NCBI RefSeq assembly: GCF_000003815.2
Contig: NC_049983.1
Span: forward strand, 24,848,617 to 24,912,616
Direction: 5' to 3'
From: Branchiostoma floridae
Taxonomy: Eukaryota; Chordata; Leptocardii; Amphioxiformes; Branchiostomatidae
DNA length: 64,000 nt
The translations under genes were made by a program, and so were the position numbers. This document shows positions 1-64,000 of this stretch, piece after piece. The notes under the pieces are model-generated. The model had not been told where the DNA came from, made no database searches, and saw only the letters and a list, made by a program, of their open reading frames with translations. Numbering within the stretch: position 1 is the first letter of the stretch; each line of letters opens with the position of its first letter.

Positions 1-2
1 TC

Positions 3-3000
3 AACCTGGGAGAAACCATTCTCCCTGCACTTGGAATAAGAAGCCTGAATGACTTCCATTCAGACGATCCCCTTGACGACTGGTTCTATGACTCTGTCAC
101 ACCACGTGGGTTTGCATTTGATGGCTCCATGCCAAAGGCGAGCAAGACTCCACTAGGCAGACAGGGAACCACGAATGAACTCATTCACACCCCAGAGAAC
201 ATGGTCCATATCATGAAAACTGATGCCATTGTTTACTTAGACGAAGGTTACCATCTTGCCAGTATATTGAAGAACCCCTCGACAATTGTAGGAGACCAGG
301 GTCTAGTTAAAAAGTATCGGGCTGATGTACGCAATGTATTAACCAATAATGAAGGCAAAGTGGCTGTGATGATGGCGCATGACACAATGAAGGAAAACAT
401 TGTAAAGTATGGTAGACAGGAGCTTACAGCTAAGCTTATTGATGTGAAAAAAGAAATCTATCGGTTGCCATCGCTTGCAGTGGACTGCTGCGCTCTTTGC
501 TCACATGTCATACCTACCAGTGTTTGGAACACGATAGATCAAATGGAATCCAAACAAATCATCAGTGCTGACAATGCACATCACCTGAGGGTGCTGGTCA
601 GCATCTCAGCAGAACTCCGCCTGAAAACATACATCGCAAACGGTGGGCAGAATGAGAACCTGTCAGCCCTGACTTCCCTCGAGACACCACAACTGACACA
701 AGGATCAGATGACACTTTAAGCAGACTTGGAACAGTCTTTTATGTTTCGAAAAGCGCACAGTTGTTCAGGTACTACTACACAGCAGTTCCATTGAAAAAG
801 GGTCTGGCAAAGGCATTGGTAAACGGAGAAGGTTCTCATAATGTTTTGCAACTGTTATTCTCCACTGTATTATTTGATGATTCTCCCAAGGTAAAAGGCA
901 TTATGTATATGCAACTACAAGATCCTCAGACAGCAATTACCCATTTTGAAAAGGCACTAGAGAAAGCCCGTAAGCGATACACCGTACACCCTGCAGATGA
1001 CGAGCAACGGATAATACTTGCAAACCTGGGAATCGCTCACGATCACCTGGGTGAGTACGAGAAAGCAGCCAGCCTCCACGAAGAGGGACTACAAATGTGC
1101 AGAAGAACGTTTGATCTAAATACAGGCCACCTGGATATGGTTGTAAGCCTCAATAACCTGGGGATAACATTGGCTGAACTTGGCAAGTACAAAGAAGCAT
1201 CAGACTATCATGAACAGGCATTACAGTTGTTAAAGAGCATACATGGTCCGAAACTACCAAATCATGAAATAGTTGTACTGTGTTTAGAGAGCATTGCAGC
1301 TAGGTGGCATGCTATGGGTGATTATAAGGAAGCAATTAGCTACCTAGAACAGGTTTTGCAGATGGCCAGACAAAGCAATGATCATTCCACAATTGCCAGG
1401 CTACTCAACAGCTTAGGGTCAAGTTGTAATGACATGGGGGACCAACAAAAGGCAATAAGTTGCTATGAAGAGGCACTGAAGATGCGGAGAGCCATCTACG
1501 GTAAGAGCACGGCACATCCTGATATTGCCACTTCGCTCAACAACCTTGGGGATGCCTGGAGTCAACTTGGTGATTATAAGAAGGCAATTTCGTACCATGA
1601 ACAGGCACTACAGATACTCATAATGATCTATGGTCAGCAAAAAGATCATCCTCTCATTGCCTCTGCACTACACAATCTGGGAGTGGCCTGGCAGAATCTG
1701 GGAGATTACAGAAAGGCAATCGGTTACAAAGAACAAGTACTGCAGATGAGGAAATCTGTATACGGCCAGACTACAGCGCATCCCCATGTTAGTGAGTCAC
1801 TCAGTAGTCTTGCAACAGTTTGGTATAACATTGGTGACTACAAGAAAGCAGTAAAGTATCATGAACAGGCATTGGAGATGACAATAGCTATCTTTGGTCG
1901 GGGTACAGCACATCCTAGTATTGCAAAATCACTCAGCAACCTAGAGGGGACTTGGTGTCAACTCGGTGATTACCGTAAAGCAATCAGTTATGGCAAACAG
2001 GCTTTGGATATGAGGATGACCATCTATGGTCAAGGTACAGCACACCCTGACATTGCTTTGTCACTCAACAATCTTGGTAACTTGCACAACGACATATGTG
2101 ATCTCCAGACGGCACTAATGTTCTGCGAAGCGTCGTTGCAGATGAGTAGAGAAATTTACGGCTTAACCGCGGCACACTGTGATATTGCAACATCACTAAA
2201 CAACATAGGTGCCATCTGGAGAGACCACGGAAATGGCACGAAAGCAATCAGTTACTTCAGAGAAGCATTGCAGATGTATAGGACTGTTTTCGGTCCCAAC
2301 ACAGAGCATCCTCTCATTGCTAAATGCTTAGTCAACATCGCGGAAACATGGGCTGGCCTTGGTAACCATAGTGAAGCCGTGTCATACTGTGAGGAGGCGC
2401 TACAAACATTTAGAACTATCCATGGTCAGAGTACACCACACCATGATATAGCCTCGGCTCTCAATGGGCTAGGATTATCGGTGTGGTGTGGCCAACAGAA
2501 TCTTTGCAAAGCAGTCAGCTACCTAACAGAAGCACTGCAGATGTTCAAAACTATTTATGGCCAGAGCACCCCGAATGTTGGCACTGCCACTACACTCAAC
2601 AACCTAGGGATACTCTGGCATGACCAAGGTGATTACCAAAAGGCTATCGGCTACCATGAAGAGGCGCTGCAAATGTATAGGGTCATGTATGGGCAAATTG
2701 CTGGCCATGTTCGAATCGCTTGCTCACTGACACATTTGGGATTAGGCTGGAGCGATCGCGGCAATTGCAGGAAAGCAATCAGCTACCTTGAAGACTCGCT
2801 GCAGATGTACAAGAGTGTCTATGGTCATGATATTGCACATGTTTACATTGCCAAAACACTTTACCACCTAGGGTCAGTGTGGCGATTTCATGATGATCCC
2901 CAAAAAGCAATCAGCTATCTTAACGAGTCACTTCAGATGTACAGGAGTGTTTGTGGTCAAACCGCAGAACATCTTGGCATTGCCTACACTCTTAAACAGC

Positions 3001-4564
3001 TTGGCTTAGCTTGGGAAGTTAAGGGAGATCACCACAAAGGCATCAAGTACCATGAAGAAGCACTGCAGATGTACAAGAACATATATATGAATCAGACTCA
3101 AGCACATCCTGAAATCGCATCATCACTGACCAGTCTGGGAATGGCTTGGGATCGTGCAGGAGAGTACAGGAAAGCAATCAGTTACCATGAAGAGGCACTT
3201 CAGATGTTCAACAGTGTTTATGGACAAAGTGAAACACGTCCTGATACGTCCACAGCACTTAACAACCTTGGGTTATCGTGGCATCACCAAGGTGACCATG
3301 CAAAAGCGATCAGCTACTTCGAGCAGGCATTGACCATTCTTAAAAGCACCTATGGACACAACATAGGACATCGTGACATTGCCAACATACTCTACAATCT
3401 GGGATTAGTCTGGTGTGAAGGCATAGGTGATGATAAAGCAATCAGCTACTTTGAACAGGCGTTTACATCACACAGGAGTGTCCATGGCCAGAGCACAGCC
3501 CATTCTGACNNNNNNNNNNNNNNNNNNNNNNNNNNNNNNNNNNNNNNNNNNNNNNNNNNNNNNNNNNNNNNNNNNNNNNNNNNNNNNNNNNNNNNNNNNN
3601 NNNNNNNNNNNNNNNNNNNNNNNNNNNNNNNNNNNNNNNNNNNNNNNNNNNNNNNNNNNNNNNNNNNNNNNNNNNNNNNNNNNNNNNNNNNNNNNNNNNN
3701 NNNNNNNNNNNNNNNNNNNNNNNNNNNNNNNNNNNNNNNNNNNNNNNNNNNNNNNNNNNNNNNNNNNNNNNNNNNNNNNNNNNNNNNNNNNNNNNNNNNN
3801 NNNNNNNNNNNNNNNNNNNNNNNNNNNNNNNNNNNNNNNNNNNNNNNNNNNNNNNNNNNNNNNNNNNNNNNNNNNNNNNNNNNNNNNNNNNNNNNNNNNN
3901 NNNNNNNNNNNNNNNNNNNNNNNNNNNNNNNNNNNNNGGCTTTTTTTTCAAACAACATTTATCCCTAAACAGGGACATTCTCAACAGCCGGGCGACATAA
4001 TGGTGGGAACTTGGGGATCACAGAAAGTCATTAACCTGTTAGGGGAGCCACTTGAAATATTGAGAATATTGCATGGACAAAGTCCACCCACATCCTGAAA
4101 TTGCCACAATGCTTAACTCTTTGGGAACAGCTTGTCAAATTTTGTGCGACTATAACAAATCAATACAATACAACGAACAAGCACTTCAGATGTGGAAGGA
4201 TATCTTTGGCCACAGTGAAGTACATGATCGAATCGCAACGTCACTCCACAATCTCGGAGTTGCCTGTTTTTTTCTTGGAAATCACACAAAGGCAATCAGC
4301 CATTTTGAAGAGGAGATTAACATTAGAAAGGCCATCTGCGGACAGGACACAGTAGATCCTAACATTGCAGATACACTGACTTCGTTAGGAGCTGCACTGT
4401 TAGCCCATGGTGAGGTCCCCAAGGCCTATGATGTTCACAGACAGGCACTGGTTATGATGAGGCAGGTTTATCATGATGACAATCATCCGAAGATACAAGA
4501 GGTGGAAGGCAAAATAAATGCAATCGTGAAGTATCTGAAGATACTATTAGTAAGCAAAAAATGA
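3..4564 (+). CDS. Long TPR-array protein with DUF294-like N-terminal region (5' partial, interrupted by gap)
   Basis: Likely a scaffold or sensor protein. The frame is open from base 3; the first in-frame ATG is at 129, so the true start probably lies to the left. Roughly the first 220 residues resemble the DUF294/putative nucleotidyltransferase region found before TPRs in some marine-invertebrate proteins (W-F-Y-D-S, PLGRQG, LRVLVSISAELRLKTY); this is recalled family resemblance, not a search. From about codon 260 there are about 20 tandem 42-44-residue kinesin-light-chain-type TPRs (pattern LNNLGxxWxxxGDYxKAISYxEEALQMxxxxYGQ) before the gap, and at least three after it. The unit lies in one exon. 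Past the gap the TPR reading continues in a different frame (ATG at 4073, stop 4562-4564), and 3938-4090 shows TPR-like sequence jumping frames. That is either poor assembly beside the gap or real damage. Confidence is high for TPR, moderate for DUF294. Confidence 0.8.
3510..3937. other. Assembly gap (428 N)
   Basis: An uninterrupted run of N inside the TPR array. About ten further TPR-encoding units' worth of uncertainty on either side cannot be excluded, because near-identical repeats assemble badly. Translations of X-runs across it are meaningless. Confidence 0.99.
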
Positions 4565-6230
4565 GAACCACAAAACAACGTGCCCTACAAAATATACTGG
4601 TCATAATGTCAAACCTGCAGATCTTGGCACATTGGCGCATCAAGTCCGTGTGTGTATTGTGGTGCACTTTTGACAGATTAGCCTAGAAGCTTAGTGGGCT
4701 TCACTACATGGTTGGGGGGGGGGGGGGGTGTCTTGTAAAGTGGTAATGGGGCATGGCGATTGTCGAGTTCTTAGTCTAACCGTTACTTTACACCGACGTC
4801 ACATTTCCTACTCATACACTTTAGTTTTGCTTTGATGGTAGAAAAGTGTAATCACGTTTGGACATTTAAAGCCTGATTTCTGGTATAGAGGTGAGAGGTT
4901 GCTAAACTCTTAAAGAATTTGTCACTGAATTGCAAGTCAAAAAAGTTTTGCAGAAAAATTATAAATCATTGATAATATTCCAAACTAAAATCACATTTCA
5001 ATGTTAAGCAGATCTTTAAACAAGATACCACTAAGCAAGTCCACCACGGCCCATGACATAAAGTGTATAGTACCAGAATCTTAAATCTAAAGTCTGACTC
5101 TCAATAAATATAATCTATGTGTCACATTAGTGACTGTTAGTATAAACTGTTTAATTAGCTAGCACATCGAAATATTACTTAACAAATTTGGAGAAATCAA
5201 AAATTGGAAGTGATTGATTTGAATGATCCTGAACAGCATTCATATCATTATCAACTCAAACCAACTTAGGACTATACCTTTAATGTGTAAAGTAGGTACT
5301 GCAGCATTATAGTGACCTAAACGGAGCAGTCAATCACGATGTTACAAACGGGTTGTGAAACATACGTACCGAATATGTACCGAATGTACCCAAATATGTA
5401 GAGTTTATTAACAAGTTAACTTAAAAAGGTAGAATGACATGGTGAAAAGCTTAAGGACATGTATAAGTTGTATTATAATTATAAGTTGAGGAGGCTGCTG
5501 AATGCATTTGGTGGTTGTATTCATACACTGCATGTGCCGTCCAGTTTCACATTATACTTTTAACTTTTAACATTAAACTTCTTAGTGTGTTTTTTAATCT
5601 TCATGAAGTTGCCAGTGAAAATAATGCTGATGATGGTCTTTTTTAAGCTTATAGGCTTATATGAAGCCTTGTGTAATTGGTGTTGTTAAATTTGAAATTG
5701 ATTTAGATAAATTGTTGAAGCCTCAATGTAATTTGAGAGTGTATCAATTACGTAATTTTCTTCATACTTGAATTATGTCAAGTCTACTATATTGCTACTA
5801 CTCAGTCAGTCATAGTCATACGGTGTATCATAGCACCGTTGGGGTTACTACTAATACGTCTTAATTAGTTGGAGGTAGGTATAGACATATGATTTTAATA
5901 CTTTGAGTTTGCTTTCTGATAAATTCAGTTGTACTTTTTGTTGACTTCACATCATACGCGTAACTGTGAATTCTTGAAAAGAATTTGATATTGCTTTGTG
6001 TCTTGGATTTATTTCACTTGCAACAATTGATAACTTTAAAACTGTAAGCTTCAGTATGTGAATAAAGAAATGAGACCTATGAGAAGTTTGATTGTAGTTC
6101 ATTGTATTCGTGTTTAAATCAAAATTAGGGTAAAACATTGTAGAAATGAAAGGTAGTGCATGTCACACCAAAAAAACTGAAAAAATGTGGTCTCATTTAA
6201 TTCAAGTTATCATACTATCACCCCATTTAT
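4565..6230. other. Gene-free 3' flank of the TPR gene
   Basis: AT-rich sequence with no convincing coding potential. A 14-base G run lies near 4712-4728. AATAAA hexamers at 5105-5110 and 6061-6066 are candidate poly(A) signals for the TPR gene. Confidence 0.5.
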
Positions 6231-7015
6231 GACAAGTTGCCCTCAGTCATGATCATCTGTCAAATGTCCAGACACTTAAGATTGTCATTTACGTCATTCA
6301 ACGTCGCTTACGTTGTGCGCCCTTATTTGACAGAAACTGCCTTTATGTTTTCCATAACATCTCCCTCAGCACCGCCTGCCGTTTCGTGTCCTCCGTACCC
6401 CCGTTCCCGACATGCTTCATGATCATGATAAGCTTCCCCAGAATGACCTTATTGATCTCCTGACCTGTGACAAAACCTTTTTGATTTTGATTTCGAAGGT
6501 CGTAGCCCTCTAAACAGAAGGTTGCACACGCTCCACCTTGCAATAACATATTGTTATATCATTTACGCACTGAGTCTGCATATTCGTACAGTGAGCCGTA
6601 AGCTACCGGCCCGTACGTTACAAGACGCCTTTGTTATACAGTCAGTGCCGCGTAGCCATATAACAAAATTCATAAAGTCTATATATAACAAAATTCATAA
6701 AGTCTATATATTCACTTACCATCTAGTGTCCTGGTGTGGACTAACAAAGTAAAACTTCCTAGGACACAACCTCACTATAGCTAGCAAACAAACTCGTGTA
6801 TTTTTGTAAATATGTCGTCGGTATTTAATTCGTATAATGGTCTGATTAACTTAAAAATGAGAATCTAACTCCGACTAGGGACGTCCATCGGATAGGACGT
6901 CCATTTGAGGTCCCGTGTCAGAGGAGAGCCACACCTCCGGCACATTAAAGAACCAGCCGCACCGTTACCGAAAAGAGTAGGTGATCTTTCCAGTGTGAGT
7001 GGATTGCTACATCTT
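6230..7015. repeat. Segmental duplicate of 30.77-31.51 kb
   Basis: Besides the exon 2 relic, long flanking stretches match 30770-31510. Shared motifs include GAGCCGTAAGCTAC, CATCTAGTGTCCTGGTGTGG, GGACACAACC and CGAAAAGAGTAGG. The last part (about 6870-7015), with a CATTAAAG...GAAAAGAGTAGG motif, may itself be a dispersed element carried along. Confidence 0.7.
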
Positions 7016-7874
7016 AGGTCCCCTTTCTGCTGCACTCTCACTGTGACCTAAATAGGATATGTGTAACCTTCACTTCCACACTGGGTATATCATACAAAGC
7101 GTAAACGTGTGACTTAGAAGACAACAAAACACAGATTCGTTTCTTTTCTATGCAATTCGTTGATCGATACGTCAAATTTTAGGTCGCAGAGAAAGCGCGG
7201 CGAGAGCGCCTTCCTAGTGGAAAGGGGTTATAATGAACGTCTTAGGGTTTCATTGATGAGTTTCTTCTTCCCATAGACTTCTATGTTATAATTCTTGTTT
7301 TACATGGTCGTGTTCATAATGTAAAAGGTAAGGTGAGGTTCATAATGAAGCTTCATGAAATGTCAGCAGAATTTTCATTCTATGTTGAGCAAATTTACTG
7401 TATATAATTGAAAAAAATTGCCAATGACTAGAATCCATAGGTTTGCTGTTTATAGCAATTGCAAGCTACAATTAGTCAATCCCCGCAAAAGGCACTTTTT
7501 CCCTGCTCGTGTACAACCGCACCACTCAGAACTCAGGACTGTGTACCTCCGACCTAGCGCACGGCCGTCAAACTTTACCTGCTAATTTATTCAGTTGCAA
7601 ACAAGCTTTCACCAATCTAACTTTTGATATCAGTTCGGCTAGTTAAAAGTGAATTTCCCACCGCTAAACTGTGACATGCGTCCATGCAGCCGTTCAGTTT
7701 TTGGCTCGGATCTCTTTAGGGGCAATACATCAATGAGACCTTACGTACATTTATACCGCACTTGGAGCCCACGGCCTAGTGAGACGTAATACGAGACGGA
7801 CAGCACAGCCCAGGCCTGTTTCACTACAAACCTCGCTGTTGTGTACGATGGTCTTCAACCATCAGGTTTCCCGG
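6352..7874 (-). pseudogene. Relic of the minus-strand MGNLMV/module gene (exon 2 and exon 1 remains)
   Basis: Read on the minus strand, about 6465-6352 encodes QEINKVILGKL...KHVGNGGTED...RQAVLREML and then a stop. It closely matches exon 2 of the intact minus-strand gene at 30990-30841, with a two-residue insertion and loss of the 3' part. About 7874-7832 resembles that gene's exon 1 (ends ...AACAGCGAG followed by GT), but the ATG and the frame are lost. No exon 3 is seen. This is an older copy of the 30-32 kb gene in the same orientation. Confidence 0.75.
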
Positions 7875-7976
7875 TGATGTCTGAAGCTACAGCGAACCTG
7901 AGAAAAGAGTTATACCTGGACGCCTCGCGCCCTTTCACCGCCGATGAAGGTCGCCTCACTTCCGCATTAAACGGTA

Positions 7977-8186
7977 CTCTCCAAGCAGAGGTTAGGCTTC
8001 GGCTGTTTTTTTAACGTTTTCTTCAGTCGTTTTTGTCGGGCTTTCTATTTTGTATTGTATCTTGTACTGTCAAAATACAATACAAAATAGAAAGCCCAAT
8101 AAGATACAATACAAAATAGAAAGCCCGATAAAAATGAATAAAAAAAACGTTAAAAAACAGCCAGAGCCTAACCTCTGCTTGGAGAG
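7977..8186. mobile_element. MITE-like hairpin element
   Basis: Near-palindrome of about 210 bp. The left end TCTCCAAGCAGAGGTTAGGC reappears inverted at the right end, and the centre holds a second inverted pair (GGGCTTTCTATTTTGTATTG against its complement, the latter present twice). There is no coding capacity. It is a non-autonomous DNA transposon or foldback; the superfamily is not determined. Confidence 0.75.
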
Positions 8187-8440
8187 TAGTTACACGATAC
8201 TGAAAAGTCAACTGTCATGAATGTCCTGTCACCTCGCTTACTGTGGTAACGGAATATACCAAGGTAAATAGGAGCGGCTACTGACTGGTAAGAGTCATGC
8301 GTCTAAATCTAAGGCAATCGTTTTGATCAACAACACAACTTGATTTGAACTCTGTGATCACTAGATTGATATACCTACATACATTAAAAACCTTGTATAA
8401 CCCCCACGCCTCAAGTGGAATGTTCCAAAAAGTTTGAGAC

Positions 8441-8451
8441 GGGGATTCCCC
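8441..8451. promoter_or_regulatory. Palindromic kappaB site GGGGATTCCCC
   Basis: A perfect palindromic kappaB element about 570 bp 5' of the relic minus-strand first exon near 7.85 kb. The surrounding sequence (GGGGATTCCCC...ATACGTCAT...GGGGAA) is shared with 38.84 kb and 43.75 kb, where the same site lies 310 bp 5' of intact minus-strand first exons. It is probably a leftover promoter of the decayed copy. Confidence 0.55.
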
Positions 8452-8459
8452 ATTCCAAA

Positions 8460-9290
8460 AAATACGTCATATGAGACTTTCACAGGGGAAGAACGCACAT
8501 ACGTAGTTTGCACAGCCTGCCTGCCTAAGTCTTCTCTACATCACTTCCACAGGGATTGTGCCATTACCTTTAAAGGTAAGCAGTTAGTGTTGCAAACGTC
8601 CGATTACTCAAAGAGAGGCACCGTGTGTTTTAATAGGAGGTGTTGTCGGACGCCCGCCATTTTGTTTGTAACGGTCCGCGTTGCCGCACCCTTTCCAAGC
8701 TTGACCTAGTTTATAGCTATGTGTCCAAACTTACGCTGTGCTCTGACGTTAGTTTTTTGTGAACGCAAAACATATATGGGGGGATGGTGTGTGTGCTTAC
8801 CTCTTGTAGGTCAGTTCTGATAGTAGTGTGGACCCCCTGTACCAAAACGTCGAGAAGCCAGTAGTGGACTTTAGACTTAGTTCATCCATTTTGGGTGCAC
8901 CCCATGCCTCCCCCTCCCCACCTGGCGTCCTGATCTTTGTCGGCTAGTTGGGTCGCTAAGCTCGACTTGTTACCGGCTGTGGTAAATCTATCTTAGTTCA
9001 ATGTAACGCTGATAAACCTTTGGTAAAATACAGAGAGTATAGACATGTACGATCTCACGGTAATCTGGAGGATGAGCGATTGAAACTACGCCCTCTTTTA
9101 GCTTAGATAAATACACGGCCATGTTGACAAAATCAACAAAATGAAGTCAGCGGTTGACATACAACAGTTAGGGTAGCCTTGTTTCCACAATCTCTAACAA
9201 TGTTAGCGGTTTTATCACCTCTTTCCCGAGAGGGGACTGTAACTGTTGTGTTGGCCGCTAGGAGTAACGAGGATTTTTAAAACCCACTTG
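8460..9290. other. No recognisable gene
   Basis: Mixed-composition intergenic DNA. Short open frames are not supported by motifs or splice signals. Confidence 0.4.
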
Positions 9291-10460
9291 GCATATGTAA
9301 ATTATGCAAATGAAGACCAAGATTGCGTGATAAATGAGATAATGCTATAATTCCATTGTGGTAAATGGCGGGAATTTTATATTTATACCATTTGGAAGGT
9401 ACGTAAAGGTGAGCATCGTTGAATTTGAATTGTGCAAATAATAAACGAATTTAAGTATTAGATAGCTCTTGTGCTCAGGAAGAAGTGACATAAGTTTGGG
9501 CCCCCTAGCGACTAGTTTTGGGATAGCAGGGACATTTTTGTCAAAAACTTCTGAAGTGGATAACTCAAGAGGAGAACAACGAATTTTCATGATTTTTTGT
9601 ATGTAGGTACCTTAGACAATGCTGTACAAAATAAAACTCTAATAATGCAAAATTGGAGTGCATTTGCATGATTAATGAGAATAATCTATCATAGCAGTTT
9701 TTTTAATGCATCTGCCGGACAGATGTCCCGGACATGGTATGGTCTTGATATTTTAGTGGTAGATAGCTTTTAGCGTCATGACAAAGTGGGGCAAGTTTCG
9801 GCCCTCTAACATTTATTTTTGGAGCTGCAGGGCCTTTTTTGTCAAGACATTCCAAAGAGGATGACTGCAGAAAGGAATGACGGATTGACATTTTAGGCAT
9901 GCGGGTAGCTTAAGCAAAGATGTTCATAATGATATACATGTTGTGCAAATGAGGACTTAATTTTCATAATTAATGTGGAAATTGCATAATTCCATTGTTT
10001 TCCAATAACTGGACTTCAATAAATGTAACCTGTAAATGATAGATGGAACATAAGCAGATACCAAGTATGGTAATGAGGAACTAATTTGCATAATATATAT
10101 GAAAATTGCAAAAAACGCTTAATGATTAATAATGGGAATTTTATACTTGTGACAATTGTATGTTAGTCAATGATGAACATTACCATGCATAAATAATGTG
10201 AATTTGCAAGTTATTTGCATAAAATTTACAGAAGCTCTAACCATTTCATGGAGGTATGAGGTTGCTGAACTCTATGCTCGTGTGTCTTTGTGTGTATGTG
10301 TGTATGTGTATTTAGTAATCCTGTTTAGAAAGTCTTGACAAAAATGCCCCTGCAATTCAAAAATTAAATGTGAGGTAACTCAAAACTCAAGTCCCACTGC
10401 AGTACCGACGGAAGTTGCTATGAGGCCCAAAATCTAATCATTTCCAGTGTTTGTCACACC
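9290..10460. repeat. Three degenerate copies of an AT-rich dispersed repeat
   Basis: Blocks near 9300-9600, 9650-9900 and 9940-10460 share TATGCAAATGA, AATTGCATAATTCCATTG and a (T)GACAAAAATG...CCTGCA...AAA(A)TTA stretch. The weak minus-strand frames at 9345-9590 and 9703-9900 resemble each other only because they lie in this repeat. I see no gene. Confidence 0.55.
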
Positions 10461-10657
10461 GTACCAACATACCAAGTATGAACTCGATCCACTCAGCCGT
10501 TCTTGAGTTATTTTTCTACAGAAACGGTAGTGAAACTATAACGTCCATGATATAGTAGCAGGCAGCAGCATAAAGTTGTGTTGTCACCACGACTACAGTC
10601 GTAAAATGGCAACTTCTTAAGCTCATAACTACAGAAAACTGCATCCTTTTCAGAGCC

Positions 10658-13600
10658 ATGCACTGCAGCTCCTGTGGTGCGCAGGCCATACCAAGTGGTC
10701 ACGTCTGTCCTCAGTGTGGTGGAGAGTTAACGGATCAGAGTCATTCGGTGAGTTTATTATTTGTGTATATGACCAGCATCGGTTGGTAAGGAATAATCCA
10801 TTACAATTTTAGGACATTTTTCTTCTTTCCTCGTTTTCCTCACTTTTTCATGGTGCCCCAACGACCGACAGAGAGGTCAAGGGATAGGTGAGGTGAGGTG
10901 ACTTTCAGGATCACGTTTCTCAGCTGTGCAACCAAAGATGAATATGTCACTCACATTGAATATTGTTGACCAATGTTCTGTAATGGGTTTCAAAACTATT
11001 TTTTGGAGAATTTTCTTTGATAAGATGCTGAAATTGATTGGCTGCAAGATGTACTGTAGAAGCAATCATGCGCAAAACAAGAGTCCGTACAGCAGAAACC
11101 TCCTTGAAGTAATTCTGGTTGTTGCTATTTGAGCTAATTTGCAATTGATACCCTATTCATCTGGAAAAAAAACACTGTTTCTTCAAACTCTATTTCAGGG
11201 TACAGGGAACGTTTCCACACGTGGGTCATGGCGTTCTGAATACGTAGCATACAGCCAGGGTCCACAGACACCCGCGTACTCAAGGGGGTTCGCAGCGCAC
11301 GTCCAGAGTCCACAAAGTGTTTCGCCGCGTGACTCGGTAGGAGCCGCAGACGAAAGGCGTCCCATAGCATACCTCCAGGGTGCACAGAGTGATTCGTTGC
11401 GTGAATCTGTAGGACCCGCAGATCCAGGTCCTCCCATAGCATACCTCCAGGGTCCACGGAGCCTTCCGGGTGACTCGGTAGGACCCGCAGACTCAGGGCG
11501 TCCCAAAGCATACCTCCAGGGTGCACAGAGTGATTCGTTGTGTGAATATGTAGGACCCGCAGACCCAGGGCGCCCAAAAGCATACCTCCAGGGTCCACGG
11601 AGCCTTCCGGGTGAGTCGGTAGGACCCACAGACCCAGGGCGTCCCAAAGCACCCAAAGCATACACCCAGGGTCCGTGGAGCGCTCCTACAGGTGAGTCGG
11701 TAGGGCCCGCAGACCCAAGGCGCCGTGTACAATATCATGCCCAGGGCCCATGGAGCGTTTCTACGGATGGATTGGAAGAATCCGCAGGCCCAGGGCGTCC
11801 TAGACTACATGGTCAGGGTCCACTAAGCGTTCATGCGTTTGCAGCGCATGCAAACACAATCATTCCCACACGTAAATCGGTAAGACCGGCAGACCCATTG
11901 CGTCCCATAGCATACGCTCAGGGTTCACGGAGAGTTTCTACGCGTGAATCGGTAGGTTCCACCGAATATGGAGACTCAAGGCGTCCCAAAGCATACACAC
12001 AGGGTCCATATCGCGTTTCTACGGGTGAATCGATAGGACCCGAAGACCCAGCGCGTGCTAGACTATATGACCAGGATTCATTGACCGTTCCCATGCGTGA
12101 CTCGGTAGCATCCGCAGATCCAGAACGCCTCGCCGGCAAAGCATACATCCAGGGTCCATGGAGCGTTCCGGGTAAGACGTTGGTATCCGCAGAACCAGGG
12201 CGTCCCAAAGTATACATCAGGCGTATTTCGACGCCTGAATCGGTAGGACCCACCGACTATGGAGACTCAAGGCGTCCATGGAGCGTTTCTACAGGTGACT
12301 CAGTAGGATCCGCAGACCCAGGGCGTCCCATAAAATACCTCCAGGGTGCACAGAGTGATTCGATGCGTGACTCAGTAGGATCCGCAGACCCAGGGCGTCC
12401 CATAAAATACCTCCAGGGTGCACAGAGTGATTCGATGCGTGACTCAGTAGGATCCGCAGACCCAGGGCGTCCCATAAAATACCTCCAGGGTGCACAGAGT
12501 GATTCGATGCGTGACTCAGTAGGATCCGCAGACCCAGGGCGTCCCATAAAATACCTCCAGGGTGCACAGAGTGATTCGATGCGTGACTCAGTAGGATCCG
12601 CAGACCCAGGGCGTCCCAAAGCATCCCAGGGTCCATCGAGCGTTTCTACGGGTGAGTCTGTAGGACCCGCAGATCCAGGGCGTCCTATCCTATATGAACA
12701 GCGTCCACTGAGCTTTCCTACGCGTGAATCAGGAGGATCGGCAGACTCTGGAGCCCCAGGGGGTCCTATAGCATACTTCCAAGGTCCAAGTGTTTCGACG
12801 CGTGAATCGGTAAGATCCAACGACTATGGAGACTCAAGGCGTCCCAGACCACCCAGACGCAGTCTTGGTATCCAAGGAATGAATCCATTCGCTATGATCA
12901 GAAACCCCGTACATGAGAAGACCGAGGAGGTCATCCGTCGTTCACGTCAACACGAGTACTTGAGAGCTGCACCAGATGAACCAAGTATGGGCGAAGAAGT
13001 CGGAAGCTTGGATTCCAAGTCAAGCAGTGACACTTTGTCCTGTTTGTTGCAAAAATTCCGTGCCATTACCAATGATCCTAACACGGTAAAAATGACTATA
13101 CTACGTACAACCTCTCCACGCTGCGATTTGTGGCAGGACTGTTCGACAGAAACGGCGGGCACCTGACGTTGGAACATTTGGGAATCGACCTGTTCGTCCC
13201 TCCTGACGCTGTCCCAGATGCCAATACGGAGATTTTCATGTTCGCTCAAGATGTGGACGAGCCTTCAAGAGATGAGATCGAAGAAAAGTGGATGCCTCCC
13301 GTGATCCAATGCGGTCCGCACGGGCTTAGGTTCAACAGACACGTCATCCTAACAGTGAAGCACCCTGCCAAGGATCTGTCGGAATGGTCGTTCAAGTTCC
13401 AGGCAAGCAATACGGATATCGGAGAGGCTCCGGAGTGGAAGGACCTTACCCAAGACCCCTCGGCCATGTGCTTTACACATGGAGACAAGACCGTCATCTT
13501 TGTGGACCATTTTACGCTATTCGGCTTGGTTGGGAAGTTAGTTGGTACAGAAAGGGAACAGAAAGTCAAGAAGAGGCGATTCAGAATGGGAGTCTTCGCT

Positions 13601-15246
13601 GAGCCCCTGTTCCAGGATACCGAGATCTTCCAACTAAGGGTCCGCTTCTGGCAGGACAATAAAAAAGAAGAGAAGGTTGGTATTGTCTTAACCATACTTT
13701 TAACTGTTCAGTGAAGTATCCTATCTAATTTGCTACACTCTTACTTTGTTGATTTGACTTCGTAAATATATCTGCTCATTACAATACTTAGATAAACCCA
13801 GTAGGAAAATGCTTACTGTGATTCTTTTCCCAGGCGGTGCGAAAGAAGGAGCAACATCTGCAAGGAGTGCAGCTTGGTGATGACAAGGTGCTCCACCTAG
13901 CGGGAGATGGTGGAAACGTGTCCGTGATGTTGGAGTGGCTGTATCCTGGTTGGCAAGTGATGGAGAATGATAGACAGGTGAGGATAGATTGATGTACTCA
14001 ATATAGGACAAGGCGTGAATTCGAAGTCTCCTGATTTTCACATCAAAACTGATTTTAATTTTTTTTTTTGCTCCAAAATTTTGGCTAAGCTTTTAGTGGA
14101 ATGTTTAATAGCCCATATAAACAACTGACCACATTAATATTCTGCCTAATTGTTCACAGACCATCCCCTTCAGCAGCCTGTGGAACGATCACGCCGAGAT
14201 GCCGTCCTGCACGTTTGGTTTGGAGAGGCAGCCATTGGACACTCAGCCGAGAGTATCCTGCAGGGTTACGGCTCTACAGGTGGCTCACCCCGGTAACTCC
14301 GTCAGCATCGACGTGCTGAAGCAGCTGGGGTCTCGGCAGGTGGGTACAGGTGTGCCAGTATTGTAGGAAGAACTACCATACTACATGTACCTTATTGGCC
14401 AATCCCTCATTATTATTTGATTGTTGCGCATTTTGGCTTGAACTAAACTAACACTGGAGATTTGAGTCATACTCATATTTTCGCCTACTCTTTTTCCAGA
14501 CACCTGACGGTCCCTCAGCTGTGCCCCTCGATCCTGAGTCCACCTTTCTGCAACTGCAGCCAGAGCTCCACCCCACTCCCAGGTGCGTCCCACAGTTCCC
14601 TAGCGAGGAACAATTTCGTCGACTATGTCTGGAGCTAGACCTGGAAAATCCAGCGGGAAACGACTGGCGTAGCGTGGCAGAGGCGCTGCGCCTGCCGTAC
14701 GATTTCGTCCAGTGGACGAGGCAGAAGACGGACCCGACCAGGCGACTGTTGGACTTCCTAGTGGCACTCCATGGGGAGGACTCGCTGCGTGTGCTGCGGG
14801 ATGCACTGGCGGAGATCGGCCATGAGAGAGCGCTGCAGATGGTGGAGGCAATGATGGAAACTGCTGACAATGGCCAAGCTGCAAGAGCTGAGGTTCAGTA
14901 CGGGGCGACAGGGCATCAGTCCACCGATGGGCAGCCATTTGCCGGGATGTGGCATGCTAATGATATGCATTTCGGCAGCCATTGCACAACACCAAAAGAG
15001 GCACACAGTCTCTGTGCCTATGCTCCCAAAGCAGTTAGGTCAGGTATGGGTAACGTCACTGGCAATGGATCTCGACCTTCCGATTTGCAACAGACTCCTT
15101 CCAGTGGTCCCACGTCGTCTGAAAGTACCACAGTCGAGAAAGTATCCGGCGAGAGATCACTGGGAGAGGGGCAAGAAGCGGACGCGTCCATGCCATCGAC
15201 TTGGAACGTCGCAAGCGGAAACATCTCACACGTGTCATCCGTGTAG
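10658..15246 (+). CDS. Zinc ribbon - repeat region - ZU5-UPA - Death domain protein (one-base frameshift)
   Basis: Exons: 10658-10747 (30 codons), 11199-13675, 13834-13977, 14160-14339, 14500-15246; all introns are phase 0 with GT-AG ends. Exon 1 gives a zinc ribbon (CSSCG...CPQCGG). Exon 2 starts with about 600 residues of Pro/Gly/Ser repeats, then ZU5 (GLFDRNGGHLTL...PPDAVP...CGPHGLRFNRHVILTV). Exons 3-4 are the UPA region. Exon 5 holds a Death domain (SEEQFRRLCLELDLENPAG, DWRSVAEALRLP) and a Ser/Gly tail. The frame breaks at the five-A run around 13087-13092: as read, the protein stops at 13166 (about 685 aa); one more A would give about 1210 aa. The ZU5 ends with D-H-F-T, matching the HF-S/T position where FIIND/PIDD-type ZU5-UPA units self-cleave. 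The architecture implies a death-fold signalling adaptor. It shares its zinc-ribbon first exon type with the array genes downstream. Confidence 0.85.
11240..12850 (+). repeat. Coding minisatellite, about 24-25-residue units
   Basis: More than 20 degenerate units with the pattern (E/D)SVG(P/S)ADPGRP-(K/I)AY-QG-xS. The block 12296-12620 has four consecutive, apparently identical 72-bp units plus a partial fifth, so array expansion is recent. Length is a multiple of three, preserving frame. Open frames on the opposite strand here are by-products of the repeat. Confidence 0.9.
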
Positions 15247-17220
15247 ACGAACACAATGACTCAGTAACCATTCCCAAGGCTTTGCACAGTTATAAACGAT
15301 CCTGATGACAATTTTCGGTACAAAGATAGGAAAATGGACTCAAGGAAGAACAGATTTTGCGATTGTAAAGTCTAATGGAGATCGAAATAAACAAACTAGA
15401 CAATTCCAAACGTCCAGGACCAGTGACACTACTTTGAAAATAATAACAAGCAAAAATTCAGTCAAATCTAAAGCATTTAATTGCCACAGAAGACAACAAA
15501 ATAAACTGAGGCGATTCGTCTAACCGACGCAAAAGTAATTTTACATTTATTCTAAAAGAAAGCTGGAATAAAACATTTAAAGAGCAAAGAGGATGATATT
15601 CACAATTAAGCAGAATTTGAGGTAATACAGGCCATGCCACAGGATAAATCAGTACAGATCCATGTCCGGACAAACAAGGAGAAAAACATGAAGTCACGTC
15701 CGGATTCTCTGCAAGAAATTAGCTTTAGACCAGCGTGTAACTTACGAACTAATTCCAAGCATGGACTCACCAATTCAACGCCTTGGTTGCTTCAGGACAT
15801 TAACTAAAGTGCTTCAAGCAAAAGTTCTGCACAATCTGGAACAATATCATTAGAGTTTTATCAACTCATAACAGATTGAGACCATAGATTCAATCAATTA
15901 GCAAAGTATGTATAGCAGCATTGTATATGTGCCATGATTCAACAGTTAATCATGATACTACATGAGTTGAAGTTCAAGATAGTGAAATAAGATAGTGAAG
16001 GACAAAAATTTACAAGATGTAATTTGGCGTGAGGTGAAAGGGCGTTGACTATATTTTGACAGACTTTGTTAACCGTTAAGATTGTGTTAATAACAAAAAA
16101 TAGCTTTTAGTGAGAACCCAATATACTAATAAATCTTAATGATAGACTTTTATGGCATTCGTGATTGAATCATACTGGACAACGTAGAAAAGAGCTAAGG
16201 TAGTGCAAGCCAAAAGAACATGTGCAAGCCACAAGAACATTTGGAATTCAGCGTATCAAAAGTACACAAGTTAACCTTAGAGGCATCCGCCATATATCTG
16301 TTAGTCTATGAGTTCAATGATCCATAAAGAGAATTTAAAGGTTTCATCGTACAGGGTGATTCGCCGAGTTATATGTACTAAATGATGAGTGATAGTAATT
16401 TACTTCACCTTCTTACGTCTCTAATTTGGAAGCCACGGTCTAAGATGAACCTACGTCACAAAATTAACCCTTTGAGTCTGAATATTTCCAAACTTTGACA
16501 TGGTACAACAAATATATATGATAAAAGAATGTATTTCGCCCGAATGTCTTTACAATTGACTCTGGTAAGGAGCCATCTATGACATGAATACATACTTAAC
16601 TAATACTCTAACCCACCTTTAGAGGACACCCCCGAATATACGCGAATGCTGTGGTGAGGTAAGGTATTATGAGGTAGGGTCATGACCCAGAACGAAATGT
16701 TACTCGACAGTCAGTAATGGTAAAAAATTCCCTACATTATTTCTTATGTATGTATTATTGAAACCATTTAATTACTCGTGACAGTTTTACGGGGGCTGAA
16801 ACATGCGCTTAAAGTAAACAAGTCAATCGTGTGTGGCTCCTTGGATATGAACTGCAGCCTATTGTATAAATAACTGGCAACTGGCCAGGTACTTCTAAAT
16901 GTATTGGTTGTGTGGGACAGTGCCAAAAAACACGGTTAGTGCGGTGTTTCATGCGGTCACTGAGACTGCTTTTGGTCGATTAACGAGTGGCTAGTTGTAA
17001 TTTTGCTTTGAACAAGTTAGCAATAGGATGGTGGTAAGTGCCATTAGTTCGCTCATTCGGCTGCTCCGTCGTAAGATGTAAATGGACGCTTAGCTATAGC
17101 CTACCCACCATAAACATGTGCGGTGGGAGAATGACTGAGCAAACACGACGACGTTGTTCACGCCACGCAGAAAATGAAAATATTTTTCACAAAATATTAC
17201 AAGCTATAACGCGGGGGAAT
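15247..17220. other. Gene-free interval with candidate poly(A) signal
   Basis: AATAAA at 15500-15505 may end the Death-domain gene transcript. The rest is AT-rich without coding support. From about 17100 on, the sequence matches the promoter cassettes at 22.4, 32.5 and 35.5 kb (AATGACTGAGCAAACA and neighbouring motifs). Confidence 0.45.
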
Positions 17221-17226
17221 CCACAC

Positions 17227-17282
17227 CTCATTGTTGTGTACAGTGTTCTTCTATCCACTTAAGGTATCATCAAGTCACCCAT
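17227..17282 (-). pseudogene. Relic minus-strand first exon (MGDLMI...)
   Basis: 56 bp aligned to the 54-bp MGNLMVSSAQKNIVHNNE exon. ATG and the GT donor survive, but a two-base length change shifts the frame and puts a stop after seven codons. It is head-to-head with the gene at 17565, with 283 bp between start codons. Confidence 0.65.
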
Positions 17283-17376
17283 TAGTTTCATGATTGGATA
17301 AAGTATCTTCCTAACGTTCACGTACGAGGTGAATACGCTAGTCGTCACAGGTATGAATGGACGTGGTCTAGAGTCA

Positions 17377-17461
17377 GGGACTTTCCATTACGTGATTTTG
17401 CATGTCTGTGATTGGTTGTTATTGTAAAGTGTGCCCCCTGCTAACTCCAACGGGACTTTTC
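17377..17461 (+). promoter_or_regulatory. Dual kappaB promoter of the 17.6-20.6 kb gene
   Basis: GGGACTTTCC at 17377-17386 (188 bp before the ATG), followed by an inverted CCAAT (ATTGG, 17411) and GGGACTTTTC at 17452-17461 (113 bp before the ATG). The same two-site arrangement recurs at 22.65, 33.12, 35.87 and 36.31 kb. The first site runs into ATTACGTGA, an ATF/CRE-like half site. Confidence 0.7.
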
Positions 17462-17564
17462 GTCAATTTCAAGTCCATAGGTGATACAGTGAACCGAGGG
17501 AAATGTAGTCCTGTTACCTCAGAGACATATATTTGTGGTCAGTGACAGTGAAGCCACGGCATCG

Positions 17565-20500
17565 ATGTTCTGCCACGGGTGTAGCGGGTGGACAAAGGAA
17601 GGCGACAACTTCTGCACTCATTGTGGGGACCGTTTTACGGAGAGGGGTCCGGTGAGTCATGTCCGATTTTAGGAACATTTCCATTTTCTATCCTGATCTT
17701 TCTCCCTGCCAAAAAGAAACCTCAATCATTGCTTACTAAAACGCAAGACTGTATTTCAACCTCCTAACAATCATTGATTTTACTGCTGAGTTAATTGTTT
17801 ACTTTGGTGTTGCTAAGGTTCACACAAAAGACTGGCCATATGAAAGAGGTGCATGCATCTCAGGTAACATAAAAATGAAAGTGAAAGCATTTATGTTGTA
17901 CTGAACGTTTGCCCTGTTATAAGCATATGAAGCAAACCAGTACACATTTTATAGTCTTTAGTTTCTCTTTCTAACAATTCGACTTTATTTGGAACGTCTT
18001 CAAGAGCAATACACCTTTCTAGAAATGCCAAACTCTTTTATAAGTTCCACTGATTCACATCTAAAACAACTCATACCCCCCTCCAAAAAGGGATGGGCGT
18101 AGTAAGCACCATACAACGTTACTAGAAACCACTATTGATACTTATCTATGATAACCTCCCCTTTACATACACGTGAGGGCATGGCATCACTGTAGGTTCT
18201 CACCTACCTTTCTCCATTGTGATTTTCATCAATGTTGTTCACTCAGGTTTTGCTACGTTCGGATCACAGCCCTGAACAGTCTCCGTTGGTCATCGCCAAA
18301 CAGACGGCAGAAGCGTGTAGAGAGTTAAAGCCAGCTCTGAGTGCGAGTGAGCAGGCTAATGTTGATTTGCAAGAAAAGTATGAACAGGAAAGTCAGGCTA
18401 TTGTTGATTTGAAGAAGAAGTATCATCAGGCTAGCCAGGATAACCTGGCTTTGCGAGAGACGCACAAACGAGCTCATCAGGATAGTAAAGACCAGCATGA
18501 GCAGGCTTTACAGGCTAAGGAGAAGGAGCATAAAAAGGATATCCTTGCTATGAAGACAAGGCATAGGCTGGCCATATCAGCTAGTGAAAACAAGCAGAGA
18601 CAAGCTATGTTGGATAGTGAAAACAAGCACAATCAGGCAACACGTGCTTTAAATAACGCTCAGAAGCGGCTTGAACAGGATTTGAAGGCTTGGAAAGAGA
18701 AGTGTAAGCAGGCTAAGCAGGTTAATGCTGATTTGTGGGAAAAGCATCAGCGAGCTTTGAAGATTATTGACGAACAACATGAGCAGGTTCTGCTGGCTAG
18801 GGAAAATGAACAGGCTGTGCTGACAGAGGAGCACAAACAGGCTATCCTTACTATGGAAGAAAGACATAGGCTGGCGATTGAGGCTCGTGAAGAACGGCAT
18901 GAGCGGGTTCTACTGGCTAGAGAAAGGGAGAATAAACAGGCTCTGCTGGCTATTGTAAGGGAGCATAGAGAGGCCATCCTTGCGATGGAAGATATGCATA
19001 GGTTGGCCATGGAAGCTAATGAAGAACAGCATGAGCAGGTTCTACTGACTAGGGAAAAGGAACAGGCTCTTCTAACAGAGGAGCACAGACAGGCTATCAT
19101 GACTATGGAAGATAGACATAGGCTGGCCATGGGGGTTAATGAGGAGAGACATAAACAAGCATTACAGGCTAGTAAAGACCAGCATGAGCAGGTTCTGCTA
19201 GCTAGGGAAAACGAACAGGCTGTGCTGACAGAGGAGCACAAACAGGCTATTCTGGCAATGGAAGAAAGATATAGACATGCCATGCATGCTACTGAAGAAC
19301 AACATAAGCAGGTTCTACAGGCTAGAGAAAACGAGAATAAAGAGGCTCTGTTGGCTATTGTAGGGGAGCATAAAAAGGCCATCGTCACTATGGAAGAAAG
19401 ACATAGACTGGCCATGCAGGCAAGTGAAAATAGACATAAACAGGAATTGCAGGCTAGTAAAGAAAAGCTTGAGCAGGCCAGGGGAAGTAAACTGATAGAA
19501 GAGCACAAACAAGCTATCCTGGCAATGGAAGATAGACATAGGCTGGCTGTGCAGGCTAGTACCGACATACACCGACAAGATTTATTGGCTAGTGAAGAGA
19601 GGCATAGACAGGCCTTGTTGGCTAGTGAAGATAGGCAGAGACAAGCTTTGTTAGTCAGTGAAGAGAGGCAGAGACATAACATTGAAAAGTTGAAGCATGA
19701 TTTGCTGGCTATTGAAGATAAGCTTAGAGAGACTCTGCAGACAATTGATGACAGACAGACCACGCCGGCGGAAGGACCAACCGGTGTAGACAAGCGACAG
19801 GACAGTACATCGTCTTCCCTATCCCAACCCACCCCTGCCTCAGGCACAGCCGGTGCAGACCAGTGGCAGGGCAGAGCACCTTCTCCCCCACCCCAGCCCA
19901 CTCCTGACGCCGTTACAGCCAACGAGGAAAAACCGTCGCATTGGAAGAAGGTAAATGTTGACAGTTGTGCGGGGTTTCCGTGAAATCAATTGTAATGCGT
20001 ACGTGGGCGTACATCAAACTATAATGCATGTAAAGATAAGATAGTCTAATGTAAATATTTCTTTCCGCAGGAAGTACATTGTGAGTCGCGTATAGGTCAC
20101 AAAGACATCGCAGCTTTCCTTCGTAACCAAAGAGGGCGCCTTACAGACGGAGACCGCAGGCTGCTTCAGCACGCAATGACACTCGTCAACAAAGAGTCCA
20201 AGTTTTGTAACCACGCCGAGATCACGGTGTACGGAGAGCTGATGACAGCAGTTTTCTACTCCGGAGAGAAAACCAACAAATATGTGATACGACTGGTAGA
20301 GGGTAAACCAATTGACGAAGTAGACGAAAGGGGGTGGGGTAAAACAGCGCGCGACACCGCACAGGGCACCTTTGATTGGTGTAAAGACTCGGTTCGTGAG
20401 GCGGTTAGTGGGGCGGCTGGGTCTGCCGTTGGTCAAATGATTGGTGGAGCGGTTGGTGGTTTGTTTGGAGGTTTTACAAAGGCAATAAGATGGGGGGAGG

Positions 20501-20595
20501 GGAAGCAAAATGATAAAAGGAATGGACAAAATGATGGACAAAATAATGGACAAAATGATGGCAAAGGCACCAATAGTTCTAACTCTTCCTCCTAG
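17565..20595 (+). CDS. Zinc ribbon - long coiled coil - array C-terminal module protein
   Basis: Exons 17565-17651, 18247-19950, 20071-20595; phase-0 introns, about 771 aa. Exon 1 (29 codons) is a zinc ribbon, CHGC...CTHCGD. Its paralogue at 22814 starts three codons earlier; here that ATG is ACG, so the second Met is used. Exon 2 (568 codons) is an almost unbroken Glu/Gln/Lys/Ala-rich coiled coil with about 52-55-residue internal repeats (EEHKQAILAMEDRHRLAM type), ending in a Pro/Ser/Thr-rich linker. Exon 3 carries the shared module (DIAAFLRNQ, DRRLLQHAMTLVNKES, ITVYGELM, TNKYV) and a glycine-zipper-like tail (GAAGSAVGQMIGGAVGGLFG) that could enter membrane or self-associate, then an Asn/Gln/Gly repeat tail. 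I do not recognise the module. The long coiled coil suggests oligomerisation; the kappaB promoter suggests inducibility. Confidence 0.85.
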
Positions 20596-21058
20596 CTAGC
20601 ATTATTAAGTGGTTTGCGATCATGTCCATGGATGAAAAGGACTGAAATAGTATCCAGGCTGCGTCTAATCAACCGACAGCAGCAAGAACCGTAGTCTTGC
20701 AGTGTTCAAAGCTGCATTTACATAACGTTACGTATTTTAAGCATCTTTGTGTATACCACGAGTTTATATACGTATGCAATATAAATCTTACGTATGATTG
20801 TTATTTTGTAGTGACCATATCTCCTTTGCAATTTTATGCATTAATGTATTACGATGACGACATGAACAATTATAGCTTGTAGAAAATTTTGCAGTTAGAT
20901 CAACATAGAGATAAAGTCAAGACCGCTTATGCTGTGCAAAAGTCGCGTGTTTCGTTTTTTGGTGTGTGTGTGTGTGTGCGAATCACCACACACAACCAAC
21001 CCTAAGGTTAAACTGTCTAACGTGTAATATGCAGAGGACTCATTGAGTTCAACTCATA

Positions 21059-21064
21059 AATAAA
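21059..21064 (+). terminator. Candidate poly(A) signal AATAAA
   Basis: 464 bp after the stop at 20595. The sequence after it (GCGACTTGGGTGTG...GCAACAGGT) is duplicated after the paralogue's AATAAA at 25.9 kb, so gene and 3' flank were copied together. Confidence 0.5.
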
Positions 21065-22240
21065 CAATTCATGCGACTTGGGTGTGAACTGCAGTTTGAC
21101 GCAACAGGTACCTTAACCTAAGGGCACAACCCGCCGCACGTGCAATCTGTCCGTACATTTTTGGGGGAGGCCACGTCCGCCACGTATTTCTAAAAACGTT
21201 CAGACTGTACAGCAAAGCCGCATCGCGATGGCACACAAAGTTTTGCCTGCACGTAAAGTTCTACAGCCTGTCTGCGTGCTCCAAAATCCGTCGGATTCCC
21301 TACGAGTTCGTACGGAGGCGGAACTTACCACTTACGGATCCCAAAAGATTGCCCACGTTTTGGCACGTAGACAGCACGTATTTTCACGTAAGGCGGGTTG
21401 TGCAAAGGAGTTGGCAAAAGGCCAGGGATTTCCAATACGTCATAGCCACACACGAACCCCTCTTAAGGTAAACAGAGTTATTATGTCTGACATTTTATAG
21501 CTACATCCATCATGTTACAAAAGACCAACTTGTTTGGGGGGAGGGTGTAACATGATACAAAAAAGCGCTTCAATACGAATAACCAGTAAGTAATATATTT
21601 GGCTCAAAATTTAAAAAAAAAAAATCCCCGATGTGGTCTTTGCACTGAAATTTATGCTGCAAAACAAATAAGATAGACAGCATCTACAAATAACACTTGT
21701 ACTTGTATGTAGTAAATTTCATAGTTGTTTGTTTGTTTGTTTGTTTGTACTACATACCCGGTAAACCTCCTCATGGCGTAACACACCAGGTTTGTATAGA
21801 ACAGTACAAGCTGCCAGACAGATGTATTTATTTGACTCACTCACACCGGGAAGTACCACTACCATTTTCATTAAGTGTGGTGAATTCTTTTACGTGCTCG
21901 AGGTGCGCACGTGACTATACAAAAAGTGATGAGTCACTCTAAATATGTACTCGACTAGTCAACCCACTTTGACCTATGACATCCTAAAGACTATAATGGT
22001 GCGATATCATAACTAGTCCTATTGATTTAAGAGAGCAGAGAGCTAGTATAACGATAAACAAAGGTTTCACAGATCACAAAAATGTTGACAACCTTATAAT
22101 CACTAACATTCGATGTACAGTTTTGAACTTAACCTTCTCGGCAAGCACTATCTAACGTTAAATGCCATTGTACGAATAAACATGAATTGGAAGGTAATGA
22201 GCCAGAAAGTGTTTTTTTTTTCAGAATGATGAGGGGCAAG
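21065..22240. other. Intergenic; duplicated downstream flank and a weak kappaB-like site
   Basis: 21080-21480 matches 26075-26190 (GCGACTTGG, CAACAGGT, GGCAAAA(T/G)GCCAGGGA, AGGTAAACAGAG). The 9-mer GGGATTTCC at 21425-21433 stands where the other copy has a perfect GGGACTTTCC (26126). A short (GTTT)n lies at 21727-21747. No gene is supported. Confidence 0.5.
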
Positions 22241-22243
22241 AAC

Positions 22244-22297
22244 CTCGTTGCTGTACACAATGGCCTTTTGTCCTGGGGATACCATTAGATTAACAAT
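22244..22297 (-). pseudogene. Minus-strand first exon copy, start codon changed to ATT
   Basis: Exactly 54 bp and in frame (…VNLMVSPGQKAIVYSNE, then GT), but codon 1 is ATT. It could only start at Met-5. The donor reads GAG|GTTCTT, which is weak. Confidence 0.6.
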
Positions 22298-22490
22298 GAT
22301 GGCGACATTCTATCTGTCACGACGAGTTAAATAAAACCGCCGTCAGACACTAATTACTGGTCTATAGACACACATTGGGAGAAGGGCAATGACTGAGCAA
22401 ACATGGCGATGTTGTCAGGCAGAAAATGACTGTTTTTACCAAACACAAAATTAGACGCTATACAGAGGAGGATTACACAACTCATTGTCA

Positions 22491-22540
22491 TGCACAATGT
22501 TCTCCTTGTTCTGATGATCATTGATTTGCCAATGTTGGTA
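22491..22540 (-). pseudogene. Relic minus-strand first exon, donor lost
   Basis: Matches the 3' two-thirds of the 54-bp exon (…AGAACATTGTGCATGACAATGAG), but the ATG context is deleted and the GT donor is TT. It lies 274 bp head-to-head from the ATG at 22814. Confidence 0.5.
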
Positions 22541-22650
22541 GAATAATCGGATAAAGTATTTTTTCTTACGTTTTTTATCTATGCTGTGACCACACCTATG
22601 AGGTGAATAGGCGTCGTCATAAGTGTAAATGGGTGTGATCTTTACAGTCA

Positions 22651-22729
22651 GGGACTTTCCATTACGCGTTGTTTGCGTGTCTGGTTGGGTGTAATTGCAT
22701 AGTCTGATCCCTGCTCCTTGGGACATTCT
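22651..22729 (+). promoter_or_regulatory. kappaB promoter of the 22.8-25.5 kb gene
   Basis: GGGACTTTCC at 22651-22660 (163 bp before the ATG) and a decayed second site GGGACATTCT at 22720-22729 (94 bp before). Spacing matches the other cassettes. Confidence 0.65.
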
Positions 22730-22813
22730 GTCAATTTCGTAGATAAAACAGTGAACAGAGGAAAGGATAGTCTTGTTACCTCCCAGACACCATACCCTCT
22801 GATCATTGAAGCC

Positions 22814-25485
22814 ATGGCCTCGATGTTCTGCCACGAATGTAGCAAGTGGACGAAGGAAGGCGACAACTTCTGTACTCATTGTGGGAACTGTTTCACAAAG
22901 AGGAGCCCGGTAGGACATACCTCATGTCAGAAACACTCGTTTTTTTATTGTGACAATTTCCCCTGCTAAAAGGATATCTAAAACGCACGTAAATATTGTA
23001 CTGTTGTCTTATATTCATTGATTGTTCTTCTCATGTAAGGCTGGTCATGGCTAACACAAATTTAAAGAAGAAGACTGTTACACTTTGGCTAACATAAAAT
23101 GAAAGTGAAAGCAGCTCAGATGATACTCTCCTGAACCTTTATTCTGCTACCGGCATATCAAGAAAGGACCGAACACATTTTAAAGTCACTAGTTCTCTTC
23201 CTATGTATTCGACCTTTTGAACAACATTTTTCAATGTTTTTTTTAATCGGGTTAGCAACACTTATTTAATAAGGTCAACAAATGTAAATCTGAAACAACC
23301 CATATCCAACCCCTTACCAAGAGACGGAAACGTACCTACATCTTTCAAGACGGGCAAACATTAAAACCAAACTAGGGCATAATTCTTGATACCACTCGAT
23401 GATATACTCCCGTATACTGTTCATACATGTCGGTGGTCAATACAGCCGGTTTCACCTACCTTCTCCATGTTGATTTTCATCAAATTAATATTGCTGTTCG
23501 CTCAGGTTTCGCTGCCGTCGGATCACAGCCCCACACAGGCTCCATTGGACACCAGCAAACAGATTGCAAAAGCGTGTAGAGAGTTGAAGCAAGCTCTAAG
23601 TGCGAGTGAACAGGCTAAGGTTGCTTTGCAAGAAAAGTATGAGCAGGCCAATCAGGCGAATGTTAATTTGCAAGAAAAGTATGAGCAGGCCAATCAGGCG
23701 AATGTTGATTTGCAAGAAAATTTTCAGCAGTCTAAGCAGGCTAACGTTGATTTGAAAAAGAAGTATCATCAGGCTAGGCAGGACAACCTTGCATTGCGAG
23801 AGAAGCAAAAACAAGCTCTGCAGGATACTGAAGAGCAGCATGAGCGGGCTTTACAGGCTAAGGAGAAGGAGCATAAAAACGATATCCTTGCTATCAAGAA
23901 AAGACATAGGCTGGCCATGTCGGCTTGTGAAAAGAAGCAGAAGCAAGCTTTGTTGGATAGTGAAAACAAGCACGAGCAGACTAAACGTACTTTAAATGAG
24001 GCTCAGAAGCGGCTTGAACAGGATTTGAAGGCTACGAAAGAAAGGTGTCAACAGGCTAAACAGGTTAATGCTGATCTGCGGGAGAAGCACCAGCAAGCTT
24101 TGAAAACTATCGAAGAACAGCATGAGCAGGTTCTACTGGCTAGAGAAAGGGAGAATAAACAGACACTGCTGGCTATTGTAGGGGAACATAGAGAGACTAT
24201 CATTGCCATGGAAGATAGGCACAGGCTGGCCATGGAAGCTAGTGAGGAGAGACATAAACAGGAGTTGCAGGCTAGTAAAGAACAGCTTGAGCAGGCTCTG
24301 CAGGCCAGGGAAAGTACACAGGGCATGGAAGATAGACATAGGCTAGCTATGCAGGCTAGTGCCGACAGACACAGGCAAGATTTGTACGCTAGTGAAGAGA
24401 GGCATAGACAGGCCTTGATGGCTAGTGAGGAGAGGCAGAGACAAGCTCTGTTGACCAGTGAAGAGAGGCAGAGGCAGAACATTGAAAGATTGAAGCAAGA
24501 TCTGTTGGATATGGTAGATAAACATAAGCATGATTTGCTGGCTATTGATGAGAAGCTCAGACAGGCTCTGCAGGCTAGAGAAAGACAGACCACGGCGGCG
24601 GAAGTACCAACCGGTGCAGACCAGCAGCAGGGCAGCCCGCCTTCCCCACCCGCCCCTGACGCCGGTACAGACCAGAGACAGGACAGACCACCTTCTCCCC
24701 CTCCCCAGTCTACCCCTGCCGCCGGTGGAGTTCAAATCGAGGTGCAGGTTGGGCCACCGGTACCGTCACCTTGGAAGAAGGTAAATGTTGAAGTTGTTTA
24801 AAAGTGCGGGGTGTGCATAACATCAATTATAATGTCTAGGTGGTGAAAGGCTTGGCCTTCCAATACCGTGCCCTAAAATTCCAAGTTTCCAAAAGTCTTC
24901 GGGACTATCTTTGCCTTCTGCCAGTTCGTTGTAACGTTATGTGGCACGGTTAAAATGATTTACTAAACTTCAGTGCAGTGCCACATTGCCCTTGTCTATC
25001 TGGAAGCAAAGCAAACGGACTATACATCGAACCAAGTACACTAGTTTTATGTACACATTTTTTTGCAGGACATACAGTGCGATCCGCGTATTGGTCACGA
25101 AGACATCGCAGCTTTCCTTCGAAACCAACGAGAGCGCCTTACAGACACAGACCGCAGGCTTCTCCAACATGCCATGACACTCGTCAACAAAGAGTCCAGC
25201 TTTTGTAACGACGCGCAGATCACAGTGTACGGAGAGCTGATGACAGCAGTTTTCTACTCCGGGGAGAAAACCAACAAGTATGTGGTACGACTGGTAGAGG
25301 GTAAACCAATCGACGAAGTGGAAGATAGGGGGTGGGGTAAAGCGGCACGCGACACCGCCCAAAGCGGCTTCAATTGGGTGAAAGATTCAGTTCGCGGGGC
25401 CGTTAGTGGGGCGGCTGGGTCTGGCGTTGGTCGACTGATTGGTGGTTTGTTTGGTGGTTTTACAGATGCAATAGGATGGAAGTAA
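22814..25485 (+). CDS. Zinc ribbon - coiled coil - array C-terminal module protein (paralogue)
   Basis: Exons 22814-22909 (32 codons), 23506-24780 (425 codons), 25069-25485 (138 codons plus stop); phase 0 throughout, about 595 aa. It has the same design as the 17.6 kb gene. Zinc ribbon CHEC...CTHCGN; coiled coil with tandem LQEKYEQANQANV units near its start and HRLAMEAS-type units later, shorter by about 140 residues; Pro-rich linker; shared module ([51 protein letters not shown]). The tail GAAGSGVGRLIGGLFGGF is a glycine-zipper-like hydrophobic segment ending in AIGWK. The two genes are a recent tandem pair, as flanks, introns and 3' ends align. Start chosen at the first Met of MASMFCHEC; the second Met is the only one kept in the paralogue. 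Confidence 0.87.
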
Positions 25486-25896
25486 CTGCCATCAGTCCCC
25501 ACTCTTCCCCCAAGTTATTTTGTCCGTAATTAATGCTAGGCTAAAGCCGTCTTTGCTGTTTGCTTTGTGATAATGTATCTGTATATGTGGCTCTGCAGTG
25601 TGCAGCGTGCATGATTAAGTGGTTAGTGACCACGTCAATGGACAAAAAAACTTATATGTTAAAAGTGAATATGTATTATGTACTACAAAGACCACTAGAA
25701 AAATAGCTCTTTGTATAAAGTTAAGTTTGGATCCAACTACTTAAGTCTAAGTAAGGACACACGACTACGTATGTTTTATGCTTTACATTGTACACATTGC
25801 TTTACGTTGCAGTGTTTGGTTTTACGTTTTACTTGCTGTGTAACAACACTCTGCCTGAGTGTTTGTGTAATGAGTGCAGGTTGACCAACACAGGAC

Positions 25897-25902
25897 AATA
25901 AA
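25897..25902 (+). terminator. Poly(A) signal in conserved 3'-end motif
   Basis: ACAATAAACGGCTATTCAAT. Near-identical ACAATAAA...CATT/CAAT strings occur at the 3' ends of the array genes at 35287, 37793, 42778 and 48408. Confidence 0.6.
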
Positions 25903-26125
25903 CGGCTATTCAATTGTGACAGACCATGATTTTGTACCAATCCAGTAAGAAGTAAGTCGTTGATGAGCTATTAAAACAGTGTTCTCAATACATCTTCGTC
26001 TTTCACAGTCTTCTTTTCTTCCTCTTTTCCTCTGTTTGATATCAATATGAGAGGGATGTTGTGGGTAAGTAAACGATTCAAGCGACTTGGATGTGGCGCA
26101 ACAGGTCAAAGTTGGCAAAATGCCA

Positions 26126-26135
26126 GGGACTTTCC
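26126..26135 (+). promoter_or_regulatory. Exact kappaB site GGGACTTTCC
   Basis: It lies in the duplicated downstream flank. A short frame from ATG 26143 to an AG|GTAAAC donor follows only eight bases later. I cannot attach it to a gene; it may be an orphan promoter. Confidence 0.5.
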
Positions 26136-26224
26136 AAAACGCCATGGCCACACATGATTCTCTCTTGAGGTAAACAGAGCTCGTTATTACACTTGTATGT
26201 TATAGCCAGATCAATTATGTTGCA

Positions 26225-26335
26225 TTAAATAACCAGCTGCTGCCGCGCCTCGTGCCTGCGAAGCTGTTGTGTTACGCCGAAGGGCGGTTATACCGACTGT
26301 ATAGATACAGATACAGATTAGAGCAACTTGGGGTG
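26225..26335. repeat. Possible dispersed SINE-like element
   Basis: GAAGCTGTTGTGTTACGCC followed by GGCGGTTATACCGACTG and a short (GATACA) run. I have the impression that this is a common lancelet interspersed repeat; the boundaries are uncertain. Confidence 0.35.
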
Positions 26336-26656
26336 TAACGTGATACAAAATATAACGGTTTCAATATGAATCATTCGTAATGAACATAATTTTTAAAGAT
26401 CTATACACCATTTACAAATTGTTAAGAAAAACTGCTTATGACAAACATGATAGAAACCAGGACCGCGTGGCTTTGAGTCAAACACCCTTAATAAGTAAAT
26501 AAATAAAAGGTTGCGTAACGCCATGAACGCCAGATCAAGCTACTGTTTAACGGCTAAGAGCTTTTACTGGTCGTCAAGCGTCCTTTGAGTTTCCAAGGCA
26601 GTTAATCTGTTAACAGTTCCTCATGAATGAAATACAACAGGGGAGGTCAAAGATCA

Positions 26657-26828
26657 GGAGTTTCCAGTGTCATGCTTACACAAGATGCGCTGAGTCGTAA
26701 AGATTGTCGAGTGTTTACAGAAATTTGATCTCCGGACTTTCCAAGTCTCCAAAGCACCTCAGAAGGTAAGAAAGTACAGCTATAAAGTGATCTATAAAGA
26801 AATGAATGAGGTCAGGGAGGGACTTTCT
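26657..26828 (+). promoter_or_regulatory. Cluster of near-consensus kappaB sites upstream of the double-zinc-ribbon gene
   Basis: GGAGTTTCC (26657-26665), CGGACTTTCC (26733-26742) and GGGACTTTCT (26819-26828) lie 540-720 bp before the ATG at 27372. None is exact, and the spacing differs from the compact cassettes. Confidence 0.45.
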
Positions 26829-27371
26829 ACTTGCGTCATACCAGTGCAAAATGGTTTCCATGGTAACTTACCGTTGATTGGTCGGGAGTTCATTGGATCC
26901 GTAAGCTGATATGCCCCATGCAAATGTGTACCTAAACTTTGAACATTCATCTTGGTGGGAAAGCAGACCTGACAAACTTTCTTTTACTAAACAGACAGTT
27001 TGACGCAGTCGGTAAGTGTTCGAAATATCCCAAGATAACCCTAACTGCTAAGTCTGCATTTTGTGTGTTTACGGAGTTTTGAGTCACGAAGTTATGTCAA
27101 AAAAAGACCAGACGTCTTTGAAAAAATTCAGAGCAATATTTGTTTCCAACTTAAAGGTAGTTCCCGGGTGTGCAGACTTTTAGTATCAGTATGCTGTCGC
27201 TTTGTCTTTCTATCATTATTAGATGTGATAGCTTTCTTCGCACTTTTATCGCTAGTGCACGTAAGTATGATGATAGGATGAAATGCAATTGATGACAGAG
27301 AGGAATAAGTAAAAAAATAACGCTGGTCTGGTATAAAGTTCTTTTCAACTTTCTGTAATACAGTCAAAGTC

Positions 27372-28409
27372 ATGAGCTGCAGAAACTGCCGCTCACGGGT
27401 CGAGCCACATTATAACTACTGTGACTTCTGTGGCGAACCTCAAAGAAAGATAACGGCACCATGTGAGTATACTTTGCTTTCAGAATAGCCTGACATTTCT
27501 TACCCAGGGCCGTGCTAGTAAAGAATGGTATTTCACGATGCGCCATCAGCCCTTTAAGAAGTGATACATGTAGTTGTGAGTGCGCATTGTTCTTGCATCA
27601 ACAAATCAGTTTTCTGGCAATATTGTTCGTTCGATGAATACAGTGAATTAGATAGGAAAGCCTTTATTTTTTATCACAGCCGCAATGGCGCCGAGGTACT
27701 GTAGCAGGTGCGGACTGCGTGCGACCGAAGATGACAATTTCTGCATCAACTGTGGGAATCGCTTCAGAAGAGGTCACATTTTGGTGAGACATAATTATTT
27801 TCTTAACAGTTACTAAAAGAGAATATCATGAAGCAGATAAAGAGTGACGCCGGAAGATTAACTGCATCCACGAGAAAATATGGGCGAATTAGCCCATGTA
27901 AATTCATGTTCTTTTAAAGAAGATTTAAAATCCGGTCTGAACTAAGATCAGAATTTTTTTTAATTTATTTTTTCTGTAATAATGATTAAACGACACATTT
28001 GATCCCATATTTCTTACAGGTTAAAGACGTGGACTGCTCCCCATACATCCACCACACTGACATCTCAGGTTTCCTGCACGACAATTACGACCGCCTGGTG
28101 GACACGGATCGCAGACTCCTACAGGAAGCCATGACACTCGTCACCAGGGAGGATTCGTGGGTTATGAAGAACGCGCAGCTCACGGTGTACGGAAAGCTCA
28201 TGAAGGTGGTGTTCTTCTCCAAGGCGCGAACCAACAAGTACGTGGTGCACTTGACCGGGGAGGATCGCCCAACCCAGCAGGTGGAGGAAAAGGGATGGAA
28301 GCTGAAGGTGCGAGACGGCTTCAAGACGGCCTGGGGCTGGATGAAAAATGCAGCCGGCAAGGCACTGGGGGCTCTCTCAGGTGTGGCAAGGCTAGCAATC
28401 GGATGGTAA
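27372..28409 (+). CDS. Double zinc ribbon - array C-terminal module protein
   Basis: Exons 27372-27462, 27680-27783, 28020-28409; about 194 aa. The first junction splits a codon (T|CC, Ser); the second is phase 0. Exon 1: CRNC...CDFCGE; exon 2: CSRCG...CINCGN, also beginning near its own ATG (27685), so transcription could start at either. Exon 3 is the shared module in its short form: VDCSPYIHHTDISGFL, DTDRRLLQEAMTLVTRED, QLTVYGKLMKVVF, RTNKYVVHL, EKGW, then an amphipathic/hydrophobic tail ending LAIGW. There is no coiled coil. Two CxxC...CxxC units in tandem suggest a duplicated first exon kept in frame, an early step in swapping N-terminal modules. Function unknown; it may use the ribbons for ubiquitin or protein binding (inference only). 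Confidence 0.85.
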
Positions 28410-29023
28410 AAGGTAGCCATTTTGAGGCCCTTGTGTCAGTGGGTTATCATCCACTGTGTCTAGGGCATGGTATTGGGAGGTAGAGTCCAACCCTCTCATC
28501 TCACCTTTTACCTCCGTCTTTTACTACCACCCTCCATGTATCATTTTTATACCTGGGTGAAGTGAGGAAAGTTAATTGTGTGAAGTCTGGGTATCCGGGC
28601 CAAATACCCTACAGTTACGCCACACGTCTCTACTTGGATGGACTTCACAAACGAATGGATGCAACAACAAATATTCTTCAAGCTTCTCAGCATACTCTGA
28701 CACAATTATATCGACATCATCAACTATTTTCTGGCCTAGTGCCTTTTCTTTGTTGATTATGCAAGTTGAAAACATGTTGGCGATTTCATGTTTTGCCTAC
28801 TGTTCGCAAAGTGTGTGTTAAGAGTGACAACAATGTTTCTTGTGTGTTCTTTGAGACGAATTTTAACTTGTTAGTGACTGTGCATTTTCTTGTAATGAGA
28901 CCTTGTGTACTTCTGTATAGTCACTTTGTACCATACATCCACATTGACTTTTCAGGTTTAAGAGACTGGCTACTTTCATTTCAATGTGTTGGCGAGCGTT
29001 GTATATGTTGCTGTTTTTAATCG

Positions 29024-29029
29024 AATAAA
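29024..29029 (+). terminator. Candidate poly(A) signal AATAAA
   Basis: About 615 bp after the stop at 28409. TTTATT at 29103-29108 would serve the converging minus-strand gene, so the two end tail-to-tail here. Confidence 0.4.
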
Positions 29030-29854
29030 TAATTACCACTACGTATTATGTAAATAAATACAATAATAATGTAAATACGTTGCTAAAAGAATGATAAACA
29101 CTTTTATTTGGCCTAGAATTACGCAGGACTGAATCATGTACAAAGGGCCTGATTACGTTACAAGCCATTTTTGTAGCAATGTAAATACTCACACACAGGT
29201 GACTCATGTTGTTGGGGAATGCCCTGGTATCAATTAAATGGTGTTTTCGTCGTTGCGTATGTTTGGTTTCACAACAAGTGTTCTGTGTGGCTTATCACCA
29301 AGTAATAAACCTTTCCCCTACTATACAAAAGTTGTTTTCATTCACATACTTGCCATTTCAATGAATAGCGACTCTTTAACTACCACGTGACACTAATCAT
29401 TCCACGATTAAACATACTGAGATAAGATATACCATTGACTTCACGGCCCAAGAGGTCACAAGCCGGTCAAGGCTACTTCAGATGCAGAGTGGTGACAAGG
29501 GTACCAGTGGTTTAACTTAATAACTGGAACAACGAATATGTAGATATTGTGATCTAAATAAAAAAGAAGATGAAATGCATTTTATAGTAGAATGTATATT
29601 AGAGAGCTATACTTTATAGACTGATAGAACCTATATTTCCTTGCTTCATGCACCTAAGAAACAGGGACAAATTCTTATTCCCTATAAATTTAGACAAACA
29701 TTTGATTGTAAAACCTATCTGTTCCTACATTTTCGGTATCACAAAGACGCGAGAAGTCAAAATCACGTAGTATAATATGATCCTTGTGTTGGTTGAACAC
29801 AAGCAATAACTGCGACGTCTGATGAAAGTCGGCGACATATTTGCTATGCTACTG

Positions 29855-30095
29855 TAAGTCAATGTTTAGGCGCCTCTATAGGTGTAGTCTTGCTGTCCTG
29901 TAAGTAAATATTTAGGCGTTAGACATGTTTAGATAGATTTAGGTTTGCTGCCATTTAAGTCCATGTTTAGCGCCTCTTAACTATAGGTTTAAGCTTGTTG
30001 TCATATGCTGAAGTCAATGTTTAGGCGCCTCAATAGGTTTAGGTCTGATGTCCTGTATGTCAATTTTTGGGCGCCTCTATAGGTTTAGGCTTGCT
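29855..30095. repeat. Minisatellite grown from the 3' end of the minus-strand gene
   Basis: About four to five degenerate units of 50-60 bp with (A)TGTTTAGGCGCCTCTATAGG and TTTAGGCTTGCTG(TCCTG). The unit nearest 30.09 kb is the actual coding end (…KPKPIEAPKN stop on the minus strand), so the array copied the stop-codon region into the 3' UTR. Confidence 0.7.
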
Positions 30096-32061
30096 GCTGC
30101 TGCTGCCTCCGAAAGGCCACCTGAAGAAACCTTTGCTGCTCCTGTCCGTACAGGTGAGTCTGATCTCGTCCTGTCCGTCCAGGTGAACCACGAACTTGTT
30201 CTCGGCCTTCTCCGCCCGGACCGTGTAGTCGTTCCCGTACATGTCATAGATCACCAGCTCCGCGTTACGCCACACCTGGAGATGATACAGAGATGGTCTA
30301 ACCTTAGACAGTTTCCTATAACCCTGACCCTGGACCTAACCCTAACCCCAACCCTAACCCTAACCATAACCATAACCCTAACCCTTCCCCGCCCGGACCG
30401 TGTAGTCGTTCCCGTACATGTCATAGATCACCAGCTCCGCGTTACGCCACACCTACGGAAGATACAGAGATAGTCTAACCTTAAACACTTTTCTATCTCA
30501 ATGGGCTATGGATCGTTTCCAACGTATAAGAAGCTGTACCCACATTGAATGTTTGGCCATGATATTATCCATTATGGAAACACATTGGAATTCAACGCTA
30601 GATCCAAGACGAATGGGAGCCGTCGGCATTGTAGCTTATATTCTAAGTTGGCAAAAGGAATCAACAAACAGTGCTAATGTTGAATTTTATCAACACAGAT
30701 GAACACTCTCTGTGATGGGAACCTTTGACTTTGTGCATAATGTTATTTACAGACTGGGACTTTTAAGCAAACCAAATTGTGCAAGATGCGTGCACAATAA
30801 GAAAATATAACAGCATCTTCAAGCAGGAGCACCCTTGTACCTCTGGCTTTTCTCTCTCCAGTTCCGTGATGACCCTCTGTAACATCTGCCTCAGCACCGC
30901 CTGGCGCTCATTGTCCTCCGTACCCTCGTTCCCGACATGCTTCACGATCAGCTTCCCCAGAACGACCTTGTTGATCTCCTGAACCTCGACCTTTCACGAA
31001 ACATAATTGAGAAAAATTGTGAAAATTTGCACAGTGGGCTACACACATATCATTTACGCACTGAGACTGCAAATACGTACAGCGAGCCGTAAGCTACGGG
31101 CCAGTAAGACACAAGTGCTAGAACTACTAAGGGGAACCTATCATAAGATACCTAGAATTGTAGAGTCAGTATCATGTAGCCACATAACTAAATCGATACA
31201 TTGACTGATTTCATTCACCATCTAGTGTCCTGGTGTGGACTAGTAATGTAACACTTCAGAGGACACAACCGCTTAGCGAACATGAACATGTATTGTTGCG
31301 AGTATGGCGTCGGTATGCACATTCATATAACGGTCCAATGAAGTTGAAAACTAGCACTTAACTCCGGCTAGGGACGCTATCTGATACTCCGGGACGTTCA
31401 ATGGAGGTCACCCGAGTTTAGAAGATCCACATCTCCAGCCATTAAAGGACCCAACGCACCATTATCGAAAAGAGTAGGGGTCCGTTCCAGGGTGAGTGGA
31501 TCAAAGCCTAATGTGTGACGTATCACAATAGACTGTAGGTTAATCGTTGTGTTAGATAGTAAACTGCCTTTATCATTATGCAGTTTTTACTAATCCCTAT
31601 TCATCATCACACAAAGCACGAACAAGCCGATCTCCAATTTGATCTTTGTTATAGAAATTAGTTGGATTAAGTCTGACCATATGTAATGTATTGCAATTTT
31701 TAAATTGTAATACATTACATATGGTCAGACTTAATCATGCATGTAATTTTAAAAAAAATATCTATTTAAAAGGAACATAACGGAGCACTGTTTCAACATT
31801 TGTCTTCCTGAAAAAGCTATCATGCAGAAGCTATACAGATGTTTGTACACTGTCGAACAATGCCCCATTGCAGCCTTCCCCGATTCACCTGTATGTGTAC
31901 ATGTGTGTGTAAAGACATGTACGGTAAATTTTAAAACAGGTGGTGACGTAGGTTCATGAACGGTGTCTCAGGACTCAGCAGAAGCCACGAATAAATTGAA
32001 CACAAACCTCGTTGTTGTGCGAAATGGTCTTTTGTCCCGAGGTTACCATTAGATTTCCCAT
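30060..32061 (-). CDS. Minus-strand short protein: MGNLMV leader plus divergent array module
   Basis: Exon 1 32061-32008 (18 codons, MGNLMVTSGQKTISHNNE), exon 2 30990-30841 (50 codons, VEVQEINKVVLGKLIVKHVG...RQAVLRQMLQRVITELEREKPE), exon 3 30275-30060 (71 codons plus stop, VWRNAELVIYDMYGNDY...AENKFVVHLDGQD). All junctions are phase 0 with GT-AG ends; 139 aa. Aligned with the plus-strand genes, this is the same module (LLQE...TxE / (V/W)(K/R)(D/N)A(Q/E)(I/L)TVYG / TNKYVVHL) but split by an intron before the WxNAEL strand and strongly diverged. The tail is FFRWPFGG plus a Ser-Lys-Pro stretch, not Gly-zipper. Exact kappaB sites lie 143 and 228 bp 5' of the ATG. It has at least nine sister copies of exon 1 across the locus but only one intact exon 2/3 set. 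Confidence 0.72.
30321..30386. repeat. Interstitial telomere-like (CCCTAA)n tract
   Basis: Imperfect CCCTAA/CCATAA units in the intron between exons 3 and 2 of the minus-strand gene, sandwiched between the true exon 3 and a partial copy of it. Confidence 0.85.
30387..30452 (-). pseudogene. Truncated duplicate of exon 3
   Basis: Repeats the first about 21 codons of exon 3 (VWRNAELVIYDMYGNDYTVR) with its AG acceptor intact (30453-30454 on the minus strand), then runs into the telomere-like repeat. It could be used as a cryptic exon giving a truncated product. Confidence 0.7.
31665..31736. repeat. Near-perfect 72-bp hairpin
   Basis: GATTAAGTCTGACCATATGT on the left and its exact complement at the right, arms of about 33 bp around an AT-rich centre. 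It lies in the first intron/5' part of the minus-strand gene. Probably a small MITE. Confidence 0.75.
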
Positions 32062-32203
32062 GATGGTGTCCTATACTACCTCGCCGTTAAGACAAGTTTA
32101 AAATTAAGAACTACCAGCAAGTGGTATGTGAATGACCGCGGAAAAACTCAGAGAGTCAGGGGTTTCACGACACGTAACCTTTGTGTAGTTCTTACGTATG
32201 TAG

Positions 32204-32298
32204 GGGACTTTCCACTGATGTCTAAAGTTAATCCTGGCAAAGAAATGACTTGTGAATGGTAGGGGCCGTGTTATTGAAATTTAACCCTGGGACTTTCC
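32204..32298 (+). promoter_or_regulatory. Two exact kappaB sites 5' of the minus-strand gene
   Basis: GGGACTTTCC at 32204-32213 and 32289-32298, i.e. 143 and 228 bp upstream of the minus-strand ATG at 32061. No plus-strand exon is visible beyond them, so here the pair seems to serve the minus strand. Confidence 0.65.
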
Positions 32299-32639
32299 GA
32301 CTTATGTACAAAGCTGAATGAGTCACCAAAATACGATCCAGTTTGACCTATGACATCTAGCGTCACAAAGGCTACAGCACTAATGGTGCGATTTTGTCAA
32401 CGAGTGAGTGAGTGACGGTCCTCTCAACTTAAAAGAGCAGTGAGCTATCACAATCCACGATAAAAGCAAGAAAAAAATCATTGCAGCACTGTGTACACTG
32501 TTAGCTAATCTCACTATAGATCCTACCCACGATACGCACCTGTGTAGTGAGAGAATGACTAAGTAAGCACAGTGAAGAATGGCAAAATGAAAGTGTTACC
32601 AAAAACTATGACTCGCAGTTGTTTGGGGCAAATACACAC

Positions 32640-32693
32640 CTCATTGTTGTGAACGATGTTCTTCTGCGCCGAAGATACCATCAAGTTACCCAT
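32640..32693 (-). CDS. Orphan intact minus-strand first exon (MGNLMVSSAQKNIVHNNE)
   Basis: 54 bp, ATG to a phase-0 GAG|GTGTGT donor. No matching exon 2/3 lies between here and the complete gene at 32.06 kb, so it could splice into the shared exon 2 at 30990 as an alternative first exon, or be an orphan. kappaB at 32803 lies 110 bp 5'. Confidence 0.5.
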
Positions 32694-32802
32694 GATGACT
32701 TCGTGGTTTGGAAGAATTAAAAATGCCCCTGGTGAGCTACATAAGGTTGTCCGAGAAGGTTTGTCACAGGTAAGAATAATTGGGGAATAGTGTCCAGAGC
32801 CA

Positions 32803-32812
32803 GGGACTTTCC
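32803..32812 (+). promoter_or_regulatory. Exact kappaB site GGGACTTTCC
   Basis: Start of a truncated cassette. Inverted CCAAT (TTTGATTGG, about 32845) follows as at 35.9 kb, but the second kappaB position reads AGGTCTTCC and the plus-strand exon has been lost where the next cassette begins. Confidence 0.6.
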
Positions 32813-32960
32813 GTGACCTGTTGTTTACGGTCCGCGTCTGGCTTTTGATTGGACGATATTGTGTCGGTGTGACGTAACGTTGGTTAACTTAACGAGGTCT
32901 TCCTGTTTTTTTAGCAGGCCCAGCCACCCACACTTGTTAATGCAGCATACTGATACACAC

Positions 32961-33003
32961 CTGATTGTTGTGCACGATATCTTTGTGTCCCGAAGTTACC
33001 CAT
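32961..33003 (-). pseudogene. Relic minus-strand first exon (11-bp deletion)
   Basis: ATG and the CAG|GTGTGT donor are kept, but only 43 bp remain of 54, shifting the frame. 279 bp head-to-head from the plus ATG at 33282. Confidence 0.6.
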
Positions 33004-33119
33004 GATGACTTCGTGGTTAGGACTAGTCTCAGTCAAATGGCTCTAGCTCTCATGTAGAAAGATAAATCTTCAACTTTGGCACAGGTCTAAAAATAGTTGG
33101 GGAATAACGTCTATGGTCA

Positions 33120-33192
33120 GGGACTTTCCATGATGCATGTCTGGGTTGATTGAAATTGTATGGTGTACCCCCTGCTAGCCCAGGGACTTTCC
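33120..33192 (+). promoter_or_regulatory. Dual exact kappaB promoter of the 33.3 kb gene
   Basis: GGGACTTTCC at 33120-33129 and 33183-33192, 162 and 99 bp before the ATG. The stretch after the second site (AAGCCAGTCACACCTGTGCTG through CAGATCATTTCTGTCACCACCG) is nearly identical to that before the 36488 gene. Confidence 0.7.
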
Positions 33193-33281
33193 GCTTCTAG
33201 AATTTTCGGAAAGCCAGTCACACCTGTGCTGTAGATTGCACCTAACGCTAGTAACAGATCATTTCTGTCACCACCGAAGCA

Positions 33282-33949
33282 ATGGGTAATGCTGAGAGTG
33301 CCAGTGAAGATGAGTCAGCAGGAAAAGTTTTTTTGGTGAGACTTGATTTCAATACTTTTTATCAGATAAGTATGCATTTGCTTACTATTGCTATTGGCGA
33401 TTTTTGGTTAATGAAGTAAAGTGAAAAAGGCGCCTGAATATTTAAAAAATACAGTACCAAACCCGTGGCGGCAGAACAACAGGAAGACAGTTCTGCATTT
33501 CAGACTGAAAATCATCATTGGAAACGTTGAACAAGAAGGCCATTATTTCCTTACAGGGGGAAGAAGTAGACTGCTCCCCCAACATCCACCACTAAGATAT
33601 CGGCAGGTTCCTGTATGTCAACAAAGACCGCCTATCGGAGAAGGACCGCAAGCTTCTACAGGAGACCCTGTCACTGGTCACAAGCGAGAATCAGTGGGTG
33701 TGGGAGGACGCCAAAATCACCGTGTATGGCGTGAACTTGCGAGCAGTTTTCTACGCCGGCGACAGGACCAACGAATTCGTCGTGCATCTTAACTCGTCGG
33801 ATCAACCGACCCATGTGACGCAAGCGAGGGGGTGGCGTCTGTGCGTCAGGGACGGCTTCAAGAAGGTCTGGGGGTGGCTAGGTTCTGCTGTTGAAATAAT
33901 AGCTGGGTCCCTTACAGGCCCTTTGGCCAAGTTGGCTATTGGCATGTAG
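33282..33949 (+). pseudogene. MGNAES-leader array-module gene with premature stop
   Basis: Exon 1 33282-33335 (MGNAESASEDESAGKVFL, GT donor) and exon 2 33557-33949, phase 0. Exon 2 encodes VDCSPNIHH then TAA at 33593-33595, where the sister gene at 36.7 kb has GAC (HDDIGKF). Beyond the stop the module is intact (LSEKDRKLLQETLSLVTSEN, ITVYGVNLRAVF, RTNEFVVHL, ARGW...WGWLGSA...LAKLAIGM). Leader and promoter are intact, so this may be a young or polymorphic null allele, or a sequence error. The MG-N-x-E-S start fits the N-myristoylation rule (Gly-2, Ser-6). Confidence 0.8.
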
Positions 33950-34544
33950 TCTTGTATATAGTGTTTGTAGTTTTATAGTGCTTTAATCTTAAACGGCTTA
34001 GCTATGTGCCATATAGACAATGTCAAGATCCTCAATCAGTAACCAAATCCTTTGTGAGTGACAAGTTGGAATATCAGAAAAGAACACTGTTATTCTATTA
34101 TGAATGGCCCAAATAACAGCAAACAGTCAACATCAGATACCAGGAATCAAACCAAATTTGGGCGTCTATGTTGTTAAAAAATGGGACGATAGTGAATAAC
34201 GACTACACACATAGACGCCTAGGCCCTAGATGACTTTGAACTCAGCAACAGAATATATCAAACTTACTATGTTGCTAAATTCATTTTTTACATAAATGGA
34301 AACTGTAACTGCAACGGTTGTATGAAAGACACACGCCTTGATGTACTATAAGCGTTACAATCCAGGGTATACGGGTAAGAGCTGCCATGTTTAACTGCCA
34401 TAGAAGGTTGTCACCAGATCGGATCGAAAGCATGTTACCTTATATGTCTTGGAGCTGTTTGCCATTGTTAGTTTTGTAAGCGCATGTTACCTTATATGTC
34501 TCCAAGCTGTTTGCCATTGAATAACCACTATGGAGTAACTTAGT

Positions 34545-34775
34545 TACGAGTCCTTCTTGCAGCTGCGGGTGCCGAGGCGAAAACATTCGCCATTATTTAC
34601 TCCAATGCCCAAACTTTGCTATTCAACATTCACGCCTCCTCGACAGACTTGTAACTTTAAACATTCCCGTGTTAGATGTTAAAACTTTATCTGACATTGC
34701 TTTTGTTAACTTATTACTGAAAGGGTCCCCCTTGCTATTGTCCAAAATCAACACTCAAATTCTTGCAATATCTAA
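34545..34775 (+). mobile_element. LINE ORF2 C-terminal fragment
   Basis: Encodes CSCGCRGENIRHYLLQCPNF and LLLKGSPLLLSKINTQILAI, matching the CxC...H...C tail of the larger LINE relic at 52 kb (CSCGYPCESISHFMLHCPNY, LLLKGSSFL). It is inserted in the 3' flank of the 33.3 kb gene and cut by the MITE that follows. Confidence 0.65.
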
Positions 34776-35020
34776 AGGTGGACTCTCACTGCACTTGGGG
34801 CACCGGTGCGGCACGCCGGGGTTCGTAGATGACTCAACGAATTTCAGCGATAAAGAACGAATTTTCTTCCGTTTTGTGCATTTTGTTGTCTTCTAAGTCA
34901 TACTTTTACGTCTTACGCAATATCTAAATTATTAAAAATCGCGAAAATAACAAAACAGTGCCGCAGTGAACGAACCCGGCAGTGCCGCATCGGTGCCCCA
35001 AGTGCAGTGAGAGTCCACCT
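34776..35020. mobile_element. Harbinger-like MITE nested in the LINE fragment
   Basis: Ends are AGGTGGACTCTCACTGCACT and its inverse, with 35+ bp arms including TTGGGGCACCGGTGC. It is flanked by TAA at 34773-34775 and TAA at 35021-35023, a 3-bp target duplication typical of PIF/Harbinger. No coding capacity. Confidence 0.75.
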
Positions 35021-35286
35021 TAAGCAATACCTACTTGAACACCAAACTGATTTATATTGTATTTCAACAGGTATCTTGTATCAGTATTTTCACCATCATG
35101 ACCGATGTCAGCTGTTTTGTTTCTGTAATTCAATTGTCCGACACTGTTCCTGTACATAAGACGTTCCCATTCACATGTTTTCTGGCATATGTTATGTTTG
35201 ATGTTTTGTCCAGTGGTGCCAGTCTGTTTGAATGCGGTACCACTGTGTACTGTACGTTCCTTTTTGCTGTGATAAAGATTTTGGAC

Positions 35287-35292
35287 AATAAA
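35287..35292 (+). terminator. Poly(A) signal in conserved 3'-end motif
   Basis: ACAATAAATGCTCATTTGAATGTGA, then GTGTCTCAATCTAAA. Matches 37793 and 42778; 1.34 kb after the 33949 stop because of the inserted LINE and MITE. Confidence 0.55.
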
Positions 35293-35341
35293 TGCTCATT
35301 TGAATGTGAAACGAAATGTCATAGTGTCTCAATCTAAAAGG

Positions 35342-35351
35342 GGGACTTCCC
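35342..35351 (+). promoter_or_regulatory. kappaB site GGGACTTCCC
   Basis: Fits GGGRNNYYCC. It stands at the start of the next cassette block (AATGACTAATTATAAG...), where the 32.2-32.3 kb block has GGGACTTTCC followed by GACTTATG and TGACCTATGACAT. Confidence 0.5.
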
Positions 35352-35707
35352 GAATTCAATACAAAATTTGATGAGTCACTTCAAATCCCTACTTGCTTTG
35401 ACTTATGACATTCAACGTCCCCAATATGCTATGGTGCAATATGATTTCCTGTTGGGTTAAAAAAACTGGGGACAATCACAAACTACGATATAGGAAAGGA
35501 AAAGAAGTCCCCAGAAACAAATGTTGGCTAATCTCACTTCGCAGCCCATACCGTAAATACACCTGCGTGGAGGGATAATGACTAATTATAAGTAAACACA
35601 GTGACGCCGGTTCACGAACACGAAGGTGAAAGTGAAAGGAAAGTGTCACACACGCACCATACACGCATTGTGACTCGTAGCTTTGGGGGGGGGGGGCAAA
35701 TACACAC

Positions 35708-35761
35708 CTGATTGTTGTGCACGATGTTCTTCTGTGCCGATGATACCATCAAGTTACCCAT
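35708..35761 (-). CDS. Orphan intact minus-strand first exon (MGNLMVSSAQKNIVHNNQ)
   Basis: 54 bp with ATG and a CAG|GTGTGT donor. Nearly identical to the copy at 32640-32693. kappaB begins 106 bp 5' (35867). 273 bp head-to-head from the dead zinc-ribbon exon at 36034. No own exon 2/3 found. Confidence 0.5.
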
Positions 35762-35866
35762 GATGTGGTTTAGAAGAATCAAAAAGATTTCTGTTGGCCG
35801 GCAAAATATTATCCAAGGGGGTATATCACAGGTCTAGAAATAGTTGGGGAATAACGTCCATAGTCA

Positions 35867-35953
35867 GGGACTTTCCATGACGTGACTGTCTGGCTTTTGA
35901 TTGGACGAAACTGTTTCGGTGAAACTTATTAAAAATCGGGGTGGGAGCTTTCC
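35867..35953 (+). promoter_or_regulatory. kappaB cassette in front of a dead zinc-ribbon exon
   Basis: GGGACTTTCC at 35867-35876, inverted CCAAT (ATTGG, 35900), GGAGCTTTCC at 35944-35953: 167 and 90 bp before the mutated start at 36034. Same geometry as live genes. It may still drive the intact minus-strand exon at 35761. Confidence 0.65.
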
Positions 35954-36033
35954 AGTTTTTCCACAGCAAGTCTAACCAGCCACACTTGTTGATGCAGATA
36001 ACTCAACCGACCATTTCTGTCACTACTGGTGCC

Positions 36034-36087
36034 ATAGTTTTCTGTAGCAGGTGTGGGAAAGATGTCAGTGAATACGACAACTTCTGA
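36034..36087 (+). pseudogene. Zinc-ribbon first-exon relic
   Basis: Encodes VFCSRCGKDVSEYDNF and then TGA where the second CxxC should follow; the ATG is ATA. It resembles the zinc-ribbon exon of the 27.68 kb gene (CSRCG...DDNF). Confidence 0.75.
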
Positions 36088-36308
36088 AAATTAGAAAAGT
36101 AGAGTATCTTCCTTACGTTCACATACAAGTTGAATATATGCTAGTCGTTACAGGGGTAATTAAATGGGTGTTTGTGTGTTTGTTTGTTTATTTTGAAACA
36201 CCTGGGTAGCCTATTCAGTGCCAATACACTGGTTTTCGATAGGGCCCAGTTTCACAAATACATACATGGAAATAAAAACAACTTACTTACAAGTGTGGTT
36301 TAGAGTCA

Positions 36309-36404
36309 GGGACTTTCCATTACTTGCTGTTTGCATGTCTATCTGTGGTTGGGTGAAATTGTATGGTATGATCACTACCTTGCATTTATATATTGGGACT
36401 TTCC
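36309..36404 (+). promoter_or_regulatory. Dual exact kappaB promoter of the 36.5 kb gene
   Basis: GGGACTTTCC at 36309-36318 and 36395-36404, 179 and 93 bp before the ATG at 36488. The minus-strand exon normally found about 100 bp 5' is missing here; the sequence at 36100-36160 matches only the cassette part next to it. Confidence 0.7.
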
Positions 36405-36487
36405 GTTTCTTTCTTAAAGCCAGTCACACCTGTGCTGTAGATTGGACCTAGCGCTAGTAACAGATCATTTCTGTCACCACCGGAGCA

Positions 36488-37106
36488 ATGGGCAATTCTG
36501 AGAGTGCCGGGGAAAAGGAAAGTGGGACTTGGGTGAGACATTATTATAATCTTTTTTATTGAATAAGTATATATTTGCTTTCTATTTCAGACGCTTTCTG
36601 GTCTATATCGTAAAGTACTAAAAGCTTGTAGCTATGTCATGGAAAGCAGGTAAACAGTTCTGTATTTTTCACTGAAAATTATCATAAAATTTTAGGCAAC
36701 GTTGGCCAATGTTTCCCTCCAGATGGAGAAAGTAGACTGCTCGCCTTACATTTGCCACGACGATATCGGCAAATTCATCAATGACCGCAAAGGCAGCCTA
36801 TTGGAGAAGGACCGCAGGCTTCTACAGGAAACCCTGTCACTGGTCACAAGCGAGAATCGATGGGTGTGGAGGGACGCAGAAATCACCGTGTATGGCGTGA
36901 ACTTGAATGTAGTTTTCTACTCCGGCGACAGGACCAACGAATTCGTCGTGTATCTTAATTCGGCGGATAAACCGACCCATGTGACGGAAGCTAGGGGGTG
37001 GCGTCTGTGTGTCAGGGATGGCTTCAAGAAGGTCTGGGGGTGGCTAGGTGATGCTGTAAAGGTAGCTGGGTCCCTCACTGGCCCTTTGGCCAAGTTGGCT
37101 ATATAG
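36488..37106 (+). CDS. MGNSES-leader (myristoylation-like) array-module protein
   Basis: Exon 1 36488-36532 (15 codons, MGNSESAGEKESGTW|GTGAG) and exon 2 36723-37106; phase 0; 142 aa. Gly-2 with Ser-6 fits the N-myristoyltransferase consensus, so membrane anchoring is plausible. Exon 2 carries [82 protein letters not shown]. It ends LAKLAI, two residues short of the sister gene, because an ATAGCT insertion brings the stop forward. The 33.3 kb pseudogene is its closest relative; the two came from a duplication of promoter, leader, intron, module and 3' end together. Confidence 0.85.
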
Positions 37107-37792
37107 CTATTGGCATGTAGTCTTGTATATAGTGTTTGTAGTGCTTTAAACGGCTTAGCTATGTGCCATATCGACAATGTCAATATCCTCAATCAGTACC
37201 TAAATCCTTTGTGAGTGACAAGTTAGAATATCAGAAAACGTAGAACTGTGATTCTAACATGAATACCTTATAAAGAACAGAAGACAGTCAACATCAGGTA
37301 CCAGGAATCAAACCAACTTTGGGCGTCAATGTTGTTAAAAATGGGACAATAGTGAAACCAACTAGTGTCAATAGGACAATAGTGTCAAGCCTATGCCCCT
37401 ACATGACTTTGAAGTCAACTACAGAATATATGAAACTTTGACATTCTTCCTATCTTGCTAACTTCATTCATCATATAACTGGAAGCTGTGACTGCAACGG
37501 TTATATTATTAAAGACACAAGCCTCGGTGTACTATAAGTGTTTAAGTCCAGCGTGATAGCTGCCATATTTAATTGCCATAGAACGTTGTCACCAGATAGT
37601 TTCGTAAGCATGTGAATGTTACCTAAGTATTCCCCGTAGCTTTTTTTCCATTGTTATTTACATAAGCATGTTACTTTATATGCCCCGGAGCTGTTTGCCA
37701 TTGTTAGTTTCGTAAGTATGTTACCTATGATGTTTTGGAGCTGTTGTGCCATTGCATTAGCACTATGGAGTTACCATAAACGCATGTTGAAC

Positions 37793-37798
37793 AATAAA
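37793..37798 (+). terminator. Poly(A) signal in conserved 3'-end motif
   Basis: ACAATAAACGTTCAATTTAA, then GCGTCTCAATCTAAAC; 687 bp after the stop at 37106. Confidence 0.6.
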
Positions 37799-38470
37799 CG
37801 TTCAATTTAATGTGAAACTATTTGTCACAGCGTCTCAATCTAAACCATCACATTTTAACAGATGCAAAGCAAAGCCATGAAAGCAAGCCCTACAACTATC
37901 CATGTTAATACTATGGGACACCGTTGCCCGAGCACAACGCACAAATCTTCTACATTTGAATCCCTTGTGGTCCCAGTGATAGTACGAAGAAACTCGCAAA
38001 CGTTTGCCATGTACAGGGTTTGCAAAAGGACCTTTATCTTTCACAAGACGACATGTTTGACTGTGAAGATACACCGCACCACAGAACACCTGTTGAGCAC
38101 TTAACGTTACATCATAACCCATTGTAACTCATGCCTACACACAAGCATTACAGTGACTCTTGTAAGGAATCGTTTGCTTGAAGTAGTATAAACGTTAGCC
38201 GGTCACAAAGGGGTAGGTATAAGGGGGTTTGCATGGGGGATCCCGAGGACTGCAGCCGTTACGCTGAATTCAGAATATCACCCTACGTAATACCCCAAAA
38301 AAATTACAATTACGCTCGTCGCTACAATTTATGGGAAATACTACAGGCTACCTACGCATTACATGCATGCATGCCCTCTTTGATATAAGACTACAATCAA
38401 GAGAAGCCCTGCAACAGTCGCATTGGCTACCTACATAACCGTTACATGTTCATAATTACCCGGTACCCAC

Positions 38471-38527
38471 CTCGTTATTGTGTACGATAGTCTTCTGTGG
38501 TGGCGAAGATACCATGAGGTTACCCAT
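38471..38527 (-). CDS. Orphan intact minus-strand first exon (MGNLMVSSPPQKTIVHNNE)
   Basis: 57 bp (19 codons), ATG to GAG|GTGGGT. A GGGATTCCCC site lies exactly 310 bp 5' (38837). Its closest match is 43383-43439, including the 310-bp spacing. No own exon 2/3 seen. Confidence 0.5.
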
Positions 38528-38836
38528 CGTGGCGCTTGAAGCTAGTAAAGAGGACGAAAAGATTCTAACTCGCTCAGCTTTTAAGAATAGTGAGATCGAT
38601 CGTACTTTACTTCCGCCTGCCTCAGTTCTACAGGTGAGGTTAGAGGTCAAAGGTTTTCTGTCTTGTCTACACTGCACTGAAGAAGTCGGAGGTTATAATT
38701 AACGTGAAGTTCGGGCTATGGCAATAATTATTTTTTCTTAATTAGTCATGAAATTAGCGACTGTAACTAGACAGTTCCCTCATACATAAATCCATGAGGG
38801 CATCAGCCTTATTTGGACATTGCCAACTTGACGAAT

Positions 38837-38846
38837 GGGATTCCCC
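38837..38846 (+). promoter_or_regulatory. kappaB site GGGATTCCCC
   Basis: 310 bp 5' of the minus-strand first exon at 38527. The flanking ACACGTCA and GGGGAAAACGTC are shared with 43.75 kb. Confidence 0.6.
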
Positions 38847-38849
38847 GTC

Positions 38850-39940
38850 TGACACGTCAGAAGGGGAAAACGTCGGTCAATGTAGGGGAAATTGTCGCCA
38901 CCTCGTCTACACTTCAGTTCCCAACTGTCCTTATAGCCAGATACAGGTACGTGGATGTTGTTGTGGTGAGGCTTACTGGGGAGTTCTCCACCATAAAAAA
39001 GCACCACTACAGGGTGGTCTCGTTTTCATAGCTTCTTAAATTAATTTCTAAACCTGAGCCTGCCTAAAAATGAGACGGTGTTGTCCGACTGAGGCCATGT
39101 TAGTTATTCATACTCGTCTTCAGTCTGTTTTATTTCCAACTCGATCGATGTGTAGTTTCACAATGATGTGTAGTTTCACAAATAGCCAAGCAGATTGTTG
39201 TTGTATGCTTTCCACCCCTTTTGTACATTAGCAGTGGTGTGTTTTTATTTTACACCTTGTGTGTATTTGAAAAAAAGTGACCACCATATGTCACATATTC
39301 ACATCATTACGGTAGCACTCAGATCGTCAAATCGGGCGGTTACTCATTTGCATGTTCGTGACGAGACAAATGCGACAGTAACCCAAAGTTCCTCATGCAG
39401 ACAATGTCAGATGACACTTCTGGGGTGACGTAAGCATTAGCACATGCGCCTAGAGCCCACGGTGAGAGAGGTCAAATAAAAACAAGGCTTTAAACAATTG
39501 AAAGCCTTTCTTGGTGGGATTTTATGTGAAATCTGGGCATTTTGGGAGTGTCTGCGGTAGGAAAGACCCTATACTTGTTGAACTAGCTGTAAAAAATGAC
39601 CTTTCTCCATCGAGGGGGTTCCCGCACCCCCCTGAAATAGTGGTATCGTCATCAGATAGCTGTTTTGAGCCAAACGGGCCAATCCAAGGGCTTTAATTAG
39701 GGGGGTGTATCAAAAGACTAGCCGTATAGAAATTCTTGCAAATGAATTTCATAACACTGGACACAGTTGGCTCTCATTTGAGGGTAAGTTTGTATGGCTT
39801 GAACTTTTTATTCTTGAGATAATTGCATATTTTTTTCCTCAACTCTCCCATTGGAACGCATGTATTACTGGATGAAATTCTAATGGCATCGTCTCCCCTT
39901 CTAACACTTAAGTCTAGTAATAGGTCACTTCTGTTACCAC
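38850..39940. other. Intergenic, no gene recognised
   Basis: Contains the remains of a promoter cassette just before 39948 (TCTAGTAATAGGTCACTTCTGTTACCACCAAAG matches the leader region of 33.28 and 36.48 kb), but with no kappaB site at the expected spacing. Confidence 0.45.
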
Positions 39941-39947
39941 CAAAGAA

Positions 39948-40926
39948 ATGGGTTCCGGAGAGAGTACCGTGAAAGACGAGTCAACAGAAGGAAGGAATTT
40001 GGTGAGACTTTAAGTCCTTCGTTTTAACTCAATAAGCATATATGCATTGCTTTCTATTGCAAGTGTTTTCTGGTTGGTGTCGTATAGTTCTGCAAGAAGG
40101 CATTTAAACAGCAGAAACATTGAGCCATGCTGTGTGAAAACAGAAAAAAAAACAAAAAAAAAAACATTCTAAGCATTTTACAATGCAAACTATCATTTCA
40201 AAAAATGGAACAATGGAGCACACCCTCCCCTATTTCCCCTACAGCAGGATGAAGACGACTGCTCCACAACTGACACTTGGTATGATGCTGAGAGTACCTG
40301 CGAAGAGTCAGCAAGAAATGGGATTTTGGTAAGACTTTGTTATATTTTTACTTTCTATAGCACACGGTACTAGTACGGTGTGTGGTGAAAAAAATAGTTC
40401 TGTAGGGCAGGCACATTATTATAAGCTTTGTGAGATCTCCCTGTGACATGTTGCTGTAGTTGGGGAAGGGTCCCCGGCGTACCTGACCGTACAGTGTATG
40501 AGTAGATAAAAAGGCTCGGGGCAAACCAAAACATCTAGCAAGACTTTGGGACAGTTCCTTGGTTCCTTCGAGAAATCTTTGTAAAGAATGTCTCACATCA
40601 GCTCGCATGACCTCAGCACTAAAGTCCAGATCTGCTCAACCAGTATCCGCATGATAAGTGAGGAACGTTTGAGTCAGCAGACTTTTTTAGGCATGCCACG
40701 TCACAAATTGTATAAAACAAATACCATCTTTACTAGAATCAATTCCTTTATAATTCTATAGAGAGATTTTACCTAAAATGATTGTAGGTTCATTTTCTAT
40801 ATTTTTCTATATGCTTTGTTTCCAGCTGACCACAAAAAATGACATTTACAATGCCTTAGAATTACCAGCTTGTATATGTCAGGTACAGGCATTTGTCTTC
40901 AAGAAAAACATAGGCATATACACACG

Positions 40927-40978
<52 letters not shown>

Positions 40979-41725
40979 CTCACACACAAACATTCACACA
41001 CACATACACAAACACAAACACACACGTATACAGGCACACTCGCACACACACAAACACACACACACAAACACACAAAGACACACACAGACACACACCCACA
41101 CACAAACATACACACACACGTACACAAACACACACGTACACACGCACAGTCATCACACACACACAAACACACAAACACACTTACACACACCAAAACATTC
41201 TGCTAGGTTTTGGGACACTTTTCAGTGTCGTTTTTTGGCTCGTGAAATACGTTTAAAGATAGTAAAAATGTGTCAAACAGCTCGCAACCATTCTTAGAAT
41301 CCCTCTCACTTCTACAGGACTTGCAGGTGGACTGTTTCCCACGCATTCATCACAGCAACATCGCGGCGGTTCTCTATAAATACCACGGCACTCTTTCCGA
41401 CGTGGATCGCAGGCTACTGCAGGAGACCATGAAAGTCGTCACAGAAGAAAGGCGGCACTGGGTCATGGAGGATTCACAAATCACAGTGAACGGAAAAAAC
41501 CTGAGGGTGGTGTTCCAATCCGGCGAGAAGACCAACAAGTACGTGGGGCACCTGGACGGACAAGATCGCCTGATCCAACGAGTGGATGAAAAGGGATGGC
41601 GGCTTTGCTTCTACGATTGCATCAAGGATTTCTTTATGAAGATCTGGAGCTGTATAAAAGAAGTTGTTAAGATGGCTGGAGCTATTGTAGGTGTTACTAA
41701 GAAGGCCATTGGGATGTGTGGCTAA
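39948..41725 (+). CDS. MGSGES-leader array-module protein with duplicated acidic exon
   Basis: Exons 39948-40001 (18 codons, [18 protein letters not shown]), 40245-40328 (28 codons) and 41318-41725 (135 codons plus stop), all phase 0; about 181 aa. Gly-2/Ser-6 again fits N-myristoylation. The middle exon ([20 protein letters not shown]) looks like a second copy of the leader exon without its ATG, retained in frame. The last exon is the module: [68 protein letters not shown], then a Lys/Val/Ile-rich amphipathic tail ending AIGMCG. The large last intron holds a (CA)n tract. No kappaB pair is seen upstream, unlike its relatives. Confidence 0.78.
40918..41189. repeat. (CA)n microsatellite
   Basis: About 270 bp of interrupted CACA/CAAACACA repeats in the last intron of the 39948 gene. 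Open frames here on both strands are artefacts of the repeat. Confidence 0.97.
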
Positions 41726-42777
41726 GTGGCACTCCTTTAAATTGCTCAGTCGGCAGTGATTAGTCTAGAGTCTCTAGGCCGATGCCGTCTTCATTATTTG
41801 CCTGCTTATTAAAAGTCTGAGACGAGCCATAGCTACCCATGTATGCAGAACGTTCTTTGACAATGGCCAGTCAATATTATCCTCATGCTAGCTCGGGTTA
41901 AGACGAAAAACGTCTGAGTCAGCACACTTAAAATATAAACATGCCACGTCAAATATATATGCAATTTACAAACAAATCCCCGCATCTTGATTGAAAATCA
42001 CTTTTCTTTGTTTATGCCATTGCATCATGATGCTCTGGAGCTGTGTAAAACTTTACTAAAATAAATTTTCAATGTATTAATAGGCTTAGCTGCTGGGGCT
42101 ACCGTAGGTGCTGGAAGGATGGCTATTGGAGGGTCGGGTTAAAACGAGCAATGAATCTGGCAACAGGCGTAAAAGCGTCACATATACTGTACAGGACAAA
42201 TCCTTCGATCGAAAACATGCCTTTTGATTGAAAATCACCTTTCTCTTTAAAGCAGGTTTCGTTTGAAAACATTTCACATTGTTACGAATTTCATACACGG
42301 TACGTTATTCCATCTAACTATACTTTATTGCTGTACATGAAATAACCACCATAGTTTGCAAACTTAGGGTTTAAGTTTATTTTTTTTGGTAAGGAAGAAA
42401 AGTGTAAAGAGTGGATAGTGAAACCCCATTGGTACATTAGAATAATTCGTAGCCCAGTTGAGATCAGATACCAGATGTAACTATAGAACCAGTTCAAATG
42501 GGCCATAAAATGCGAGTCTTTAATCTGTACCTAATATACTCTAACTTATATTATCATTATTATAATACTGACAATCAAGGATGATAAGACATTAACACTG
42601 TTACCGCATTTAAGGCAACTACAACGACATGTGTGTCAGGAAGAAAGTATCATCCAAGCATTATCCAAGTGCTGTCATATCAAACAAGGCATGAAATGTT
42701 TTGTACGTATGTTTGACATAAATCTGTCAATCATTGGCATAGCAATGTACATGTAGATACTTATAGCTGTTTTTAAC

Positions 42778-42783
42778 AATAAA
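42778..42783 (+). terminator. Poly(A) signal in conserved 3'-end motif
   Basis: ACAATAAACGGGCATTCAAA, then GCGTCTCAATTTAAGC; 1.05 kb after the stop at 41725. A partial repeat of the gene's last codons (GGCTATTGGAGGGTCGGG) lies near 42120. Confidence 0.55.
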
Positions 42784-43382
42784 CGGGCATTCAAATGTGA
42801 AAGGATAAGTTGTGGCGTCTCAATTTAAGCAAGCACATTTTATCAAGATTACTGTGTAACCGAAGTCTCATTTCAAAGAATGAAAAACTCACAACTGTTA
42901 TCATTACTAGTTGTCCAAGCAGAACGTACAGATTTGAATCCTATCTGATGGTTCTAGTGTGATAGTGCGCCAACATTTGCGATGTGCAAGATATTCAGAA
43001 GAACCTTAGAGACCCTTAAAGTTTATATTGAACAAACTGATGACATGTGAACTTGATCAGCCGCACCACAAAACACCGTATCCTGTAAGTTAGGTCCAGG
43101 TGAGTACGTGCTATGATTATGACCCTCTGTAACTCCCGTCTGCTCACTTAGCCTCGGTGACTACTGCAGAACTTCTCAACGGCTGCATGCATAGCATGGT
43201 AACCACCCTGGAGCCGTAATAACCGCGGTTAGCAAGCGAAAGGATTGAGCCAGCGGTAATACTACAGAGGATGGGACCCGGCCCAGGCTATTTCTTGCTT
43301 TTGGCATTATAACGTTATATCAGACCGACAAGGACTACACAAACAACAGAAGCACCGCACTGATACACTGTTCAACACTTAC

Positions 43383-43439
43383 CTCGTTGTTATGTACGAT
43401 AGTCTTCTCTGGCGTCGATGATACCATCAGGTTGCCCAT
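43383..43439 (-). CDS. Orphan intact minus-strand first exon (MGNLMVSSTPEKTIVHNNE)
   Basis: 57 bp, with the best donor of the set (GAG|GTAAGTG). GGGGATTCCCC starts 310 bp 5' (43749). No local exon 2/3; the next usable acceptor of this gene type on the minus strand is at 30990. Confidence 0.55.
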
Positions 43440-43748
43440 GATGACGGCTTGAGGACCGAGTAAGGCCGTTTTCTGGTCGCCGTTTCGCCGTTTTCACCTG
43501 TTCCCGTGACCGTCTCCTCGCTTCCGGCTTACCGTAGTTAGAACTGCAGGTGAGGTCAAGGGTCGAAGGGCTTAGCGTTGTAGCAAGTTACGACGGAAAC
43601 CCCTTTGATGAGTGAAGGCTGGGTTTGCACTCAAGGCTATCGTTATGATGAATCTTACAATTCACTTCGAAATTAGCGATCGCAAAATTGATATTGAAAA
43701 AAAATCCGTAGCCTCTTTGTCCATATAAAGTGCGACGAATGCACTTAT

Positions 43749-43759
43749 GGGGATTCCCC
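43749..43759. promoter_or_regulatory. Palindromic kappaB site GGGGATTCCCC
   Basis: Perfect 11-bp palindrome 310 bp 5' of the minus-strand exon at 43439; conserved context with 38.84 and 8.44 kb. Confidence 0.6.
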
Positions 43760-44507
43760 GTCCCAAAATACAAAGACACGTCATAGGGGAAAAACGTCCA
43801 AGTGTGTAGTTGGCACCCAACGCCTGTGTGATACTGTTCGCTATCACCTTTTTGAGTCAATCATTTCATTTACACGTAAGTAGCATAGGTAGTTTGATGA
43901 ACATTCATTTTACGATCTTTTCTGGGATGTCCACCAAATAACGAGCTTGGCCAGCCATTGTTTGTATGAAGCCCTTCGCCCACCATTTCATTTTGTTCGT
44001 CTGCACCTGAGTTTTTAGCCATGTGAAACTGTTTTTTTGGCTTTCTACAGCTACTTTTGATCAAGGAAATGGTTGTCGGGGGCCTTGTAAATCGGCAAGA
44101 GTCGAATTTTCTGAGACTGTGCTGTATTCAGCATAACGTTAGTCAAAGCGTAAATGCAGCCTTTAGTGCTATCGTCTGCCAGGGAGCTAGTCCTAGGAAT
44201 CGCAGTCACGGCTCTGTTGGACCGTAGCCATTTTATTTGTAACTCCATGTGACTATTGTTTGAAGGCAGTGCGTTCTAAGTGACATGAGATATCTTTATG
44301 GCCTTAACCTCAGGTGATGTTGTCAAAACGGCAGTAGTGGCAAAATATTAGACATCGCAGAACAAGGGGCATTTCCAAACATAACAGAAAACCTTACAAA
44401 ACCACAGGATATCAATTTAAATAGCTCATTGTGTTTTCATAATAAAATATCTACAGTTCGCTTCTAATAAAATCTGTCATTTCGTGACTCCCTTGGGAAC
44501 TCAGTCT

Positions 44508-44617
44508 TATGTTATGTTATGTTATGTTCTGTTCTGTTCTGTTCTGTTCTGTTATGTTATGTTATGTTATGTTATGTTATGTTATGTTATGTTATGTTAT
44601 GTTATGTTATGTTATGT
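44508..44617. repeat. (TTATG)n pentanucleotide microsatellite
   Basis: About 22 units, with an internal block of TTCTG variants. Confidence 0.97.
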
Positions 44618-44828
44618 TTTAAACAACAAAACGGTTGTCAAGAGGATGGTAAATTGTCACATTTATTGAATCAGATTTATTTGATATATAGCCCAATGTT
44701 GAAGGATCGCTGGATATGAAAAAACGGCTGTGAAAAGTCATGGCTGGCTCCCAGGGTATCATGTTCAGTTGTGAAAGCCAGTGAAAGAGTTAAGTTACCA
44801 TCACCCAGGTGCCCTTTTGCTTGTTTTC

Positions 44829-45897
44829 TTCACCCCAACCTAACTCCTTCTGCTTTTCCCCCTACCCGTTCTCCTTTTCCCCCGGACTTCTCCTTAACCC
44901 CCGCTGTACTTCTGCTGTGCCCCCGTCCTTCTTCTTGGCCCCCGGTGTACTTCTGCTTGCCCCCCGCCCTTCTGCTTAACCCCCAATGGCCGCCGTCAAC
45001 CCGAATTTCACGTAGTCGACACGAAAATCGTTCAGAAAGCAACAAAAACGGTCGCGCCACGGAACATGAAATAGCCTATTCTCAATGACACATTCTGGAC
45101 CATCTTTCTGCCAAGTGGCGCTTCACAACTCCTTCCCAGTCTGAACTGAAAAAGCTCGCCCTCTCGGTGAAGGGCGTATGCATCCGCCCCGTCAGCATCG
45201 GGTACTCACACGAAAGTCGTGCCTAAACACCCTGCACGGCAACGATACACGGTCTCATATAGCCTATGGTCTGGCAAACAATCTTGGCCACCTCTCTACC
45301 AAGTGGCGTCGTACAAATCGCGCTCAATCTCGAGAATACTTCTGCAAGTCGGGTGAGAAGCGGTTTGGAGAGAGCGGTAACAGCTATCGCCAGAATTGCG
45401 CAATAGTCCATATAGCCACTCGAGCCGTCCATGATCCAAACCGCTTCCCAACCCAAGACCATAGGATATATGAGACGTGTATCGTTGCCGTGCAGGGTGT
45501 TTAGGCACGACTTTCGTGTGAGTACCCGATGCTGACGGGGCGGATGCATACGCCCTTCACCGAGAGGGCGAGCCTTTGAAGTAAAGACTGGGAAGGAGTT
45601 GTGAAACGCCACTTGGCAGAAAGGTGGCCCAAAATGTGTCATTGAGAATAGGCTATTTCATGTTCCGTGGCGCGACCGTTATTGTTGCTTTCTGAACGAT
45701 TTTCGTGTCGACTACGTGAAATTCGGATTGACGGCGGCCATTGGGGGGTTAAGCAGAAGGGCGGGGGGCAAGCAGAAGTACACCGGGGGCCAAGAAGAAG
45801 GACGGGGGCACAGCAGAAGTACAGCGGGGGTTAAGGAGAAGTCCGGGGGAAAAGGAGAACGGGTAGGGGGAAAAGCAGAAGGAGTTAGGTGGGGGTG
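44829..45897. mobile_element. Foldback element with about 440-bp inverted arms
   Basis: Left arm about 44829-45272 and right arm about 45457-45897 are inverted copies (CCTAACTCCTTCTGCTTTTC / GAAAAGCAGAAGGAGTTAGG; GGCAACGATACACG / CGTGTATCGTTGCC), around a loop of about 185 bp that itself repeats a piece of the arm (CCAAGTGGCG). The outer arms have purine-rich GGGG(C/G)AAGCAGAAG minisatellite units. The frames inside are not convincing genes. Confidence 0.8.
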
Positions 45898-46247
45898 TTC
45901 TTGACTTCATGACGTTTTCACTCCCCCAGGATCGACCACCAGCAACTTTGAGTTCAGCCTCAATTTGTGGCTCCCACATTACCTCTAGAGCAACGTTGGG
46001 AAACCAAAAGGTTACTTGGAGGTCATCCGTGTACTCAAGGAGGTTTTAGTCTCCACTATAACCTCCTTGGTGTACTCGAGGACACATGGGAGGTACGACA
46101 TTTGACATATGTTCTCAAGGTGTTGTTTAATGTAGGAATCTTAGGAGTGTGCCATTTTGACTCTCTGTACAAATAAACATGGACGTCTATCGCACTAATT
46201 TGTGTGTGTGTAACATCAAATAATCAAGTGTTCTTTTTGTCTTACAG

Positions 46248-47461
46248 GGCCACGTGTGTTCATCATCCACGCGGGAGAAGACAAAAGGCCATTTGTTTAC
46301 CCGCTTTTTAATACCCTCCGGCAGCAGGGGTTGACTAATAATGACATATTCTTAGATCAGGTTTCCATTTATACCGGTGACGTCATCAGGGACAGAATAA
46401 TCTCGGCCTTGTCAAGCGAAAGTTTAGAGCTTGCTGTCATTGTTGTCAGTGGATGGCTTCTAAACAAGCGCTACTGGCCTAAACTGGAGTATGAAACATG
46501 CCTGAAAAACAACAAAGCTATATTTCCCATTTGGCTTGATACTAACAAAGACAACTTTAACACATTTGGTAAGCATGTCGGTAGCTACTCCCCCACGCTG
46601 AAACAGCTGAGTGCATGGCGTGTGCAGCGCTGCGATGTTTCCTATCAGCTGCCAAATATCGCTGCTGAGATCATACGGCGACTCTCTAACGTAACCAACC
46701 TACAAAATAAAGTAAGTTCCACTAAAAATACTGTTCATCCTTCATTGTTCGTAACATACACATACATCAGATCATTTTCCAACGACGTTTTTAATCGAAG
46801 TATTTCAACGCAAAATTTACTTCAGCTTAATTTGCATATCCAAGCAATTTACATGATCACCTTAAAATCGGCCCATCTAAAGAATTTCATCTTGAATCAG
46901 ACTTGTAACCATTCAATTGTCATTGATACATTGTAACATGTATGGTTTAGTAATAGTTGAAATGCTTCATCAATGTTACATGCACCATATATACAATTAT
47001 GGTAAGTACATGTGCCATAAATACGTTCGATGCTTTCATTTGTACAGGAAGTGGCGTTCGAACGCACATTAGACTGTTCACCATGGATCGATCACAACGA
47101 CATCGCTGGCGTTCTTCGCAACTACTACGACCTCCTGGCGGATCCGAAGACTCGTCGCTTGCTTCTTCAGCAGACACAGACACTGCTCACATTAGAGACC
47201 CGGAGGTGGGTGTGGAAGGACGCCCAAATCACCGTCCACGGCCCCCGCATGGAGGTGGTGTTCTTCTCCGGCGACAGAACCAACAAGTACGTGGTGCACC
47301 TCGACGGGGATGATCGTCCGATCAACAGTGTGGTAGAAAAGGGTTGGCGCCTGTGGCTCACTGATGGCGTCTGGGCTGTTGTGACAGCCCCCTGGAGACT
47401 GTTAAAAGGGCTGGCTGGAGCTATCAGGGGCTCCGACAAAAAGGCTATTGAAAATGAATAA
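46248..47461 (+). CDS. TIR - array C-terminal module protein (5' exon not found)
   Basis: Exons 46248-46711 and 47048-47461. The first begins with an acceptor (TTACAG|GG, two bases of a split codon), so a short 5' exon is missing from the call. It encodes a TIR domain: RVFIIHAGEDKRPF, IFLDQVSIYTGDVI, LAVIVVSGWLLNKRYWPKLE. The W-P-K-L-E keeps the Glu four residues after Trp that is catalytic in SARM1 and plant/bacterial NADase TIRs. After a phase-0 GTAAGT intron comes the module: LDCSPWIDHNDIAGVL, TRRLLLQQTQTLLTLE, QITVHGPRMEVVFFSG, RTNKYVVHL, EKGWRLW, and a hydrophobic tail (WRLLKGLAGAI) ending in ENE. TIR links the unknown module directly to innate-immune or cell-death signalling. Confidence 0.85.
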
Positions 47462-48407
47462 TAGACATCCAGAGTATTAAGACAGAGTATTAAGACAGGC
47501 TAAATAGCAGTTACCCAATCAAAACCATTCCGGGAGCTTGCGTCACTGTTATTTGACGTAGTGGCCAGTTCCTTATTAGATTAGTGTAACAAACACCTGG
47601 AACAAAGCAGATTGTGCTCTGCAATCATTACACACCTCATTGTTGGGTGGAGCCGGGCGTGCTGTAAGACGTAGAAGACCAGCATTACTCGAGAAAAGTC
47701 TGACCAAGCAGCTTCTGTAGTTTTAGTTTGTAAAAGATCCTTGGTCTGACGTACAGCAAATAATTTCTATTGAGTTTTAGTTTTTAAAAGATCCTGGTCT
47801 GAGATACAGCAAATAATTTCTATTGATGGAATGCATGTGTACTTTTGGCAAGCAATGAGACACTTCATATGACAAATTTAGTTGAAATTTTATAGTGCTA
47901 TCTTGTCATTATCTTCATACGGGGCTTATTACAAGATTTGCGTACATCTGGGAGGGGGCCAAAAAGCATCCACTGGACAGAAAAGAGTCGAAAAAGAGTA
48001 GCAGGTTGTGGTGACTCGTATCATTGACCACTAAATCTTGCGTCGAAGACGAAGATTATATTTTACGTGGTACGTGATAGTATCGACTATGTCATATCAT
48101 ATGATTCAATGCCAAATTCCTTGTTACAGAGATGAAATATCTAATCTAACCCTGTAACCAATAGAGAATCGCTAGCCAAACAGCTACTTTGTTGTGCCAA
48201 AGCTAAAAGAGCGATTATTACCCTGTTTGATTACTATTGTCAAGTAAAGACCGAATTTTTCTATGAAGTAAGTGCGTGGACAAAATGTATAATTATGTAC
48301 TATCTGTTTTTAGTCAATACATGGTTTTGTTCAGTTTAGTGTGTGATACTGGATGGAGTGCACTGTTATTTTGTTTTCCCTCGGTAAATGTCTGCACAAT
48401 ATTGAAC

Positions 48408-48413
48408 AATAAA
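48408..48413 (+). terminator. Poly(A) signal in conserved 3'-end motif
   Basis: ACAATAAAATATCATTTCAACC, about 950 bp after the TIR-gene stop; same motif type as at 25897, 35287, 37793 and 42778. A 14-base remnant of the minus-strand exon end (ACACCTCATTGTTG) lies at about 47634. Confidence 0.5.
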
Positions 48414-49081
48414 ATATCATTTCAACCATTAATGTTTCAGCATTGTCTTGTTCGATTAATCAAGAACTTTATCCATGTTGTCTCTAAACAGCAAACAGCA
48501 CCACCCCTGTTTATTTATTTATTTATTTCCTATCATTACGTCTCTAGCAGTGCGGTAGAAGACTCCAGAATATTTCCTTAGTCGCGAAAACTGTAGCGAC
48601 CTGTACGGTTTTAAGGACCAAAATGTGGTTTCTATTAATGAGATACAATAAAATCTGACTGTTAAAGCTTGAAAAGTGTTGTAAGCATGTAAAACAGGAC
48701 TGAATGCCAAACGATATAACATATAGAATTTATACTGCTTTTTATTTACTTATTCAGAATGTAAGATATGAAAATTAGAATTGAGTAACGCCTTATTTCC
48801 CTAGACTATTAGATGAACATCTAAGATGATTGGTAAAGAATCGCTCCTCTTCAAACGAGGAGGCATTTGCCCATAAAGCATAACGGGATAACGAGACTGT
48901 GTCTTACCTCCTACAGTCCCCCCTTTTCACAGTTATATGTCTCGAATATGCACAACGGACTTGTAGAGTTCTATATCGAAGGAGCTAACGATGCCTAGCT
49001 GAAACCTGCGCTGGCTTTTTTTACCGCTATTCTTTTCCTCATCGTAACGGTAACGGCACTTGCCAGGTCAAAGGTCACCCT

Positions 49082-49292
49082 TTGTTTACGGAAGTGAAAG
49101 CCAGACAGACGAGGTCACCGTGTGTGACGTCACAAGGTCAGTCGGCGGGGAAACCCAGTAAACAAACTCCAGCGTCAGACGCGACGCGCCGGCCGTGCTC
49201 ATTCAGCGTCTGTAACGTCGACAACTCAGCCGGTTTGAGAAGTCAAGGAGAGCGTTATGGAGCCTACAAGAACTACACTGACGACTGGGAAG
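49082..49292 (+). CDS. Possible 5' exon, uncharacterised
   Basis: GC-richer than its surroundings, with CpG sites. The open frame ends GERYGAYKNYTDDWEG at a GAAG|GTAACT donor. It could belong with the candidate exon at 53011, but the junction phases do not agree in the preferred frames. No domain recognised. Confidence 0.25.
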
Positions 49293-49776
49293 GTAACTAT
49301 TAAGGGTTTCTTTGCTACTAATGGCGTTGTTGTTGTTCATGTCTGAAAACCGCCCTGGCCTGTAAGCTTCGCCGACTACTTGTCTAGTTTTGGTTGTGGT
49401 CTCTCCATTTACGTTTCACTAAGGACCACTTCGTGCTTCTTGTACCAAGGACATGATTTTGCTTGTATACTATGGCATGGAGCTTGTCCTTGTCCCTGAA
49501 TGGGTCAGGTCTCTTCAGGGCAAAGTAGGGGTGGGGTGGGGTGTTGAGGTCCAGGGCAAAGGTGTGTTTCCAGTCACTGTGGTGTTAAGTTTGTAGAATC
49601 AAGGAGGTTGGTAGATGGTATAGATAGTAAGACGGGCGTGCGTGGCGACTGTGGTGTCACCACTCCGAGGATGAACTGTATTGAACTAAACCTTGTCCCT
49701 GCACTGTGTAAGCCCTGTGTATTTTGAGCTCTTGTTTTGGTCGTCTGGAGATTTCCGGCTGTGCCAGTAGGAACTG

Positions 49777-49942
49777 GCCTGGGTACCGCCCGCGGATAGC
49801 AGTTCGCTCCGGCGGTACTCATACACTATATATATACAGTCGCTTCTTGCTCTGACATTTATCATACACTGTATACAGTCGCTTCTCTGCTGTCTGGGTA
49901 GCAGAAGCGAACGTAGTCAACTACCCGGATGGTACCCAGGCT
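49777..49942. mobile_element. MITE (AGCCTGGGTACC family), copy 1
   Basis: Inverted ends GCCTGGGTACC / GGTACCCAGGC with CAGTCGCTTCT and GCAGAAGCGAACGTAG inside. The same element is at 54145-54276. Confidence 0.6.
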
Positions 49943-50690
49943 ATGTAGGAACGAGGTATGTATGACTTTACCATACCTGGCTTTGCCCAGGTGTGTTCCA
50001 GGTGCAGAACAGGTGTAACGTCTGCGTTCGATCGTACTGTGATTTGGGGCGACGTCATACGGAAACCCCCGAGCTCTGTGGGAACCCCGGTGTTGTAATG
50101 GACTACTAGTAACAGAAATAGGTCTGACTAAAAGTTATACATACAGTGTCGCAGTTGTTTACTTCAAAATTACTGTAAGTGTGCAGGAGTTAGTAGAGAT
50201 ACGGCCATAATTCGCTAGATCTGTTGGGTCAGGTAGTGAAATTCAACTGCACCAAAAAAATGAACGACAACAAACAGGTGAGTGCTAATGGCATTAGTCT
50301 GTCTCGTCAGAAGGATTTGGGTGTGACTGTGACGGCATAATCTTGTCATTCCTTTCATATTCCGACTTTAAAGCACCGAACTGGTTGTCACTAAGGTGTG
50401 TGTGCAAATCTGCAAAGTTGCCAAATAGGGATTTTATTCATTTAACGTTATGTTTTTTTCCAGTCTTACCGAGTCCAGACAAATAACTGCAGTTAATGAC
50501 AGTGTGTTAAAGAATAAGTAGTATTTCAGTAATCGGTATTGACCTTTCGTCTATGTGTTTAAATCATCATGGAAACCAGGGGCCGTTGTGTTTTTCTCTT
50601 GCTTCTTATCAAGGCACATGAAATCACCCAGCTGTGTGGGTTGGGAGGGCGCCCGTCTCACTTACATGACTTGTACACGTGCCAAGTAAG

Positions 50691-50773
50691 GTAGCCTGGA
50701 TACCATACCCCAACCTCAAATATCTTTCACGATAGATACTTGAGATCGGGCTGGGGTTTGGTAACCAGGCTAC
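50691..50773. mobile_element. Short inverted repeat (GTAGCCTGG...CCAGGCTAC)
   Basis: Hairpin of 83 bp: GTAGCCTGGATACCA / TGGTAACCAGGCTAC with inner CCCCAACCTCAAATATCT / AGATACTTGAGATCGGGCTGGGG. Related ends to the elements at 49.8 and 54.1 kb. Confidence 0.65.
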
Positions 50774-51531
50774 AAGTAAGGGAGAATACGGTGAAAAACA
50801 ATCGTCAGACTTCATGTATGTTTAAACATGTATGTTTATGTTGTGATTCCCCGTCAATGCCTTTTAGACAAATTCTCTTTTCTTTTACTCAGTACCCAAC
50901 CATTGTCCTAGACCTATCTGATTGTGTTTACTTTACGTTACATTCATGATTATTCAAGTTACGGAGGCGCTGTAAAGACAAGTCAGTTATGTAGATTGAA
51001 CGCACTGAGTGCCACATTGTCCTTGGACGGTTTTCCCTATTGTACACATTGTTGTTGTGTTTTTCTTAGGTAAACCGGTATGTTTTGTTATATTGTCCGT
51101 AGAAGTCGGCAAAGACAACAGCTATAATGAATATTGACAACTTTTCGGGTGTCTGTAGACGACATAAAGACTACAACTTTATCTAAAAGATAACAATCTG
51201 CTGTAACAAATTAATTGTTGAAATCGGAAGGTGTCATAAAAATCCACATGACCAGAGTTTTGGTTCAAATTGGATTGAAGATGAATGTCACTTTATCATG
51301 GGTCATTTTGATACTGATAAACACACACACAAAGCTGTTCACCTTTCTTTGCGCTTGTTTGAAAGAACCCAATACATCCCATCCTACAGATACACTTAAT
51401 CACATTCTAGGAGGAGATAAATACTTCCAAGATGTTTAGACCTTAGAGCAACCTTGAGTGTAAATGATACGTTACAACTAAAAATACCATCTTCGTGTAC
51501 CTGTTTGTTACTCCACTTCTTTGTTTGTAAC

Positions 51532-51751
51532 GCTAGTTAACTTTATCCGTGGGGTAACCTATATCCGTTGTTTATAAAAGCAGTGTATTTTGGGATATCA
51601 AGTACAAGTTAACGGACGGTGTTTTAGCCAAACTGCTGTATTTTTTTAAACATTTCAACTTGAAACCATCGCCCGTCGACTTGATATCCATAATCAACCT
51701 TGCTTTTAAATACAACGGATATAGGTTACCCCGCGGATAAAGGTGAACTAG
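51532..51751. mobile_element. MITE-like inverted repeat
   Basis: CTAGTTAACTTTATCCG(T)GGGGTAACCTATATCCGTTGT at the left and its near-exact inverse at the right. 220 bp, non-coding. Confidence 0.75.
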
Positions 51752-51792
51752 TGTTATGTATAGATATAAGAAAAACAAATTAGTCGCTATAC

Positions 51793-52925
51793 ATTTTTTT
51801 TTGTTTGTTTTTTATTGCAACATATATTTACAAGACATGGTGACGGCACACTCAAGTCGTGACTTATATTCATGCCGCTACCGCAAAAGAATACAAATAC
51901 ATGGATAAATAAATACAAGATAACAAAACAAGATAACAAAATAACAAGTAGGCAAAGCACTAAAGCAAAAACAACAAATGAAGATTCAAAGATATAAACT
52001 GAGAATATGATGATTAACTAAGTCCCTTAAGACTGGTAGGATGATGTTTAGTTATTATTGAAGCGATTGGTATCTATTAAGAAAGTCTGCACAAACATTA
52101 ATATTTTGGAGTTGTCTGCAGATGACAGAAAAGAAGATCCTTTTAAAAGCAACTGTACTAAATTGTCGTCGGATAGATTGTCCATATCAAAACCTACCAG
52201 TCTTCTCAAATTGCCGAAGAGGGAAGATCTCTGATGATTGTAGTTAGGGCAGTGTAACATGAAGTGACTGATACTTTCACATGGATAACCACAAGAACAA
52301 ACTGGACCAACAACAAGACTACGGGTGAACAGACTTTGATTTAAACTATAGGTTCCAAGACGAAAACGTGTGAGTAAAGCGCAGGGGTAATGGGGACCTG
52401 ACGCGAAGTACGAAACAAGGACGGGGCGCACAGATTTGGTCAACTTTTTTCTGAACAGAGAAAGGCTCAAGGAGCGATCGGCCAGAGTCAGTTTATTCCA
52501 ATGATAAGCAGCGTAGAGAATAAAAGATCTTTTGAAACGATCTGTAGCACATATACATGTAGGTATCTGAATATTTTGTTTGTTGCGTAGATCGTAATGA
52601 GTGGAGTCTAACACAAAAGGTAGTATCAACTCTCTCAAATACGGACGGGTGAGAACCTGGATGATTCTGTAGAATAAACTATGAGAGTGAACGTGTCTAC
52701 GGTCTGATAGTTTTTCCCATCCAAGTTCTTTAAGAATAGATAGATATGAAGACCCTCTAATAGCACCGGAGACAACAAGTGAACATTCGTATTGGATGCG
52801 TTCTATCAGTTGTGAGTCGGAGATAGTGCAGCCATGCCATATAATGTCTCCATATTCAAGTGTAGGGCGAATAAAGGATTTTTAGATAATTTCCAGAACA
52901 TTACGAGATAACTTGAATTTAAGTT
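51793..52925 (-). mobile_element. 5'-truncated non-LTR retrotransposon (CR1/Jockey-like LINE)
   Basis: Minus-strand frame 52638-52048 and its upstream continuation to about 52900 encode the reverse-transcriptase C-terminal region: KSFIRPTLEYGDIIWHG, ELGWEKLSDRR, YDLRN, CSCGYPCESISHFMLHCPNY. An in-frame stop precedes KSFIRP, and the 5' part is absent. The 3' end has AATAAAAAAC plus an A-rich tail at about 51793-51825 (minus strand). A dead insertion. Confidence 0.85.
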
Positions 52926-53010
52926 TATTGAAAATAGATGCCTTTTTTGATGCATTTGTTGTGTCGATACAGAGAGAACATGTATCTAAAAGTGCTCCCC
53001 TATGTTTCAG

Positions 53011-53265
53011 GAGGCGAATGTTTGCCCAATCCAAGGCCAAGGAGACAACGCCGGTGTCCACCCGAGCAAGCTGGAGCGCGTGCTGGCGTCCGTCTGGCCC
53101 ATGTTCGGCGGGCAGGTGTCCGGCAAGGTCACCACCAGCGGCCTACAGCCGACGGAGAGGAAGACGGGAAAATGGCTGGGGAACCTGGCGGGATTCAGTG
53201 GCCGCGTAGGGGCGACCTCTAGCGGAACTACCGTGCACTACAGGCCGCCAACCTGCGTTCGATAG
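53011..53265 (+). CDS. Possible orphan terminal exon, uncharacterised
   Basis: After a TTTCAG acceptor, 84 codons to TAG: EANVCPIQGQGDNAGVHPSK, LERVLASVWPMFGGQVSGKV, ERKTGKWLGNLAGF. It is clearly GC-richer and CpG-richer than its flanks, like the coding exons elsewhere in the window. No family recognised. It abuts the 5' edge of the LINE relic, which may have separated it from upstream exons. Confidence 0.4.
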   Translation, partial: EANVCPIQGQGDNAGVHPSKLERVLASVWPMFGGQVSGKVTTSGLQPTERKTGKWLGNLAGFSGRVGATSSGTTVHYRPPTCVR

Positions 53266-53269
53266 GATT

Positions 53270-55500
53270 GATGATCGACCGGGCCAAGGATGATAGATCA
53301 TTGGGTTGTTTCACCACCAAAGAAAAACACAGAGAAACTGCTGGCAGTTCTTCTACAACTATCGCGTTTTTAAAATACTTCTGTACGTTCTGCTGAAACT
53401 GTTGCAAAGAATGGGACAACCACAGTTCGTTGCCGCTGAAGACAATCATATACCCAGAAAGACTACTGCAACTCACAACTGCGACTTACGGAAGAAGAAG
53501 ACAGTACTTAACTATTGCATTTTATCTGTGGATACGATCGGAAGGCGGTAACATTGAGTCGAACACTTAATTCCCCTGTGATACTTCTTTGTTGCTGAGA
53601 TAGTCTCATACAAATGTAGCTTCTCACCATGTGTCTTTTAACCCCAAATGTGCTTTTATATATCTGTTCCAATGTTGTTTTTACAAAGAAGACAAGGAAG
53701 TGAGTCTTCTGTGCATGAATAACATCATGTTGCAAATGCGTTTTACAACTGAGAAAGAGTCTTCTGTGCATCTGAGGGACTACTCTGTGTAAATGTGTAG
53801 GGAAATAAATAAGACCAAAAGCTCTAGAAATATGTAGTGCTAGTTCTAGTGGAATTACTGGCATAAGTAGTCTTTTCAGCATCAGAAGTACACGCTGATA
53901 CTCTTACTAAGTCTTAGCAATATGTTATGTTTACGGTAAGAAATTCGTTACTTTCCAAAGCCGCTTGAGCCGAGCTAAAGTGGAAAATGGCACAAGACAT
54001 TCGCAAGTAAACAATTTTTAATAAAGTTTTTAGAAAAGAAATGTTGTGGTAATACCATATCGTACCTCATACACATAAACGTCACCGGGATTAATCTCCA
54101 AGCAGATATGTGGTGTAAACTCGGCTGTGATATTTCAAACACCTAGCCTGGGTACCATACCGTTCGCTCCGACGTTTATACACAATGTACAATCACTTCT
54201 CGCTGCGACTTTTATTATACGCTGATAAAGCAGAAGCAAACATAGGAACGAACTACTATCCGGATGTTACCCAGGTAACCAAACACCCCCATTAAAACGT
54301 GTCAATTGGAACGTCCCAAAGGGAACTGTTGATGGCACATTGACTACATGTAATACATTACGTTCTATACAGGCAACACGTTACCTTAATAGTGATCCCC
54401 ACATGCCTCGTGCGCGATCAGAAAGTGATGAACTGGATAATCGATAGTTGAGCGACTAAAAGGCTCCACATATGTGAATGCATAGTCTATCGCGTTACAA
54501 ATTCTTTTGTTTAGATGGTAACATCCCTCCCCAAACATACATGTTCCCCATGCCTACATGGAACAGGCCATGGCAACCCCACCACATGCACATTATACAG
54601 AGATGCTCATATAAAACTAATCTCACCCAACCTTTAACCCCTGACCTTTCCCCTGTGCACTTGTTCCGCGGGCCCTTCCCATAACCCGTAATAAAACATC
54701 AACGTCACCGCCGCTTCTTAAAGACACACTGCGGGCTCCTTCCTCCTTAAGGTAAAGACGTTCCTTCCTTATCCCCTTCCTCCGGTTGCATCGTGCGTTG
54801 CTAAGATGTTCGCTCCCCGCATCCCGGTACCCTGCCGTTCCTCCGTTCTGCATCAGCCGCTAGAATCGCTGTGTTGTACGGGTGGGGCCGGTAGGGGTAA
54901 TGTCTGTGCTTACTGTGTGTAGGAAGCTACATGCAGTTCAATATCTTTAACTACAACGCATTATTCTCTGCCTTAGCTGTTTAATGTATAGAAATCAACC
55001 ACAAGAAGATATTTGAATCGTCTTCTTTCTATCAATGATTACCAGATTATTACAATAGTTGGGCCATCACTTATTAATCCTGTCATTATCTTTCCCATGT
55101 GAAATATTCCTTCTGTGCCAAACCAACCTTATACATTTGAAACAAACGTACTTGGATGATAGCACAAAGTCGCCAAAGATTTTTCGTGGTAAACACTAAC
55201 AAGACTCTACATGTGCACTGATAATGATGACATTAGTCTCAATCAATAACCATAAACTGACTGAAAAATTTCGAGTTCACTTTACCTATTCACAGATTGG
55301 AGTTTATGCAGGCCTTAATTGTAGTAATTCAATCAATGTAACACTAGTAGAGATCTAGTAATAAAAGCATCCCCGCTGCGTGCCAATGAAGCTATAGTGT
55401 CAAACTGAAAGAGACCTATACCGATCAATCGATTGTAGTAATCGGAGGTAACGTTAAAGATCGTAGGTAGTAAAATACAAAAGATAGCCGTGACTACCTT
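53270..55500. other. Gene-poor interval
   Basis: Holds a second copy of the AGCCTGGGTACC MITE (54145-54276). No coding exon that I can support. Confidence 0.4.
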
Positions 55501-55609
55501 AATGGGCTTAAACTACCGCATTTTCCTCACGTTATGTACTAACTGAAAAGGCCTGACAGCCTCTGGGATAATGCGGTACCCATTTGCCCCCATTGACAGC
55601 TCCAAACTA

Positions 55610-56330
55610 AACGGTCTGCCGATTACTCCGGGATGGAGAAAGATGGAGTGGAGCAGCGCTGATCGGTCCGGACTCAACATCAGATCCATTCTAACGCAAT
55701 TCCACCCAATAGCGCTGGAGCAGGGCTGATCATCGGTCCAGCTCAACATCAGGGCCATTCTAACGTAAGGCCTCGAAAAAAATGTCGTGTGTTTCCTGTT
55801 TCAGTCCTGAAAACATTAGGGTAGGTAGGTAGGGATTATCTTTTTTACTTGTATTTTTTTAGGCTGGCTATTTAAAAAGAAATGCTGTGTTTCCTGTTTC
55901 AGTCATGAAAACATTAGGGTCGGTAGGTAGAGATTTTCTTTTTTCTTGTAATTCTTTTTTTAGGCTGGTCAAAAATCTAATGGGACATATTACAATACAG
56001 TTGAACAAAGTAAACTGAAGTGCATGAGGACAATAAGTGTTTTTCAATGTCAAACTTTAATTTGTGCATAATAGATACATTTACCCTTCAGTAGATAGGA
56101 CAAGCAGTGTTTTTACTTCAGTAGGAAGCAGGCTGAATAAGAATTATAACTGCAAGATAAGTGACTTTACTTTTTTTCCAGGGTAGGCAGGGAAACGGGA
56201 AACACAACATTTTTTTCCTAGGCCTAATTCCACCCAGTATCGCTGGAGCAGTGCCGATCGCTCCGGATCAACATCAGATCCATTCTAACGTAATTCCACC
56301 CCGTGAACACCGCACGGTTCAGCAGCTGAT
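55610..56330. repeat. Two small tandem/dispersed repeat families
   Basis: A unit of about 60-75 bp (CGCTGGAGCAG...GATC...TCAACATCAGATCCATTCTAACG) occurs twice at 55645-55765 and again at 56225-56300. A second unit of about 95 bp (GTTTCCTGTTTCAGTC(A/C)TGAAAACATTAGGG...TTTTTTTAGGCTGG) occurs twice at 55790-55970. A separate pair GATACGCGAGAC lies at about 56360 and 56725. Confidence 0.7.
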
Positions 56331-57230
56331 GCGCCTTCCGTGCGAGGTGAATGCTGATGTGAGATACGCGAGACCTGCACAAAGATACCCGTTTTTCTTT
56401 TTTCATAACAGAGTCGTGTCCATCCAGAGCACTTTATTCATTAAATAGTCAAATATTCATCAACCAGTGAGACACCAGGGTAATACTGCACCATTAGTAG
56501 TGCAGTTTCTGAAAAGTTTTAGTACGTTGTGTTTTAAATTTAGACCATGACGGAAATATTTCGTATTTGTCCAATGTGATACATTGTATATATGTCTGGA
56601 GAGTCGCCAAAAAGTATATATGTACAAGTAGTATATCAATATCTAGTCTGTCCATACCGCGTTCACATGGATACACGGTTCAGGCAACTGATGGGCCTTT
56701 TCGTGCGAGGGGAATGCTGATGGGAGATACGCGAGACGTGAAGTGCACAAGGACGACTCGTTATTACCGTTATATGACTCGTTATATGATTGCACATACC
56801 CGGATTATTTGTTACGTTGGGCAAAAATGTCTTCATTCATTCAAGGTCTTCATTCATTCATTATTGCTGTTTGTAAAGCGTACTCGAATGGAAGCAAGTG
56901 TAATCCAAGGAGGATAGTACACATGCTGGTATGCACCATGTCCACGGAAAATAGTCTATGCATCATCTAACGTTAACAAATATCCATCGCTACAGTATCT
57001 TAACAAGCCGCTAGGGGGGGGGGGGCAAAATCTTATCTTTCGGCCAGGCCTTATTAAGACCTACCCACATATTAAATATCAATACAATCCATCTAGGCAT
57101 TCTCGAGTTATGCTGGTCTTTTACACAGAGAGAGAGAGAGAGAGAGACGGACACGCACACACACGCACGCGCTACCCAAAATATAACCCTCTTAGCGAAG
57201 GTACCTAAGACCAGTATATACTGTTATTAC

Positions 57231-57341
57231 TGTTCCTACAGACCGTAACAATACTACACCATCTAGAACATGGCAGTGGGAGAGACCGGGAGTCCCTTCA
57301 CAGTCTGGAGGACCTTCTCCTCTGCGGAATCTGCCTGACTA
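57231..57341 (+). pseudogene. Truncated duplicate of the TRIM first exon
   Basis: TGTTCCTACAGAC through ATGGCAGTGGGAGA and the first RING residues (LLCGICL), then TGA. It repeats 57361-57468 immediately downstream. Confidence 0.8.
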
Positions 57342-57400
57342 TCATATATATACAGTATTATTGTTCCTACAGACATTAACGACACCACACCGTGGACGGC

Positions 57401-60400
57401 ATGGCGGTGGGAGGAGACCGGGAGTCCCTACACAGCCTTGAGGATCTTCTTCTCTGCGGAATCTGTCTGGACGACTTCAAGACGCCCAAACTCCTCCCGT
57501 GCGGCCACACCTTCTGTGAGAAGTGTCTGGAGAACTTCGCGAAGAGGGGCCGCGCCTTCTGCTGCCCCAACTGCCGCCGGAAGATAGACCTGCCTCATGG
57601 CGGGATCAGGGTAAACAGAAATTCTTCACCCTCTTTTCATTTCAAAGTAACCTTTAACCCTAACGTTATATGACGGTGCAATGCAGACCGAGTGTTCGCC
57701 TTGCATTCGGAAGGTCGTGAGTTCGTCTCAGCCGAGTCATACTAAAGATTTTTAAAATGGTACAAACTGCTTTGACTCTCGTGTATTTCACATCTTTTAT
57801 CTCCCAGTATGTGCCGGAAAAAATGATGGAATTGAACACAAACCACACCCTGCTGTAGTGATTGCACAATGTTGTGTGGCCCGGGGCTTCTAATACAGAG
57901 ATGGGTGCCGCCCTATGCACCATCTGGTGCTGGAAGGACTTAAACTTTTTAAAACTAAATCACTGATGATATCCTGTAAAAGGCAATACGCAGACATTTT
58001 TAGAACCGTTTTGAGAGTCATAAACTCATATTTATCTAAAGTATTTCTCCTGTGTAGCCTACTATGGTTTTACCGGGTCGAAGCCAGTCACATGTCTGTG
58101 TTTTGCTCCATCCAGGCGCTCCCCGGGAACTTCTGGATAGGCGGGATGCGCGACCTGCTCATGGCCACCAAGAAGGACGACGATAGGAGACGGGGAGGAT
58201 TTCATGAGAAGTGTCTGCTGCACAAGGAGGAGGGGCTCAGGTACTGTTTGTTTGTTTGTTTGCTTGTTTGTTTGTTTGTTTATGCGGGACCTGCTCATGG
58301 CCACCAAGAAGGACGACGACAGGAGGCGGGGAGGATTTCACGAGAAGTGTCTGCTGCACAAGGAGGAGGGGCTCAGGTACTGTTTGTTTGTTTGTTTGTT
58401 TGTTTGTTTATGTGGGACCTGCTCATGGCCACCAAGTAGGACGATGACAGAAGACGGGGAGGTTTTCACGAGAAGTGTCTGCTGCACAAGGAGGAGGGGC
58501 TCAGGTACTTGTTTGTTTGTTTGTTTGTTTGTTTGTTTATGTGGGACCTACTCATGGCCACCAAGAAGGACGACGACAGGAGGCGGGGAGGTTTTCACGA
58601 GAAGTGTCTGCTGCACAAGGAGGAGGGGCTCAGGTACTGTTTGTTTGTTTGTTTGTTTGTTTATTTATTTATGCGTGACCTGCACATGGCTACCAAGAAG
58701 GATGACGACAGGAGGCGGGGAGGCTTTCACGAGAAGTGTCTGCTGCACAAGGAGGAGGGACTCAGGTACTGTTTGTTTGTTTGTTTGTTTGTTTGTTTGT
58801 TTGTTTGCTTGTTTGTTTGTTTGTTTATGCGTGACCTGCTCATGGCTACCAAGAAGGACGACGACAGGAGGCGGGGAGGCTTTCACGAGAAGTGTCTGCT
58901 GCACAAGGAGGAGGGGCTCAGGTACTGTTTGTTTGTTTGTTTGTTTGCTTGTTTGTTTGTTTGTTTATGCGTGACCTGCTCATGGCTACCAAGAAGGATG
59001 ACGACAGGAGGCGGGGAGGCTTTCACGAGAAGCGTCTGCTGCACAAGGAGGAGGGGCTCAGGTACGTCTTTAATTTAGGATAAAGGTAGTCCATATACTA
59101 TTTGAGCTTGTATAAGCAGTGGGTTGTTATCCACTGTGACGTGACAGAAGGAATTGATTGCTGATTTCTCCATGAAGACTGGACTTGGACAGTTAAATAT
59201 TTGGAAAGTCCAATTTCGGTGTTGAAAACCGTCGGTTGGTTAACAGATTTGATTTGTTTTTGCAGGTAAATCCAAGTACCCCCCGTACTTCTGTCCGGGC
59301 TGTGAGCGGATAATCTGTGCAGAGTGCATGGTAAACGAACACAGTGGGCACTGTGTGAGCTATAATAAGTTTGGATACGTATACCTGACTAATGTTTGAG
59401 AGTTTGTGCATATTTATCACCAGGTACTTCTGCCTGGACTGTGAGCGCATGATCTGTGCGGAGTGCATGGTGGATGAGCACAGCGGACATCGCGTCAGCC
59501 GACTGAAAGAGATCCTGGCGCAGAAGCTGGAGGAGGCGAAGACTCTGGAGAACAACACCCGCAGCATCGTCAACAGCATCTTAGCACAGCTGCAGGACCT
59601 GGCGAACGACGAGGGCGGCCTGGTGCGGCAGGTACGTAAACCCTAATTGAAAGTGATCTTGATCCAGTTTTAGCTCACTGAAGAGCTAATAGACGATATG
59701 CAGTATTTACTGGTTCTTTATAACGGGAAAACCACTAGCTTTTTTCAACAAAAACAATGAATAGTGGACCAGTGGGTAATGGCTGTACTCACCGAAAAGA
59801 GCCCTGTACAATGAACCTGCATGTATATATTCTATTGTGCATAACGTCCGTCTTCTCTGTCACAACCAGTAGAAACATACCTGTTTTGTTCATTGAGTGC
59901 ATTTGAGCTAAACTGGTTCGACATATCACACCAAATAGCAGTTACTAGAACTCAAGTAACTGGATACGATCATAGAAACGGACAGACGTTTCTTAGTGAA
60001 ATAGATGCTATCTGAAACGTCTGACCGTTTCCAATATCATGTATTGTTGCAATCTGGCTATACCTCATTACCCGGGTGTCTAACCTTCATCGATGGTTCG
60101 AAATCACTTTTCCTTCCCCTCCCAGGTTGACGGAGAGCGTGCTGAGATCCACGCGGCAGCTCAAGTCGCGCTGAAGATGATCGAGAGCCAGAAGTCGAAC
60201 CTGCTGAAGCAGCTGGAGTCGGAGTTCGCCGTACAGAGGTCCATCATCTTCGAGGACAAGCAGCGCCTGGAGAACGATCTCGCCAAGCTCCTGGGCGCCA
60301 TGGACTCCATCCAAGAAGCACGACATACGCAGGTTTGTATGTATATATATTTTTTACATGTCTATAGTCAAGCGACCACCTCATCTAGCCGGGCTCTTTG

Positions 60401-63204
60401 CATTCCTATGCTTCTAGGATCTAGAAAATAAGTCAAACTTACCCTGTTTAGATCTAGCCAATAGTAGTATTGGAGTATTTTAGTTTCACAATTATGTTTA
60501 TTGCCCCATGTATGTCTCCCAAACTTTCTATATGTGTTTGAAATCAAATATTGAAATCACCGAACCCATAAAGTGTTGAAAAAGTGGGAATTGTTGTATT
60601 CGCATCGTCCTTCAAGAATCATAGGGCTAGAAAAGAAGTCAAACTTATCCTGTTTATCAGGTATATCCGAACACGTTGGATGGATGAAATCCACGGCTGT
60701 GATTATTCATCAATATGATGATGAACTCCACACCCGTGGAAAACATTTGTGGAATTCATCAATCCACGGTCTTCGGAGCTCTGTCTAGATCTAGCCAATA
60801 ATAGTATTCGAGTAATCTACTTGGCACTAACTTGACACTTGCAAATAAACTTTATTTCTTGATTTCTAACAATCTGACATTATCTTATTTTACCTTTTGT
60901 AGGACATTGTAAACCTGATCACGACCATCAGACACCTGACGGAGTACATGCACATGCGCAGCCGCCGGCCCGTGAGACTACCTCTGGGAACCTCCATCCA
61001 GTTCCTACCGACAAAACTCGGGAAGGAGGTCAAACTTGGAGACATCTTCACAGCCACGGACTCGTTTTGTTCGTCTGACAAGGAGCCAGACAGCGGTCAT
61101 GTAAGTCCGAGACAGCACTGCCCCATACCAAGACAGGGATATAGATATGATATCATCATGTCCTATAGGTAACATCCTAGTTAACATAACAATAAGGGCT
61201 AACATAATTCTTTGATATAGTATCATAATGAAGTATAAATGTATCTACCCATATATGTCAATTTATATTCCACCCCTTGCAAAAACGAGACAATAAACCA
61301 TAATTTTCTTGAAGTAGCATATTGTTATTTAGAGTATTATCATGTATAATGTCTATGCGGTCATAAGAAAATAGATTAGTTTTTAGAAATGTAATACGTG
61401 TAATTAAGTCCCAATGTATGTACAGGTTGCCATACATTGTACCTGTTACAATCTCCCGAGCAGCCTCGTAGCCCCTTCTTCGCCCTTTAAAAGATGTCGC
61501 GCAATAAACTTCATCTTCTTTTTTCAGGACTGCGAACCCAGCGAGAAGTTGGTGAGTCTCGAGCCGTCGCCGGTAGAGCTGGAGAAGGATGGCACGATGG
61601 ATCCAGGGTCTCCCCACGTGGTGGTCGCACCGGGCACTCCGCTCTCCCCCCGCGGGACAGGTCCCACCTACCCCCGCAAGATCCAGTTCGGGCGCCGCGG
61701 GACGGCCGAGGGCGAGTTCGAGTTCCCCTTCTCGGTGGCCGTGAGAGACGGCTTCGTCTACGTTTTGGACAAGTCTTTAAGAACCACCGTGCAGGTATTC
61801 GACTTCATCGGGACCTTCTTCCGCAGCTTTGAACTTCTCGGGCTGAAGGCGAACTCCGGGGGGCTCATTGTCGACAAGGACGGGCAGGTGACGTTTCCTT
61901 GTTTTGATTGATCAACAAAGTACAGAACAGGATAGAGAGGTGGTGCACTCTAGCAGCATGCTAATGTAAACGTCGCCTCTCAAAAAAAGATTGCAACTGA
62001 CAAATAAAAATCAGTTAATGGTTGGGGTAGTCCAACATATATGTAGTGTTATTGATTGAAGGGCTTAGTAGGTGATTACAAAGCGCTTAGTATCTACAAT
62101 GAAATATAAGTTTGGATTAGGTTTAAAATTCTGCTGTTTGTATTATATGACAAGAAGGATGAACACCTTTAAAGTAGATGGATGCGGGCTGATTCAGGAA
62201 GACAACTACTACTAGGTTCTGAAGAGTGCCGAGAAGATTAATTCTTTGTTGTTTATTCTAGGTGTCGACAAAAAGTAGTTACTCAAGCGGCTGGATATGG
62301 ATTTGGAAACGGTCAGACATGTCTTCACCAATTTGTGCATTTTGATCCATAGTTAGGATAAACCTGTTCTTCAACTAAATCTCTTACATATCAATTCACA
62401 GCTAGGATATATAAACCCTCTCCAACAAGATCTCTTCAGTGTCACTGACGAAAACTACTGGATAGCAGTTAAAACGTCTGACCGTTCCCTAAACCATATC
62501 GAGTTGCTTGAGTAACTACTTTTTGGCGTATCTTATTACCTGGATGTCTAACCTATATCGACGTATTTTAGGTGACGTTCGTCGGTAACGCTAGCCCGAT
62601 GCACCAGGCCCACACAACCGACTCCGATAAGAACCACACCAACATGATCTACACTCACTCCGCGGACGGTTTATCGGCGAGCAGAAAGAAGCTCTCCATC
62701 GGATACGACATGATACAGGACGCGGCGGAAATTCCGGACGAGGAAGGGTTCGCGGTGGCCATGAAGGGAACGATCGTGATCCTCGACAAGTCCGGCCAGC
62801 AGGTGTCCCGCTTCAGTACCAAGGTCGGAGCCAAGCGGGTGGCACTGACAGTCAGCCAGCACAACGGTGACGTCATCCTCTCGCTGTTCTACGAGAGTAA
62901 GGTGAAAGTGTTCGACTGTAAGGGGACTCTGCGGGTGGAGTTTGGCTCTAAAGGGTCGGGGGACGGCCAGTTCGGGCAGCCCACGGGACTGTGTGTGGAT
63001 AAGGAAGGGAACATCATCGTGGCGGACAAGTGGAACCGGCGGGTGCAGCTGTTTGATCGGGACGGGCGGTTCCTGAAGGTGATCGCGTCGGCGGCAGACG
63101 GGCTGGAGGCGCCCATAGCCGTGGCCGTGGGGTGGGACGGGCTGGACGGCAGGGTGGCGGTCACCGACACGGACAAGTACTGCATCTTCGTCTTTAAATA
63201 CTGA
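57401..63204 (+). CDS. TRIM-NHL protein (RING, B-box 2, coiled coil, NHL repeats)
   Basis: Exons 57401-57610, 58116-58240, 59424-59631, 60126-60332, 60903-61100, 61528-61887, 62572-63204; about 646 aa. All junctions are phase 0 except exon 2/3 (AG|G, Arg). RING C3HC4: CGICLDDF...CGHTFCEKC...CPNC. A short Lys/Asp/Arg stretch leads to B-box 2: CLLH from exon 2, then YFCLDCERMICAECMVDEHSGH from exon 3. Exons 3-5 form the coiled coil. Exons 6-7 give NHL-type beta-propeller repeats (FGRRGTAEGEFEFPFSVAV; FGSKGSGDGQFGQPTGLCVD...NIIVADKWNRRVQLF). Probably an E3 ubiquitin ligase; whether its target is RNA regulation or immune signalling is unknown. The start follows a real CCAAC-free leader; the GTG upstream is not needed. 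The gene is surrounded by decayed copies of its own exons. Confidence 0.88.
58146..59061 (+). repeat. Seven 95-bp copies of TRIM exon 2 separated by (TTTG)n
   Basis: Copies at 58146, 58282, 58410, 58539, 58671, 58827 and 58967, each exactly 95 bp from ATGCG to CTCAG and each followed by a GTAC donor. Only the first has a splice acceptor upstream. Copy 3 has an in-frame TAG; copy 7 changes the B-box Cys to Arg (AAGCGTCTG). The spacers are TTTG microsatellite. Confidence 0.92.
59285..59365 (+). pseudogene. Decayed duplicate of the TRIM B-box exon
   Basis: Encodes YFCPGCERIICAECMVNEHS, like exon 3, but no AG sits at the acceptor position, an internal GTAAAC appears, and the reading runs into non-coding sequence. 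Confidence 0.75.
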
Positions 63205-63265
63205 CTTTCCATGGAAAGCGTGACAATACTTTGTACTTTTGTTTGCTATCGTTATTGTCTCGTCT

Positions 63266-63345
63266 TCCCTGCAATCGGTGATGTCACCGACACAGACAAA
63301 TACTGCATATTCGTCTTCAAATACTGACTTTCTATGGAGAGCATG
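63266..63345 (+). pseudogene. Short duplicate of the TRIM stop region
   Basis: GTCACCGACACAGACAAATACTGCAT through the KY-stop and the following 3' UTR, about 90% similar to 63160-63240. Confidence 0.75.
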
Positions 63346-63419
63346 ACAATAATTTGTACTTTTGTTTCCTATCAGGCTGTTCCCAAAAAAATTAAGGAGG
63401 AGGGGATGGAAGAGGTAAT

Positions 63420-63582
63420 AAAATTGTTCCTAACCTAGTTCCAATACAGAAATTGCTCACACCCTACCCTAGATCCAATTCAAAATTGACTAAACCCTCC
63501 CCAGTTCCAATCCAAAATTGACTAAACCCTCCCCAGTTCCAATCCAAAATCGTCCAAAACCTCCCTGGTTCCAATCCAAATC
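63420..63582. repeat. Minisatellite of about 30 bp
   Basis: Units of TTCCAATCCAAAATTGACTAAACCCTCCCCAG, about five copies. A second patch begins at about 63935 and runs off the window. Confidence 0.85.
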
Positions 63583-63850
63583 GTTTGGGCAGCCGACGGG
63601 ACTGTGTGTGGACAAGGAAGGAAACATCATCGTGGCGGACAAGTGGAACCGGCGGGAGCAGCTGTTTGATCGGGACGGGCGGTTCCTGAAGGTGATCGCG
63701 TCGGCGGCAGACGGGCTGGAGGCGCCCATAGCCGTGGCCGTGGGGTGGGACGGGCTGGACGGCAGGGTGGCGGTCACGGACACGGACAAGTACTGCATCT
63801 TCGTCTTCAAATACTGACTTTCCATGGAAGCATGACAATACTTTGTACAG
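63583..63850 (+). pseudogene. Duplicate of the last TRIM NHL exon part
   Basis: GGGCAGCCGACGGGACTGTG to the KY stop at 63817, nearly identical to 62976-63204 and fully open (QPTGLCVDKEGNIIVADKWN), with 3' UTR copied. Its 5' part is replaced by the minisatellite and no acceptor is obvious. AATAAA at 63883-63888. Confidence 0.8.
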
Positions 63851-64000
63851 TACTTTTATTTGCTATTGGGCTGTTCCAAAAAAATAAATGTGGACGGGGT
63901 GAAGAGGTGAAAAACAGGTTTTGTTTCTAACTTATTTCCAATTCAAAATTGATCCCAGTTTCAATCCAAAATTGCCTAAACCCTCCCTAGCTCCGATCCA

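What the first reader, a model, noticed from the sequence alone, without database searches (positions are those of the whole stretch)
20071..47461. An unrecognised ~110-residue module shared by eight tandem genes with different N-terminal domains
The C-terminal exons at 20071, 25069, 28020, 33557, 36723, 41318 and 47048 (+), and split over two exons at 30990/30275 (-), encode one module. Seen: VDCSPxIxHxDI, D-x-DRRLLQE, (Q/E)(I/L)TVYG, VVFxSG, TN(K/E)(Y/F)VVHL, EKGWRL, then a hydrophobic or Gly-rich tail. N-terminal partners are zinc ribbon + coiled coil, two zinc ribbons, a myristoylation-like leader, TIR, or an MGNLMV leader. Established: TIR acts in innate signalling, and NADase or adaptor modules are often paired with effectors. 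Inference: this is an inducible immune effector or adaptor family, with the tail as a membrane-acting or oligomerising part.
Basis: partly seen in the sequence, partly recalled or inferred. Interest (0 to 1): 0.88.

Follow-up and report, generated by a model that had tools for sequence, protein, structure and literature searches.

The report
Paired immune-type gene family, new module
A cluster of animal genes shares a small protein module that matched no domain family searched here, is fitted with interchangeable front ends, carries an unusual density of NF-kappaB-type switch sequences, and has a diverged sister module lying back to back with it on three chromosomes, which suggests an inducible two-partner defence system that can now be tested.

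Summary
Seven + strand terminal exons and one two-exon minus-strand gene encode one roughly 100-residue module (37-81% identity to the first among the seven). The copies scanned have no match over the curated cut-off in Pfam or NCBIfam, none in PADLOC, and the one copy tried none in PDB sequences. Gene models join zinc ribbon(s), zinc ribbon + coiled coil, MGxxxS leaders or a TIR exon in frame to it. One copy carries an in-frame stop.

Beyond the finding: (1) there are two module types. Type A is the seven plus three upstream genes and five dispersed copies. Type B is the minus-strand gene plus relatives on two other chromosomes. On these three chromosomes A and B lie back to back (four pairs), and the four B genes appear to start with MGN/MGQ leaders. 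(2) GGGACTTTCC, a canonical NF-kappaB site, occurs 11 times in the window (0.03 expected). Of 82 CAGGGACTTTCC genome-wide, 8 are here. Ten of 11 lie 84-228 bp before an inferred start codon. (3) IRF-type GAAAGTGAAA lies between A and B on C11 and in one of two C18 pairs.

Best reading: an NF-kappaB/IRF-inducible, intracellular immune family whose A and B proteins are partners. Tail function, fold and expression remain open.

The parts
17377..17386 (+). NF-kappaB-type site, 179 bp before gene 1 ATG
17565..17651 (+). gene 1 exon 1: zinc ribbon MFCHGCSGWTKEGDNFCTHCGDRFTERGP
   Evidence: sub-threshold zinc-ribbon hits; CxxC pairs seen directly
18247..19950 (+). gene 1 exon 2: long repetitive, coiled-coil-like region (568 codons)
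   Evidence: coiled coil judged by eye
20071..20595 (+). gene 1 terminal exon: type A module + glycine-zipper-like tail
22651..22660 (+). NF-kappaB-type site, 154 bp before gene 2 ATG
22814..22909 (+). gene 2 exon 1: zinc ribbon
23506..24780 (+). gene 2 exon 2: coiled-coil-like region, 74% identical to gene 1's
25069..25485 (+). gene 2 terminal exon: type A module + Gly-rich tail
26126..26135 (+). NF-kappaB-type site, 1.2 kb before gene 3 ATG
27372..27462 (+). gene 3 exon 1: zinc ribbon 1
27680..27783 (+). gene 3 exon 2: zinc ribbon 2 (with exon 1: Zn_Ribbon_1 9.5e-9, DZR 2e-8)
28020..28409 (+). gene 3 terminal exon: type A module + cationic tail
30060..30275 (-). type B gene, last exon: second half of module, no hydrophobic tail
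30841..30990 (-). type B gene, first half of module
32008..32061 (-). type B alternative first exon MGNLMVTSGQKTISHNNE
   Evidence: kB sites 32204 and 32289 lie 143 and 228 bp upstream
32640..32693 (-). type B alternative first exon MGNLMVSSAQKNIVHNNE
   Evidence: kB site 32803 lies 110 bp upstream
32961..33003 (-). third, diverged copy of the type B first exon (MGNFGTQR..., not phase 0)
32204..32213 (+). NF-kappaB-type site
32289..32298 (+). NF-kappaB-type site
32803..32812 (+). NF-kappaB-type site
33004..33281 (.). region between the divergent start codons of the outermost type B leader copy and gene 4, holding NF-kappaB-type sites 33120 and 33183
33282..33335 (+). gene 4 exon 1: leader MGNAESASEDESAGKVFL (MGxxxS)
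33557..33949 (+). gene 4 terminal exon: type A module, broken by in-frame TAA at 33593-33595
35867..35876 (+). NF-kappaB-type site before a decayed zinc-ribbon exon (about 36033-36090, read by eye)
36309..36318 (+). NF-kappaB-type site, 170 bp before gene 5 ATG
36395..36404 (+). NF-kappaB-type site, 84 bp before gene 5 ATG
36488..36532 (+). gene 5 exon 1: leader MGNSESAGEKESGTW (MGxxxS)
36723..37106 (+). gene 5 terminal exon: type A module
39948..40001 (+). gene 6 exon 1: leader [18 protein letters not shown] (MGxxxS)
40245..40328 (+). gene 6 exon 2: acidic linker
41318..41725 (+). gene 6 terminal exon: type A module + amphipathic tail
46248..46711 (+). gene 7 TIR exon (TIR_2 1.2e-8; AbTIR 1.6e-8); first exon not found
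47048..47461 (+). gene 7 terminal exon: type A module, joins the TIR exon in frame

Best explanation
This is a cell-autonomous, infection-inducible gene family of a chordate, probably Branchiostoma. Two diverged versions of one alpha/beta module, A and B, are made from back-to-back genes and act as partners. Shown here by sequence: module homology, in-frame architectures, A/B divergent pairing at three loci, NF-kappaB-type site clustering on C5, and IRF-type elements at three loci. Inferred: Rel/NF-kappaB (on C5) and IRF (on C11, C18 and C5) switch the genes on. The MGN/MGQ leaders are N-myristoylated and place B and some A proteins at membranes. Zinc ribbons, coiled coil or TIR on the other A proteins give each A its own input or assembly mode. 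The module is the common joint (A-A or A-B binding). The cationic, amphipathic or Gly-rich A tails then act on or dock to membranes, while tail-less B acts as regulator or co-subunit. The TIR version may hydrolyse NAD+.
For: Module family; A-B homology by HHalign probability 97%, E 7.8e-11, from small profiles. Divergent A/B pairs: window B(-) / gene 4 A(+) 33282; C11 A(-) 9124643 / B(+) 9126168; C18 A(-) 10081613 / B(+) 10085120 and A(-) 10088475 / B(+) 10090912. The four B genes have MGN or MGQ leader exons upstream that join in phase 0. GGGACTTTCC: 11 against 0.03 expected; 1000 permuted 10-mers reach at most 2; most frequent 10-mer of the window after low-complexity ones are dropped. Genome-wide 8 of 82 CAGGGACTTTCC lie in this window, 0.010 expected; the reversed control pattern occurs 30 times genome-wide. 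The 12 sites (11 plus one upstream) fall in six flank groups unrelated at my threshold. IRF-type GAAAGTGAAA: 2 against 0.04 on C11, 2 against 0.03 in the stretch with C18 pair 1, 3 against 0.35 in the window. Purifying selection (C18 B pair dS 0.301, dN 0.065). TIR close to bacterial TIRs including a NAD+ hydrolase.
Against: No transcript or challenge data. No GGGACTTTCC within one mismatch in the 15.7 kb fetched at C11 and C18 (one loose-consensus match, within the C18 B reading frame region) and none in the 1.5 kb flanks of the five dispersed A copies, so NF-kappaB control cannot be claimed for the whole family. Genes 6 and 7 have no exact GGGACTTTCC nearby. Eight of the 12 sites share flanks with another site (groups of 6 and 2), so sites partly travel by duplication. 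The IRF-type 12-mer TGAAAGTGAAAG occurs 660 times genome-wide, its reversed control 739 times, so it is not enriched in general; GAAANNGAAA is absent from the stretch read at C18 pair 2, and none lies in the short region between B and gene 4; two of the three window copies sit in the paralogous first introns of genes 1 and 2. In the window the A gene nearest to B (gene 4) is broken, and the B leader nearest to it is diverged; the nearest intact B start is 589 bp away. C3 and C17 type A copies have no B detected. Tails (uncorrected p): GxxxG 0.0025 in gene 1 and 0.096 in gene 2, over 0.2 in the other 14; small-residue runs 0.02 in one C18 copy; amphipathicity about 0.01 in 2 of 16; C3, C17, upstream copies 2 and 3 and B lack a Gly/Ala-rich or long tail. 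Fold models have pLDDT 56 and 62.
Confidence: 0.48

Rival explanations
1. Signalling adaptors rather than membrane effectors: the module is a homotypic interaction domain that links TIR, zinc-ribbon or membrane-anchored subunits to downstream kinases, and the family is a feedback regulator of NF-kappaB.
For: Short leader + module proteins (genes 4-6), exchangeable N-termini, NF-kappaB-type promoters as in feedback genes; tails are weak and not universal.
Against: Tails are net positive in 15 of 16 members, and 9 of 16 members carry an AI pair near the C-terminus, which a pure adaptor would not need; no known signalling domain other than TIR was found.
Confidence: 0.3
2. Divergent TRADD-N (RRM-like adaptor) domain, a superfamily known to be expanded in amphioxus immune genes.
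For: TRADD-N expansions are reported in Branchiostoma with immune architectures (PMC8195603, passages read); both are small alpha/beta modules.
Against: No TRADD_N hit in Pfam at E up to 10 for 13 intact type A modules and one broken one (upstream copy 2 was not scanned); predicted order is helices then four strands (low confidence), not the beta-alpha-beta-beta-alpha-beta order of an RRM-like fold; the lancelet architectures in the passages read have DED, WD40, GT4 or LRR partners, not seen in the exons scanned here.
Confidence: 0.06
3. The NF-kappaB-type and IRF-type sites are passengers of tandem duplication or chance, and the genes are ordinary non-immune lineage-specific genes.
For: Eight of 12 kB sites share flanks with another; the array is tandem; the IRF-type 12-mer is no commoner genome-wide than its reversed control.
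Against: Six flank groups keep the exact 10-mer; flank columns fall to 0-1.2 bits against 2.0 in the site; TIR and Death domains in and beside the array.
Confidence: 0.16

Closest known systems
Amphioxus novel TIR domain combinations (PMC2575513; passages read)
   Same: TIR joined to lineage-specific partners in amphioxus innate immunity
   Different: The partner here is a module with no database name found, mostly used without TIR, in a tandem cluster with B-type partners
Plant paired NLRs in head-to-head genes (PMC9528088, PMC11298796, PMC4246468; search listing and abstract starts only)
   Same: Two related immune genes, divergent, tightly linked
   Different: No NB-ARC or LRR seen; shared part is a roughly 100-residue module; animal genes; partnership here is inferred only
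TIR-domain adaptors TRAM/TRIF (recalled; not compared here)
   Same: Myristoylated or TIR-bearing small cytosolic proteins around NF-kappaB/IRF
   Different: MGxxxS leaders and TIR are on different proteins here, and the common part is another module
TRADD-N expansions of lancelets (PMC8195603; passages read)
   Same: Lineage-specific expansion of a small alpha/beta immune module with variable partners
   Different: No sequence match, different predicted strand order (low confidence), different partners
Bacterial TIRs: AbTIR, Thoeris ThsB, retron-TIR
   Same: TIR exon aligns with them, including W-x-x-x-E of AbTIR
   Different: Only one of the family's genes was seen to carry it; the retron-TIR score is far below that model's cut-off; NADase activity untested

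Membership tests
TRADD-N superfamily | Match to the TRADD_N profile | tested here: not met
   No hit at E up to 10 for 13 intact and one broken type A module (upstream copy 2 not scanned) or for the four type B pieces scanned: two C18 genes and the two window exons
TRADD-N superfamily | RRM-like beta-alpha-beta-beta-alpha-beta fold | tested here: inconclusive
   Models show helices then four strands, but pLDDT only 56 and 62
TRADD-N superfamily | uS motif in the beta2-beta3 turn (PMC8195603, passage) | not tested
   An SG/AG pair lies near predicted strands 2 and 3 in most copies, but strand equivalence is not established
Interferon-induced 6-16 (IFI6/IFI27) family | Match to PF06140 | tested here: not met
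   No match at E up to 1 in the whole genome, though the tool's own controls barely rang for this family (1 of 14, none over cut-off); six tails alone no hit to it
TIR domain proteins (gene 7) | TIR profile over cut-off | tested here: met
   TIR_2 36 bits, cut-off 28; 59 matching places in the genome counting itself, 17 at 64-71% identity
TIR NADases | Conserved catalytic glutamate (WxxxE) | tested here: met
   WPKLE aligns with AbTIR WTNYE; that this Glu is catalytic is recalled
TIR NADases | NAD+ cleavage | not testable with these tools
   Needs an assay
Double zinc ribbon proteins (gene 3) | DZR / Zn_Ribbon_1 over cut-off | tested here: met
   Zn_Ribbon_1 35.2 bits (cut-off 25), DZR 34.7 (27.3); the single ribbons of gene 1, upstream copy 1 and the 10664 gene stay below cut-off; gene 2's was not scanned
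NF-kappaB target genes | Canonical kB sites in promoters | tested here: met
   On C5: 11 exact sites, 10 within 84-228 bp of an inferred start codon, one of these a decayed exon. Not met for C11 and C18 members
NF-kappaB target genes | Rel binding and induction | not testable with these tools
   No expression or ChIP data
N-myristoylated proteins (genes 4-6, type B) | MGxxxS/T-type N-terminus | tested here: inconclusive
   MGNAES, MGNSES, MGSGES and one C18 B (MGQSMS) fit; MGNLMV, MGNLLI and MGQSMG lack S/T at position 6; the rule is recalled

The most novel reading that the evidence does not exclude
A previously undescribed animal immune system made of two diverged copies of a new domain. A (effector side, with exchangeable sensor or anchor heads and a membrane tail) and B (myristoylated, tail-less partner) are kept as divergent gene pairs under Rel/IRF control. 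It would be an animal counterpart of head-to-head paired plant receptors, with the C5 locus turning one pair into a shuffled-head repertoire.
Probability: 0.3. Interest if true: 0.88.

Novelty: new variant of a known kind. Interest (0 to 1): 0.65.

Why it matters
If true, it adds a new domain family to chordate innate immunity. It would show that linked, divergent partner genes, known for plant receptors, also arose in animals. It would also give a compact natural experiment in how a fixed module is fitted with new front ends under inducible promoters. The NF-kappaB-type hotspot makes induction directly testable with lancelet RNA-seq.

Tried and rejected
Rejected or unresolved: (1) known domain for the module: in Pfam only sub-threshold matches, mostly in tails (Romo1, C19orf12, Gly-zipper_Omp, Gly-zipper_YMGG, DUF3489, Peptidase_C8, DUF4995, zf-CGNR); none in NCBIfam (3 modules) or PADLOC, none in PDB sequences; type B only sub-threshold YflT, UPF0270 (0.0022) and, in low-complexity sequence, GPS2_interact (1.6e-5, 25.7 bits against 27). 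(2) IFI6/16-like tail: none, with weak controls. (3) Bacterial or viral relatives: pattern scans matched 5 and 35 stretches, none confirmed by tblastn; one and two short patterns were used, so only close relatives would be seen. (4) Fold: two AlphaFold runs, pLDDT 56 and 62; Foldseek PDB 0 of 579 and viral 0 of 1213 matches at E 0.001 or better; best E 0.17 and 0.018. With such models a miss is no evidence of a new fold. (5) Module tree: 9 of 13 inner branches open, so no history of head swaps can be read. (6) First exon of the TIR gene not found. (7) The IRF-type 12-mer is not enriched genome-wide over its reversed control (660 against 739), although 3 in this window exceed the 0.08 expected from that count. 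(9) Species not proven; genome size and content suggest Branchiostoma. (10) Print: amphioxus + TIR + zinc ribbon gave 0 papers; Branchiostoma + zinc-ribbon + immun 2, unrelated by title; amphioxus + NF-kappaB binding sites + gene cluster + immun 0; four of amphioxus, head-to-head, immun, TIR, divergent gave 337, of which the 6 listed do not fit by title. Open-licence papers only. On re-check I lowered the main confidence from 0.50 to 0.48 and the interest from 0.66 to 0.65, and raised the 'passenger' rival from 0.14 to 0.16, because.

Full report
What is there. A profile built from 15 type A modules (these seven included) also picks the minus-strand exon (2.1e-4), while the next of 1580 six-frame pieces scores E 2.2. 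Where pairs were compared the module is under purifying selection (dN/dS 0.26-0.45 for four intact pairs; 0.55 for the pair with the stopped gene 4).

Gene models. Genes 1 and 2 are zinc ribbon + long repetitive coiled-coil-like exon + module. Gene 3 is two zinc ribbons + module (Zn_Ribbon_1 9.5e-9, DZR 2e-8). Genes 4-6 are an MGxxxS leader + module, gene 6 with an extra acidic exon. Gene 7 is a TIR exon + module, its first exon not found. The exons shown join in frame. Gene 4 carries an in-frame TAA at 33593-33595. A decayed zinc-ribbon exon lies before gene 5 (read by eye). No transcripts were available, so splicing is inferred from borders and frame.

The family in the genome. The window lies at C5:24848617-24912616 of a 513-Mb genome, probably Branchiostoma by size and content; the species was not proven. 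Further type A modules lie upstream on C5 (24838494, 24841337, 24843345) and on C11 (1), C3 (1), C17 (1) and C18 (2). That makes ten type A genes on C5 and five elsewhere, as lower bounds. Two further partial hits, near C11:9130757 and C3:24480773, appeared, the former being the C11 type B exon.

Two module types, back to back. Queried on its own, the minus-strand module of the window finds a family of its own: two genes on C18 (52-53% identity), one on C11 (52-60%, with the same intron position as in the window) and a decayed copy at window 6337-6465. HHalign aligns A and B profiles with probability 97% and E 7.8e-11, from small profiles. On C18 the order is A(-) B(+) A(-) B(+), on C11 A(-) B(+), and in the window B(-) gene 4 A(+): four divergent pairs at three loci (the two C18 B genes are 86% identical, so count three). 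First exons of the C11 and C18 A genes were not established. In the window gene 4's start lies 279 bp from the outermost B leader copy, which is diverged, and 589 bp from the nearest intact one. All four B genes have a short MGN or MGQ leader exon upstream that joins in phase 0: MGNLMV (window, two intact copies and one diverged, each with kB sites upstream), MGNLLI (C11, 3.6 kb upstream of its next exon), MGQSMG and MGQSMS (C18). No B was detected near the C3 and C17 copies.

Regulatory sequence. GGGACTTTCC occurs 11 times in the window against 0.03 in shuffles, and a twelfth time 8.3 kb upstream of it. It is the most frequent 10-mer of the window once low-complexity ones are dropped; 1000 permuted 10-mers reach at most 2. 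Of 82 CAGGGACTTTCC in the genome (30 for the reversed control), 8 lie in these 64 kb, expected 0.010. The test was chosen after seeing the sites. Flanks fall into six groups unrelated at my threshold, one of six sites, one of two and four single, so the 10 bases have been kept, or gained, while surroundings changed. Ten of 11 lie 84-228 bp upstream of an inferred start codon, one of those being the decayed exon (one search used one start two bases off). The palindrome GGGGATTCCCC occurs twice more (0.01 expected). GAAAGTGAAA, which I recall as an IRF-type element, occurs 3 times in the window (0.35 expected; 1 of 100 shuffles reaches 3), twice between A and B on C11 (0.04) and twice between A and B of C18 pair 1 (0.03), but not in the stretch read at C18 pair 2. 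Genome-wide the extended form TGAAAGTGAAAG is no commoner than its reversed control (660 against 739); from that count 0.08 would be expected in the window, where three occur, two of them in paralogous introns. Also against: no GGGACTTTCC within one mismatch in the 15.7 kb read at C11 and C18, and none in the flanks of the dispersed A copies. AP-1-type TGAGTCA occurs 21 times against 10.5, five of them in a repeat, so I make nothing of it.

TIR. The exon matches TIR_2 (1.2e-8), seven PDB sequences (best 7uwg 7.5e-9, named 'Molecular chaperone Tir'; 8g83, NAD(+) hydrolase AbTIR, 1.6e-8, with W-x-x-x-E aligned), ThsB (2.7e-8) and PDC-S66 (3.1e-15) in PADLOC and, below its cut-off, retron-TIR (9.8e-10) in NCBIfam. 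The genome holds 59 matching places counting itself, 17 at 64-71% identity on other contigs, and by their coordinates none of the other 58 lies beside a module. The TIR exon was therefore most likely captured from a large TIR family.

Tails. Net charge is positive in 15 of 16 tails. GxxxG spacing beats shuffles clearly only in gene 1 (0.0025) and marginally in gene 2 (0.096); small-residue runs do so in one C18 copy (0.02); the hydrophobic moment does so in gene 6 (0.007) and the C11 copy (0.0135). None of these is corrected for the number of tests. C3, C17, upstream copies 2 and 3 and B lack a long or Gly/Ala-rich tail.

Fold. Two models (pLDDT 56 and 62) agree on helices followed by four strands. 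Foldseek found nothing significant in PDB or viral models, which with such models means little.

Reading. I favour an inducible, cytosolic immune family whose A and B proteins are partners, with exchangeable heads on A (confidence 0.48 for the whole statement; higher for 'inducible immune', lower for the tail as effector). Chief rivals are adaptor or feedback roles and, less likely, sites carried along by duplication. The closest functional likeness is the head-to-head paired NLR of plants (search listing and abstract starts only). Amphioxus is already known for novel TIR combinations (PMC2575513, passages) and for TRADD-N expansions (PMC8195603, passages). In the lancelet pangenome paper TIR (PF13676) is reported over-represented among dispensable genes (PMC12373286, passage). 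The poly(I:C) study of B. belcheri (PMC5752451, passages) lists unnamed induced genes, which the passages seen give no way to match here.

Noticed in passing
window 10664-15246 (+): A neighbouring gene region with a zinc ribbon, a long PRGPxSxxSVGPADPGRP-like repeat frame, a stretch that looks like ZU5 (by eye) and a Death domain (1.6e-7), next to the module array.
   Followed up: partly
window 30319-30475: A telomere-like TTAGGG array (30319-30385) lies between the last type B exon and a broken duplicate of that exon's first part.
   Followed up: partly
window 6337-6465 (-): Decayed copy of the type B module's first half, with a stop.
   Followed up: partly
window 44750-45900: Two arrays of the same repeat in opposite orientation with near-mirror flanks, as in a large inverted repeat or transposable element, just before the TIR exon.
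   Followed up: no
window 57400-63817 (+): RING-like and NHL-like reading frames, as in a TRIM-NHL gene (by eye).
   Followed up: no
L061 1498-2712 (C18): The C18 type B protein continues into several copies of a roughly 25-residue acidic Gly/Pro-rich repeat.
   Followed up: no
window about 3509-3940: A stretch of N (428 N in the window) beside a TPR-like reading frame at 4064-4564 (by eye).
   Followed up: no
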